NCBI GenBank assembly: GCA_964017145.1
Contig: OZ024841.1
Coordinates: forward strand, 3,410,001-3,474,000
DNA: 64,000 nt
Direction of reading: 5' to 3'
From: Agrocybe praecox
Lineage: Eukaryota; Basidiomycota; Agaricomycetes; Agaricales; Agrocybaceae
The number at the start of each line of letters is the position of its first letter. The stretch's first letter is position 1. The position numbers and the translations under genes are program-made. Shown here piece by piece: positions 1-64,000 of this stretch. The notes under the pieces were generated by a model. It was not told the origin of the DNA, did not search any database, and was given only the letters and a program-made list of their open reading frames with translations.

Positions 1-1365
1 AAGAAAGAAAGGAACGTACCACGACAACATCCTCACGAATCACCATATCCATGCGACGGCATAAGTTGAGAAATTTTGATGACCGATGCGGATGCTACTC
101 TGCCCCCGTTCCGCCCACCTCCACCTCGTACTTCTCCAAGGCCTCTCATCGTTGTCAATCGCCCCACACAAGCGCGCATCGTACACCTAAGGCGCCGAAC
201 GTTTCCTACCCGCTGTACTCATGTTGTTGCTTTCTCTGCTCTCGATATCTTGCTCTCCAGGTTCATCGCACCTCGAGGTGGTGGCAGGGTATAATGGTAC
301 GGCGTGTGGTGCCAAATTGGGTACTTCAGATCGTCGTATTTGGTGCTCCTTCCACGACCTCGCGCAGGTTCGGATGGCAAAGCTGGCCCCATATGCATTA
401 TTGAGGTATGTGGTACGTAAACTGCATCTTCTTGACGAATGGTGCTGGTGATGAGGTGGATGGAAGGGGACAGAATTGGGTGGTGGTGACTGCTATCATT
501 GAATATATAAATATGAATAGCGAGGAAAATAGTGAGAGTAAAACATACGTCTTCTTATTCCGAACCACTCCTAAAGCAATATCTCGCATGAAACGTATCC
601 TCCCATCGACGACAGGATTGATGGGAGCATCCTGATTTGCGTAGTCTTGAGCTCGCTCGCCGATATCAGAATGAATTCATTTGGGCCAGCTGCGTTCTCG
701 CCAACATGGTGAGTTGTGAATTCAGAGAAGTGAGTTGATCCCGGGAGATGATGTAGTTTATAGTGTGAGCAGACTAGCAGTGTATTCTTATCTGTGACCT
801 CGCTGTCTCCGAGCCGGGATAATGCTGCAAAGTCACGTCCCAATACACAGTTGCCACCGAGGATGGAGAGTTTGTTGCCGTATGAAGCGCTCGGGCGCGT
901 TAGAGATCTGTCCAATTCGTTCGCGCTCCCTCCGGCACCTTTACATTGCAACTCTCATAGCTTTCATCTCCAGTCTCCTCCAAGTCCATTCGTGGCCTGA
1001 ACTAACAAAAGAACGATGACAGGGCGTACTTGTTTCGACGGATGTAGTACTTTGTAATTTCTGTGATTGCTGGATGACCTGACGCATGTGGGGCTAGAGC
1101 ACTTCGGGCACGGCTACATTGCTTCAGGAATTGAGCGCGTCGGTGCATGTTGAGAAGCAAAGCTGAAAAACGACGTAAAGTTGGATGCAAACATCGATGT
1201 ATAGAATAAACGTACTGGTAGTAGCTAGCGAAAGATCACATGACCGAACCGGTTACTGGTTTAACCGGCTGAGAACTTTGATCCGGGCACTTAACTGTGA
1301 CAAGATCAAAAACAGGACACGCGCAATATAAGAACTCGTCCTCTTAGGAGGACTCGTAACATATT
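1..1365. other. 5' flank, no recognisable gene
   Basis: I find no protein family, splice-consistent gene model or terminal repeat here. The longest open stretch is on the minus strand at 571-951 (126 codons); its composition is protein-like but I do not recognise it and can place no convincing start or neighbouring exon. The right-hand limit is where Copia-A gag homology begins abruptly, so this may be the sequence joined to the truncated retrotransposon. Confidence 0.4.
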
Positions 1366-4300
1366 ATGGGAAGTGTTGTATCCGATGAAGATTTTGTCAT
1401 GATCTTGCTTACCTCACTCCCGGAATCTTGGGAAAATTATGCCTCATCTTTTCTCGGATCCAGCGGCAACCGGCCAACTGTCAAATCGCAGGAATTAGTG
1501 GGAATTTTAATGGAAGAATTTCGACGAAGGAAGGAAAAGGGTGGTGAATCTGTGGGAGGAACATCACTTCAAGCTCGAGGGAATAATGGTGGTCGGAATT
1601 ATAGTGGAGGAAAGGGATCTGGGAAATCGGATGGTGGGGATAAGGAAAAGGAGTGTTATAACTGTCACAAGAAGGGACACATTTCGAAGGAATGTTGGGC
1701 GAAGGGAGGTGGACGCGAGGGACAGGGACCGAAGGGAAGGAAGGGAACACACAGATCGGGTCGAACAAATCAGGCACGGGACAATATAAATAGCACACTT
1801 AATGATGTCGCATACATGGCTTATTCCGTCGCAAATTCGACTCAAGTTTCCAAGTATGACTGGTTTCTGGACTCGGCCTCGACATCACACATCTGCACCA
1901 TACGTGAGGCATTTACCGAATATCATCCCCTCACAAATTCCACTATCCGAGGCATCGGAACGGCACCAGCAGTCGCTTTAGGACGCGGAACTATTTTTAT
2001 CAACTTTGACATCAACGGCAAAATTATCACGCATCAACTCAACAATGTTTTGCACGTCCCGGAAGCCGAAAATTGTCTCCTTTCCCTAGGTCGCTTTGAT
2101 GAAGGTGGAGGTCATGTATTCTTCAAAGACAGGAAGTGTACGCTATACGAAAAAAAGGGAAATATCGTAGGAACGGGCATAAAGCAAGGTGGTCTATTTT
2201 TACTCAGTGCTCGGGCTCAAATTCCAACTCAAGAGCGAGCTAATATTGCTGCATCGAAGAACCTCACTTGGGACCAATGGCATCGTCGTTTTGGGCACGT
2301 CTCCATCACAACACTTCAGCGCTTAGAACGCCAGAATCTCGTCATGGGTTTCTCAGTGGATCTGACATCAATTCCATCAAATACATGTGAAGCTTGCATT
2401 CAAGCAAAGCTATCACACAAATCCTTTCCATCTGAGGCCCAAAATCGTTCGGAGACTGCAGGCGAGTGTATAATGGGCGACGTATGGGGTCCTATAGGCG
2501 TCAAATCAATTGGAGGATTTTATTATTTTATTACTTTCCTCGACGACGCAAAAAGATTCAACACAGTTCTATTTTTACGTGACAAGAAAGAAGCAGCAGA
2601 TCGCATTGAGCAGCATGCTGAGAAGATTAAGCAGCAATTTGGGAAGTATCCGAGGTACATGCGGTTCGATAACGGGAAGGAACTCGTCAATCAACGAATT
2701 AAATCTTGGGCTGCAAAGAATGGGATCGAAATCGAGACTACGGCACCTTATTCACCATCTCAAAACGGTGTTGCGGAGCAATATAATCGCACATTATTGG
2801 AGCTGGCTAGGGCGATGCTTATTTCAAGAAATCTACCTTCTTATCTCTGGGATGAAGCGGTCTCATATTCAAATTTTATTCGCAACAGAGTACCTACAAG
2901 AGCACTCGAAAATATGACACCTTACGAAGGATGGCACTCCAAGAAACCAGATGTCTCAAATCTTCGGGAATTTGGCTGTGATGTCTGGGTACTTGATGAA
3001 TCGAAGAAGACGAAGCTACATCCACGGTCGAAGAAAATGGTCTTTGTAGGATTCAATGAAGGCTCGAAAAGTGTTCGTTACTATGATCCCAAGCAAAGGA
3101 ACATCAAAACCTCTCGAAATGTCGCTTTTAACGAAAACGAAGAGCCCAAAGAAGTGGATATTCCGGGTTTGCCGTCTGAGGGGGAGCATAATACAGTACC
3201 AGCCGCGCAAACTTCCCCAGAATTAAATTCAACGGCACCGAACACTTCTGAGACGACCAATACACAACCAGAGCACTCAAACGACAACCCAACACAAAAA
3301 ATAGTTGCCAAATCGACCCCAGAACCACTTAGACGATCTACACGATCTACACAGCCTATAGATTACAAGCTAGCTGGAAATCCCGACGCTCGAAAGCCAT
3401 CTTCAAGATTTAATTCTACATTATCTACACCATCTGATCCTACTCGATCGACTGAATCCTCGCGCGCTAAGTCAATTCAAAACGAACGAGCGAATCTTGC
3501 AGTAGCTCAGCTATGGGAGACGTTATTAGAAGAAGCGGAGCTTTCATATTCAGCCCAAGAACCTGACACGCCTCGGACACCCGAAGAAGCGCTAAATGGA
3601 CCGGAAGGGAAGGAGTGGAAGGATGCTATGGACGAAGAATATTCAACATTGGTTAGGATGGGAACTTGGAAGAAAGGGAAATTACCAGAGGGTCGAAAGG
3701 TTGTTGGATGTAGATGGGTCTTCACCAAAAAGCGAGACGAACACGGCAAGGTCATTAAATTCAAGGCTCGACTCGTCGTCCAAGGATTTTCTCAAAAACC
3801 AGGAGTGGACTATAACGAAGACGGAACCTTTTTGCCAGTCATGCGATTCGAAACATTACGCACATTACTCGCCTTCGCCGCGGTTCATAATTTAAAATTA
3901 CGACAATTCGATATTAAAGGTGCCTATCTACACGGAAATTTAGAAGAAGAAATATATATGGCCCAACCACCTTTCTTTGACGACGGTACAGGAGAAGTCT
4001 GCATACTACTACGGTCGCTAGGGCTGCCACCCGACCCGTCACGGGTCACGGCCGTGAGCTCACGCTATGTTGACGGTAGACGGGCCGTGAATGCACGGCC
4101 GTCTGTTGGGCAGAGAACAGGCTGGCCGGGTCGGGTACGTGTTTTTCACGGCCGGCCACGGTAAGACGGGTATAATTCAAGAAAAATAAAATTGTATAGC
4201 GTAGATCAAACGTAGATACAATGTAGACATACATTTATTTGTAACTATGTCTGATAAATGCATAAAGGAAGAGCTGCACATATATTGGCCCTCGATATTT

Positions 4301-5797
4301 GAATTTTAACGAACTCTGAATACGTGACTCGAGTGTGACGGCTAATTTAATCTCCGATATGGTCGAAATATTATTGAATCAAGTCGATTTCTTAAACAAT
4401 TCATGTGCCTAACGGGAAGACAAATATATTTCTAGTAGTATATACAAGAAATAATACATAAGTAACGAAATTTATCGATATGTAATGTTATAGAGACCAC
4501 CCGTCTGACGGCCCGTGACGGCCGTGTTTTGACGGCTTGGGGACGGGTCATATTTGGTGTTCGACGGGACGGCTCTGTCTGTTGTTCGTTGCTCGACGGG
4601 TCGGTACCGTGACCCGTGTCACGGCACCCGTGAGCCGTCTGAGACGGGGTCGGTTGGCAGCCCTAACGGTCGCTTTACGGTCTCAAGCAAGCAGGGAACG
4701 TCTGGAACCACGAACTTACTCGAGCATTGAAAGAACTCGGATTTACGCAACTCAAAACCGACTATTGCTGTTTTATTCGAGGTTCCGGGGACGAATTCAC
4801 AATATTACTCGTATGGGTGGATGATTTTCTTGCTATATCTACTTCGGACGAATTAAACGATCGCGTAGAACAAGAGCTTGCGACGAAATTCGATGTTAAA
4901 TCGCTCGGACGACCTTCAATGCTATTGGGCGCCAAAATCGAACAAGGAAATCATATTATTACTCTATCTCAAGCCCATTACATCGACAAAATTCTAGATA
5001 AATTTGGCAAGCAGAATGCGAGCCCAGTATCGACTCCAATGGACCCTAACGTCAAGCTGGACGACGAAGACTCACTGGAAGAGGGAACTAATGCTGAGGG
5101 GGAGCAGGATTTGAGGGGGAGTTATGGTTATGCAACTATCATTGGCTCACTTATGTTTCCGACACTTGTAGGGCGACCTGATATCGTCTACGCCGTCAAC
5201 AGACTCGCACAATTCACGCAAAACCCGAAACAAAAACATTGGACGGCCGTGAAACATGTCCTTCGATATCTTAAAGGCACTCGAAATCACAAACTCACCT
5301 ACGGCGGCTCGGACCATTTATTAAGTAACGAGCTGAATTTTTATTGCGACGCTGACTGGGCTTCTGAGGGCGATAGGAAATCGATTAGTGGATATGTTGT
5401 CATGATCGCAGGAGGTGCGGTCGCTTGGAGCTCAAAGAAACAAAGCACAGTCGCGTTATCTACAGGAGAAGCCGAGTACATCGCCGCAACACATGTCGCA
5501 AAGCAAGTACTTTGGCACCGTTCGCTTTTGCGCGAACTCGAATTTCCTCTACCTGACACATCAACAATTTTTTCGGACAATCAAGCTGCACTTGCAATTG
5601 CTCGACACCCGGAGTTTCATGCTCGAACGAAACACATCGACATCGCATATCATTTTTTGCGAGACTTAGTCGAAAACGGGACAATGGACATGATATACAT
5701 TAATACAGAGTTTAATTTGGCGGACCTATTTACGAAGGGGCTTCCCCGCATCGCTCACCAAAATTTCACTGAAGAAATCGGCGTTCTGGGCGACTAA
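1366..5797 (+). pseudogene. Copia-A gag-pol, split by a MITE
   Basis: Single-frame gag-pol polyprotein. From the residual N-terminus: end of gag, a CCHC zinc knuckle (about residues 97-110, CYNCHKKGHISKEC), a retroviral-type aspartic protease with the variant active site WFLDSAS (about 166-172, DSA instead of DSG), the GAG-pre-integrase HHCC region, integrase with FDNGKE and the catalytic Glu in NGVAEQYN, then RT starting near GCRWVFTKK. The frame leaves pol at 4018, reads into the MITE and stops at 4164. The rest of RT (VWVDDF at the catalytic site) and RNase H resume at 4674 and end at 5797. Dropping the MITE and one 8-bp duplication rejoins the two parts in frame, so pol was open when the MITE landed. 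The element cannot move by itself: no 5' LTR and a truncated gag. Confidence 0.9.
4019..4665. mobile_element. hAT-type MITE in Copia-A pol
   Basis: A 647-bp non-autonomous DNA transposon. Both ends read TAGGGCTGCCA inward and the insertion is flanked by a perfect 8-bp duplication ACGGTCGC (4011-4018 and 4666-4673). 8-bp duplications with TA-G-G type ends are typical of the hAT superfamily. The ends are GC-rich and packed with copies of ACGGGTC/GACGGC-type motifs on both strands (possible subterminal transposase sites), whereas the middle (about 4170-4500) is AT-rich. No coding capacity. Confidence 0.88.
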
Positions 5798-5804
5798 GGG
5801 GGAG

Positions 5805-6043
5805 TGTTGGAATCGATGATGCGATTACCTGAATAGGTAGTCGCCCGTCTCTAGGTTATATATTCATACTACTCAAAGTTTCTTCATTATCTTAGTATAC
5901 TTTCTTATCTTTTATCTTAGCCTTAGAACCTGATAGAACCTGACAGACTATTCCATAGAATTCTACATACACATGTATATAAGAGCTCAAAAGAGCGAAG
6001 TTGAATATATAACTTTACTACCCACTGCGCTACATTCTCAACA
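5805..6043 (+). repeat. Copia-A 3' LTR
   Basis: 239 bp, TGTTGG...CAACA, preceded by a polypurine tract and followed by TAATGGTATCA. A TATATAAG box at about 5977 is a plausible promoter element of the LTR. The 8 nt TGGTATCA after the LTR equal the start of the common initiator-tRNA primer binding site, although such a site is expected after a 5', not a 3', LTR. Confidence 0.8.
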
Positions 6044-6059
6044 TAATGGTATCATAAAC

Positions 6060-7165
6060 GCGATAGCAGGTGCAGGCGAATGGAGAAATAGATGAAGAAG
6101 GACGACGACGAACAACGCACGCGAAAACCACACGTTCAGGAGAGCGAAGACGATGCATGAGTGAGGTGAACATGGAAATGACACAGGAAAATGGACAATA
6201 TGACATATGGGATGGATGTGTACGAGAACAGATAGAGGAAGAGGAAGAGAAAGGGGGAGAAAAAAGCCCGATAAGTGGAGGCAAGGAGAAGAGCCACGGA
6301 GAGAGGAGATTGAGAAAAAATATATCGCAGAAGGGAAAGACGAGCAACAAAGACGCATAGACAAGAGGAAAACGACGAAAGGAGGAAGCGGGCCGGAAGT
6401 TGGACGATGGAAGGGATACTAATTGACCGGGGTGGGTGGAATAAACAACGACACACCATATCGACCGAGAGTAGGAAGGGACCAGGCACGAACAGAAGCA
6501 GCACACCTGGAATTTCACCGACCGGCGTGAACGATGCGAGCGAAAGACGCACCCCGAACTTTTTTGATCCGAAAAACCCGATATGACATCGCGTATGTTC
6601 GTCATTATCCTTCCTCTCCCGCGAATCTTTTCTTCAAGTTTCGTTCGTGGCATTGCTGATTTCTAAATTTTACGCGTCCAGTTGCTGCAAGGCGGTTTCA
6701 TTGGGGAAATCAATGATCGGAGGACGTACATGATGGCAAACAGCGTATTGGAATTGAGGATAACATTGTTTATAACGAGGAATGTACACACTGCGTTCGT
6801 ATGGCTTTTTGGTACGTGTCGTCCTTCGCTCTCTGCACGCTGATCTGTTACAAATTTTAGAGATGGCAACCCCTTCTCCGTCTTTGCCTCTCCCTCTCCT
6901 GCCTCTGCGTTCAAAGTTTCCATCTCATGGGCCTACTTCCGCTTACTGACGTCCTTTTCCATCGATCATGCATTGTCATTCCATTCTCTCTCTGTTGTTC
7001 TCTCTTCCCCTACAGTAAATGATGTGCGCTTCCTATCTTGCCTTCTGTCTCTCGAACTCTCGGCACCACTTCGACATCTGAAGTACTGAATGATACACGT
7101 CCGTAGAGCCATTGGAGAAGGTGGTGGAAAGATTCGAAGGACGAACATGAAACAAACCGAACTCA
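6060..7165. repeat. Interspersed repeat family A, segment 1
   Basis: Strand-skewed sequence: purine-rich on the plus strand to about 6480, then a block containing TTTTGATCC...GATATGACATCGCGTATGTTCG, then pyrimidine-rich sequence. The block at 6557-6660 matches 22030-22110 and 27800-27890, and 6790-6930 matches 28030-28170. The long frames here (for example 207 codons on the minus strand at 6030-6653) are compositional and differ between copies, so I do not call genes. Copia-A inserted at its left edge. Confidence 0.6.
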
Positions 7166-7189
7166 AATCGAATAGAAGGAAATATTCTT

Positions 7190-7680
7190 AGTGACTCACA
7201 GCGTATACACACTGCGTGTTTGTACTGTTATGTCTTGCCCATCGCTTGCTCTTATCACATTCCTCGACCGTGCTACCAATCACCAACCCCCTCGGTTCTT
7301 TTCCCTCTGTCTCCAATCTCCAAGTCCATCGGTTTTTCCGTCCTTCTCTCGCTCTCTCCGCATTTCAAAACCTCACCACCCCATCGTACCACTGACGAGC
7401 TGATAACATGTACGAATTGCCACGAGTAATCAGAAATAGACGAATACATGCTCAAAATATGCTGCCTCGAATTGAGGCTATGGCTGTGTTATCTCAAATA
7501 CTTTTCCTTTTGTCCTCGCGCCTCCCAATTCCAGCCTGTTTCTCTTGGTATGTTCACTTTTTCCCCTCTCTTTTTCCATTCTGCCGCGCGTTTTTCTTTC
7601 CTTTTCCCTCCCATCATCACTTCACGTCCGTTTTCATCCCCCCGTTAACAATGTATCGAAGGTGACTGGTTGACCTACCG
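7190..7680. repeat. Interspersed repeat family A, segment 2
   Basis: Pyrimidine-rich block that aligns with 28855-29060: both begin near a GTGTATGCATTGCGT/GTATACACACTGCGT motif and end near TTAACTATCAGTCGAAGGTGGCCTG / TTAACAATGTATCGAAGGTGACTGG. No gene evidence. Confidence 0.5.
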
Positions 7681-9329
7681 TTACCCCTCGCATCAGCAAA
7701 ATGCCGGGCTTCATATAAACCCCCGGAATACAGTACAATCTATCAAAAGGTTTAACAAACCTCACAACCTTTGTAGCTAGGTTGGAATGTGCATCGGATC
7801 AAACGTGACCGATACAATGTCTGGAATGTTTTCAATGTATACGGTGCTGTCTATGGTTAGAAACGTATGGAATTAGTTCGAATTTCAGGTAATCGATTGC
7901 TACAAGGCCACAACCTTCTGACCTTTGTACTCAATTCTGTTTATATGTCATCATTTCTCTTTGGAGAACTGATGTGAACGAGAGGCCGTTCTTGTTCCAT
8001 GTGTCTCATATATATCAGACAGAAAAAATACAAAAATATAAATAATTCGTGTTATTTACTACATAGCAGGACAGCACAGCATAAGGATTCAAGGTGAAGC
8101 GGCATAGCAGGTCGCAGACACCATATGGCATAGAGTATCAAGTACTGTATTCATAATCAACGTTAGATTTTTCTGAAAAGCACATTTCGCAGATAAAAAC
8201 TTACATTCTCGACGGGATTGGTGACTTGACAGGAAAAGCGGCTGGAATAGGGGGTCAAGATAAACAGAATACCGAGGAGGATGATAAAATCTCACGTTTT
8301 CGCCATTCCAGAGTCATTGTGCTGTTTTTAATGCCTATATGCGCAATGAAATGAAAAAGGCCGACTTAACCTTGGTATCTATGCGGTGAAGAGCATGAAA
8401 AATAGCATACCTGACGCATATATGAGCCTAGGAAGAGCATATATGATGGAAGAAGTCTTAGTCTCCTCGTCTCGTGGATGTATCTGTGGAAAATGAGAAA
8501 CCTCCATTAGAAAAGCGCATATATGCGCTCAAAGTGATAAAGAGTGAGATACTTACCCTTGAATTTCCACATAGAGGGTCAATAAAAGACAAACAACCCT
8601 CATTCTGCGTCTTCCTGACTGCAGTAACTAAGAGGCTTCAAACGAAGACTACTGAGGTGGCTCGTATGTGATAGACGGTAATGAACACACCATTGTTCAC
8701 TACAGTTTGAGCCAGCGTGAGGGAGCTGAAAAAAGTAGGAAGAAGGACACTATGACAGGGAGCAGAAAGACGGTTGAGGTGGTGGTTCAAAAGAAAGAGC
8801 AGGAGCATCATTTTGATGGGACGTTCGGATCGGACAGTTCGAACTTTGATGAATGGAGCCGGCGATTTCGGCACAGATCATATGACTGTCGTACTTAGAC
8901 AAAATTCAACACAAGTCTCAAAGCCATCATTGTGATTATCGGCTGAATGAAGGTACCACTGTCAGGTAATTACTATCAGAGCTACATATCAGGGATAGAC
9001 GACGTAATTACAAGTCTTTTTGACCTTCTGAGACCAAACACACTGGGCCCGCTAGACCTGCTGCGCCTGGTCGGCATCACGAACTGGTAAAATAGTCCGG
9101 ATCAATCGCAATGAATTGGGCAGATATTTCAACGCCTGTTGCAACCTCTAGGAAATATTCTAACCTGATTCCATGACCACAGAAATATTTCATGTGTTTA
9201 AAATATCACGGAAGAGTTGTTCAGCGTTGTGTGCCCCTCAGAATGATTCCATCCATTGAGAATCCTGATGAAATGTGTTGCAATACATTCTGATAGCTGG
9301 AATACGTTGCAACATTTCAGGCATTTTGC
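7681..9329. other. Intergenic, nothing assigned
   Basis: About 1.65 kb with no recognisable protein domain, terminal repeat or RNA gene. On the minus strand between about 8650 and 8060 there are several well-formed splice-like signals (GTAAGTATC...CACAG, GTATGC, GTGAGA, GTAAGT) around very short open stretches; this could be a small multi-exon gene or chance. I could not build a protein I trust. Confidence 0.35.
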
Positions 9330-9960
9330 TGATGCCGCCTCTCTACATGCCATCTCGCCTCGCACCTCTTTTTCTCTTTTCTCTCGCTTTCCGTCTCTAG
9401 AGCTCTCAAATCCCAGGTCTCGGCGCATGTTATTCCCCGCTCCCTCCCTTCTCTTTACATTCTATTCCATTCGCACCTATCCTCATTATGTTGGCTTCGA
9501 TCTCTTCTCCGCTTGCATCCATTTTCCATTCTCTTCAGCCATCTATGCTCCTTCGCCTCACTTGTCTCGTTCTCTTTCTTGTCTCGTTCCTTTCTCGTTA
9601 TATTTCTTCTCTCTCCTTTCCCGTTCTCCTCTGGTCCAGGGCTTTGTTTCTGGTATCTCATGCGTCAACGACAACTACACAGAACCTTATATATGCATAT
9701 TAAATTATCTTGGCCTCATCATCAATAGCATTGATTAATTCAAACCATCTTGTATGCACACACATACGGAAAACGCCAGAATGTAAATATCCATATAGTA
9801 AAAATACGAAAACATGTTTTGACAAACATGTTTGGATTATAACAAACTAGTGAATGAGAAAATGACGAGTGGAACACTGACGGGGAATGCTACGTGACGC
9901 GACGACGACAATGGGAGAGAAAAAAAGGTACGGTAACAAAGGGCATGACGTGAAAGGGTG
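9330..9960. repeat. Interspersed repeat family A, segment 3
   Basis: Aligns with 29060-29120 plus 29968-30370: shared landmarks are the GAGCTCTCA...pyrimidine run, the AT-rich stretch with AAAAATACAAAA and the sequence GAATGAGAAAATGACRAGTGG (9853 and 30333). The segment lacks the 839-bp element present in the 29-kb copy and so represents the empty site. No gene evidence; the region to 10300 likewise shows none. Confidence 0.6.
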
Positions 9961-10300
9961 CGGAAAATGTTATTAATAGAAGGCAAGCAACACACAGTAT
10001 AGAAATAGAAGGGACGGAGAAAGGATGGAAGAACGAAGGTAAGAGGTAACATCATGAATCTGCATACTGACTATTAGTAAATATTTGGTTAAATATGAAC
10101 AAATGGCATTACAATTACCTTTAGCCGTCTCATGCAGCACGGAGATCATCATCCAACCCAGCGCCGACTCGATCAAGGTAAGTAGTCATTGCTTGACGTG
10201 CCCGACGGCTGAGTTGGGGGAACATCATTGACATCTTTGCAAAACATTTAGTTCTGCAGAGATCAACAAGTACAGGAAACCTAGCTGCCAGTGGAAGCAT

Positions 10301-11681
10301 CTAAGGAAGACTTTTCAGTAAGTCCCTGTAATTGAACCACTGTTGGTCTGGTCTGAGTTTCCATTGTGTAGATTCCAGAGCAGATTGCACCGGGAAGATC
10401 ACCCATTCATCCACATTGATGAGCTTTGCATATGGAACTAAATTGGCACGTATGTTGAAGTCGCGGCTGTGACCAACAAGAACAAGTTTGTTTGACAGGT
10501 CGTGTGATGATGTTCGCCTATGCCACTTCCAGGGACATGTCCGTTGTTTTTTCCTATCAATCCAATGTAATTTAATGTGTGATTCAGCCTCTAGGTTTGT
10601 AAGTGAAGCATCAACCAGAAAGGTAAGACAATGGACTGTCGCTTTGGATATTATGAGTGACTTGTCCTCATCACTGAGGGGGATCAACAATGTGTCATGA
10701 AGGTTGATGCGATAAAAGAGTAATCTTAGGCCTTTATGCAGAACAAAAATTTCAGGCAGATCTGGTAGCTGAAGCTGCTTTGTAGCAAAGATGTAATGCA
10801 TTTCCCAATCATTGCTGTATCGGTTGTGAAGTTCAGAGAAGACCAACTTGTAAAATTTTAGAGCATGATTGTGATAGGTGCCTGATGCAAGATGCCCGTC
10901 ACCCTCCTAAAGAAAGAAAGCCATGTAAATATTTAGCTTCCTATACAAATCAATATGTAGAAGTTCTTACAAGATTGAACATAATTCTAAACAGATCACG
11001 AAGAAATTCATTTTCCACATTTTCCCAACGCTGCTGTTGAAAAAGACTTTTGCAGTAAAACTCCATGGGGAAATTGGTCACAGCATTAAAAAATGCTGCA
11101 TAACTGGGTTTAAACCAATCAGATCTAGGAATACGCAGCTCAAAAGGCCTGATTATAGAGGTGTCTTCGATATCCCACGCAAACGGCCAGGTTATAGGGG
11201 TGTCTTCTGCATCAGATGGGCATCGTGAGCCATTGTATTCTAGCAGTACAATATGATCAGGATAATAGTATATTTTTCTGAGATGATGAAAGTTCTGACC
11301 TGAGAATATCTCCATTAATCGAACAAGATGCCACGCATGTGTCTCTGCTCTGTTTTTCGCTTGGTCTTTTGACCTGTGTGCATCAAATAAAAAGTCTCCA
11401 AAGGACTTGTGAAGCAGAACTGCTTCTTGATGTGCAGGGAGATTTGATTGTGCAACAATCTGTATCCGTACAATGGCCGTTAGATCGGACAACGCAACTT
11501 CTGTTGTCCCGTCCTCGAGATTGAGATATACATCAATGGCTGAGGGAGTGATCTCATCATATAAGGCAAGGAATGCCATTATATCTGCAGAGAGCGATCG
11601 ATCTTCTGTGATATTCAATAAGTGCATATAAAGAGCATCGAGCTCAGAGAAAGGCAGGTCCTGGAAAGGAGGGTGGAGGCC
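10301..11681 (-). pseudogene. NACHT NLR gene, 3' half (cut off by Copia-B)
   Basis: C-terminal part of a fungal STAND/NLR-type NTPase. Reading starts in the sequence that, without Copia-B, continues the NACHT domain at 18273; it runs through PFQDLPFSELDALY, the characteristic LHKSFGDFLFD block found after fungal NACHT domains, and on to a stop at 10301-10303. A 64-nt GT-AG intron (10907-10970) joins the two open stretches (10950-11627 and 10301-10906). No WD40, ankyrin or TPR repeats are visible; the C-terminus is an undefined region of about 330 residues. Since promoter and NTPase half lie 6.6 kb away across the retrotransposon, this half is not expected to be expressed normally. Confidence 0.75.
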
Positions 11682-11686
11682 AAGAA

Positions 11687-12026
11687 TGTTGAACGACTAA
11701 GTCATGCACACACGTGCAACGTGGCTGTGTGATATATTATTAGTCGGACTTTACTTATATAGAAAGTAACATAGTAACGTAGTCACGTAGTCACACGACT
11801 AAAGTGTATATAAGAGCGACGCTAAACGCTCTGTAAAATCAAGCGGTTTACAACCCACTTAAGTAGCTACAACCTAAGTAACACGACCCACAAGGTAGGT
11901 ATTAAGTCGCTCGTCCCTCTCACTGCGTACATAGTAGTATAGACATAATGCAAGGACTTGAGGTGTTGTTCGTGCTGACATACATGTCGCTGAACACACT
12001 CGCCTTGGCATACTTGCTGCTCAACA
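11687..12026 (+). repeat. Copia-B 5' LTR
   Basis: 340 bp beginning TGTTGAAC and ending GCTCAACA. Contains a TATATAAGAGCG box (about 11815) that is a plausible RNA polymerase II TATA element. Differs from the 3' LTR at three positions. Confidence 0.95.
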
Positions 12027-12295
12027 GGTTATGGGCCCTGCAACTGGAACAACGACGGACGCTTCCAGCGCCCCAGTCGACTCCAAGCGGAGGAACGAGT
12101 AATACTCGCCCCAATCGTCGCTCTCGACAGCGGAGAATCGAGCCCCCACCGCCAGCCTACAATGGCAGGCGAGAAGGAGCTATCAATATCCCCGAGAGAC
12201 GACCACCCCCTCCTCATCGTAATGCATACTTTGACGAGGAAGAGATTCGAGGAATCCGCATCATTCATCGCGAAATCCCCGAAGACTCGGCTTGA
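11948..12295 (+). CDS. Small leader ORF spanning LTR and primer site
   Basis: 115 codons, starting inside the 5' LTR, crossing the primer binding site and ending 114 bp before gag-pol. Residues 1-30 are strongly hydrophobic (LFVLTYMSL, LALAYLLL; signal-anchor like); the remainder is Pro/Arg-rich with PPPP tracts and an acidic end. Right after it are splice-like signals (GTAAG near 12350, CTGAC and TGTCGCAG at 12390) just before the gag start. It could be a real accessory protein, a uORF lowering gag translation, or chance. I recognise no family. Confidence 0.35.
   Translation: MQGLEVLFVLTYMSLNTLALAYLLLNRLWALQLEQRRTLPAPQSTPSGGTSNTRPNRRSRQRRIEPPPPAYNGRREGAINIPERRPPPPHRNAYFDEEEIRGIRIIHREIPEDSA
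12027..12040 (+). promoter_or_regulatory. Primer binding site (half-tRNA-iMet type)
   Basis: GGTTATGGGCCC starts at the first base after the 5' LTR. It is complementary to the anticodon stem-loop region of initiator methionine tRNA, the type of primer site described for Drosophila copia, where a 5' half of tRNA-iMet primes minus-strand synthesis. A match to the 3' CCA end of a tRNA is not visible. Confidence 0.65.
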
Positions 12296-12409
12296 CCAGC
12301 CAAATGTGTGAAGTCACAGTTTTCTATTTATATTTTCTCTTCTAAGATGTAAGAAAAGTCTTGCTGACGAAGTTTCCTTTTCTGTCGCAGACTCAATATC
12401 AAATTCAGA

Positions 12410-15400
12410 ATGTCTAAGATCAACATTTCCGATATCCCCGTCTTCAACGGCACCAACTACCAGGATTGGACGGTCAAAATGACCAATATCTTTCTGCTCG
12501 CCGAGGTTACCGATATTATAAACGGAACCTTAGCAACAGCCGCGTTCACAGACCGCCAGCCAGGCCCCCCTCGTTCTACTACAGCCAGGACAGTGGTCAC
12601 TGACCCTACCGACTACGAGTGGAGGAGCTTTAATGCCAACTACAATGAGTGGCAAAGGCGCAAAAATGAGCACGATAAGAAAGAAAAAGATTACAGCGAT
12701 AAGAATATGCGCACCAAAGGAGTACTCGCCAAAGCCTTGATCCCAGCAATCTGGGAACAAATCAAGGCCAAATCCGCCAAAGAAGGCTGGGATTGGCTCG
12801 AGACCCAATACAAGAAGCCGCTTATGAACGAGGTCATGCGCCTCTTCAATATTCTTACCAACTTTCGCTTCGATCTTACCGATCCGGCCCCTCAAGTGGC
12901 CAAGTATACTTCTATCTTTGAGAAGATCAAAGCTATCCAAGCCACGCTCGTTACCGATGCGATGGCTGCCCTAATCTTGCTCTCACGACTGCCTTACAAC
13001 ACCGATGTGAACCAACCAGAGTCAGTCTACCAAAGCGTCCTCAACAAATACAACGACGCAACGGCGCTAGCCGCTATGACTCTCATAACTCTCACGGAAA
13101 GCATTCGGACCGCATGGCAGAACCGTTTTGGAACAAGCAAAAACAAGATTAGACCCGGCACTACATATACTAGCCAGGGTAAAGGCAAGGGTAAAGCAAC
13201 CGAACCCAACCAGATGGCCGAACGCAACACTGCGATTAAGCCAAAGGGGAATCATCCCCCATACCAACCTTCGAAGGCGCCTTCAGGCCAACCTCAGGCT
13301 TCTGGTTCTGGATCCGGTGACGCTGAAGGAAGTAAGCGCAAACGAGGCCCAAGAGGAGGCAGAGGTCGCCGAGGTGGCGGCCGCGGTGGCAACAGTGGTG
13401 GAGGACACTCCCACGCTGCCGAGTCCAATGAGTCATACTCACAGGAAGTCTATATGGCTTCCGCGGCAATTCTAACGCCGTCTTTCCCAGCTCCCTCCAC
13501 TTCGACAGTGATTGAGGTCAACGGTCGAGGAACATTATCCTCCCGTACGGTGCGAGCCACCGGAGCATGGAAAAACCCGGACAACCGCAAAGCCCCCTAC
13601 CCGGCTCCACAAGCCGCACGCACTCTTGCTTCTAGGATGAACGTCAGGCCTACCAGCCAGACCCTCCAGGAGTTTGAAGGGCTAGTAAACGTTGAAGGAA
13701 TCCCCTCACATGTCTCCCTTTCACAAAGGTTGCAGACTCCACCACCACAGGCAACAACGCCTTACGTGGCTCCATCCCCTGCCCCCCTTGCATCAATCGA
13801 AGAAGTCCCAGAGACCTTCGACGGCTTTATTGACCACGGACCAGTCAACACACTCGATAACTTCGAGATGCGCGCCCTCTTCGGAGATGAATGCGAAGTC
13901 GAAGTTCCTGAATGGTCTTACAGCGAGGAATGGCCAGTCCCGATGGATACGGACAATGACGCGGAATATCTCCGCAATGAGGACCCAACTATCGAACTCT
14001 ACGAGGAGTTCTTAAATCGGAACTACCAAGATAACGCTGACGCTGACAGCGAAGTGTCACTTGGTGGTGACTACGATGACTATTATGTTGACAGGCAAGT
14101 AAGTCCCTCAGAACACAGTTATACGAACAAAGCTAAATCCGAACCAGGGATTATCCGAACTGATACCGCCACAAGCGACCAGGAGACGGAGCAACTCGGT
14201 TTAGATAAAATGTATATTAGTCCGCTTATTTATAGCGCATATGACAAATACATGACACATTATGCGAACTGTTCTAACTGTAAGGGAAAAGCCGTTGACA
14301 AAGGCATTGAGCAATGGATCCTTGACAGTGGAGCCAGTATTCACTTCACTGGCAATCTTAAAGACTTTGCGACCTATACGGAATTTGCAAAGAAGGATCA
14401 ACCACAATCTCATACGCCTACAGTCACCGTACCTATACTTGGATGGGGAACCGTCTTTGTAAAGGTTTATTCTGAGCACACAGCTAATGATATTACGGAA
14501 GAAACTATCCGTTTACATCCGGTGTTCTATATGGAAAACATGAACGTGCGCCTTATGTCGCTCGGACAGTTTGCCGATAGCAATTACCAATTCCAAGGGA
14601 ATAAAGACTACCTGCAGGTCGCACGACCAGGTAATCAGAAAACGGGCGAGGAACCAATTGAAATCCTTGCCCGCAGACCACACATTGCCGATATGTATTG
14701 GGTAAAGACTCGCATAGTCAAAAGTCAGAAACTTGCAATGCTCTCACCGATATACTCCTTTGTTTCACATGACTGGTGGCATGAACGCCTAGGTCATCCT
14801 TCTGACGAAGTACTCAGACACTTCGAAGATTCGACAAAGAACTTTCCAAAAATAAGTATTCCTAAGAATAAGCCTATCTGTGAAGGCTGTGCGAAGGGAA
14901 AAATGGCCGATAAGCCTCATCCCACTAACGCGCAACGCGCGAAACGCCCATTCGATCGCATTCACTGCGACCTTAAAGAATTCTCAACGCTATCATACCA
15001 TAAAAGCAAATATTTTCTGTCGTTGATCGACGATAATAGCTCGCACGCCTGGCTCTTTTTCTTAAAAAAGAAATCAGAAGCTGCCGATGCAATTAATGCT
15101 TTTGAGGCAATGGTTCGAAGGCAATACAATGCCGTCGTCAAAGAATACTTCTTCGATAATGGAGGAGAATTTGTAAGCCAAGAATTCCTTAACAGATTAG
15201 CAAATCAAGGAACACGGGCCTGCTTCACCGCTCCCTACTCACACCAGAGCAATGGTCGAGCTGAACATTTCAACAGGACTGTAATGGAAAAATCCGAATC
15301 TATGCGTCATCACGCATGTCTCCCAGAGAACTGGTGGCAATTCACTTGCACCTACGCAGTATATCTGTACAACAGAACACCAGCTAAGAGACTCGAATGG

Positions 15401-17851
15401 GATACCCCCCACACTATCATTAAGGGGGAGAAACCCAATCTGACACATGTCAAAACCATGGGATGCGCAGCCTACGTGTATTTACACAAGGAGCAACGCA
15501 AAAATAAATTATCTCCCAAATCTGAGCAGATGACCTTTTTAGGTTTTGACGCAAATACAGATAAGGTGATGGTATTTATGAGATCTCCGAATAACGTGAT
15601 TTTCAAAGCCAATAAGGCCTTATTCGATGAGGATCTATTCCCACGGTGTGAAACCAAAAGGAGAATACCACCAATCACTCGGTTTAAATCTCCAAAGAAG
15701 GGACCTTCCTTCGATATTGAGTATGGCTCGGAATCAGACTCGTCCGACGACGAGCATCCGGGACACCCCCATCCGGAAGTGACTAGCGATCAGCCTCGCC
15801 CAAGGCCCGCTGATAGTCCTCCTTCTCCGGCGCCAAGGCGAGACAAAGGGAAACAAAGAGCAACCGACGACATGTCAAGTGTTGACTCTGATGGTGATCA
15901 TCCACCACCACCAGCACCACAATCACGTGGTAGGAAACGCAGAGGTTTCACGTTAGAACCCGAAGAAACGCGTCATCCTAAAGCTGGATCCCGATCGCCT
16001 CCGAGACGCTCGGGCCGAGAAAGGAAATTTCCAGAGCGGGAGGGTAACGTATACCCCCCGGGAACAACGCATGACAAAGACCAGCGAAGAAAACTTCCTA
16101 GAACATACGGAGTGGCATCCGTCCCTAGTTCTGGAAACCTTCAAGGATCTAGTAGCAGTCATAGCAATGAATCTGGAATCCCAAAATTAGGAACGGAAGG
16201 GGGAGTAGCAAAAACTTTCGCCGCTTTACTTTCAATGCGTGTGTGCGAAATTGAATACGCTACTAACTCCGGTCTCACAAAGGATGTCCGCGACTGGACC
16301 CTTCGTGATTTAAAGCTCTTAGAGCTAGACCAACAGAAGGAATGGAAGGCAGCCATGCAACGCAAGCTAGAGGTCCTCGTAAAACGCAAGGTCTATGAGC
16401 TAGCCAACCTTCCCCCCGGCCGAAAGGCCATCAAAAATAGATGGGTCTTTGACGTCAAATCTGACGGACGTAAAAAAGCCCGTTTAGTAGCAAAAGGCTT
16501 CTCACAAGTTGAGGGCATTGACTACGACGAATTATTCTCACCAGTCGTTCGGTTCGAGAGTGTTCGTATAATCTTAGCCTTAGCCGCGCTAGAACGTTGG
16601 AAGGTGTGGTCCTTAGATGTTGTTTCCGCCTATTTATATGGCGATCTAGATGAAGAAATCTATATGGAACAACACGAGGGCTTTGTCCTGAAAGGGAAGG
16701 AGAAGAAAGTACTCCGCCTTCGCAAAGCGCTATATGGCTTGAAGCAAGCTGGCAGAGCCTGGTGGAAAAAGCTTGATGAGTCACTCAAAGAACTCGGCTT
16801 CACCAGATTATACTCTGATGCTGGCATTTTCGTCTCGAGACATACGGACGGTACGATGGTCATAGCGATCGCGTACGTCGATGACTTACAAATCACCGGC
16901 CCCAATACACAAGAAGTCCTAAAGAAGCGAAAGCTCTTTATGGATAAATGGGAATGTCGTGATCTCGGCGAATCTAAGGAATTCTTACGCATGGACATCA
17001 AGTACCGTGACGGACAGATCTTAATCGATCAGGCCAACTACTTAGAGAAAGTCCTAAAAAGGTTTGGTATGAGCGATGCCAAACCAGCACGAACTCCGCT
17101 TCCCACGGGCTATCGCCCAATGCCGTTTGAAGGAACTTCAACGACACAACTTCGCTCGCTGTATCAGTCCATGATTGGATCCCTGCTATACCTAATGCTT
17201 GGAACCCGACCTGATATAGCATACGCCGTGACTTTATTGGCTAAATTTGCCTCTAACCCGTCAGATGATCATATCAACAAAGCGAAATATATTATGCGGT
17301 ACTTGGCCGGTACTCGCAAATACGCACTTGTTTATGACGGAAAGTCACAAGAAGGCCTATACGCTTACTGCGACGCCTCGTATGGAGACGACCAAACTGA
17401 AACCGACCTAAAAAGGCGATCAGTTCAAGGCTACTTTTTCAGCCTGGCAAATGCCGCTGTGATGTGGAAATCACACACACAGAAGTTGGTCTCAACATCT
17501 TCAACGATGAGCGAATACATGGCACTCTCAGACTGCGCCAGAGATTGCGCGTGGTTTAAAACCCTCTTCACAGAACTTGGTAAACCAGTCGAATACGTCA
17601 CCGTTTACGGCGACTCGTATGGTGCGATATTTAATTCCCAAAACCCAGTGACCCAAAACAAAGGTGTCAAACATGTGGAAATTCGCTACCATTACATAAG
17701 ACAACAAATTGAGGCAGGCGAGCTGAAAATATTCGCCGTCCCAACCGATAAAAATGTTGCCGATATGTTTACTAAGAATCTCGGCCCAGATGCCTTCTTG
17801 CGACACCGCGCTGGCCTAGGCCTCGAGTTCTATCCTTTGAGTGATGACTAA
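12410..17851 (+). CDS. Copia-B gag-pol polyprotein, intact
   Basis: 1813 codons without interruption. Order: Copia-type gag (VFNGTNYQDW near the N-terminus), an Arg/Gly-rich basic stretch (about residues 305-335) where a CCHC zinc knuckle would be expected, a long acidic linker, aspartic protease (WILDSGAS, about 635), GAG-pre-integrase HHCC (WWHERLGHPS ... CEGCAKGK), integrase with catalytic D-D-E (IHCDLK, FFDNGGEF, NGRAEHFN), an IN-RT linker rich in Pro/Ser/Arg, reverse transcriptase (NRWVFDVK, YGLKQAGRAWW, active site YVDD near 1489) and RNase H (YCDASYGD, SEYMALSDC, HVEIRYHYIR). Gag and Pol share one frame, as usual in Copia, so their ratio must be set by another route than frameshifting. 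Confidence 0.95.
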   Translation: MSKINISDIPVFNGTNYQDWTVKMTNIFLLAEVTDIINGTLATAAFTDRQPGPPRSTTARTVVTDPTDYEWRSFNANYNEWQRRKNEHDKKEKDYSDKNMRTKGVLAKALIPAIWEQIKAKSAKEGWDWLETQYKKPLMNEVMRLFNILTNFRFDLTDPAPQVAKYTSIFEKIKAIQATLVTDAMAALILLSRLPYNTDVNQPESVYQSVLNKYNDATALAAMTLITLTESIRTAWQNRFGTSKNKIRPGTTYTSQGKGKGKATEPNQMAERNTAIKPKGNHPPYQPSKAPSGQPQASGSGSGDAEGSKRKRGPRGGRGRRGGGRGGNSGGGHSHAAESNESYSQEVYMASAAILTPSFPAPSTSTVIEVNGRGTLSSRTVRATGAWKNPDNRKAPYPAPQAARTLASRMNVRPTSQTLQEFEGLVNVEGIPSHVSLSQRLQTPPPQATTPYVAPSPAPLASIEEVPETFDGFIDHGPVNTLDNFEMRALFGDECEVEVPEWSYSEEWPVPMDTDNDAEYLRNEDPTIELYEEFLNRNYQDNADADSEVSLGGDYDDYYVDRQVSPSEHSYTNKAKSEPGIIRTDTATSDQETEQLGLDKMYISPLIYSAYDKYMTHYANCSNCKGKAVDKGIEQWILDSGASIHFTGNLKDFATYTEFAKKDQPQSHTPTVTVPILGWGTVFVKVYSEHTANDITEETIRLHPVFYMENMNVRLMSLGQFADSNYQFQGNKDYLQVARPGNQKTGEEPIEILARRPHIADMYWVKTRIVKSQKLAMLSPIYSFVSHDWWHERLGHPSDEVLRHFEDSTKNFPKISIPKNKPICEGCAKGKMADKPHPTNAQRAKRPFDRIHCDLKEFSTLSYHKSKYFLSLIDDNSSHAWLFFLKKKSEAADAINAFEAMVRRQYNAVVKEYFFDNGGEFVSQEFLNRLANQGTRACFTAPYSHQSNGRAEHFNRTVMEKSESMRHHACLPENWWQFTCTYAVYLYNRTPAKRLEWDTPHTIIKGEKPNLTHVKTMGCAAYVYLHKEQRKNKLSPKSEQMTFLGFDANTDKVMVFMRSPNNVIFKANKALFDEDLFPRCETKRRIPPITRFKSPKKGPSFDIEYGSESDSSDDEHPGHPHPEVTSDQPRPRPADSPPSPAPRRDKGKQRATDDMSSVDSDGDHPPPPAPQSRGRKRRGFTLEPEETRHPKAGSRSPPRRSGRERKFPEREGNVYPPGTTHDKDQRRKLPRTYGVASVPSSGNLQGSSSSHSNESGIPKLGTEGGVAKTFAALLSMRVCEIEYATNSGLTKDVRDWTLRDLKLLELDQQKEWKAAMQRKLEVLVKRKVYELANLPPGRKAIKNRWVFDVKSDGRKKARLVAKGFSQVEGIDYDELFSPVVRFESVRIILALAALERWKVWSLDVVSAYLYGDLDEEIYMEQHEGFVLKGKEKKVLRLRKALYGLKQAGRAWWKKLDESLKELGFTRLYSDAGIFVSRHTDGTMVIAIAYVDDLQITGPNTQEVLKKRKLFMDKWECRDLGESKEFLRMDIKYRDGQILIDQANYLEKVLKRFGMSDAKPARTPLPTGYRPMPFEGTSTTQLRSLYQSMIGSLLYLMLGTRPDIAYAVTLLAKFASNPSDDHINKAKYIMRYLAGTRKYALVYDGKSQEGLYAYCDASYGDDQTETDLKRRSVQGYFFSLANAAVMWKSHTQKLVSTSSTMSEYMALSDCARDCAWFKTLFTELGKPVEYVTVYGDSYGAIFNSQNPVTQNKGVKHVEIRYHYIRQQIEAGELKIFAVPTDKNVADMFTKNLGPDAFLRHRAGLGLEFYPLSDD

Positions 17852-17927
17852 ACAGTCGTCCTTGGGAACAAGTCAACTAACATAACTAATTAAATTGTTA
17901 TTTCAGCCAGTATGACTTGAGGGGGAG

Positions 17928-18267
17928 TGTTGAACGACTAAGTCACGCACACACGTGCAACGTGGCTGTGTGATATATTATTAGTCGGACTTTACTTATA
18001 TAGAAAGTAACATAGTAACGTAGTCACGTAGTCACACGACTAAAGTGTATATAAGAGCGACGCTAAACGCTCTGTAAAATCAAGCGGTTTACAACCCACT
18101 TAAGTAGCTACAACCTAAGTAACACGACCCACAAGGTAGGTATTAAGTCGCTCGTCCCTCTCACTGCGTACATAGTAGTATAGACATAATGCAAGGACTT
18201 GAGGCGTTGTTCGTGCTGACATACATGTCGCTGAACACACTCGTCTTGGCATACTTGCTGCTCAACA
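17928..18267 (+). repeat. Copia-B 3' LTR
   Basis: 340 bp, same ends as the 5' LTR. Of three differences, two are CG in this copy and TG in the 5' copy, the pattern expected from deamination of methylated CpG. Confidence 0.95.
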
Positions 18268-18272
18268 AAGAA

Positions 18273-19338
18273 CAGCATCCAGACGCTGATGAGGCCGATG
18301 ACGGGAAGAATTGACATATCCGATTACTGTCTTGGCGTAGATGAATTGCCCTGAGGCCTTGTTCACAAGCACTGAGAGATGCTCTTCAGTTGGCCAGTGA
18401 TGAGGGATGGAAGCCTTGAGTCTGTGTCCTTCGCGAAGCTCCATAAAACAGTCACAAAGATAGCGCCTAATATCATCACTCGGACGGTACTCGTTTCCAA
18501 GAAATATCTTGAAAAGCGTTGAGCTTATCTTCGTCCCACCAAATATGTTGCTTATGTTGCTTTCCGGACGGCTCAAGACAAGAATACGAAGTGGAAGTGG
18601 GAAGGTAGTAACAATGTAATGCATGGCATCCACTATATCTTGTTGGCTTGCCTGGTCCACGCACTCGTCCAGGCCATCCAGGACAATCAACTTGGATGCA
18701 GTTTGAGGTGAATTGGCATAGACTGCCTTTAACGGATCCATGACAAGGGCCGTGAACTGCGTCCTCATAGACTGCGTCAAAATCAGCGGATCACGGTCGA
18801 TGAACTCGGAGACGAGTTTGCGGATATGGGAGTTTCTAGCACAGATCTGGTACGCGATTGTTGCTGCGAGGGATTTCGAGTGGTTCCGTGTGGGATCATT
18901 CGCACCAAAGAAGAAACTGGCCAGCAGTGTTCCCTCCTTGGCGCAGCATTCGCATACGGTTCTCCCAATTGCAGATTTACCAGCTCCCGCGGCCCCGGAT
19001 ACCCATGTAATGAGTTTATCACGATTTCGTTCGTCCAATCCTGAAACCCAGTTCACAAGTGTTTGAATGATTGCGACCCTCGTCCCCGGGTGACATTTGG
19101 GCGGATCAACAATGTGTCCAGAGTCGTGCAGGGCATTGGGTGCGGCAGCTTCAACCAAACGATCAAATCCACCTGAGAAATAAAATTGCATGTAGAAGAT
19201 GTGTACACTATATGGTATGGCATACGTACTCTTTCCCCCAGTGTGAATATGGGTGGTATTCATCGTAAATGATCCTCCAGCGACGACGACCTTTGAAGGC
19301 CCAAAGAAAGATGCAGATGTTGGTGATATATCAGACAT
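18273..19338 (-). pseudogene. NACHT NLR gene, 5' half
   Basis: N-terminal half of the NLR gene split by Copia-B. Exon 1 (19230-19338) encodes a short leader; a 57-nt GT-AG intron (19173-19229), a multiple of three and therefore readable, is followed by GFDRLVEAAAPNALHDSG, typical of agaric NACHT proteins, then Walker A GAAGAGKS and Walker B LIVLDGLDEC with downstream SRPESNI (sensor-like Arg). The frame runs into the 3' LTR and stops. Fungal NACHT NTPases act in heterokaryon incompatibility and innate immunity-like cell death; which ligand or effector applies here cannot be told. The 5' flank carries a foldback element 113 bp upstream of the start. Confidence 0.82.
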
Positions 19339-19450
19339 GTTCGAGAATCAACTTGATGTTGGTGTAGGATAAAGAGTAGCAGGTCGAAGGCAGTTGTCGT
19401 CCCTCACAGCCTCACGGTGAATCACATTGCTGCCCACACGTAGAAGCTGT

Positions 19451-20295
19451 ATGGCGGTTAAAACGGGTAAATATTATCCGCACCCCGACTTTATTCGCGT
19501 CTTATTAAGGTCACATTAGTGTCTTAAATATATCTTTGAAATAAGTAGCTCAAATAAAAATGTCGCTCAAATCAAACACTAAAAACGCCACTTTCGGACT
19601 TCATAGAAAAGAAAAATATATTTGGGGCGCATTTATTACTATCACTCGACCACCTAATAGGGTGTAAATAAGTTGCTTGAGTTGTTTCCATTAGCGCAAC
19701 TTTGGTGAGCGCGACTTTTGAGAGCGCGACTTTTCTAGAGCGCTACTTTCACAAGCGCCACTTTTCGAAGCGCCACTTTCCGAGGCTATGCTAAATGTGG
19801 AGCCNNNNNNNNNNNNNNNNNNNNNNNNNNNNNNNNNNNNNNNNNNNNNNNNNNNNNNNNNNNNNNNNNNNNNNNNNNNNNNNNNNNNNNNNNNNNNNNN
19901 NNNNNNNNNNNNNNNNNNNNNNNNNNNNNNNNNNNNNNNNNNNNNNNNNNNNNNNNNNNNNNNNNNNNNNNNNNNNNNNNNNNNNNNNNNNNNNNNNNNN
20001 NNNNGCTTGTGAAAGTAGCGCTCTAGAAAAGTCGCGCTCACCAAAGTTGCGCTAATGGAAACAACTCAAGCAACTTATTTACACCCTATTAGGTGGTCGA
20101 GTGATAGTAATAAATGCGCCCCAAATATATTTTTCTTTTCTATGAAGTCCGAAAGTGGCGTTTTTAGTGTTTGATTTGAGCGACATTTTTATTTGAGCTA
20201 CTTATTTCAAAGATATATTTAAGACACTAATGTGACCTTAATAAGACGCGAATAAAGTCGGGGTGCGGATAATATTTACCCGTTTTAACCGCCAT
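19451..20295. mobile_element. Mutator-type foldback element with gap in its centre
   Basis: Ends read ATGGCGGTTAAAACGGG inward on both sides, flanked by a perfect 9-bp duplication AGAAGCTGT (19442-19450 and 20296-20304), the hallmark of MULEs. The terminal inverted repeats (about 19451-19755 and 20005-20295) look identical by eye except for one extra 15-18 bp unit in the left arm. The inner part of the arms consists of degenerate 15-16 bp tandem units of the form AGCGCSACTTTTC. No coding sequence is visible. It sits immediately upstream of the NLR start. Confidence 0.88.
19805..20004. other. Assembly gap (200 N)
   Basis: Exactly 200 N between the two arms of the foldback element. The size is probably a placeholder, so the true central sequence and length of the element are unknown; strong hairpin potential is a likely cause of the break. 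Confidence 0.95.
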
Positions 20296-20309
20296 AGAAG
20301 CTGTGTCCA

Positions 20310-22180
20310 ACGCGTGTTATAAAGGTGGCAGGACGTATAGGAGCAAGAAGGCGGATGAGAGAGGTGAGACCAAGACAAGTGACAATGCACAGGCGCGGGG
20401 AGAATTTAGTTCTTCGAATGATAATCATTCAACGTCAACGGTCATGTGCAAATAGAGAGATCAATGAGAAAGGTACCACAAGCACAGAGAGATGAAAGAC
20501 GAGACTAGATTATGTGGACAACGCACAACTAGCTCTCTCATCTGCTTCATTCAAGATCAAGATTCACAGACAGACGAAGTCAAAAAAAGAGGTACCGCAA
20601 GAAAAGGAAGAGAATCAGAAGTGTGATTTAGTTCTCCGCGTGATCATGAGGATAGAGAAAGGTAAAACAGGTGAGAGAGAGGAGGGAAAAGATTGGGTCG
20701 GAAAGGGAGAAAGGGAAAGGGAGGAAATCGTACAGAAAAACCAGACCGAAAGAATTGGAAGGGAGGGAATGAAGGCGGCATGATGAAGCTATTGCGAGGG
20801 CATCAGAAGAAACCGTTGGCAAAAACAAGCATGTTAATCACTGAAACATGACCTGGATCAGAGCGGACGACGAGAGGGAGTCTTCCATGCACTGTCTCGA
20901 TCAAAGGTGCCCGGAAAGGAAAGAGAATTGTAATGCTAAATGCACATCCACGAGGGACAGAGAGAAGGGAACGAAGAATGAGAATAAAAGGGAGAAAAAA
21001 GCGAGCGCTCGAATGTGCAAGTGAGGAGGAGGTGACTAGGAAGGTATTCCGATGTCTAAAAATGATAAAACGAACGCAGTGATGGGTGAGCCGGAAGGAA
21101 TTAATTGATGTTAGTAGAATCATGACCTGCATAGCGAGAGGGGCATTCGAAGAAATGGATACGTAATAGGACTTGATGCTGGAGAAAAGTGGTTGCGTGA
21201 TGAGGGAGAGGGAGAGACGAAGAGCAGGATAATGAGAAAGAAGCAAATAAAACTAAGGTAGTCGATAGACAGAAAAAATGCGGAAGAGACGGAGTGAGAA
21301 TAGATGCATGTGAACATAGATAAAAGGGGCAACCGCGGGGAGAGTTGGCGGTCGTACACTAGAAAACAGTATGTATCAAGTGACGTGTGGACTGGACTAC
21401 GGATTCGATGTGTCGATTTGGTGACACTTACATCGCTGAGCCATGCAGAGAAAAAAAGACGACATGATGGAGCAAGAAAATTGCACGTACAAGGATTCAG
21501 ATGGAAGTAAAGAAAGAAAGGAACCTTGGGAAATGAGAAGCAGAGAGGCAAATAGACAAAAAAACTGATTGGTTAGGAGGAAGACTTAGAAAGTAGTGAT
21601 GGAAGGGAAAAGGCGGCTATCCATAGAAGACAAGTCAACAAAGAACCATGATGGATGAAGAAAAGAGAAGGGTTTTCGGGCGCCCAAGTGTGCTTGAAGT
21701 TTGAGTCGACAGAAAAGTATGACCGAAGAATTAAGTGAAAACGTGCGCGGGCGACATAGACGATACAAAGAAAAAGCGGTAGGTCAGGGGCGGGTAGACA
21801 CAAAGGAATGACACGGACGAGCAACACCAAGAGACGAGACACCCCGGCCGCAGAGACGAATGAGGCCGATAAAAGATAGACGTCTGGCCGGAGACTGGAG
21901 CACGCTTAGAGCGGGGTGTACGTTCACGGAAAATAAAAGAACATATCGAAATAACCAAACAGCGACGAAATGGACTCATATGTATGTCGAACAGACGATA
22001 GGGGGACAGAATCCGACGGAATGACACGGGTTTTGATCCGAACCCTAACCCGAGATGGCATCACGTACGTTCCTATCCGACCACAAGTTTACCAGGTGTC
22101 TTTCGTTTTCTATCCTCAACTCTTTTCTTCGATCTGAATCCCACCCGTCAAGTTACTGAACGAGCGGGTCATTACAGAAG
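20310..22180. repeat. Interspersed repeat family A, segment 4
   Basis: About 1.9 kb, purine-rich on the plus strand, ending in the diagnostic block TTTTGATCCGAACCC...GATGGCATCACGTACG (22030-22075). Its left part (GGAGAATTTAGTTC...CAACGTCA) aligns with 26975-27030 and its right part with 27780-27890. Open frames here are low-complexity and do not match between copies. No gene called. Confidence 0.55.
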
Positions 22181-22267
22181 GGTTACAAAAAGATTGGAGT
22201 ACACATCAAACGAAACGAAACGACGCACAGCGAAGTCAAACGACGAAGATGGAGGATATTGGTAGGG

Positions 22268-25130
22268 GAAGACGGAGCAATATGAGAGTGAGACGGTGGT
22301 GGCGGCGACGCGCAGGAAGGACACGCGTACAACGTCATGCCAATACCCGCGACACAGAGTCTACCAGCGCCCCCAAGTTCATCTAGACGCCGACAGCAAC
22401 GCGCGACCGTTGCTCTTTTTCCGAACCAGTGGGATCACCAACAAAATCTCCCAGCGACCGCACATCACGAATTGAATCAATCCAGCGGGAACCGGAACGC
22501 AGCAGCACTTGGATGGGTACCCATACCGGACGTGTATGCGCCCCAGCTTACGCGGCTGCCCATTCATGCCGAAACATCCCCAAATTTGAGCCGTATTTGC
22601 TCCTGCAGACCCTGGGAGAGGGCGAGTATGGAAAGGTCAAGCTCGGTCTGCATAGTCAGTGGGGAAAAATTGAGGTTTTCAAGGTATTTTTCCTTCCTCC
22701 TATCTCTTCTTTCCTCTTTCCTGTTGCGTCCAACGCTATCATTCGCAGCTTTTACTGTGAATAGATATTTTTAATTCGTGGAAGAGGGGCTGCGGCTGTC
22801 GTTCGCTCAAAATTAACTATATCTTTTTATTATTATTACGCATCAACCTGCGTCCTTCTGCCATCATTATCATTTTTACAATTTTGTTCTGTTGACTAAC
22901 TGTTCTTCCCAGTTGAAGAGGGCCGCATATCAGCGACAGATGACGCAGCAGGCACAAGCTGCTCTAGTGACAATGCGAACGTCGCGCCTGCACCTTCCAG
23001 AACTCCAGAGCATAGCCATCGTCCAGAGGCGAGGAGCGAGGGGTCCACGTCGTCCAATGCCGTCCCACCGATCGTTACCACCGCCGTCCCAAGCCAAATC
23101 AGCACCACCCCACCCATGCCCACTCGCACCCGTTCGACCCAACCTGAATACCTCTCCGAGAGCTCGCCTTCGTCACCCGTTACTGGCGTAACCATTGACC
23201 CCTCTGCATCGCTCCTCACTTCTCCATCGCCTTCTGTCGTTTCCAAGCCGGCTGGTAACAAACCTCAGCCAGGTACACCGCGGAACAAGGAAGGCCCTGC
23301 CCAGAAGAAATTTGCCAGCCCTGCTGCGTTGGGTCTGAGCGAAGACGATCCGTTCGCATGCGGTGTCGGGGTTCCTTTGACTTCGAATGCTAAAACGACT
23401 CCCAACAACCTCTCACCCGTTCGATTCCCGGCCTGCCTCCCCCAGCAGCAGTGCCAGGACCATCAAGAGCTTATCGTGTACCACCCCTACCCCCAGCACC
23501 AGCGCCCGTGTCGGTTCTTCCCATCCAGATCCCAGCTACGACGGCTCCGGCTGTTCCTGCCACGCCGTATCTGCAGTTTTTGCTGGAGCAAACGAGAATA
23601 CTTCCTCAGTTGGTAAAGCCCAAGGGGCGGGCGGGCCTTAACAAGGGGAAGTCGAGCATCGATAGGACCGGCTTGAGGAAGGTCTTCGGTGGCAAAGATG
23701 CTGGTGCCAACGCGAAAGAGGGAAGTGGGAGTCCAAGCATCAGTGCTACGCCCAGCACTGCATCGGGCGCTTCTCAGCCTGATTCGTCGAAGCCTACGAC
23801 AAGTGATGGGGAGAAGAGGGAGGAGACGAAGGAGAAGAGGGAGAAGGAGAGGGAACGGGTTACAAGTGGAAGGAGGAACACGCTTACGGGTGTGGTTGAG
23901 CCTCTCAGCAGGTCCGTTAGGAGTTGATTTCGGAACCAGAAGACATCCAATAGTTCTGTCTATTTCGAGGGTACTACCACCGCCGTACCAGCTACAACCA
24001 AGAACGCCAGCGCGAGTTTACCACCCCTACCAATACCCACCTCCATGGAATACCCACCTAGTGCAGCAGCACGTTCAACGTCCATGAACTCGGACGCGGC
24101 TGCGTTGCTATTACACTCTGCTTCACTGTCAACCAACCTGGCGAGAAGGATGGATAGGAACAGCAGAACCTCGTTGCTCCTTCTGTTCAGGTGGTGGTTA
24201 GCACTCCAACTTCGCGTGTTTCGCTCCCTGCACCTCCCACACCTGTTCGCAGCGAGACGGCTGCTTACATCTTCCTTTGTTCATAGGTTCAGGAATAGCG
24301 TTACCGCTGGCAGCAGGGACTGCGAACCTCAACAACAGACGTCGACGTCGTCGAACAGGCTCGGTGCGATTTATGGCTTCACTTCGTCGTCGTCGTCGCG
24401 GGCACAACAGAAGCAACAACAGCAGCAGAATGCTGTCCCACCTCATCCTTATAGTGAGCTGTGTGTCCATCACGGTGCAGTGGATCAAATGACAATTATC
24501 ACAAGGCCACCGCCGGAGGTGCTTGGGGGTATAGCTGTTGAGGCGCAGATGGAGAGCGAGTAGGAGGTTAGGTGTGTTAGGGTGAAGAAGAAGAGGGAAT
24601 ATGCAGTCATCGTTTCGTCTGCTTCTGCTGCTGAAGGACACGAAGAAGGAAAATTAGCAGGGTTGGCTGTGATCACCATGATGAGTAATGCAGCCCCTAG
24701 CGGCGTTGATAAGCGCGGCTTACCGCTTCCCTCTCCGTCTGGCACGTTCTCAGCAACCGTCCAAAGTCGCGTCGTGTGTTCCTCCCACATCAGCAGCAGC
24801 GTCATCTTATGGGGCCTCGAACACACTGTCATTCGATGACGAACATTACGCCGTCGATTGTGAGCCTCTGCCCTCGACCGGTGGGCTTGTAGAATCTTCA
24901 TGCGTGAATCCTATCACACCTATTATGTCGCCTGGACAGGAGGCATTCCCTTTCACCAGTGGCTCTGTCTCTGGCGCGGTCGGACCGGGATATGGCGATC
25001 CATCGCAGGACGCTGGAGATGAAGCTTCGAAGCTTCGAAGTGCAGTTCAGCGTCGAGCTGACGAGGTTGGATAGACCGAACGATACGTGTAGTTTGGATA
25101 TGGAAGGTTGAAGGGAAAATTGAGGAGTTA
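22268..25130 (+). pseudogene. Degenerate KIN4/Frk1-type Ser/Thr kinase relic
   Basis: Fragments in changing frames resemble a fungal KIN4-like kinase of the Snf1/CAMK group. Near 22590-22680: FEPYLLLQTLGEGEYGKV, the glycine-rich ATP loop, followed by KLGLHSQWG. The catalytic body (VAIK, HRD, DFG, APE) is absent; the sequence passes through an intron-like stretch (GTATTTTTCC...TTCCCAG) straight into a Pro/Ser-rich region (22900-23930). Near the end come HHGAVDQMTIITRPPPEV (about 24460-24520) and FSVELTRLD (about 25045), resembling the conserved C-terminal, KA1-like end of these kinases. Stops and frame changes occur throughout (for example after 23927 and 24562). A dead gene copy; family assignment rests on remembered motifs. 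Confidence 0.6.
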
Positions 25131-26389
25131 AGGCAGTGCGTATTCTTTTTTTTTTTCTTTTCTTCGATATTTTTTCTCTTTTCCTTCCTTTCTTCTTCTT
25201 CTTCGTTCTCTTCGATCTGCAGTTTCTGCTGGTGTCGAGACTGGGCTCGTATATCAACACCTGCTATCTTAATTTCTTTATCTCGTGTTTTTATCTTTTG
25301 TCCGGGCCATCGAACATACAAACTGATAATTATTTCTGTTTACAGGCGTGCGGACCGAATATATATCTTCTTACCAACAACCCAACATCGCCAATAATTG
25401 GCCGTCTCTTAACCAGGCTGCCAAATTCTCTCATCCTCCACCATCATCTCGTTATCGTCGTCATCATCACCCTATGCACCTATGTCACCCATCCAGTACC
25501 TATGCCTGTGCCCAAGACTGGATTCCTTGAGTATTTGATGATGTTGCCTCGGGGATTCGATCGATATACGAAGGAATAGGGATCGGCGAGGAAGATCTAG
25601 CATGTCCTGGTCGGGAAAAGAGGAGGAGGATGGGGGTAGAAGGAGGAAATAAAATCGTCGGAGCTAGGAGGGATAGGTGATCCGGGGCGTTGGTGATCGT
25701 AGTTGGGCATCGTTGGGCAGGAGGGGTGAGGTCTTGAGGCCTTGAGGTTTCTTTTTTTCTTCTTCAAAATCCTTTCTGCGACGCGCTTGCTCTCGTTGTC
25801 TTTCGATATCTGGGGTTGGATTTCTGTTTTCCAGTATCTGTATTTTTCTTTTTCTTTTGTTTTTATGTTTCGTTTTCCTTTTTCTTTCCTCGTCTTTTCA
25901 TTCCTCTGATGACTTTCTTGTGGACCTTGTTGTCCGCTTTTCGCTTTTTTTTTTTTCTCCGACAAAAATGATTCGTGTCTGTACTGTAATTCGGACATTT
26001 CTTTTGCTTGTTCTTCCTTTTTTCTTCTTTCTCTCGTATATGCTCCATTTCTTTCTTCTCCTCATTACCTCCTCCATTCGTCTAGGCGAAGGGTTTTTAC
26101 GTTCGGTCTTCTCTTAGTACTCTCTACTTTCCGTCATCGGCCTAGGTCAACCAATCCCCCATCCATTTCCCATCATTATCGACATCATTCCAACACAATA
26201 TATTTCTGCACATAATATACTTACTACTTTTCGTACTTATGTTTAATACCCCAATAATTATCCGATTCGGTTTCTTTATAAACCTTTTTTTTTTCTTTCG
26301 TCTGAAATTCCAAGTTTCAACAATCCTTCCTATCATTCACTACCTACGCCTCTCCGTTGTCCCTCCAAGGGAAACACACTGAACAAAAG
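25131..26389. other. T-rich intergenic, nothing assigned
   Basis: Long T/C runs (25145-25215, 25750-25960) produce Phe/Leu/Ser-rich frames on one strand and Lys/Arg-rich frames on the other; these are compositional. No domain, terminal repeat or RNA gene is visible. Confidence 0.45.
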
Positions 26390-28190
26390 CGGAAGTGATA
26401 GAGTGGCGATGGGAGAATGAAGCTAAGAGGAAATAGGGCAGCGTAGATGGAAATCTTGTACATGAGCAAACGGGTATATATTAAGCAATATGTGGGTTGG
26501 GCCACAGATTACATGTATCGTCGTAATGGAAGGTACATAGGTGGGGTGTGCATTGGGAAAAAAAGACACGACGATGGAACGAAATGATTGATGCGGATGC
26601 GGATGTACACGGACGAGGACGGTAACAGGGAAGAATAAGAGAAAGAGTCTAACAGGATGTAGGAAGTAGGGAGGCAAGTGGAATAAAGAAACAAAACGCG
26701 GGGATGGGAAATGAGAAATAATTAGTTGAAGAGGATAGGGAGGCCAAGTCGCAAGTACATCGACAAAGGGTGAAAAACAAAGAGAAACATGTTCGAGTGA
26801 ATATGAGCACACCGTACCACAAGTGGGAAAGGATTGATCGATGTGAGCGCAAGGATATCATTAGCGCGACAGCACTAGAGACGGGGCGAGAGCGACGAGT
26901 GGGGTGAACACCGTGAAAGCCAAGAGAAAAGGAAAAGGAAAAGGAAAAAAAAAAGAGAGAGAGAGGCGAAGCGCAGGGAGAACATAGTCCTACGTTTGAC
27001 GACGTTCGACAATCGCTCAACGTCATGCAGATCAAAGGAGCACAGAAAGAGAAGGAAGGGAAAAGGAATTGATACTTTGCGTGATTAGAGGGGTGATAAG
27101 GGAAAGAAGAGGAGGGGATGAAATTTGAAAGGCGGATTGCGATATGGGTAGAGAGATGGAGCATAGAAACACAGTTATATGGGTTGGAGGCGACCAATAA
27201 ATAGAAGGGCTATGGGGGACGCGAACAAAGAACACAAGGACAGACTGGGTGAGAATCGGTGCAGGGTGCCGGTGAAGATGGAAGGGAAGGGAACACGCAG
27301 AAAAGCGAAGGTTTTGAGGGTGACAAAACAAACGAGGGGACAAGTATGACGGAAGGGACAGCAGATAGGAGATCGATTAAGGTAGGTAGAAGGGTAATCA
27401 TTATCAATGAGACAGTGGGTACCAGTGAACAGAGAAGCAAAGGAAAAATAGTGAAAGAGTCATGATGATGATGGATTGACGAAGGGAGGAGAACGACGGG
27501 ACGAACCACGGAAACACCTATTGAGGCGCTTGATAGCGATAAAACAACGGAGGTATCTTGGGCACCGGAAGTGAGACTATGGAAAGCGTTGACCGAGGTG
27601 GGTGGGGGGATATCATGAATTGGACAACTGGATAGATAAACAGAGAAAGAATGGCAATGAGCCGGTGACAAATGGCAGATTGGCGACGAGCAGAGAGTAA
27701 GGCCACAAACAGAGGGCCTGACGTCGACAGTGCATATAAATAAACATAGGATTGTCCCGCTTGCGAAGGAAAGACGGACATGAACACCGGAGGACATGCG
27801 TTTTGATCCCAACCCTAACCCAACATGCCATCGAGGATGTTCGTATCCCGACCATAAGTTTGTCCTTCTCCCTCGAATATTTTCTAAACGTTTCGTCAGC
27901 GTTTCGCTCCTAGGAATACGGATCTGTGAGCCACGCGTGTTGAGCTGTTAAACGTACGCATAAGATCTCATTGGAGGAAGGAACCATCAGAGGACCTACA
28001 AGGGATGTACGCGCAGGGTCCGTCTATGGTTTTTCGGTACTTGGCTTTGTAGCTCTCTGTACGCTGATTGGTTTCAAATAATAGATCTTCCAACCCTTCG
28101 CCGTCCTGGACCTTCTCCTGTGTATCCTTCTCCTCCGCTTTCGCCGTCGCTCAAAATTTTGTCGTGTTCAATGGATAAGGGCCAGAAACT
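26390..28190. repeat. Interspersed repeat family A, segment 5
   Basis: Same organisation as segments 1 and 4: purine-rich plus strand, then GTTTTGATCCCAACCC...GCCATCGAGGATGTTCG (27800-27845), then the block that matches 6650-6930 (GGTTTTTCGGTAC...CTGTACGCTGATTGG). No gene evidence. Confidence 0.6.
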
Positions 28191-28479
28191 AACGAACGAA
28201 AAGTTGATGAAGAACCCGAGCGACGCGGAACTCGGACGCACAACAATGAAATTGTACGTTTGCTGAGAAAACTGGCGAGAATCGTAATTGTAAGAATACT
28301 GGCGAGCAAATAATAAGTATAGCGCCGTTCGGAGAGAGGGATATGAATTACAGAACACACGGTGGAAATGTTATGGTTTTCGACGGAATTGTCGATTCTT
28401 GACTCGTCTTTCTCTTGTAACACGCCTTCTCGGCTCGTTCTTAGTCTGATTTTGCTCTGTCTTAGCTCTGGTGGCATCG

Positions 28480-29112
28480 ATGGTCCATTAGACATCAGGG
28501 ATGCGACCTCGGAGGGTGTTAACGCTGGCGAACGAAACACACGAGCAACAAACGCTTAGGAAACAAAAGAGAATGCCACAGGAAAATAGACAGCACGACG
28601 AATGGAATGGTGGGATGGAGGAGGGAAAGAACGGGGGGATGATAAAGCAACGGTGGGAAGGACAGATGGGCAGCAGCGACCGATCGAGGTCAGTCGCGAG
28701 GAGCGAGCTAGGAAAAGCGAGCCGAGGTGACGCACGAACACGGGCTATCCGACACACACAGGGCTTCATGCGCATGGATCAGCAGTGCATGGATAGACAT
28801 GAGAATACGAGCACAGACGCGTTTTGAAACGGGATGGAATGATAGGAACCACCGATGGTAACTTACGCTGTGTATGCATTGCGTCCTATTCGTAAACCCC
28901 TCCACGCTAACGTGTTATATTGGCTGCTGTCCCCCCCCCCCTGCCTTTTTTCCGTTCTTTCCCTCGCTTCCTTATTCCTATATTTTCCCTCCCATCCTTG
29001 CTTCACGTCCCTTGCTAATTTCATTAACTATCAGTCGAAGGTGGCCTGCTGTTTCATATCATCTCGCATCTTTTTTCTCTATTCTCTTGCCCTATATTTT
29101 AAGCTCGAGCTC
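28480..29112. repeat. Interspersed repeat family A, segment 6
   Basis: 28480-28830 resembles the purine-rich start of segment 1 (6100-6400); 28855-29060 aligns with 7190-7680; 29060-29112 aligns with 9360-9410. The run is interrupted at 29113 by a DNA transposon and resumes at 29968. Includes a C11 run at about 28932. Confidence 0.5.
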
Positions 29113-29120
29113 TCAGATCT

Positions 29121-29959
29121 GGATGGCCAGTCCGCCCAAACTATTGGATAAGCATTCCCACGTTTTGACAGCTGATCCGCCATGCCGATTGACATAGACT
29201 GTCAATATTTTGTAGAAGCCGTAAAAGAAGCCGTCAAAGATGGTTTGGGGGAAATTAAGAAGGTTTGCCTGCCGAGACGGCCTGGGATTGCGGAACTTTC
29301 ATTGTCGAAGTCCCTTCACAGCCTATGGGCCCCGGGGGTACATATATCAAATACAATTAAAAGCTGTGCTATAGTATATGTCTTCTTTTCTGAAATTTAA
29401 CAAACCTCTGTGGGGTGCTTGACTTATTATTAAATGCCACATAATAGGTTGTACACTGAATTTAAGCCAAGTCAACGTTGCGTTGGGAAAAATTCAGTGC
29501 TTGGGTTGGAATAAAAAATGGCTTGATCAAGAACAGAACACTGTGCTACTAAGACGCACGAGAATTATAAGTTGTAACGACTACAACCACTGCTCTAACA
29601 CGTCTTATTTTTAATGCCGTTTGACGTCGTGACGGCGGATGCACCTTTCCGCTTTTTAACTCGCAACTGATGTATTGTTGCTGAAATCCGAGTGAAAGTA
29701 TTTTTTTACAGTAAGTATGACATTGTAAACCTACAGTAATGCCATATTATAAGGAAAGCATGTTATTTCAACACCCATCCTCCTAGGGCAAGGCTATCTG
29801 CCTAGCGGAGTTGAATATCTATGTGATTCCGCCTCTCATGCCGAAAAAGGCCGCATCTTCTCAGACGGGATTCCCTGTCACGTCGCGCCAAAGAAGCGGT
29901 TCTGTCAGGAAATTAACGTGGGATTGCTTATCCAATAGTTTGGGCGGACTGGGTTTTCC
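29121..29959. mobile_element. 839-bp non-autonomous DNA transposon in repeat A
   Basis: Imperfect terminal inverted repeats of roughly 45-55 bp: GGATGGCCAGTCCGCCC at the left and, inward from the right, GGAAAACCCAGTCCGCCC, both continuing AAACTATTGGATAAGC. Flanked by a perfect 8-bp duplication TCAGATCT (29113-29120 and 29960-29967). The homologous position in the 9.4-kb copy of repeat A is uninterrupted. Short frames inside (for example 29182-29400) show no known domain. An 8-bp duplication fits hAT, P or KDZ-like groups; the ends do not settle which. Confidence 0.75.
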
Positions 29960-29967
29960 TCAGATCT

Positions 29968-30369
29968 TAGTGTATGTAATCCTTCTCTCCCTTCCTATTT
30001 TTATTCTACTCTATCATGTATTTATCCATCTGCATTATATTTGCTTCTCTCTCTTCTCCTTTCTTCCATCTTCCATTTTCTTATTTCTCTTTTTCCTCAC
30101 CTTTCTTTGTTTGCTTCCAGTAACTTTTGTGTCGACGACAACGATAAAAACGCTGGAATGAACGCCTTAAAATATCTGGGCATCAGAATCGATGTCGCCA
30201 ACTCAACCATAGCTATTGTATGTACGTGTGCACGGCAAATACACAAATGTAAATATAATATTGCAAAAATACAAAAATACAAAAACGGGTCGCATGTTTG
30301 GATTAAAATGATCGGATCACAATGAACAAGTGAATGAGAAAATGACAAGTGGAACATGGACGGGGAATG
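29968..30369. repeat. Interspersed repeat family A, segment 7, cut by Gypsy LTR
   Basis: Aligns with 9420-9885 through GAATGAGAAAATGACAAGTGG to GACGGGGAATGC, where the Gypsy 5' LTR begins. In the 9.9-kb copy the sequence goes on TACGTGACGCG; that continuation is not found on the other side of the Gypsy element. Confidence 0.6.
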
Positions 30370-30370
30370 C

Positions 30371-30852
30371 TGTCAGGGTTTCCCCTATTTTCCCTTATTT
30401 TTCTATATTTATTTCGCATTTTTCTCTTTTGTAGATGTGTAGATATCTTATCTGTTTCATATCTTTGATTATCTCTTGATTATATCTTGATTATCATTTG
30501 ATTAGATACTTATCAGTTTAATTTCCCATGAGCATAGCCTCATCCATTCTACATCATTCCACATCATTCTTTTACTTTCTTTATGATGTCATTGCCTTAT
30601 TCATCATTCCTTTCTATGATGTCATAGAGGAATATTCTAGAATAGCTGTAGGGTATATATACTGGACATGTAGGTAGCTGTAGCCCCAGCTTCAATCTCT
30701 TAGGATATCCACTATCATTGGTGTGATCTCTTAGAACCATTGAGTGTCTCTCTCTCTTCATCTCTCTATCTCTCTCTCTCTCTCTTTTTCTCTCCCTCTT
30801 GCTTTGTCTTTGTTGGTGGCCTTGTCACACTGATCTTAGTGTTGCCCTGACA
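30371..30852 (+). repeat. Gypsy 5' LTR
   Basis: 482 bp, TGTCAGGG...CCCTGACA. Carries a GGTATATATACTGG TATA region (about 30651) and an (CT)n microsatellite near its 3' end. Differs from the 3' LTR by several substitutions and a 12-bp indel (an extra ATTATATCTTG-type unit here). Confidence 0.93.
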
Positions 30853-31364
30853 GAAGATTGAAGCTCTCTCAGACAACTCCACCAATCACTATCCATCATC
30901 CTGCATTTATCTACACCAATCTATTCATCTCTCTTTCCACCATTTCTCCTCACATCCTCTCACCACATATATCATTTCCTTTATCATCACCAACCCTTCA
31001 ACCTCCAACATCCTCCCAATCCTCTCTATCATTTCTCCCTCCCCAATTTCAACATCTCCTCAAGACATCTCTCTTTCTACTGGGTTTCTCACTCTCTGTT
31101 GTGTGTTGTGTGTGAACTTGTAGATAGGGATACCAACTGTTGGGGCAGATTCAGGCCAACTGTTTCTGTCTTTGGTGGTCTAGGAAAATACCAGGTAGTC
31201 AACCCTGTGATCCTAGGTTTAGACCCACTGTGCCTGGGGTGACAACTGGGTATCCAGTATATAGTTTTTTTTTTTAGTTACTTAGTTTAGTCTCAAGGGC
31301 ACTTTTTGTAGGTAGCTTCTTCCACACACACACCAGAGAGCCTCTACTTTATCTGCACCACAAT

Positions 31365-32462
31365 ATGGACACTACCAATATCCTCCCTACCACTACTTTT
31401 CCTTCTGTAGAAGAGCTCCTGCAACAAATCTCTCTTCTTACCCAGGAGTTAAACCTCTTAAAACAACAGCAGCAACAATCCACCACCACCCCTATTACAC
31501 AGTCATCACCTTTTTCTGCTGCTAGAAGAGCTGATACTCTCTCTCCCAATCATGGTGCTCCCTCCTTCTTTGGTTCACATTCTGGAATCAAAGTTTCCCC
31601 TCCTGAGCCATATGATGGTTCAATGCAAAAAGCAGAAACCTTCCTTAGCCAACTCAAGTTATATTTCTATGGGAAGGGCATCACAGATGATCTTCAAAAG
31701 GTTGTTTGTGCTCTATCCTATATGAAAGGAGGTACTGCTGGAAAATGGGCACTTGATAAAACCGAAATTCTAGATGGAGATTATTCCAAAGAAGGCCTTT
31801 GGGATGATTTTGTCTATGAGTTCAGGGAAGTCTTTGGAGATCCAGACCCTGCCAGCACAGCCAGACACAAAATGAACTTGCTCAAGCAGGGAAGTCAAAC
31901 TGCTGATGAGTATGTGGCTAGCTTCAGGGAATTGGTTTCAGACACTGGGTACAATGATGCTGCATTGGTTGAGAAATTTCAGACTGGGCTCAACAGATCT
32001 CTCAGGGAAAAAGTTTATAGTGTACCTGAGATGCCCAAAACTCTGAATGGCTGGATTTCTTGGGCTACCAAGCTGGACAGGCAATGGAGACAGATGGAAG
32101 CATTCAACAAATCTACTTCCTCTTCCTCTTCCTCTTCCTCTTCTCCATTTTCTAAGGCTCCTTCATCCAACAAGCCTCAGTCCAAGCCTGCTACCCCCAG
32201 TTCAACTCCCTTTGTTGGCAATCAGAGAAATCAAGTTGCTCAAGCAAGGCAACCAGATGTAGTTCCTATGGAAGTTGATTCAGGATGGAAGTCAGTCAGG
32301 CCCCTCATCTGCTTCAAATGCAGAAAGCAAGGTCATAAGGCAGCTGATTGCAGGTCTTCAGTCAACATCAATGCCATGAACCATGAGGAGCTGAAAGACT
32401 TTTATGGAAAACTGATCAAGGAAGAAGAATCCAACAAGGAAACTCCACAGAAGAATTTTTAG
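31365..32462 (+). CDS. Gypsy Gag with CCHC zinc knuckle
   Basis: 365 residues. An N-terminal Gln-rich coiled-coil-like stretch (about 20-45), the retrotransposon gag core (KVSPPEPYDG, AETFLSQLKLYFYG, TADEYVASFRELV, about 85-225), a Ser-rich linker and a CCHC knuckle CFKCRKQGHKAADC near 320-335 for RNA binding. The frame is open. It ends at AAATTTTTAG, where pol is open in the -1 frame, so Pol may be made by slippage on the T5 run, or by reinitiation at the ATG nine bases on. Confidence 0.9.
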   Translation: MDTTNILPTTTFPSVEELLQQISLLTQELNLLKQQQQQSTTTPITQSSPFSAARRADTLSPNHGAPSFFGSHSGIKVSPPEPYDGSMQKAETFLSQLKLYFYGKGITDDLQKVVCALSYMKGGTAGKWALDKTEILDGDYSKEGLWDDFVYEFREVFGDPDPASTARHKMNLLKQGSQTADEYVASFRELVSDTGYNDAALVEKFQTGLNRSLREKVYSVPEMPKTLNGWISWATKLDRQWRQMEAFNKSTSSSSSSSSSPFSKAPSSNKPQSKPATPSSTPFVGNQRNQVAQARQPDVVPMEVDSGWKSVRPLICFKCRKQGHKAADCRSSVNINAMNHEELKDFYGKLIKEEESNKETPQKNF

Positions 32463-32470
32463 AGGCACCA

Positions 32471-35400
32471 TTGGTGAAGGACATGTCCCAATGGAATAAA
32501 TTTAATGTATTAGAAGATGAAAGCAATAAACTCAATCCTTCCTCTTCAGATTCTGATACAGAAACCATGTCCTCTGATTATTCTTCTTCCACTCCTGAAA
32601 AAATCTACATCCTGGGTCACAAGCCTAAAACCTCTACTCATTTGTCAGTCATTCTAAAGACAATGGATACAGGGAAAAGGCTTTCTGTAGATGCTTTGCT
32701 TGACTCTGGAGCTACTGGTCTGTTTCTGGACACTGGTTTTGTAAAATATCATAATCTCAACACCAGAAAACTCCCTAGAGCCATTCCTGTCTACAATGTA
32801 GATGGTACTCTCAACAAGAGTGGCTCCATTCATGAGGAAGTTGACTTGATTATGATATACAAGAACCATACAGAAAAGGCTACCTTTGCTGTTTGTGACT
32901 TGGGAGACAAAACTGCTATTATTGGACACACCTGGCTTTATCTACATAACCCAGATGTTGATTGGAAGTCAGGGGATGTTCAATTCACAAGATGTCCATC
33001 TGACTGCCACATGGAAGTTATAAGGGCCAGGAGGAAGAGACAGAGAATAGCTGCAATACAAAGAAGACAGCTTCCTCAGTTTGATGATGAAGGTGTAGAT
33101 CTTGTAGATCAGTCACCTGACTCTGACTCTGAGATTGACCCTGAGGATAGGATTTTTATTTCCTGTCTACATCCTCAAAGTCAGTCTATTAATGCTACTT
33201 CTACTGTGTCCCAAAAACTAGCAGAAGAATCTCACCAGAAAGCTGATTCCTCAAAGAAATCCTTTGAAGAAGTTGTCCCCAAGCACTATCATCAATTCAA
33301 AGGGGTATTCTCAAAGGAATCTTTTGACAGGCTACCAGATAGAAAGCCTTGGGATCATGCTATTGAGCTGAAGCCTAGTTCAGAGCCATATAGATCAAAG
33401 ATATATCCTCTTTCACCTAAGGAGCAGAAAGAGCTTGATGCCTTTCTAGAGGAAAATCTGAAATCTGGGAGAATTAGACCTTCCAAGTCACCTATGGCAT
33501 CTCCTGTTTTCTTTGTCAAGAAGAAGGATGGTTCTCTTAGACTAGTACAGGACTATAGGAAGCTGAATGAATGACTATCAAAAACTCCTACCCTCTACCT
33601 CTCATTTCTGACATTATCACCAAACTCAGTAAAGCTAAATACTTCACCAAGCTGGATGTCAGATGGGGATTTAACAATGTCAGAGTTAATGAAGGAGATG
33701 AATGGAAGGCAGCCTTCAGAACCAATAGAGGGCTGTTTGAACCATTGGTCATGTTTTTTGGCTTAACCAATAGTCCTGCCACCTTTCAAACTATGATGAA
33801 TGACATCTTCATAGAGCTCATTGATGGCAATGTTGTCATTGTCTATATGGATGACATATTGGTCTTCACTGAGACTCTGGAACATCATAGGGAAGTAGTC
33901 AAGAAGGTTCTGCAAATCCTAGAAGAGAACAAACTCTACCTCAAAGCAGAAAAATGTGAATTTGAAAAGGAAAAGATTGAATATCTTGGACTTATCATTT
34001 CACAAGGCAAGATTGAAATGGATCCTGTCAAGGTAGAGGGAGTCTCTAAATGGCCTGAACCTGAAAATGTCAAGGATGTTCAATCATTCTTGGGATTTGT
34101 TAACTTCTACAGAAGGTTCATAGAGGATTTTGCAGACATTGCCAAGCCACTGCATGAATTGACAAAGAAGGGAACAGTCTGGAGATGGGGACTTAGACAT
34201 CAGGAAGCCTTTGATCAGTTAAAGCTTAAGGTCACATCCTCTCCTGTTTTGGTTTTCCCTGATGATAATAAGCCATATAAAGTTGAAGCAGATAGCTCAG
34301 ATTATGCTACTGGGGCTGTCTTATCTCAGGAAGGATCAGATGGGAAATGGCATCCTGTTGCTTTTATGTCTAAGAGCTTCTCTGAAGTAGAAAGAAATTA
34401 TGAGATTCATGACAAGGAAATGCTGGCAATTATCAGGGCACTAGATGAATAGAGACATTATCTTGAAGGAACTCAACATACCTTTGAGATTTGGACAGAC
34501 CACAAAAATCTAGAGTACTTTATGACTGCCCAGAAGCTAAGCAGAAGGCAGGCCAGATGGTCTCTATTTTTGTCCAGATTTGACTTTTCTCTTCATCATA
34601 GACCTGGTAAAAAATCTCTAAAGCCAGATGCACTGTCAAGAAGATCAGATCATAAGAAGGGGGAGAATGATAATGAAAATGTAGTTCTTCTCAAACCTTC
34701 CTACTTCAAAATCCAAGCTCTCAAACAGGGGCACACCATTTTGTCTGGTCCTGAGACTGATCTTCTGAAGAAAATCAGAGAAGCAAAGGACATGGATGAA
34801 AAGGTTGTGAAGGCAGTACAGGAATTGAAGGGATCTTCAACCAAGAAGATAGAAGGACAGGAATGGGCAGAAGAGCAAGGACTTATTCTCTACAGAGGGA
34901 AAGTGTATGTTCCCAAGGACAAAGATCTTAGAAGGAAAATAGTGGAACTACATCATGATGCCTATATTGCTGGACATCCAGGAAAATGGAAGACAATAGA
35001 GCTTGTCTCTAGAAATTATTGGTGGCCAGGAATGTCTCACTACATTGCAGCCTACACTAGAAGCTGTGATAGATGTAACAGGACAAAGACATTTCCAGCT
35101 AAGCCTGTTGGCTTCCTGACTCCTACTGAAATTCCTTCTGATGTCTGGCAAACCATTACTGTGGACTTTATCACTGGATTACCTGACTGTCAAGGGTACA
35201 ATGCCATCATGATAGTTGTAGATAGGCTTAGCAAGATGATCCATATCATACCTACCACAGATGAGGTCACATCTGAAGGTACTGCTAAGCTCTACAGGGA
35301 CTATGTCTGGAAACTGCATGGTCTACCTATCAAAATCATCTGTGATAGAGGTCCCCAGTTTGTCTCCAAGTTCATGAAAGAGCTCAACTCCTTATTAGGT

Positions 35401-36342
35401 ATTCAGACTGCTTCATCTACAGCCTATCACCCTCAGACAGATGGTCAAACTGAGAGGGTAAATCAAGAAGTAGAACAATACCTCAGGCTCTTCATAAACC
35501 ATAGACAAGATGACTGGGTAGAATGGTTGTCCTTAGCTGAATTCTCCTACAACAACAGAGTTCAAGCATCCACTAGGCAAACACCCTTCATGCTCAATAA
35601 TGGTAGACATCCCAGAATGGGCACAGAACCCCTTAGAGACAGCAAGGTGGACACTGTAGATACCTTTGTGAAAAACATGGAAGAGGCCAGAAAAGAAGCA
35701 GAGTCTGCCCTCAAAAAGGCTGCTGATGACATGGCCAAATTCTATGATAGACACAGAGGTGCACCTACTAAGTATAAGGTTGGAGACATGGTTTGGCTAG
35801 ATGGCAAGGACTTGAAGACTGATAGGCCTTCCAAGAAATTGGAAGACAAAAGATATGGACCATACAAGATCACCAAAGTTGTTGGTCCAAATGCCTATGA
35901 ATTGAAATTGCCTGCTACCATGAAGATCCATCCTGTATTCAATGTGGTCAAGCTCATGCCCCATCATCCTGATCCAGTTGGTAGGAAGCCTCCTTCCAGA
36001 CCTCCACCAGTTATCAAAGGTGAAAACCCTGAATGGGAAGTTGAGTACATCAAAGACAGCAGATTATTCAGAAATAAGCTGCAGTACTTGGTGAAATGGA
36101 AAAACTACCCAAATGAAGAAAGTACTTGGGAACCTGCTGAAAATCTGAAGAGAGCAGCTAAATCAATTAAGGAATTCCATGCGAAACACCCAGCTGCTCC
36201 CAGAAAAATTTCTGCCTTAACTTTTGATAGACTCTCATTTTCTCCTCTAATTAATTTTACTGAACCTCCACCTCCTCTGAAACCCTCCAAACTCAGTCAT
36301 ATATGTGCACATTGTGGGAAATGTGCCTTAGAGAGGGGGTGA
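32471..36342 (+). pseudogene. Gypsy Pol, broken by a frameshift and a stop
   Basis: First part 32471-33574: aspartic protease (DALLDSGATGLF) and the start of RT (KSGRIRPSKSPM, VFFVKKKDGSLRLVQDYRKLNE). One base is missing at about 33570-33574, after which RT continues in another frame (33571 on) with YMDD as active site and RNase H (VEADSSDYATGAVL). A TAG at 34450-34452 replaces the Trp expected before RHYLEG. Open again to 36342: integrase HHCC (HHDAYIAGHPGKW ... CDRCNRTK), D-D-E (VDFITGLP, CDRGPQF, DGQTERVN), GPY/F module (RYGPYKI) and a chromodomain (YLVKWKNYPNEESTWEP) that in related elements binds methylated histone H3 and directs integration to heterochromatin. Confidence 0.92.
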
Positions 36343-36815
36343 TGTCAGGGTTTCCTCTATTTTCCCTTATTTTTCTATATTTATTTCGCATTTTTCCCTT
36401 TTGTAGATGTGTAGATATCTTATCTGTTTCATATCTTTGATTATCTCTTGATTATCATTTGATTAGATACTTATCACTTTGATTACTCATGAGCACAGCC
36501 TCATTCATTCTACATCATTCCACATCATTCTTTTACTTTCTTTATGATGTCATTGCCTTATTCATCATTCCTTTCTATGATGTCATAGAGGAATATTCTA
36601 GAATAGCTGTAGGGTATATATACTGGACATGTAGGTAGCTGTAGCCCCAGCTTCAATCTCTTAGGATATCCACTATCATTGGTGTGATCTCTTAGAACCA
36701 TTGAGTGTCTCTCTCTCTCTTCATCTCTCTCTCTCTCTCTCTCTCTCTTTTTCTCTCCCTCTTGCTTTGTCTTTGTTGGTGGCCTTGTCACACTGATCTT
36801 AGTGTTGCCCTGACA
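36343..36815 (+). repeat. Gypsy 3' LTR
   Basis: 473 bp, TGTCAGGG...CCCTGACA, with a longer CT microsatellite than the 5' copy. Its outer edge cuts KDZ gene D (outer copy) after the codons for W-S-L. Confidence 0.93.
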
Positions 36816-39800
36816 GCAATGACCATTGACAGAGTGAAGAGGTGTTGACTTTAGCGCCAATTCCACAATAAAAAAGACCCGCAACAACGCTAAAAAGTCC
36901 ATTGAGTCCTGGTACACATAGAGAGTCCCAATCACCATGCAAAGAGTGATATAAAATGGATCCGTCCTCATCCAGCCTCCAGTCGGGTTGTAAGACGCTC
37001 CGCCATTTCAGCATCTGGTCGACATAAGCAGAGGATGTGATAATGTTCGAGGGTGGGCGCCACGCTGAAGCCCGAGTGCACTGTATCCAGTCACGAATGC
37101 TACTTGGTCGGTGGGTGGTTTTAAGTTTCCAAAGACCCTTGTAATCGTAAGCGTGTTTGAAATCCATCCAAACCTCGAGTAAATGTTGCCATTGAGGTCC
37201 CAGACCCTCAGGTGCTTGCATCATTTCAAGCCCTTTCTTGAACTGAGGATTGGCGTTGGGATCAGCCTCCAAGATAGGCAATGAATTCCCTACAAGTGTG
37301 CTCGACGATGATGTCGTTGAGGTGCTCGAAGAACCGGAAACAGTTCTGGCAACAGTAGACGCGTGCAAACGGTGACGTTTGAGTGGAAGTGAAATTGACT
37401 CGTGCCCATCATCGTCTTTTCCTCTCTTTTTGCGGTTGCTCGTTTGGTTGTCACTCAATATCCTCCAAATTTGTTCAGCCTCTGAGGGGGCAGACGATAC
37501 TTGAGAACAAGTAATCAGGCGTTCAGCAGGTGGTGGTGAAGAAATGGACCGCGAAAGCAACGACACTGGAGGAGAGAGCTGAGCGGAGATAGAAGGGCTC
37601 AGAGAGGGCGCACAGGCAAGGGAGGGAATGTGAAACGGAACAGGAAATGGCATAGAAGACAACATAGACGAGAGACAACGGGAGACGATGCATGAGAGGG
37701 AATGCAAGAGGGCAAATGCAAGCGCATTGCTGTTGAAGTGGAGTCCTGTACAGCAGGCGGCGCAGACGATGGTGTAGGGGAAAGTGATGATGCTTGGGTT
37801 GGAACTGGTAATGTAGGACCGGGTAGTACTGCAGGTGCAGGTGATGGTGCAGGTGCAGGTGCAGTTGAAGTCGAAGTTGCTGCTGTAGATGAAGGAGGTG
37901 CTTGTGGCAAAGGAGCCCCCGAGTCCGACTGCTCGATAGCGTCAATAGTAGCACCAACACCCTCGATTTCTTCGAGATCCAACAAATGGAATCCATCGTT
38001 AGCATTTAGAGCACGGGACTGACACTCTTGTGGAGCTAGAGATAAAGAATATTGGAGTGACTATCGAAGAAAAAAGAGAAAGAAGAACGTACAGAAGCAC
38101 TTCCTCAAATATTCCCCATATATTGGTGCGATAATTCTCTTGTATCGCACGCACTCTGCCCAGCCGAAATTCATCCTAACATCACCTGTAGTTGTGCCGG
38201 AATGAATACTAGATAACATATGACTCAATAAGCAACGTCAAGGAGATTAATAAAAGTAACTATAACATACCTGACGATGTTTAGACGACCTCCATCTGCT
38301 GGTTCAGGTCCTCCTGTGAGAAGAGTCGCCTGCCATCTCGTGGCTTCACATAATAAATCAAGAATAGGCTGTACAAATTGTACAAGCCCTTGGATACACC
38401 TATGAGAGAATATATTGTAAGTCATCCAGTTAGAGAAGAAACAATAACGACAAACCTTTGTCTTTCAAGGGGCATCGTCGGAATCGGAGCCTTCATTTCC
38501 TTATCCCACTTCGTGACTGCGGCTGCCACCTGTAGCAGTCAGTTGACGTCTTCATATATGGTAGCTGCCAAACTATAAGCATGCATCCAGAATGGAATCT
38601 AGCCAGCCTGGCAGTTGCCAGTCTGATGTCCTGTAGATGGCTGTTAGCATGTGATAGTCATGTGATTTGGTGCACAGCCACCAAAAATCAAAGTTGTAGA
38701 GAAAAATTCAAAAGCTATGCTAAATATTTTTTATTACATAATCATCAACGGTTTAGCCATAAAACGCAAAATATCCGCGGAAAGCCGGATACAAATCAAA
38801 ATAAAAGATTAAAATATTCATAGCATGCTAAATATAAAATTTAAAATCATAAAAAAATGTGTACTATACCATTTTAGGCTTAAACTAACCAAATATGTAA
38901 AGTGTTCTAAAAATAGAACCGAGTTAAAAAAAGATCTGTTCTAAAAATAGATTTGATCTTATTTCGTCATGTCTTAGTTGCCATCATTATGTGTTGATGG
39001 GCCTTTATGCAAAAACCTCAAAGTCCAAAGTTCATTTGCCTTATTAAGGTATTTGGTTGTGACATCACTCAAGTTTTAAGTTGTTTGGTGTTTGGGTATG
39101 TTGGTGGCTGATCATTACTAATTTATTATTTGTTCGTATTTGAGGCCATAAAATTGTGGCTGTGAACCCTGAATGTGTAAATAGAGGCAAGCAAAAAGTC
39201 ATGCTTTTGATTTTGATGCAATCAGTAACAACCAGTCACAGCACATGACCAGTCAAGCGCATAGGCAGTGAAACATATAGGTCTGGCAACTGCCAGCCCA
39301 GGTAGGTACCGTTCTGGATGCATGCTCATAGTTTGGCAACCACCAATATATCATATAAAAATATGACTGCAGTGGCTGCAGCTGCATGCTCTTCGTTTGC
39401 CTGAAGATCCCAACTGTCCTGTTCCACGAGAGAAAGTTTTTTGAACATGTCCCTGGCAATCTTTTCTTGACGAACCGCAAACGCATGATGAGGCAATTTT
39501 TCCAGGGTGACCTGCCTCTTCAGCTCATCTTCGATTTCATTTCGATGTGTAACACGCCAAAGGTTGACTGGGGCCCTACGACGTGGACGAGATAATTGCT
39601 GGCCAGTGAGTTTGGAGATCAATATTCGAAAAGGATTATGGGCGCCAGACTCTTTGGGATCGAGGTCGTGATCTTTCATGTATAGGTAAGCCATCCATCG
39701 TTTGATTTGCTGTAGGAGCGAACAGTTGACGTCATAATTTGAGTGACAGTCACAACAAAACATACCGCTTTCCGGAATTCGACACGTCTCTTTCGCTCAT

Positions 39801-40079
39801 AACGCTTAGCGAGCTCGTCCTCGAAATCCTCTGGTCTCATCATTTCTTCGTTTAAAGGCTGCATTTCAACTTCTGGTGCATCGTCATCCACAGCGGTCAA
39901 GAATTCCTGTGAAGGTTCTTCGTCGTGTGGCAACTCTATCGGATATCGTTTGAAGTACCGGCGCTGAATTATGGCTAGGGCATCAGCAGCGTAACCACCG
40001 AGAACCCCTGCTGCATAGGCCTCTTCTCTCCGAGGAGAAACTCTTTTCGAGAACCAGCGAAAGAGCCAGGGTTAACCAT
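36816..40079 (-). pseudogene. KDZ cargo gene D, outer copy, heavily damaged
   Basis: Homologue of the gene at 58408-61127. Recognisable: start MVNPGSF at 40079, acidic N-terminus, exon KRWMAYLYMKDHDLDPKESG, the HMG-box-like stretch PVNLWRVTHRNEIEDELKRQ, PILDLLCEATRWQATLLTGG, a Pro/Ala/Ser-rich middle, a basic KKRGKDDDG and LKRHR region, and C-terminal FKKGLEMMQAPEGLG ... WRLDEDGS ... GLFYCGIGAK. Damage: one base lost near 40025 (frame lost after about 17 codons), an 852-bp MITE in the second coding exon (38527-39378), a frameshift between about 37600 and 37740, and loss of the last residues to the Gypsy LTR at 36816. Introns match the inner copy in position (for example GTATG...CTACAG at about 39765-39705). 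Confidence 0.82.
38527..39378. mobile_element. KDZ-type MITE 1 (in gene D exon)
   Basis: 852 bp with ends CACCTGTAGCAG and, inward from the right, CAGCCACTGCAG, flanked by the 7-bp duplication CGGCTGC (38520-38526) / CAGCTGC (39379-39385; one mismatch). The ends match those of MITE 2 and of the inner KDZ element, and the AT-rich interior matches MITE 2 in inverse orientation (for example TGCTAAATATTTTT...CATCAACGG at 38717-38752). No coding capacity; it must be moved by a KDZ transposase in trans. Confidence 0.85.
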
Positions 40080-40580
40080 ACTATGGTGTACGAGGTGAGT
40101 GATTATTCGGTATCAACGACAACAACGGCTTACATGAACAAGGATCCTCTATGTAGAAGTTATCGAGCAAAAGAAAGGCGTGTCAATCAATTCAATAGTA
40201 CGTCGCATACATTTTGTTTGCACCCTTGAGGGACTAATCTTGAGTTCGCTTATCTAGATCTCAAATTTTGTCACCCAACCAAAAATGAGGCCTTTTCTTT
40301 CTCAAACCATCGACTCATACAATTTAAACCGCCTCAGGGTTCTTTGACCATAATATTCCCATCCATTCTATACCTCATAAGGATAGCAAAGGGCCCATGG
40401 ATCATGAGTTCTCCGTTTTATTTCACTTAAACAAAACCATATAAAAACAGTACAACCAGACCCTCGAAATTATCAGCTACGCTACGATGCAAATCCCAGT
40501 TCAACTCAACTCTCAACCATCCTCTACTGCACCACCCACCCATCATGCCCCTGCCACCGCTGGGGGCCAATCTCAGGCCA

Positions 40581-41525
40581 CAGCCAGTGCAGCTATAATT
40601 CTATATCAAATGTAGGCAGTTTGCTAACCCACGTGATACATCCAGGTAGGCAATTTGCTACCTGCCTTTTTTGGAAAGACCTTTGGCTGGCAGGCCTATT
40701 GTGACTATTTGTGACTATAGTCATGTGTCTGATATTGATGGCATCAAAATCAATGCGCATGACTTTTTGCTTGCCTCTATTTACATGTTTAGGCTCCACT
40801 CATATGTTTATATGGCCTCAAATACAAACAAATAAAAAATAATGATGTCAGCAGGCAGGGGCAGGCCTGATACAAAACAAACAAATCCCTTGAGTGACAT
40901 CACATCCAAACAACCCAATAAGGCAAGAGGACTTTGGACTTTGAGATTTTGTGATAAAGGCCTTTCATGCATGATAGATGGGACTAAGACATGACCAAAT
41001 AAGATCAAATCTATTTTTAGAACGGATCTATTTTTAATTCTATTTTCTATTTTTGGAAAATTTATGTATTGAGTATGTAATGCATGTATTTATAGCCCGA
41101 AGCTATTTTTAGAACACTTTGCTTAATTAGGTAGGTCAAGCCTAATATAGTATAGTACACATTTTTTAATGATTTTAGGTTTTTTTTTTCAGCTCACTAT
41201 GAATATTTTAATCTTTTATTTTGATTTATACACAAGGTTCAAAAAGTATTTTGCGTTTTGTGATTGATCCGTTGATGGTTATGTAATGAAAAATATTTAG
41301 CATGATCCCTGAATTTTTCTCTACGCAACCATATAATTTTAGTTTTGGTGGCTGTGCACAAGTCACATGCCTTATATCACATGACTTCAGCCTACCGTCA
41401 CCTATAGTCACTCTTATAGGTGTTAGGACATCCCAAAGCGGAAGGTAGCAAAGTGGCCTCCAGGATGTATCACTAGGTTTAGGCAGTTTGCTACATTTGA
41501 TATATAAAGGTAGCTGCTACAGGTG
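40581..41525. mobile_element. KDZ-type MITE 2 (in viroplasmin-like gene exon 1)
   Basis: 945 bp, ends CAGCCAGTGCAGCT and, inward from the right, CACCTGTAGCAGCT, flanked by a perfect 7-bp duplication CAGGCCA (40574-40580 and 41526-41532). About the first 110 bp at each end (including GCAGTTTGCTAACC / TGATACATCC) match the outer ends of the inner KDZ element's terminal repeats, but the GC-rich inner part of those repeats is absent. Interior AT-rich, homologous to MITE 1. No coding capacity. Confidence 0.9.
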
Positions 41526-42126
41526 CAGGCCACTGTTACTCAACTCAACGAAGGCATGATGGCAAATAATGTTGAACAAGGTATGTCTTAAATCTTTATC
41601 ATCTCATTATGTTTCTCAATCTTCCCATTCAAGGACCTGCACCACCAAATGTCGCAGTCGGTCGTAAGTTTTTTTATTTCTTATTTCAGATGTTAGCTGA
41701 CCTATGTTGACAGATCGCGATTTCGCTGGTCAGCGTGTCAGTCTCTACCATTCTAATCATTCGGCAATCCAAGCTCCAAGTCCTGCAAATCTCATACAAC
41801 CTCCTGTTTCTCCCTTCGGACCGAGCTACTACGTCGTTACATCCGGTCAAGAGGTGGGGATATTCGAAGCTTGGTAAGCTCTTTTTTTTAAATTTCTCGT
41901 TGCACGATCTCATTGGTCAAACGTATTGAATAGGACTATTGCCCATCTTCCATTGGCAAATTTCAGGCACATCACCTATTCAAGCTTCTTCACTTGGCCT
42001 GAAGCGCTAACATATTACACTCGAGAGTTCAATTCCGGCAATATTATAATTGAACAACTAGTTTTCTCTGAACCACGTCAATCAGCACAAGGACCCCAAG
42101 TCACTCTTACCCCTCCAGTAGCGCTG

Positions 42127-42354
42127 GGGAACTCTCTTTCTTCTACCCATACCTTGGCTCACATAGTTTTGCCAGGCGTTGCTGCTGCTTCAGGGTCTGT
42201 AATGGCAGCACCATCCAGCAATGCAAACCCAGTAGCTCCGGGGAACTCTCTTTCTTCTACCCATACCTTGGCTCACACAGTTTCGCCAGGCGTCACTGCT
42301 GCTTCAGGGTCTGTAACAGCAGCACCACTCAGTAATGTCAATTCTTCTGGATCT
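42127..42354 (+). repeat. Tandem 114-bp (38-codon) duplication
   Basis: Two in-frame copies starting GGGAACTCTCTTTCTTC at 42127 and 42241, encoding the GNSLSSTHTLAH unit of the viroplasmin-like protein. Not present in the inner copy of the gene. Confidence 0.85.
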
Positions 42355-43443
42355 GAAGAAGACCCCATTTACGTTTCTTCTACCGCCCCCACCCCTGCAC
42401 GCCTTGGAACGTCGGGGATGCCTATTCCCATCATGTCAAGAGGTAACACACCCATTGTGTGCCATAGGCATAGGCCGCAATCTTTGCATACCGCAAACGT
42501 TCTAGCCAGTCGAGGTTCCAGGAATTCCCCACCCTCTCTTGAGAATAACTTTGCCCCTGACACCAGCAGCTCAACTACTCAAAGACAGAACCCACATGTT
42601 GTTGTTGTTGATGAATCAGACGATGAACGTCTTGATTTTCTTCCATCATACCGTGATGCTATACCCCCATCGGCTCTTACTCGTCCGCATTTGCCACCTT
42701 CCTCTCCTCTTGGTCGTGCTACTGCCCGCAGCATTCGGGGCACACGTAATGGGATTGTACCTTCTTTTCGTGTATCCAATACTAATTCAACTTCCAATGC
42801 CAGTTCAGGGGTTGTCGGTACTTCACGTAGACCACCGGCAGTAGCAGAAGAAGAATCTATTGCTAGCTCAGGGCTCTCTGTGAATCCGAGCAGAATACTA
42901 GCAGCAGTTGATGCTGCCATGCCCAGCACCCAAAATTTGGTGCCCCCAACATCATCCACTCTTCCCTCGCTTCCATCATCTCCGTTCACCTCCAGCACCC
43001 CACTGCCACGTCCTTTTCCCTTCAACCCACATACACCCATCACTCCTGTGCGAGAATCTCATCACTTTTTGCCCCTTTTCCCTGATAGCTCACCTGATTC
43101 AACAATGGAAGAAATTGATTGGCAACTCCGCTTGGAAGCAAGCTACCGACGATTTCTGGTAATTCAGGCTTGTTTCAATAAGGACAAGGAAAGTTCTATG
43201 GACATCGACTCAGACCTAATTAGCCCAACCCCCTCTCCTTCCACTAGTCAAATTGCCGAATTGTCCACTAGGATTTCCTTCAATCCAACCCCCAAATTTC
43301 GAAGCATTGAAGAGGAAGGATCTGACAGTTCGGAATCTAATTTTAGCAACATTGTTGACTTCACCGAAGAAGAATATAATCAAGTTTACGACGCGCTTCA
43401 AGATCCTGACCCCAACAACAAGGGCAAAGGCCGACAGCTCTAG

Positions 43444-44606
43444 TATGTTTTTTTAACTTGTGTTCAAATTTCGGTGCTCTTTTATGTTTTATATTTGACA
43501 TGTTTATATTTCGTACCTTTTTTTACCTATTCAATATGTCTCTGCTTTTCATGTCCATATTACATACCCTACATAATTCCTAGTATTTACAATCATGTCT
43601 ATATCATCCCCTACATTATCCCCATCCTTAACATTCTAATGTTGTCGAACCTATTTTCTTTTATCTTTACCTTAGGCTACCCACGAACTTTCATTAATAG
43701 CTTAGTAATCGATCCTTGTATACGATAGAGCCAATAAACTTGTTACTGGCCAACAGCTTCGGGTTCGTTGAGTGTAAAGATGCGAGAAGGCATTCTTTTT
43801 GCACTGTCGTATTGTGCCCGTTGTGTGCGTTGACGAGGTTCCTAGGTTCTTCATTGGTTATCCTGACTAAGGAATAAATTCCTGTACCCTCCCAAGTGAT
43901 CAAGCTTACAATGAATGTTTAGTGACTCGTAGAACAAAGGTAGAGGTCGCAACGCCTGGTAATAGGTATATCATAGACTTGTAATGAATCAACTATTTTG
44001 GAATACCCTGATTTTCCGGTGGTGTTTTCGATAAGATTTCGTCTCAAAAGTTCATTACTGAAGCCAACCAACTTTGATAGTATAGGCACTGATATGTCTC
44101 GCTCAAATACAAGAATTTCGTGATAACGTATAGTACACTTCGTTAGGTACCCGTCCTTACAAAAATCGTAGTAGGTATTGAGTAGATATGTCTTACTCAA
44201 ATACGAAAATCTCGTGATAACATATATGTTTTGTTTTGGCTCAAGAGTTAGGTACTCGTCCTTAAGAGAAATCATAGTAGATTCCGATGAATACAGATAG
44301 CTAGTAATGACTTGACTTTGTAATTAATTAGAAAGTCATTCATACAGGCTTTTCTAAAAGATTCTACAGTACACGAAACTCAGCTGCATACTCAAATCTC
44401 AAGATTAACAACGATGTTCAATCAGATCTCAGATGCATACCCTTGATATTTGACCCTCAAGTATTTGCTCAGATATATATCCTAGGTGTTGCCAAAACGA
44501 TTCATGGGGTATTAAACACTAGTAAAGTACAAGAAGATACATACGGCCAAAAAAAAAAACGACATAAACTAATGTAAAAACCCCTGACTATATGCACTGC
44601 TCGGTC
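43444..44606. other. Convergent 3' intergenic of outer element, nothing coding
   Basis: AT-rich spacer between the 3' ends of the viroplasmin-like gene and the TET/JBP relic. Contains a degenerate tandem duplication at 44092-44282 (period about 104 bp; GATATGTCTYRCTCAAATAC ... GTCCTTA). No gene or terminal repeat seen. Confidence 0.6.
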
Positions 44607-45754
44607 TCATTTGCGTTCGTACCGTTGGAAGAGAGAAAGCCCAAATTTCCACAGTGTTTTGTTCATCAACTCATCCATGACGGCCTGAAAACTTACTGGA
44701 GGCAAACCCAGCAAGACGTTTGAAGCATTCCATCCCATTAAGCTTGTCCCATACCTCATGGTTATGCGGTGAGTTTCACAGTGTTTGAGGCAATTTCTGG
44801 CCTCCCCCATGTGAGATACCGCATCGAATGTTAACGAACCGACCGCGGCGATTTTTTCTGAGTTCCTTCTTCGATGCGTGGCATCAAAGACGACGTTCTT
44901 CGAGAGCGGACGCGGCAGTTTTGTGTAGAGTTTCCCAGTTGCTGTCAGACGGTTTCCCAGCACAAACACCAAAGATTGATTTATTCGCATCTAGAAGGGG
45001 CATTGTAGTCCTGAAAATAGATATGGTTAATACATGTACTGCTAGGCGTAGGCTGGCATCTAAGGACTTACCTGCCATCCCATTTTTGAAGCTTAAACCC
45101 ATATCTAGAACCTTCGCCTACTACTTTATCAAGAGTATACGTTCCAGAGTTGCGCGAATGATCCCTTGCGCCCATGAAACCCGTCGAATTGGATTTCGAT
45201 GCACTGTTATCGAAAGTCGTTGATATTGGATTTGAGTTCTTGAGATGTTGTTTGGCGTTGGCAGCCTTGACAATATTTGCAGTTTCAACTTGGGAGCTTC
45301 GAGCAGCCTCTCGTTTGCGCCTATGATTCTCATGCGACTGTTTCTTTTGCCATGTTTTCTTACTCGTTGCGCTTTCGCCTTTTTGTGCTATATGTGGATC
45401 ACCGGTGGAAGAGGAGGGGTTGCATTTGGGTGACACATTATTGAATGATTGAGGTACGTCTTGAAATTTGTCCTCTGGGTTTGTAACGGTGAGTGATACG
45501 GGGGTGGATATGAAGGGTAAAGATTTGGAAGTTGAAGTGGGTGTTGAGTCCGGCGTTGTGAGAGGCGAATCACCGAAAGCTTTCATTGCTGCATTTTCAT
45601 CATCTCCTCCATTATTTTCCTCGGCGTCGGAAGTTAGAGGGGATAAGCTGAATAGATATTCGAACACATTTAGCTCGAGAGTAACGGAAGCTCTGAGCAA
45701 GTTATGAAGGCTGAATTCGGGGTGGTTAACAACTAGGGGTGTAGCATTTTCCAT
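44607..45754 (-). pseudogene. KDZ-associated TET/JBP-like dioxygenase, outer copy, catalytic core deleted
   Basis: Homologue of 53071-54710. Exon 1 (45072-45754) is open: VVNHPEF and YLFSLSPLTSD at the N-terminus, a basic region (SHENHRRKREAA), and YTLDKVVGEGSRYGFKLQKWDGR. A 61-nt intron (45011-45071) is followed by FGVCAGKPSDSNWE and ALEERR, then TGA; a later in-frame TGA follows ISHGGGQKL. At about 44685-44693 the sequence passes from the end of FKRLAGFAS and its splice donor directly into the extreme C-terminus (FQAVMDELMNKTLWKFGLSL). The missing segment holds every catalytic residue (HxD, distal His, 2-oxoglutarate-binding Arg). It cannot be an active oxygenase. Confidence 0.85.
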
Positions 45755-46130
45755 AGTGATCTGAATGTGTAAATACGACGCGTCAGTTTTAATGCACAGT
45801 GCAGGGGGAGAACGAAGGGGAAACACAGGGAAACCAAGGCAGAAGAAGGATACTCTTCTAGCCGTGTATTCCCGTGTGCGAGTATTCTGGCCTCCGAATA
45901 ACCTTCATCCTGGCCCAGTTATAAATCAAAAGTTTGATGGACGCACCAAGATTGTTGAGGCATATATCCCCAAGCCAGCCAAAAAAAGTTCAAGGTTGAT
46001 GTCTGAAGTAACGGCTATTATTGGCGTCGGCGAACCGGAATACAACTGCACGTGCCCCGGTAGCTATTTTTAAAAATAAACACTGACCTGTATTCTCAAA
46101 TTGTGTTAAGAACTAAGTACTAAAGCCTCG
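45755..46130. promoter_or_regulatory. Divergent promoter region, outer TET/JBP and transposase
   Basis: 376 bp between two divergent starts, equivalent to 52721-53070 of the inner element, to which it shows no obvious similarity. A 102-codon frame (45765-46073) crosses it but has no counterpart in the inner copy. Confidence 0.45.
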
Positions 46131-48208
46131 ATGTCCAAGTCGAATGTCCAAAGCTCGAAAAGACAATGTATCAGTGTTGGTAGTGCTTACCGCAACCCTA
46201 TCCCGCTACAGGACGATTACTCGCTGATTCATATTCGGGAAGGACGTCTCCGACGACTTAGAAATAATGTGTGAACAGCGCAGCCTGAACGTACACCTCA
46301 GCACCTGTTAGGATCTTGGAACGATATTACCTTGTGGGCTCCCGTAGACAATCCAGATTATGCTCTAGATGAGGATGGAAACAGATACGATGAAGAAGTC
46401 GAGGCGTCAGTAATGCAAGAACCAAAAACCAAGGTCAAAAGAGTCAAGACCTTTTTAGCTGTAAGATAACATCAATTTTATGAGCTGGATCGTATCACAA
46501 CGTACGCTAACTATGTATTTAGAGGCGTCCACACGTAGTCTGGATGAATCTACATTGACAGGCGTATTTGGACGAAATGTTGCGCTGGGAAGGACGCGGT
46601 GATTTTATGCATAACAATAGTAGATGCTCTGACTGTCTGGCACGCGCTGTGGAGACACCTGGAGCTCCAGAATTCCGCTGTGAAGAGTGCTTCATGCCAG
46701 ATATGGTCTGCAGGAGCTGCTGTTTGAAACGCCATCATAGCCAGCCATTTCATTACATTCAGGTGAGCCTTTACTCAACTATTTGATATTTCGCACTAAT
46801 ATCATTGATTATGTAGAAGTGGGATGGAACTAAATTCAATCGTGTTACCTTGAAGGCGCTTGGTCTGAAAATTCAACTCAATCACTCGAGTCTATACTGC
46901 GACAATCCGCTGCCGTGCCACGAAAAAATGCTGATCCTACATGTTAATGGCATTCATGAAGTCGCAGTGCTTTATTGTGGCTGTACGCGTGCCATTCCTC
47001 CCCATATCCAGTTACTTTGTCGCCGGTTATACCCTGCCTCTCAGGTCCTAGTCAAATGCTGCGCATCTTTTGAACTATTGGAACTACTGCACAAATTCTC
47101 GTTGACTACGAAAGCCTCTACCTACGACTTTTATCGTGCGCTGGAAAAGAGCACGAACAACCTGGGAATTTCAGTACCAACTTCTCGATACAAGGCGCTC
47201 CTTCGGATGACTATTCAATGGCGTCACTTGAAGATGCTCAAGTGGGCCGGGCGCACACACGACCCTACTGGAGTAGAAGGAACCAAGCCTGGAGATTTAG
47301 GCATTCACTGTCCCTCTTGCCCCATTCCAGGAGTTAATATACCCAATGATTGGAGGAACACCCCGCCGGAAATGCAGTAAGATTTTTCAACTCATTGATT
47401 GTGTGTAAATTGATTGATCTCGCGCGTAGATTTCTTTACATGATGGTGCTTTGCATGGACGCAAATTTCCGGCTCAAGAACCAACTTGTCTCTAATTACT
47501 CTCAAGACCCTGGCTTGGGCATTGGTTGGGCGTACATGGTGCCTAGAGTACCTTACGAAGATTATGTCCTGAGTAGGGCAGATGACGCAGATGTAAGCCC
47601 AACCCTTTCTTGACTGGCGATTTTCTTATGGCTGCCAGTGAGCTTACTCAAATTGTGCAGATTAGCACCTGTGTTGGCTTCCAAGCGCTTGCCAAAGCCA
47701 ACACGAAATTCTCCGTCGGTTTACGATACACAGGGGTGAATATGGTTACATGTGGGCGTTCCGAGATGATTATGCCTCTTGGAGTTGGAAATTTACAAAA
47801 AGGCGAAAGGTAAGATAATTATTGGCGTGTTTTCGTGTTCGTTTGGGTTCTGAAATGTCTCACATTAGATACGCAAACATGGACTATGTATTCGCCTCCG
47901 TTCTTCAACGGGTACTGGTCCCCTTGGTATTGATCAGCTATGACATAGCCTGTCAGTGGTTCGTAAATATATTCAAACGAATGAATGAACACTGGCCGGA
48001 AGAGCTCAAAATACCCGACACAATGAAGCTCATCCCTGCCATTCCCAAATTGCACGAGCCCATGCATTAGACCACGGGTCATCAAGTCTTTCCTTTGAAC
48101 TACATACCTGGAGTTGGTTTAGCCGACTGTGAATGTCCCGAGCGTGTTTGGTCCCCTCACAATCCCCTCGGGAACGCCACCAAATCTCAGGCCCCAGGTT
48201 CACAACAA
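46131..48208 (+). pseudogene. KDZ transposase, outer copy, 5' part
   Basis: Exons 46131-46460, 46523-46762, 46817-47376, 47430-47592, 47661-47809 and 47869-48208 (exon 6, cut by the inner element). Exon 2 encodes the CxC2-like cysteine cluster (CSDCLA ... CEECFMPDMVC ... CCLKRHH); exon 3 the KDZ-specific region (HVNGIHEVAVLYC, ASTYDFYRALEKS, RHLKMLKW); exons 4-6 the RNase H-fold catalytic part with candidate Asp in VLCMDANFRLKN, Asp in ISYDIACQWF and Glu in CECPERVW. In-frame stops at 46272-46274 and in exon 2 (just after WMNLH, about 46559) and in exon 6 after LHEPMH (about 48068). The inner copy has sense codons at all three. Exon lengths 2-5 agree with the inner copy to the base or codon. 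Confidence 0.9.
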
Positions 48209-48690
48209 CAGCCATGGCAGCTATAATCATATATCAAATCTAGGCAGTTTGCTAACCTAGGTGATACATCCTGGTAGGCAGTTTGCCACCTTCCGCTTTC
48301 GGACATCTCCCCTTTGAGGGAGAGACACTGCCCGGGGTGCCGGGGCTGCTCACAGGGGGCGGGCATAGGTAAACATGTGTAAACAATGCCGGAAACAGTG
48401 TCCCCGAGGTGCCCGCCGCTGAAATTGGGCTCCTGCACTGTGTCGGGCATCGTTCGGGGCGTGGAAAAGGCGGATATATATTGTCTAAATATTTTTTGAT
48501 TTTTTGGCACCGTTTGCACCATCAAAAAAGGGCGGGACGGGATGGATTGCAAAATATGAAAGTGGATGACGTGTTATTTTTAGTATGCCTTGATCATATC
48601 TGGCGTTGCGCTATTTTTATTTATGATATCATCATTTTGTACTATATTTATTTTGCTTATATATATTTTAGGATCAGATTAGATTAGATA
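48209..48690 (+). repeat. Inner KDZ left terminal inverted repeat
   Basis: About 482 bp, matching the reverse complement of 61371-61848. Outer 110 bp are shared with the KDZ MITEs; then a GC-rich block (CACTGCCCGGGGTGCCGGGG; GTGCCCGCCGCTGAAATTGG), then an AT-rich part ending AGATTAGATTAGATA. Visible C/T and A/G differences suggest an age of at least a few percent divergence. Confidence 0.9.
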
Positions 48691-48894
48691 GTCAGACTGC
48701 AACACTTTGTAGCACTTAGTTTGGGCGGCACTGCCAAATCTGGCAGTTATTGCCATTTCGGTACACCCTTTCTGAAACACATAAAACATTGGAACAAAAC
48801 ATATTCCTACTCTTTATTTAGGTACAATAGTGTATGTAAAAAAGGGAACAAGAACAGCAAGAAAAGAAAAAGAAAAGAAAAGGCTGCGAGGATC

Positions 48895-51800
48895 TCAGTT
48901 ATCATTGTCCGAGTCAGAAATTAGGGCTTCTTCTTCATCGAATTGTTGTTCGCCACCTTCCCATAGTCGTTGATGTTGATCATAATCCTCTTCGTCATCG
49001 GTATCATCATCTCCATCCTCTTCTCCATCCTCGTCCATGACAGTGCCAATATTCTTCTCGGTCGGCAGAAATGTGGAATGAGGAACGGGATTTTGCAAAG
49101 GAGAAGCCCATAGGGCTCGAAAGCGATTTGCCAGGGCCAGTTGTATCTCAGCCTGAGAAATGGCGTACCCTTTGATGCCCTCTGCCACGTCATGCTTAGC
49201 TTCGCGGCGCAAGGCTTGCCTATCGTTCCACCATTGGACCTTCCACTCGAGATATGCTAATACACGCCTCATCTCCTCCTGCAAAAGGAGGACCTCCTCT
49301 TTTACTCTCGTCGCCCTCGCCCGACTCTTGGCCCATTCTACCCTGAGAATGTCATCGTTGTTGACATCGTCAAGATCTCCGAGCGTACTCAAGGTCCAAA
49401 TCCAGGACAGGGTACGTCTTGTTTCTCCAGTACCGTCGCGGCGACTTCTTGATTCCGGTAAGAGGAAGTTCTCGTCATCAAGCAGCCCATCTTGACTCGT
49501 AGGTATTGCAGACGTTATTTGAGCAGCATGATCGTCCTCCCACACACCAAGACGACCTTTACGAGCGTGTAGCTTGTCTGCATCTTGGTATCCACGAACA
49601 TCGGCATCCTCTAAGACTCGGTACGTCTTTTCCCACTCTCCAGGTCCACCCAAAGCGACCTTGGCGATCCTTGCCGCCCTATACTTTTCCACAGACGTCT
49701 TTGCTTTCTCATGTACTCGGTCAATCATTGTCCTCGATCGTGTACTACTTCGTTGACCTCGCAGATTTTTGTTTTTGAATTGAATCATGCGGGTCTTCAT
49801 CCGCAGGGTACGACGCAAACTCTCCAGCGAATCTTGAAGTTGCGCAGTCTGTAGCTTCTCCTCGATTGATGGAAGACCGAGCTGGCATACATGGGGGCAA
49901 TGGATAGAAGGAATGTGTGATGGGAGCCATATTTCAGCATCCTCGGGGTTGGAAGATTGAGTCGCCATCGATGGAAGAGTCGTGGAAGGCGTATCGATTT
50001 GAAGTTGAAGTATCCCTGGCATGTATACAGGCAATAGCTGCTCCCAGGCTTTTATTCGACTGCGTAGAACATTTCGCTGCTCCGATAGACCTCCTTCCTT
50101 TATTGCTGTAGGATTAGTCAAAGTTTCCTTGGCTTTTTTCCGTAGTCGCCTCCTAGAACACGTGGAATGTAAGTGAGGGAAATGATAAGTAAATTATAAA
50201 ATGCTCACTGTGATTCCTCTAATTCGAGGCCTAGAGATATGAAGGACCAGGAACTGGTACTATGCAGCAATATCCCACCGTTGTCGATGCGTTTTTTCTC
50301 CTCCTTTGCCAGCTGCTTCTTGACCTCTGCCTCAGAAATGCCTAGGGTGTAAATTTAAAGTATGTAAATAAATGCTGAAAATTCGTTACATACCTACTCC
50401 CTCAGCGTGATAAGGGTTTCGTTTGGATTTAGGGAAGCCATCTGCTTCCCACGCAAGGCAGATTTTCTCCCAGCAAGCCACGGCATTCACGTCTACTTTA
50501 TTGACCGAATCCGTAAGCCCACGATGTGCTTCAATCTGTTGATTTCTCTCTGCCACAGCTGCGCGATATTTTCGAACCAGCGTTGAACCCATCGTGGTGT
50601 ATTTCTGCCAGTTCCAGAATCCAAAATGATCGTCCAAGACATCTTGTCGAGATCCTGGTGCCTGTGTCTTCGTTGCATTTCCCAAGGGGTTGTGAGGTGC
50701 CCATACGCGCTCTGGACATTCACAATCTGCGAGTCCAACGCCTGGTATATAGTTTAGCGAGTAAACTTGATGATCGGCCGTCTGATGCATTGGCTCATGG
50801 AGCTTCGGGATTGCAGGGGTGATTTTCTTGGAAGCGGGTATCTTAAGGTCGTCTGGCCAGTGCTCGTGCATGTGCTGGAATAAATTTATAAACCATTGAC
50901 AAGCTATGTCGTAGCTTATCAAGATCAAAGGCACCAAAATATTTTGAAGCACCGAAGCAAACACATAGTCCATATTGGCATATCTGGCAGTCCTTGAATC
51001 AGTGCTCGAAACTCTCGAAACGTCGCTATAACGTACCTTTCACCCTTATGGAGATTCCCAACACCGAGGGGCAATATCATCTCGGAGCGACCGCAGGTGA
51101 TCATGTTCACACCTGTATAACGCAGGCCAACAGAGAATTTAGTGTTGGCTTTGGCCAGTGCCTGGAAGCCAACACAGGTGCTTATCTGAGCGAGTCGATT
51201 TAGTTTCTTCCGTATGAGGTATATTGATTCAAAATTTTACTTACATCTTCGTCATTTGCCCGGCTAAGGACATAGTTTTCGTACGGCAGCCTGGGTACCA
51301 TGTACGACCAGCCGACGCCCAGCCCTGGATCTTGCGAGTAATTCGAGACCACTTGATTTTTCAATCGAAAATTCGCATCCATGCACATAACGACTATATA
51401 CAGGAACCTGGTTATAATTAAGCATCAATTCATACGAGGTCAAACTTGAATCAGCTTACTGAAGTTCCTTCTGCGTGTCCTCCCATCCCGCGGGTAAGTT
51501 GACTCCAGGAATTGGGCATGATGGACAGCGAATGGCCAAATCTCCGGGTTTAGTACCCTCTACGCCGCTTGGATCATGAGCACGTCCAGGCCACTTCAGC
51601 ATCTTGAGGTGACGCCACTGTAGAATCATCCGGAAGAGAGCCTTGTAGCGAGAGGCTGGGACGTTCAAGTTTAGGTTAGTGGTACTCTTTTCGAGAGCTC
51701 GATAGAAATCGTAGGTTGAAGCTTTTGTCGTAAGAGCGAGTTTATGCAGTAAGGCCAGTAGTTCAAAAGAGGCACACGATTTGACGGTAATCTGTGATGC

Positions 51801-52720
51801 TGGATACAGGCGACGCCGGAGGAGTTGAATGTGAGGAGGGATAGCCCGAGTACAGCTGCAGTACTGGATAGAAACTTCGTGAATACCGTTGACGTGTAAA
51901 ATTAACAAGTTTTCATGACATGGCTGTGGGTTATCACAGTAATTGCCTGAGTGATTAAGTTGTACCTTGAGGCCTAGACTTTTCAAAGTTACGCGACTAA
52001 ATTTTGAGCCCTGCCATCTCTATACAGCGTAGGTTAATTCGATGAGATAAATTCGATGAGATAAATACCTACCTGGATGTGATGAAATGGCTGATTTCGA
52101 TGCCGCTTAACACAGAAAGTCCCGCATACAAGATCTGGCACAAGGCATTCTTCACAGCGGAATTTGGCATGGCCAGGATTCAGAGCAGAGCAAGCCACAC
52201 AGTCAGGACAGCCATCGTTTTGCTTGAAATCTCCACGTCCCTCCCAGCGAACCATCTCATCGAGATACGTTTGGCGGTGAAGGTTCATCCATACAACGTG
52301 TGGACGTCTCTGAAAAAAAAAAAGTCAAATATTAAAAGATATTTCAAGGACCGGAAAATAAAGGAAGAACCTACCGCAACCAAAGTTTTTTTTTTTCGTT
52401 TTAGCAGGTCCTACGCGGATTGTGTTTTCGTTGAGCATGACGGGCCCATCCACTTGCTCATCGTACCATTCGCCATCGGGATCCAAGGCATAATTTGGAT
52501 CATCAGGCGGCCTCCAAGACGTCACGGCCGTCCATGATCCAGAAAAATGTTGGGGTGATCGGTCTGCCTGTGCTGTTCGTACATCGTTCCCTACTCTTCT
52601 GAGACGACCCTCCCTAACGTGAACCAGAGAGAACTCATCATCCAGAGGAATAGGATCGTGATAAGCGGTACCCTCGCCGTTACGCTTCCGCTTAGAGCCC
52701 CTTCCACGAAGACGAGACAT
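48895..52720 (-). CDS. KDZ transposase, inner copy (near-intact)
   Basis: Eight exons: 52375-52720, 52073-52309, 51460-52019, 51245-51407, 51037-51185, 50394-50983, 50209-50341, 48895-50152; about 1144 residues. N-terminal basic MSRLRGRGSKRKRN (nuclear signal-like); CxC2-like zinc-binding cluster in exon 2 (residues about 116-194: CPDCVAC, CEECLVPDLVC, CVKRHRNQPFHH); KDZ core in exon 3; candidate catalytic Asp 391 (MCMDANFRLKN), Asp 510 (ISYDIACQW) and Glu 576 (CECPERVW) in exons 4-6; a C-terminal coiled-coil/basic part (QFKNKNLRGQRSSTRSRTMIDRV; REEEVLLLQEEMRR-like helices) and a strongly acidic tail (GEEDGDDDTDDEEDYD). All junctions keep frame except exon 1, where an 11-A run (about 52386-52396) is one base too long. 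It should act on the terminal repeats in the nucleus. Divergent neighbour: TET/JBP gene 350 bp away. Confidence 0.9.
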
Positions 52721-53070
52721 AAGTATAGCCAAGGATTTATTCAAAGATAGAGTGACGAAATACCTTACTGGTAAGTTGTGTTTATCTATTAATATCACGT
52801 CACATGGTCGCGCGGCGATGCATCAGAACTTGATTGAAACTACGCGCGTCTTACCCTTTCCATGATATCCTTGGTTCCATACTAGATTCTTCAAACCCAC
52901 CTTTTGAGGTAAGTCCCTTCATCATCTTTCCTCCTGTTTATCCACATGGATGGTACGCAATGTTAGGAATCCTCGCACACGGGGATACACTGCATACAAC
53001 GCACCGTTCCACCTCATTTTGCCTGCCTTTTAGAACTGACGTATGATTTAGGAAAACTAGAGACTCAGAT
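52721..53070. promoter_or_regulatory. Divergent promoter, inner transposase and TET/JBP genes
   Basis: 350 bp between the two start codons. The head-to-head arrangement is kept in the outer element, suggesting co-expression of transposase and dioxygenase. No TATA box is clear. Confidence 0.5.
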
Positions 53071-54710
53071 ATGAAAGAAGACGCACCTGTCGTCGTAAAC
53101 TACCCAGGATTCGACTTTGCATCGCTCATGCACGCCGCCACAAATCGCGAACAAGAAGAATTCGACGCCCTTTTCAGTCTTTCACCTTTGACCAGCGCGG
53201 ATGAATGTGAGGGAGAGGTTGGGGCGGAAATCTCTCTATTACCAGGTACGTCCGAGTCGCTATTCAAAATTTTACTACTACTTTGACTAATTTATAGCCC
53301 TCCATGTCTAGCTCTTGACGGAAGTTTCAACGTTCAAGCCACTCCCCAACCTTGCTCTTCCAAATCACCAAATCCCAATAAACGACCAGTACCAGACGCG
53401 TTTCCTGAACCACTCCCCAGCGAACCAGACTCACGCAGAGCTAAGAAACGAAAACAATCTCACAATAACCGAAACAAGAAACGGCAATTGCAGCGGGAGG
53501 ACGTGCGGACCACCAACACCGTTAAAAAGGCAAACGCGCAGAAACACCTCGAGAACTCAAAGCCGGCACAGCTCATTTTCGAACTGGATGAGAAGAAAGC
53601 CGTCTCCACTGGTTACACAGGGCTCAACGATAAGCACAAGTCCTCCGTTCAATACACATTGGAAGAAGTCGTCGGGGAAAATTCTGAATTCAAGATGAAG
53701 CTGCTGAAATGGGATGGAAGGTACGTCTGCTCATTGATGTTCCCTCGCCGTATCTTCCTTTACCCGTTACAGGACTGTCGTTCCACTTCTTGACACCGAG
53801 GGAACCGTGTTTGGCGTGTGTGCCGGTTGTCCCTCTGACCCAAACTGGGGGGATATTCACCGATCTGCCGCCTCCGCCCTCGAAGAGAGACGCGATCGCT
53901 GCCATTCTCCTCCGAAAGAACGACAAAAAAATCGACGAGGACGCTGGATGAAGGTCCGCTGTGGGGTGTCGCACGGCGGCGGCCAGACGAGGCCCATGAA
54001 CCTAAAAAACTCAAGTCGCAACCAGGCCGTAATAAATGAACTTAATGACATGGAACCTTTCAAGAGATTGGCCGGCTTTGCTTCAAGTAAGTAGCACCAA
54101 TTTCGTCTCATTTGTTTATACCCCATATCTATGCTAATACCTACCTATCCCAGGCGTCATGGCTACCTGGGCTCCTGATCTTCATGACCATTACACCAGC
54201 ACCCTTTCCAGTCTTTACGAGCACGACGGGGATTTAACCCGGGACTTCAAGACAAGCATCCTTCCTGGTACTACCTACAACATGGGTCCCCAAGTCGTAT
54301 GCCTCAAACACTACGACTTCAATAATCTTTCATTTGGATGGTGCGCAATCACCGCCCTAGGCGCTTACGACCCAACAAAAGGCGGCCATTTGATACTGTG
54401 GGACTGTGGCCTGGTGATAGAATTCCCCCCAGGATCCACCATCCTCATACCCTCTGCCGTCATTGCCCATTCGAACACCCGCATCGCTCCTGACGAAACT
54501 CGATATTCCTTTACCCAATACACCGTGGGCGGACTCTTTCGATGGGTATCCAACAAGTTCATGAAGGCGGAGGTGTACCGTGCTTCCCTCACACCGTGGC
54601 AGGCTGTGATGGAAGAATTAAAGGATAGGACCCGGTGGAAATTCGGCCTTTCACTCCTGTTAAAGTATCCAGGGCAATGGCAAGCAGAGGGGAGGAAACG
54701 AAGCCTATAA
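53071..54710 (+). CDS. KDZ-associated TET/JBP-like 2OG/Fe(II) dioxygenase, intact
   Basis: Exons 53071-53245, 53312-53720, 53773-54086, 54154-54710 give 484 codons with every junction in frame. N-terminus VVVNYPGFDF and ALFSLSPLTSADE is shared with the outer copy; then a basic, nuclear-signal-like stretch (RRAKKRKQSHNNRNKKRQ, about 125-145). The TET/JBP region begins with FGVCAGCPSDPNW, then CGVSHGGGQTRP, RLAGFAS and SILPGTTYNMGP. Catalytic double-stranded beta-helix: Fe-binding HYD (His352, Asp354), GAYDPTKGGHL, FPPGSTILIPSAVIAHSN with distal His405, and 2OG-binding Arg416 in ETRYSFTQY. The family oxidises the methyl group of 5-methylcytosine (TET) or thymine (JBP); fungal members tested have TET-like activity. 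Substrate here is inferred. Found in transposons of this class in agarics, so the genomic setting supports the call. Confidence 0.9.
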
Positions 54711-56023
54711 CACAGTACAACATAAGTTAGTCTATAAATAGTTTTTCCGCGCGTGGTGATTTCGTTTTTTGGGTGCAAAGTTTTGTTGCTTTTGGGGACG
54801 ACATATTGTATATTTAGCATTGAAATGGTGTTTTGTTACAAGATAAAGTTAGTACAATGCCTACGATATGAGTTTGAGGGAGGGATAAGTGGTAAACTAA
54901 AGATATATCTCGAATTCCTTGTTTTTAATGAAACTTTACTTTGTGAGACGGCCTTGGGTACCCAAACGATATATCGATGTCACACTTTTCTTCAAATCAA
55001 TGATAACACCGAGTATAAAATCAACTATAGAAAGAATTCTCTCTTTTCTATGATTATCTCTTACCACTCTGGTACTGAACAGCATTGAAAGTCCCCCTAG
55101 TATGGTGAACTCAAACTATTTATCTGACCGTGGTTATTTTTATTTTCATTCGGTAATATCTTTCGGGGTTAGTATCATACACTATTAATACATTGATAGA
55201 GCGCTTGTCCGCTTTCTTGCTAACTGTCACCATCCCTACCTAATGCCTCCAACAAACAGTCCCACTCCCTTGAACACGAATGCCTCAAGACGCGAGATTT
55301 ATTTACGGTATGAATCATTCGATGCACGGCCAACTACATACACATCTAATCGAAGTTCAAATATTTAGCAATATTGAACGAGAGCGTCATACATCACTCG
55401 ATAGAGCTCGAAGGAGCAAAGCAAAGCGCTCGGGCGAGATTGAAGTCGCTTTCAAAGAACGACACCGAGAAGCACAGCGACGCTATCGCGAGTCGAACAG
55501 ATTAAACCTCAAAACCAAGTCATGGGGGTATCGGTAGGCCCACCTTTTGCTTCTTAAAGACATATTTACTGAAACTACCCATAAGATTGGCAAAGAAACG
55601 AGCTTCACAGATATTGGCAGACAAAGGAGAATACCTGGAATTGATGGCGATGGCGCTCAAAGAGGATTAGTTTGTCAAGTATCAGTTGGTGAATACTTCT
55701 TCAGTAGTCAAATACTAGTAGTCTCGGAGCTAAGTACTTTGAAAATTTCTTGCATTAGTGGATGTTCAGTCATTGTTGCCCAATAAAGTATTTATTCTCG
55801 TTAAGGGCCTACAAAAATGTGCATAATATATATATGATGTGCCTAAATCAGTTCAAAGCTAATGTGGGAATGTACGTTAAAAAGAGTAATTAATGTGTGG
55901 ATGTACGTTAAAGAGAGTAATAGAGGCATATAGGCGAACATAGAGGCATAGAGGGTTCCAGCATTTATGTACAAATCATACCAAGAATAAGCGATGTGGT
56001 AGAGATCGAATACCGTGTACTAT
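54711..56023. other. Convergent 3' intergenic of inner element
   Basis: AT-rich spacer between the 3' ends of the dioxygenase and viroplasmin-like genes. Apart from the small frame at 55280-55537 it holds a short direct repeat (TGTGGGAATGTACGTTAAAA / TGTGTGGATGTACGTTAAAG, 55861-55915) and nothing else I can assign. Confidence 0.6.
55280..55675 (+). pseudogene. Small Arg/Glu-rich ORF, possibly decayed
   Basis: An 85-codon frame (55280-55537) with ARRSKAKRSGEIEVAFKERH and REAQRRYRESNRLNLKTK, a charged helical composition seen in many small agaric hypothetical proteins. The theme appears to continue in another frame at about 55562-55673 (LPIRLAKKRASQILADKGEY, then stop), which would need a frameshift. 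No counterpart recognised in the outer element's equivalent spacer. Could be a gene fragment carried by the element; function unknown. Confidence 0.3.
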
Positions 56024-58010
56024 TTAGCGCATAGGAGCCTTGCCTTTTCTGGTTGAATCGAGCATTTGAAGAGAAGCGTACAATTCATCATATTCCTCTG
56101 GCGTCAACTCTGGAAGGTTGTCAAATTCTGACCCTGACGAGTCAGATCTATGATCCTCTTCATGCGTTACAGTTGGAGTAGTGCCCAGAGCAGAGTGAGA
56201 GAAAGACTCTGCAAGCTGACTAGTAGACGGCAGGGAAGGGGTTGGGCTAAGCACATCATCGACATTCATACTGTCTTCGAGATCATTGAAGCATGCTTGG
56301 ATGGTTAGAAACCGACGGTAGCTGGCTTCCTGCTTGAGGTATGAATCAATATCGGGAGATGATGGAATCGGAGAACTTTCAGGGAAAAGTGGCTGGAAAT
56401 GGCGTCCTCTATTCGCAGGGGTAGGGGTAATTGGTGTACGTGGAATAATCGGGAAAGGTCGTATAATTGGTGTGCTAGTTGCTTGCAAATGGCCTGTGCT
56501 AGCAGACGGGTTTCGAAGGGAAGACCCTTCCATGGCGACGGTCAATTGATTCTGGGATCCGAGTGATTGGCCTGGATTAGTAACAGCAGCGTCGACTGCT
56601 GCCAAAATTGCGCTTGTGGTGCCGGAACTTCTGGAGGTGGGATTGGAATACGAGACAGGATATCGTGGACCCCGTCCTTGCAGTGATGCAGCGTTACGTG
56701 TTCCTCGAACACTGCGTGCACTAGCTCGGCTGAAAGGTGATGCCAGTGGTGGTGGTGGAGAGGTCCGATGGTTGTTTCTGGAGGGGTAAGAAGGGAGGTA
56801 TGCCAACCTTTCGTCGTCTGATTCATCAATCACGACGACACGTGGATTCTGCCTACGCTGAAATGTTCTCTGACTCGGAGCTGGAGTATCTGGAACCAGA
56901 ACTGCTCTACGACCCTGTTCAGTTGAGTTGGCAGCCCCTTGGCTAGTATGGTGACCTGAGGGTATTTCGATAGCACCAGAAGCCTGTGAGGTACGAGATG
57001 GATTGGTTACGAGTTCGAATCTGACCCTGCGCGATGCGGCAGGATTGTTATCCGTTGAAGTCACAAAAATAGGTCTTGATTGTGCGCCGGGACGAACGGG
57101 AGTTGGATCGGTAGAGTGTACCTCAATAGGTTTCTCTGCAGTTCCACAATCAGCAATACGAGCAGCCAGGTTAGCCCCAGATGAACTAGTGGAGATCGCA
57201 GCTGAAACAGCAACAGCTGTAGTCCCAGCAGGAGCTTCGACCGAGGTAGCAGACTGGGAAGGAGCAGAGCCAATTTGGTTTGCTTGCTGGAGTGGTTGGG
57301 AAGGTGCAGGGCCGATTCGGATTGCTCGCTGGAGTCGTCCGGTTACGTTCCCTCTGCGAATTCTAACCTTGTCGGCATTGAACTCCTGCTCGTAAAATGC
57401 CAAGGCCTCGGTCCAAGTGTAGAAACTCTCGTACGAGAGCTGACCAAAATTTGCCAGGGGAAGATGGGCGACCATCCTATTAAGTTATGAGATCCATTGT
57501 CAGATGAATTTCGTAAATGAAAATTTTAAGAAACTTACGATGCTTCGAAAATCCCGACTTGTTGGCCAAAAATGATGACGTAATAACCTGGACCAAAAGG
57601 CGCAGTGGGTGTGGGTATCATATCTGCAGGGTTTGGTGGTTCGATTGCCGAATGGTTGGTGCTGTGGGTTGACCCATGTGGAACGTGCATGCAGCGATCT
57701 GTAGAAAAAAATAAGTGGGTTGACCTACGCGAGAAATAATGATGAACTTGCCTGGCACTACTAAAGCAGTTGATGGTTGACGGTGAGTTCCTGGAAGTAT
57801 GAGTTCAAAAAATACACATAGCAGAGAAGATATCCGCGACCTACCAACGGTGGTATCAGAACTGTTGACTGCCGCTGATGCGACGATATTGGTTGCACCG
57901 TCGGAAGGCATAGCTTCCGCCGCCGAGTTATCGACGGTGTCATGGGCAGTGAGCATTTCAGCGGCAGAGGACGAGATGAGTTGAGACTGAGTTTGTTTGG
58001 TGAGTTGCAT
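56024..58010 (-). CDS. KDZ cargo: viroplasmin-like domain protein, inner copy
   Basis: Exons 57845-58010, 57752-57790, 57539-57698, 56024-57476: 605 codons, open. The second intron starts with GC (GCAAGT), a minor but regular donor. Residues about 105-150 form an RNase H1 N-terminal/viroplasmin-like domain: GYYVIIFGQQVGIFEAS, an intron, then LSYESFYTWTEALAFYEQEF. In RNase H1 this domain holds RNA/DNA hybrid or dsRNA; there is no RNase H catalytic domain here. The remainder is Ser/Thr/Pro/Ala-rich with islands conserved between the two copies (VVVIDESDDERLAYLPSY; SYRRFLTIQACFN; ELTPEEYDELYASLQ), the last being acidic. Divergent to gene D with 397 bp between starts. Role in transposition unknown; nucleic-acid binding is a family-based inference. 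Confidence 0.82.
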
Positions 58011-58407
58011 GTTGGTTAATTTGGGTGATGGGTTAACGATCTGAAGTGCAGGCTTTTATGTCAATTCGGTTATCTTTGAAAAAGGCGAACTCACGGCTGT
58101 AAGACCCTGTTCGCGTTTAGCTAATTGTGGGTAGAGCATCGTGTAGTATATTGAGGTGGATAATGAGACGACAATTCCATTTTCTTTAATCCATATTTCT
58201 GATGCTTGATGCATGCCTTTCGGACCTCTCATAACGGGCGATCTAGATCGTGAATCGGGATAAAAACAAAGACCAAATAGTCGTTTGACGAGTAGCCAGA
58301 AGTTTCCTTTCTTGTGTCTTAAATTTCTATTGGCTGAAAATCCCAGTTTACGCGTAAGTATCGCAGTTTTCAATGCACGACGTATAACTCACTTGTCGGG
58401 TTACAGA
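58011..58407. promoter_or_regulatory. Divergent promoter, viroplasmin-like gene and gene D
   Basis: 397 bp between start codons. Upstream of gene D a non-coding 5' exon and intron are likely (GTAAGTATCG at about 58350, GTTACAG at 58406); the outer copy also has an AG acceptor just before its ATG. Confidence 0.45.
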
Positions 58408-61127
58408 ATGATGAACCCAGGCTCTTTCAAAGGATATCGCAAGGAATTCCTTCTTTCCGAGAAGGAGGCGTATGCAGCTGGGGTCCTAGGTGGTTATGCA
58501 GCTGATGCGATTGCGAACATTCAGCGTCGCTATTTTAAGCGATTTTCTATCGAGTTGCTGCACGAAACCGAGCCTACGCCAGAGGATTTAGCTAATATAG
58601 ATGACAATTCCCCAGAGCAAGAGCCAGAGCCAGAGCCAGTCAACGAAGACTTGCTTAGCCCAGATGATTTGGAGAGGGAGGTGCTACGACGACTCGACAG
58701 AAGGAGGTTGTTGGAATTCAGAAAAGCTGTGCGTCATTATGTGACCATCATGACTTGTGATGAAATGACGTCTGACCTTTTGATTTCTAGCAAATCAAGC
58801 GTTGGATGGCCTATCAATACATGAAGGACCATGACCTTGACCCTAAAGATTCTGGCGCTGAGAATCCCTATCGAACACTAATCTGCAAACTTACCGGCCA
58901 ATTGAATCCTCGTCCACGTCGCAAGTCTGCCGTGAACCTTTGGCGCGTATCTCATCGCACTGAGATTGAAGAAGAATTGAAGAGGCAAGTCATCGCCGAA
59001 AGCTTGCCTCGTCGCGCCATCGCTGTCCGTCGCGAGAAGATTGCACAAGATAAATTCAGGTCACTGCGAATGGTGGAGCAAGAGGGATGGGAAACACAGG
59101 CCTCGGAGGATCATGCCGTTGCTCTCGCCAAGTGGGAATGTGAAATGAAAAGCCCGCTTCCAACGACTCCTGAGGATAGACAAAGGTATGTTCCTGTCAT
59201 AATGGATACCGGCTTCACTGACCTCCTTGGGTAGATGTATTCAGGGACTTGTGCAATTTGTACAGCCCATCTTGGATCTTTTGTGCGAAGCTACTGGATG
59301 GCACGCTACGCTCATCACAGGTGGACCCGAACCTGCGCACGGTGGACGTTTGAACGTCGTTAGGTGTGTTTTGGAGATTTTTTTACTTGATCGTTAATCT
59401 GCTTACCTTCTTTTCACTTCTTAGTGTTCATTCAGGAACTACCAGCGGGGATATAAGGATGAACTTTGGGAGAGCGGAACGCGCGCGATATAAGAGGACC
59501 ATCATGCCAATCTATGGCCAATATCTAAAAAAATGCTTTAGTAAGTTTCTTTCAGCTATATTCATGTACCTCAAGCTTACTATGATTCTTTTTAGCTCCT
59601 GCTGAATGCCAGGCACGAGCGTTGAATGTTGAAGAGGGATTCCCCACACTGGATGCAGCCGAAATAGAGGAGGCCGGTGCAACCACCGACGTAGTCGAAC
59701 TGTCAACGCCAACAGACGAGCAGCCAGCGTCAGCTGCTCGGTCTTCCTCATCACAGGAGAGAGACACCGGCGCGTCAAATGTGGTGTCGGTCGTGGAAGC
59801 GGAGACCCCCAGTTCAACACCAAACATATTACCAATTGAAGGTCTGGTCGATGGCACCGATCCTTTGTCGGTGCTGTCCTCCAACGGCTCTCCACTCCCA
59901 ACACCCTCACCAGTACCTTCCAATTCATCAGCGCAGCCACCTTCGTGCCCTCGTGCGCCTTCTCCATCACCCTCTGTCCTCCCAGCTCCCCATTCTTCTC
60001 GACACTCCTCGGATCCTTCTTTACCAGTACCTTTCAATTCATCAGGGCAACCACCTTCGTGCCCTCGTGCGCCTTCTCCAGCATCCTCTGTCCTCCCAGC
60101 TCCCCATTCTTCTCGACACTCCTCGGATCCTTCTTTACCAGTACCTTTCAATTCATCAGGGCAACCACCTTCGTGCCCTCGTGCGCCTTCTCCAGCATCC
60201 TCTGTCCTCCCATCTCCCCATGCTTCTCGACACTCCTCACCAGCTGGAGAGGCTCCAAATGCATCACCAGCTCATCAGCCACCGCCTATTCTACATGAGC
60301 AGAACGACTTACCACGTACGCAAAACCCCTGTCGACCACCTCCCCAGATACCTCGCTCTATCCATTCTTCCAACCTACCTCCTGCTAGCGAAGCACTGGC
60401 AGGGCCTCGCAATTCGGACATCGTACCCCCTTCGTTATCTAAACGCGCCAAGAAGAGGAAAAATCAGGAAAAGGAGAACAAATTGGAGAACACAAGTCGG
60501 CTCAGGGACGTACCTCCATCCAAACGACGTCGTTCAAGTGCCAATACTTTGAGCACCCTATCCGCAAATTCAACGACAACGACATCTTCTTCGATTACCC
60601 TCGTTTCTGACGAATTGGATTTCGTGCAAGCTGCCCAAGATGCAAATGTTTGGTTTAAAAAGGCCTTGGAAATGTTTCAAGCCCCAGAGCGGCTCGGGAA
60701 ACATTGGAGGGACCTCCTACAGATATGGGCAACATTCGAACATCGTCATCAATACAAAGAAGTCAAGAGATTGGGGGTCACCAATCGACCTGCCTGTGTA
60801 GGGGACTGGATCCAACGTGCTCGACTTCCAACGTGGCGTCCACCTATCAAATCCATATCAACCAACGCGTACACAACCCAGTTGCTCAAGTGGTGGACGT
60901 TCTTGCAACCCGAATGGAGGCTCGACGATAGCGGATGTATTGATTTCAGCTCGATGGATGGAGAATGAGAGCCACTACGTAGACCCGGCCTCAATGGACT
61001 TTGCAGCATAGTCGCTGCACTGTTTTATGGAGGCATCGGGACGAAGACTAATTTGGCTGCTCATACGCAGTGGTTGTTAGTGGTGGAGGACTTCATTGCC
61101 GTTTGTTCTCATCTAGTAGGTAACTGA
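58408..61127 (+). CDS. KDZ cargo gene D (basic, Pro/Ser-rich, HMG-box-like), premature stop
   Basis: Exons 58408-58728, 58791-59185, 59235-59363, 59425-59540 and 59596 onward, all joining in frame. A TGA at 60966-60968 ends the protein at 777 residues; the outer copy has a Trp codon there, and homology here continues 53 codons further to a stop at 61125-61127. Features: acidic N-terminus; KRWMAYQYMKDHDLDPKDSG; a segment of about 75 residues (SAVNLWRVSHRTEIEEELKR ... REKIAQDKFRSL ... WETQASEDHAVALAKWE) that resembles an HMG box; a Pro/Ser-rich region with three 38-residue repeats; basic stretches SKRAKKRKNQEKENK and PSKRRRSS; and a conserved C-terminal domain (FKKALEMFQAPERLGKHW ... WTFLQPEWRLDD). 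Probably nuclear and DNA- or chromatin-associated; function not established. Confidence 0.78.
59934..60275 (+). repeat. Three tandem 114-bp repeats in gene D
   Basis: Units start at 59934, 60048 and 60162 (CARCCACCTTCGTGCCCTCG) and encode PSCPRAPSPASSVLPAPHSS-type 38-residue repeats. The last unit is truncated. Period exactly 114 bp, in frame. Confidence 0.92.
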
Positions 61128-61370
61128 TTCTTTCTATGACGGGTATTATACTTCTATTTTATATCATAACTTCCTTATACTTCGTCTATCATTGCTGCTT
61201 TACTTAGTATACCTAATAATCTTGTCCCTTGTTCAACGAAATGAACGAGTAATAAAAGAATTTTTGCAAAGAATTTTATATGTTTTGGAAAGAAGTACCA
61301 AAATGGCAATAAGTGCTGAATAGGGAACTACCGTCTAAAACATATGCTAAAGGTCGGTTTTTTTTTGGGG

Positions 61371-61848
61371 TATCTAATCTAATCTAGAGATATGTATGTA
61401 AAGTAAATATAGTACAGAAAAATGATCATATCATTATTAAAAATAGTGCAGCGGCCGAAATTGTAAAAATACGCTAAAAATAACACGTCATCCACTTTTA
61501 TATCTTGCAATCCATCCCGTCCCGCTCTCTTTTGATGGCGCAAACGGTGCCAAAAAATCAAAATATATTCAGCCAATATATATCCGCCTTTTCCGCGCCC
61601 CGAACAATGCCCGACACAGCGCAGGGGCCCAATTTCAGCGGCGGGCACCTCGGGGACGCTGTTTCCGGCGCTGTTTACACGTGTTTACTTGTGCCCGCCC
61701 CCTGTGAGCAGCCCCGGCACACCCGGCAGTGTCTCTCCCTCAGAGGGGAGGTGTCCGAAAGCGGAAGGTGGCAAACTGCCTACCAGGATGTATCACTAGG
61801 TTTAGGCAGTTTGCTACATTTGATACATGAGACCAGCTGCTACAGGTG
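61371..61848 (-). repeat. Inner KDZ right terminal inverted repeat
   Basis: Partner of 48209-48690. The first base inside the element's right end lies at 61848; inward it reads CACCTGTAGCAGCTGG. The outermost 8-10 bp are not perfectly inverted relative to the left end (CAGCC versus CACCT), an asymmetry also seen in both MITEs. Confidence 0.9.
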
Positions 61849-63578
61849 ACGACAAGATGTTCTCGATGACCATTTTGGGTGGTGGAATTGGCAGAAATAT
61901 ATTGGAATGGGCAAAACACTTTTACGAAAGTACAGGATGGCGGTCGCGGAGCGAAATAGACAAGTTGAGGCTCATCGAAGCCTGACCGAGTCTGTTCAGA
62001 AGATCAACAAGGACATCATTGTACGATGGGAGAGGCTATGTGTGCTGTGGGACACCGATTCATTCCCTAAAATGGCCAGGAATCCGTATCATGCTGAAGG
62101 TGTTGGTAAGTGTTATTTTGACGCCCACTATGTCTATTCGGTTGACATTTATACATATCCTTCTAGGTATCACAGAAGCCGAAGTAAAGAAACAACTAGC
62201 AGACGAAGAGAAGAAACGGATCGATGCCAGTGGCGTTTCAATCCACAATACCAGTGCATGGTCCTTTATCTCCCTTGCTCTCGACTTGGAGGAAATTCAG
62301 TGCGTAATATAACAAACATTTATTTTGAAACCGTGAGTTAACGATTGTATATAGGCATTGACTACGTAAATTATCAAAAGAGGTAGACGCAAAAGCCACG
62401 ACACGCAAAGAGGGCGGTTTACTAGAGCAGCGCAACATCCTCCGTAGTCGAATCAGGGCATGGCAGCACCTACTGCCAGTTTACATGCCTGGTATTGTCC
62501 AATTTGAGGCCAACCTCGCGGTCCAGATTCACTCTGACAACCCGGAGGACACAATCCTATGGCTTCCATCGTGTGTTCCCTTCTCCAGTCGGGACATGGT
62601 GTGTGTGCATGGTTTGGCCAAGATGGAAGAGAAACTGCGCGATGCACAGCTTCAGGATTCGTTGGACAGTTTGTGCCGCACGCTTCGGGTCAAGAGTCAG
62701 ATGATTCAATTCAAGAACAAAAATATACGTGGTCAGAGAGGTGGTACCCGATCTCGAACAATGATCGATCGAGTTCATGACAAGGCAAGGGTTTCTGTGG
62801 AAAAATATCTGGCTTCAAGAACTGCGAAACTCGCATTGGCTGGAAACGGAGCATGGGAGAAATATTATCGTGTACTCGAAGATTCCGACGTTCGTGGATA
62901 TCAGGACCCCGATAAGCTGCATACACGTACTGGTCGTCAAGGGATCTGGGAGGACGAGCAAATACTCCAGCGCGTATCCGACGCACCTCTGACAAATCAA
63001 CCATCTGACTTGGAAAGCAACAACTTCCTTTTGAATGAGGTTTGCGACCGACGAGATGGAACTGGCGAAACTCGACGTACATTGTCGTGGATATGGCTCT
63101 CATCAACTCTGACGGAGTCGGACAATATAAATAACAACAACATTTTGTGTGTTGAATGGAGTAAAAGTCGGGCCAGAGCAACCAGAGCAAAGGAAGAGGT
63201 CCTTTTATTGCAGGAGGAGATGCGACGAATTTTGGAATACTTAAATTGGAAGTCACAATGGTGGACAAGTCGTGTATCCTCTCGAACAGATGTTAAGGGT
63301 GACCTAGCCGAGGGCAACAAAGGGTATGCTCTCTCCCAGGCCGAAATTCAAACAAGTCTTGCAGCTCATTTCAGAAAGCTTTGGGCATCGCCGTTGAACG
63401 ATATTGTCATTCTGACCAAGAAGAGAATGAACCCTTCGGAAATAGCATAGATGCCGAAGAAAATGGAGGTGTTCACGATGACGATGATGACAATGAAGAT
63501 GATGATAACAACGACAACGACAACAGAAGCCTGCTAGAAGGAGGCAATATAGAATTGGACTCGGACAACGAATATTAA
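61849..63578 (+). pseudogene. KDZ transposase, outer copy, 3' part
   Basis: Continuation of exon 6 (61849-62105, beginning with the second copy of the duplication), exon 7 (62167-62299) and exon 8 (62355-63578). Exon 6 resumes at RQDVLDDHFG and WNWQKY, matching the inner copy. A TGA occurs seven bases into exon 8 where the inner copy has Arg (RRLRK), and a frameshift near 63400 separates the main frame (ending 63450) from the acidic tail (DDDDDNEDDD, stop at 63578). The rest, including MIQFKNKNIRGQRGGTRSRT, is open. Confidence 0.88.
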
Positions 63579-63682
63579 CGACGAACATGGCCCTCTGCGT
63601 CGATGTTATTTTTCCGTTTTTGTTTTTATTTTTTTCGTTAGTTATCGTCCTTATATGGCATTAGTTCCCATATTTGGAACAA

Positions 63683-63708
63683 CATATGTAAATCTAGATT
63701 TACATATG
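63683..63708. repeat. Perfect 26-bp palindrome
   Basis: Half-site CATATGTAAATCT followed by its exact reverse complement, 105 bp downstream of the outer transposase stop. Could form a hairpin in RNA or bind a dimeric protein; may equally be a relic. Confidence 0.8.
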
Positions 63709-63829
63709 ATTATCTAATCTTTTTATCCAATCAATAGTACCAAGGCACATGAAATAGACCTGCCGAGATTTTCTGACACGGCCAAACAATGTAATTTTGA
63801 GTAACTATTAATAACGCAGCGGCGTTCTA

Positions 63830-64000
63830 TTTTTGAACATCATCCAAAAACATTCTGTCCAATCCATCCCACCCCCGCCATAAATGATGGCGCTCTCACC
63901 GGAAATGGATGTAAATATATTCATAAAACATGTTTGCGCTTTTTCTGCGCCCCAAATGATGCCCGACGCAGCGCAGAAGCCCAATTACAGCAGCGGGCAC
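63830..64000 (-). repeat. Outer KDZ right terminal repeat (partial)
   Basis: Aligns with the inner element's right terminal repeat at about 61470-61645 (CAATCCATCCC, GATGGCGC, TATTCA, GCGCCCC, ATGCCCGAC, GCAGCGGGCAC) with clear divergence. The window ends inside it, so the element's true end and its duplication are not visible. Confidence 0.8.

What the first reader, a model, noticed from the sequence alone, without database searches (positions are those of the whole stretch)
36816..64000. Two copies of a four-gene KDZ transposon with a TET/JBP gene and two undescribed cargo genes
Seen: both elements carry transposase, TET/JBP-like dioxygenase, a viroplasmin-like-domain protein and gene D in the same order and the same two divergent pairs, although one copy is much more decayed. 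Known: KDZ transposons and TET/JBP genes are associated in agaric genomes. Inference: the other two genes are also functional parts of the mobile unit rather than passengers, since order, orientation, intron positions and protein islands are kept in both.
Basis: partly seen in the sequence, partly recalled or inferred. Interest (0 to 1): 0.9.

Follow-up and report, generated by a model that had tools for sequence, protein, structure and literature searches.

The report
Four-gene mushroom transposon nested in relative
This mushroom DNA holds a 13.6-kb jumping gene that moved as one block with four genes (a transposase, a predicted DNA-demethylating enzyme, a viroplasmin-domain protein and a predicted HMG-box DNA-binding protein) and landed inside an older relative; relatives across the genome suggest that the last two genes are likely standard working parts, while the demethylase appears optional.

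Summary
The two elements are not side by side: element B (48209-61848; CA..TG ends, flanked by ACAACAA/ACGACAA) sits inside the transposase gene of older element A. B has a 99% identical second copy elsewhere in the genome, and homology stops at exactly the same two bases, so all four genes moved together. A lacks recognisable ends, and its TET/JBP gene lacks the catalytic core.

Of 62 viroplasmin-gene (V) loci, 60 lie within 10 kb of a listed KDZ, TET/JBP or D match; 51 of the 52 near D are head-to-head with it. V and D are under purifying selection and diverge in step with TET/JBP. V also occurs in three elements without a detected TET/JBP gene.

D is predicted to contain an HMG box. A divergent HMG protein in KDZ elements is recalled from Iyer et al. 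2014, which I could not read, so D is probably not new. I found no description of V as a KDZ component. A 2014 Pleurotus paper may describe the same unit as 'captured' Helitron genes.

The parts
48209..61848 (.). Element B: complete 13,640-bp KDZ transposon unit, ends CA..TG
   Evidence: 99% identical copy at C3:53719-68480; homology begins and ends exactly at these bases
48202..48208 (+). Left target-site duplication, ACAACAA
   Evidence: 6 of 7 bases match the right flank ACGACAA
61849..61855 (+). Right target-site duplication, ACGACAA
48227..48786 (+). Left long terminal inverted repeat of B
   Evidence: 82.7% identical to 61274-61830 inverted
61274..61830 (-). Right long terminal inverted repeat of B
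48895..52720 (-). KDZ transposase gene of B (8 exons modelled; frame broken at an A-run at the end of exon 1)
   Evidence: PF18758 E 4.5e-33; exon model; A-run compared
53071..54710 (+). TET/JBP-like dioxygenase gene (T) of B, 4 exons, open; H.D, H and R invariant in 14 aligned copies
   Evidence: model; PF12851 Tet_JBP in 8 of 14 copies at E up to 1, best 5.5e-05, but not in the window's own copy; invariant columns
56024..58010 (-). Viroplasmin-domain gene (V) of B, 4 exons, open, 605 aa
   Evidence: model; PF01693 19.1 bits, just below the cut-off of 21
58408..60968 (+). Gene D of B, 5 exons, 777 aa; stop codon where relatives have W, so the last conserved stretch is lost
   Evidence: model; sequence; homologues
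58896..59153 (+). Predicted HMG-box-like domain of D (about residues 143-228, by alignment to homologue P0007)
36931..40079 (-). Gene D of element A, interrupted by inserted sequence between about 38.55 and 39.35 kb
   Evidence: tblastn pieces; repeats
41740..43431 (+). V gene of element A (ORF 41878-43440)
   Evidence: 38% identical to B's V, one stop in the matched stretch, which spans an intron
44619..45754 (-). TET/JBP remnant of element A without its catalytic core
   Evidence: matches B residues 1-300 and 448-471 only, with stops
46523..48208 (+). N-terminal half of element A's KDZ gene, cut by B
61850..63408 (+). C-terminal half of element A's KDZ gene
63913..64000 (+). Remnant of element A's terminal repeat (continues to 64069 beyond the window, then homology stops)
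40581..41525 (.). 945-bp non-autonomous derivative with the same ends (CA..TG) and an exact 7-bp duplication CAGGCCA, inserted between A's V and D

Best explanation
Element B is a complete Kyakuja-like KDZ DNA transposon that moved as one unit with four genes (transposase, predicted TET/JBP dioxygenase, viroplasmin-domain gene V, predicted HMG-box gene D) and inserted into the transposase gene of older element A; V and D are likely conserved working parts of this transposon family rather than passengers. Shown: exact ends, duplicated target, a second copy with identical boundaries, recurrent order and orientation across the genome, purifying selection, and co-divergence of T, V and D. Inferred: KDZ cuts and pastes at the long inverted repeats; D would bind and bend element DNA through its HMG-like box to help assemble the transposase complex; T would oxidise 5-methylcytosine on element DNA; V would act as a mostly disordered adaptor, transcribed divergently from D, that recruits host factors to keep the element active. 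The SUMO- and WW-binding-like motifs and acidic tail seen in part of the V family suggest this. TET/JBP looks optional: V and D also ride in elements where no TET/JBP gene was detected.
For: Unit mobility: boundaries and second copy; C3:4055864-4069524 with exact 7-bp duplication ATATTCA and a 945-bp derivative with exact CAGGCCA. Association: V 60 of 62 near a listed KDZ, T or D; 51 of 52 V-D pairs head-to-head; D 57 of 80 near KDZ, and of those 57, 41 have V and 32 have T within 10 kb; of 11 PF01693 loci over cut-off, 9 lie within 6 kb of KDZ or D. V in 21 of 24 examined elements (A, B, 18 T-D intervals, 4 T-less intervals). Selection. Co-divergence: T-D, V-D and V-T r 0.94-0.95, 0 of 5,000 permutations as high. 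D fold; weak sequence support. V domain: PF01693 above cut-off in 4 of 9 spliced N-domains scanned. V motifs, by patterns chosen after seeing the sequences: SIM-like in 6 of 17 V last exons (shuffled mean 0.6, max 4), PPxY in 10 of 17 (mean 2.6, max 7).
Against: No functional data. Neither 99% identical copy has all four frames open: KDZ and D are broken in B; KDZ (insertion), T (stop at codon 245) and D (stop at 507) in the second copy. Young pairs have few changes and some ratios near 1 (V 0.92 for B against its second copy, 3 synonymous and 8 non-synonymous; T 0.92 for L016/L021). Seven of 80 D loci and 2 of 62 V loci have no listed partner within 10 kb, although lists were cut. Two of 11 PF01693 loci over cut-off are far from any listed KDZ, T or D. 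The HMG match is fold-level with middling Z, one of its four rows at 8.4 A; Pfam HMG_box only at E 0.037 or worse in 3 of 15. The SIM-like motif is absent from 11 of 17 V sequences. V was not found in other species' proteins. Three of 24 elements have no recognised V. Near-identical pairs among the elements raise the correlations.
Confidence: 0.8

Rival explanations
1. V and D are passenger host genes caught between the ends, with no role in the element.
For: Transposons can carry captured genes (recalled); near-neutral ratios in the youngest pairs.
Against: Recurrent order and orientation across diverged subfamilies, purifying selection and co-divergence. D matched 80 loci, 73 of them with KDZ, T or V within 10 kb. 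The strongest PF01693 locus, C1:3348200, is far from KDZ and was not among the listed hits of any of the five V queries.
Confidence: 0.06
2. V is a suppressor of RNA silencing, working like the caulimovirus viroplasmin protein that shares its domain, while T counters DNA methylation: a two-armed anti-silencing kit.
For: PF01693 domain above cut-off in 4 of 9 V N-domains; the caulimovirus protein suppresses RNA silencing (PMC5734791, start of abstract seen).
Against: No domain match in 2 of 9 N-domains. In the C3 relative the basic residues of the RNase H1 domain are mostly not kept (alignment; that they bind nucleic acid is recalled). Outside the domain no relation to the viral protein was seen.
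Confidence: 0.15
3. D and V act mainly on the host, for example as domesticated chromatin regulators.
For: Eight of 80 D loci have V but no listed KDZ or T within 10 kb, and seven have none.
Against: Multi-copy and mostly element-linked; cut search lists can explain lonely loci.
Confidence: 0.05
4. The HMG-like fold of D is a generic helical match and D is not a DNA-binding protein.
Confidence: 0.15

Closest known systems
TET+ Kyakuja DNA transposons of Agaricomycetes (Kojima 2025, PMC12730594; parts 1-5 of 7 read, figures and supplements not seen)
   Same: KDZ transposase plus TET/JBP gene, CA..TG ends, 7-bp target duplications
   Different: Long inverted repeats here (the two Laccaria families are described as having none); V and D are not mentioned in the text read; V-D elements without a detected TET/JBP gene exist here
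KDZ elements with a divergent HMG-domain protein (Iyer et al. 2014, PNAS; abstract recalled, paper not held)
   Same: D is predicted to contain an HMG box and is linked to KDZ and TET/JBP
   Different: Sequences could not be compared; I recall no viroplasmin gene in that abstract
Large helpo1.3 Helitron copy of Pleurotus ostreatus with capD, capE, capF (PMC4289320, passages)
   Same: 10.7-kb extra segment with inverted repeats flanking capD and capF; capD UL36-like (probably a proline-rich match), capE PF01693 viroplasmin, capF RNase H-fold putative transposase: looks like D-V-KDZ
   Different: Authors read it as captured genes in a Helitron; not sequence-tested here; figure not seen
VANDAL/VANC anti-silencing system of Arabidopsis (PMC10398659, abstract)
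   Same: Transposon-coded proteins that lift silencing of their own element
   Different: No sequence relation claimed; a working analogy only

Membership tests
KDZ superfamily transposon | KDZ transposase domain | tested here: met
   PF18758 E 4.5e-33, 115.2 bits against cut-off 26.6
KDZ superfamily transposon | Defined ends with target-site duplication | tested here: met
   Exact boundaries from two copies; flanks match 6 of 7, 8 of 8, 7 of 7 and 7 of 7 bases in the four insertions examined
Kyakuja lineage (as in PMC12730594) | 7-bp target duplication and CA..TG termini | tested here: met
   CA..TG in 4 of 4; 7 bp exact in 2, 6 of 7 in the window, 8 bp in one
Kyakuja lineage (as in PMC12730594) | No terminal inverted repeats (stated for the two Laccaria families) | tested here: not met
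   About 560-bp inverted repeats, 82.7% identical; so called Kyakuja-like, not filed as a member
Kyakuja lineage (as in PMC12730594) | Transposase groups with Kyakuja rather than Zisupton or Dileera | not tested
   No reference transposase sequences were compared
TET/JBP dioxygenases | Tet_JBP domain with H.D..H and R | tested here: inconclusive
   PF12851 in 8 of 14 copies, best 5.5e-05, not in the window copy; H.D, H and R columns invariant in 14 of 14; no PDB match; structure model poor
RNase H1 N-terminal / viroplasmin (PF01693) proteins | PF01693 score above curated cut-off | tested here: met
   Met for the family: 4 of 9 spliced N-domains above 21 bits (up to 37.2); 3 between 18 and 20, B among them at 19.1; 2 no match
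HMG-box proteins | HMG-box fold | tested here: inconclusive
HMG-box proteins | DNA binding | not testable with these tools
   Needs a binding assay

The most novel reading that the evidence does not exclude
V and D form the ancestral accessory core of an agaric KDZ lineage: an anti-silencing and assembly module, with V a viroplasmin-domain adaptor that hooks host SUMO, ubiquitin or RNA-silencing machinery, to which TET/JBP was added later as an optional third arm; orphan viroplasmin-domain genes of mushrooms (their abundance is recalled) would then be transposon parts.
Probability: 0.25. Interest if true: 0.75.

Novelty: new variant of a known kind. Interest (0 to 1): 0.55.

Why it matters
The papers seen here on these fungal transposons centre on TET/JBP. 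In this genome the viroplasmin gene and the predicted HMG-box gene are at least as constant: of 57 D loci near KDZ, 41 have V and 32 have TET/JBP within 10 kb, and V and D persist where no TET/JBP was detected. They may be what the element cannot do without. If so, this gives a likely origin for orphan viroplasmin-domain genes of mushrooms, offers a simpler reading of 'captured' genes in a Pleurotus Helitron, and makes the question of what KDZ accessory proteins do testable in a laboratory mushroom.
Full report
WHAT IS THERE. The window lies at G000:C2:3410001-3474000 of a 59.2-Mb genome that is held without a name. The 58 proteins found for its D gene come from Agrocybe, Pholiota, Galerina, Gymnopilus, Psilocybe, Mycena and similar mushrooms, which I recall as all Agaricales. 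Self-comparison, ORFs and exon models give two related elements. Element B runs from 48209 to 61848. On the + strand the order is KDZ (minus), T (plus), V (minus), D (plus): KDZ/T and V/D are divergent pairs, with 350 and 397 bases between their modelled starts, and T and V converge. The exon models are by eye and have no transcript support.

B IS A UNIT THAT MOVED. A second copy at C3:53719-68480 is about 99% identical, and the homology begins and ends at exactly 48209 and 61848. The C3 copy differs by about 0.8 kb inserted in KDZ and a 207-bp stretch present twice. Both have CA..TG ends. Flanks are ACAACAA/ACGACAA in the window (6 of 7) and CGGGGGAG on both sides at C3. A diverged relative at C3:4055864-4069524 (13,661 bp) is flanked by ATATTCA on both sides, and a 945-bp derivative with the same ends inside element A by CAGGCCA on both sides. 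The outer parts of B (48227-48786 and 61274-61830) are inverted repeats at 82.7%.

B SITS IN A. B interrupts element A's KDZ gene: the match stops at 48208 and resumes at 61850. A's right repeat homology stops at 64069 and no left repeat was found; a Gypsy LTR element abuts at 36816. A's T lacks the part that corresponds to residues 301-447 of B's T, which hold the catalytic core. A and B are diverged relatives: V 38% identical, synonymous sites saturated.

ASSOCIATION. In this genome KDZ gave 137 merged loci, D 80, T 59 and V 62. The KDZ and D lists were cut (176 and 217 matches found, the rest not listed), so lonely loci are overcounted. V came from five protein queries. Of 62 V loci, 52 lie within 10 kb of D, 44 of KDZ, 36 of T and 60 of any; 51 of the 52 V-D pairs are head-to-head. 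Of 80 D loci, 57 lie within 10 kb of KDZ, 47 of them in the divergent arrangement. Random placement gave means of 3.8 (V near KDZ or D, max 11 in 1,000; observed 59) and 3.8 (D near KDZ, max 10; observed 57). Random placement ignores clustering of repeats, so the recurrent orientation is the stronger evidence. D neighbours within 10 kb: KDZ+T+V 27, KDZ+V 14, KDZ only 11, V only 8, T+V 7, KDZ+T 5, T only 1, none 7. PF01693 itself gave 28 matches at E up to 1; of 11 loci over cut-off, 9 lie within 6 kb of a listed KDZ or D and two (C1:3348200, C3:2533105) are far away. About half of the KDZ loci stand alone: 67 single-KDZ clusters, before the later V queries; these were not examined.

V IN INDIVIDUAL ELEMENTS. 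Of 18 fetched T-D intervals a V profile matched 13. Reading frames added L017, L024 and L028 (N-domains of L017 and L028 at 19.0 and 18.4 bits, below cut-off). Of four fetched KDZ-D intervals where no T was detected, three (L030, L031, L033) have V, at 37.2, 33.6 and 26.7 bits. With A and B, 21 of 24 examined elements have V. L025 and L032 share a different small protein in that slot, and L026 is unresolved.

SELECTION AND CO-DIVERGENCE. In pairs with dS about 0.76-1.3, T gives ratios of 0.10-0.12 and D exons 1 and 2 0.07-0.19; the D C-terminal piece gives 0.17-0.27 with two pairs at 0.56 and 0.69 among very diverged sequences. V gives 0.22-0.26 without column filtering (four pairs) and 0.10-0.34 with filtering; five of those alignments read out of frame give 1.13-1.72. 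Young pairs have too few changes to judge, and some are near 1 (T L016/L021 0.92, V B/C3 0.92). Distance matrices of T, D and V correlate at 0.94-0.95 over 16-19 elements, with 0 of 5,000 permutations as high; near-identical pairs in the set raise these values. KDZ was not included in that test.

LITERATURE. Kojima 2025 (PMC12730594; parts 1-5 of 7 read; figures and supplements not seen) describes Kyakuja with TET/JBP, CA..TG ends and 7-bp duplications; its text has no occurrence of RNase, HMG or viroplasmin. Iyer et al. 2014 is not held; I recall its abstract as mentioning additional proteins including a divergent HMG domain, which fits D. [quoted passage not shown] I found no paper tying viroplasmin to KDZ (listings only). 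PMC4289320 (passages) reports in Pleurotus ostreatus a 10.7-kb segment with complementary repeats flanking capD (UL36-like) and capF (RNase H fold, putative transposase), with capE (PF01693 viroplasmin); the long copy is an allele of a short Helitron copy. I suggest that this is a D-V-KDZ element inserted into the Helitron; this is inference, not tested.

VERDICT. The unit, its nesting and the constraint on V and D are shown. The roles of D, T and V are predicted. I put D as DNA-binding at about 0.5-0.6, V as an adaptor that protects the element at about 0.25, and V as an RNA-silencing suppressor at about 0.15.

Noticed in passing
window 30368-36816: Gypsy-type LTR retrotransposon with LTRs 95% identical, abutting element A's left side; no matching flanking duplication at the BLAST boundaries.
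   Followed up: partly
window 38648-39230 and 40730-41383: The interior of the 945-bp derivative is 70% identical, inverted, to a stretch inside A's D gene, so a second related insertion probably split D.
   Followed up: partly
L025:1308-1808 and L032:5274-5705: In these two elements an unrelated small protein (shared at E 6.2e-14) occupies the slot of V.
   Followed up: partly
G000:C3:55571-56374 (L009): The second copy of B carries an 804-bp insertion in its KDZ gene whose ends look inverted to each other by eye.
   Followed up: no
G000:C1:3348200-3348382 and C3:2533105-2533173: PF01693 matches far from any listed KDZ locus; the first is probably the host RNase H1 gene, not checked.
   Followed up: no
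Pleurotus ostreatus helpo1.3 (PMC4289320): Genes described as captured in a Helitron look like a D-V-KDZ transposon nested in it.
   Followed up: partly
window 48241-48252, 48275-48286 and 61803-61814: 12-base motif TAGGCAGTTTGC twice near B's left end and once near its right end, a candidate binding site.
   Followed up: no
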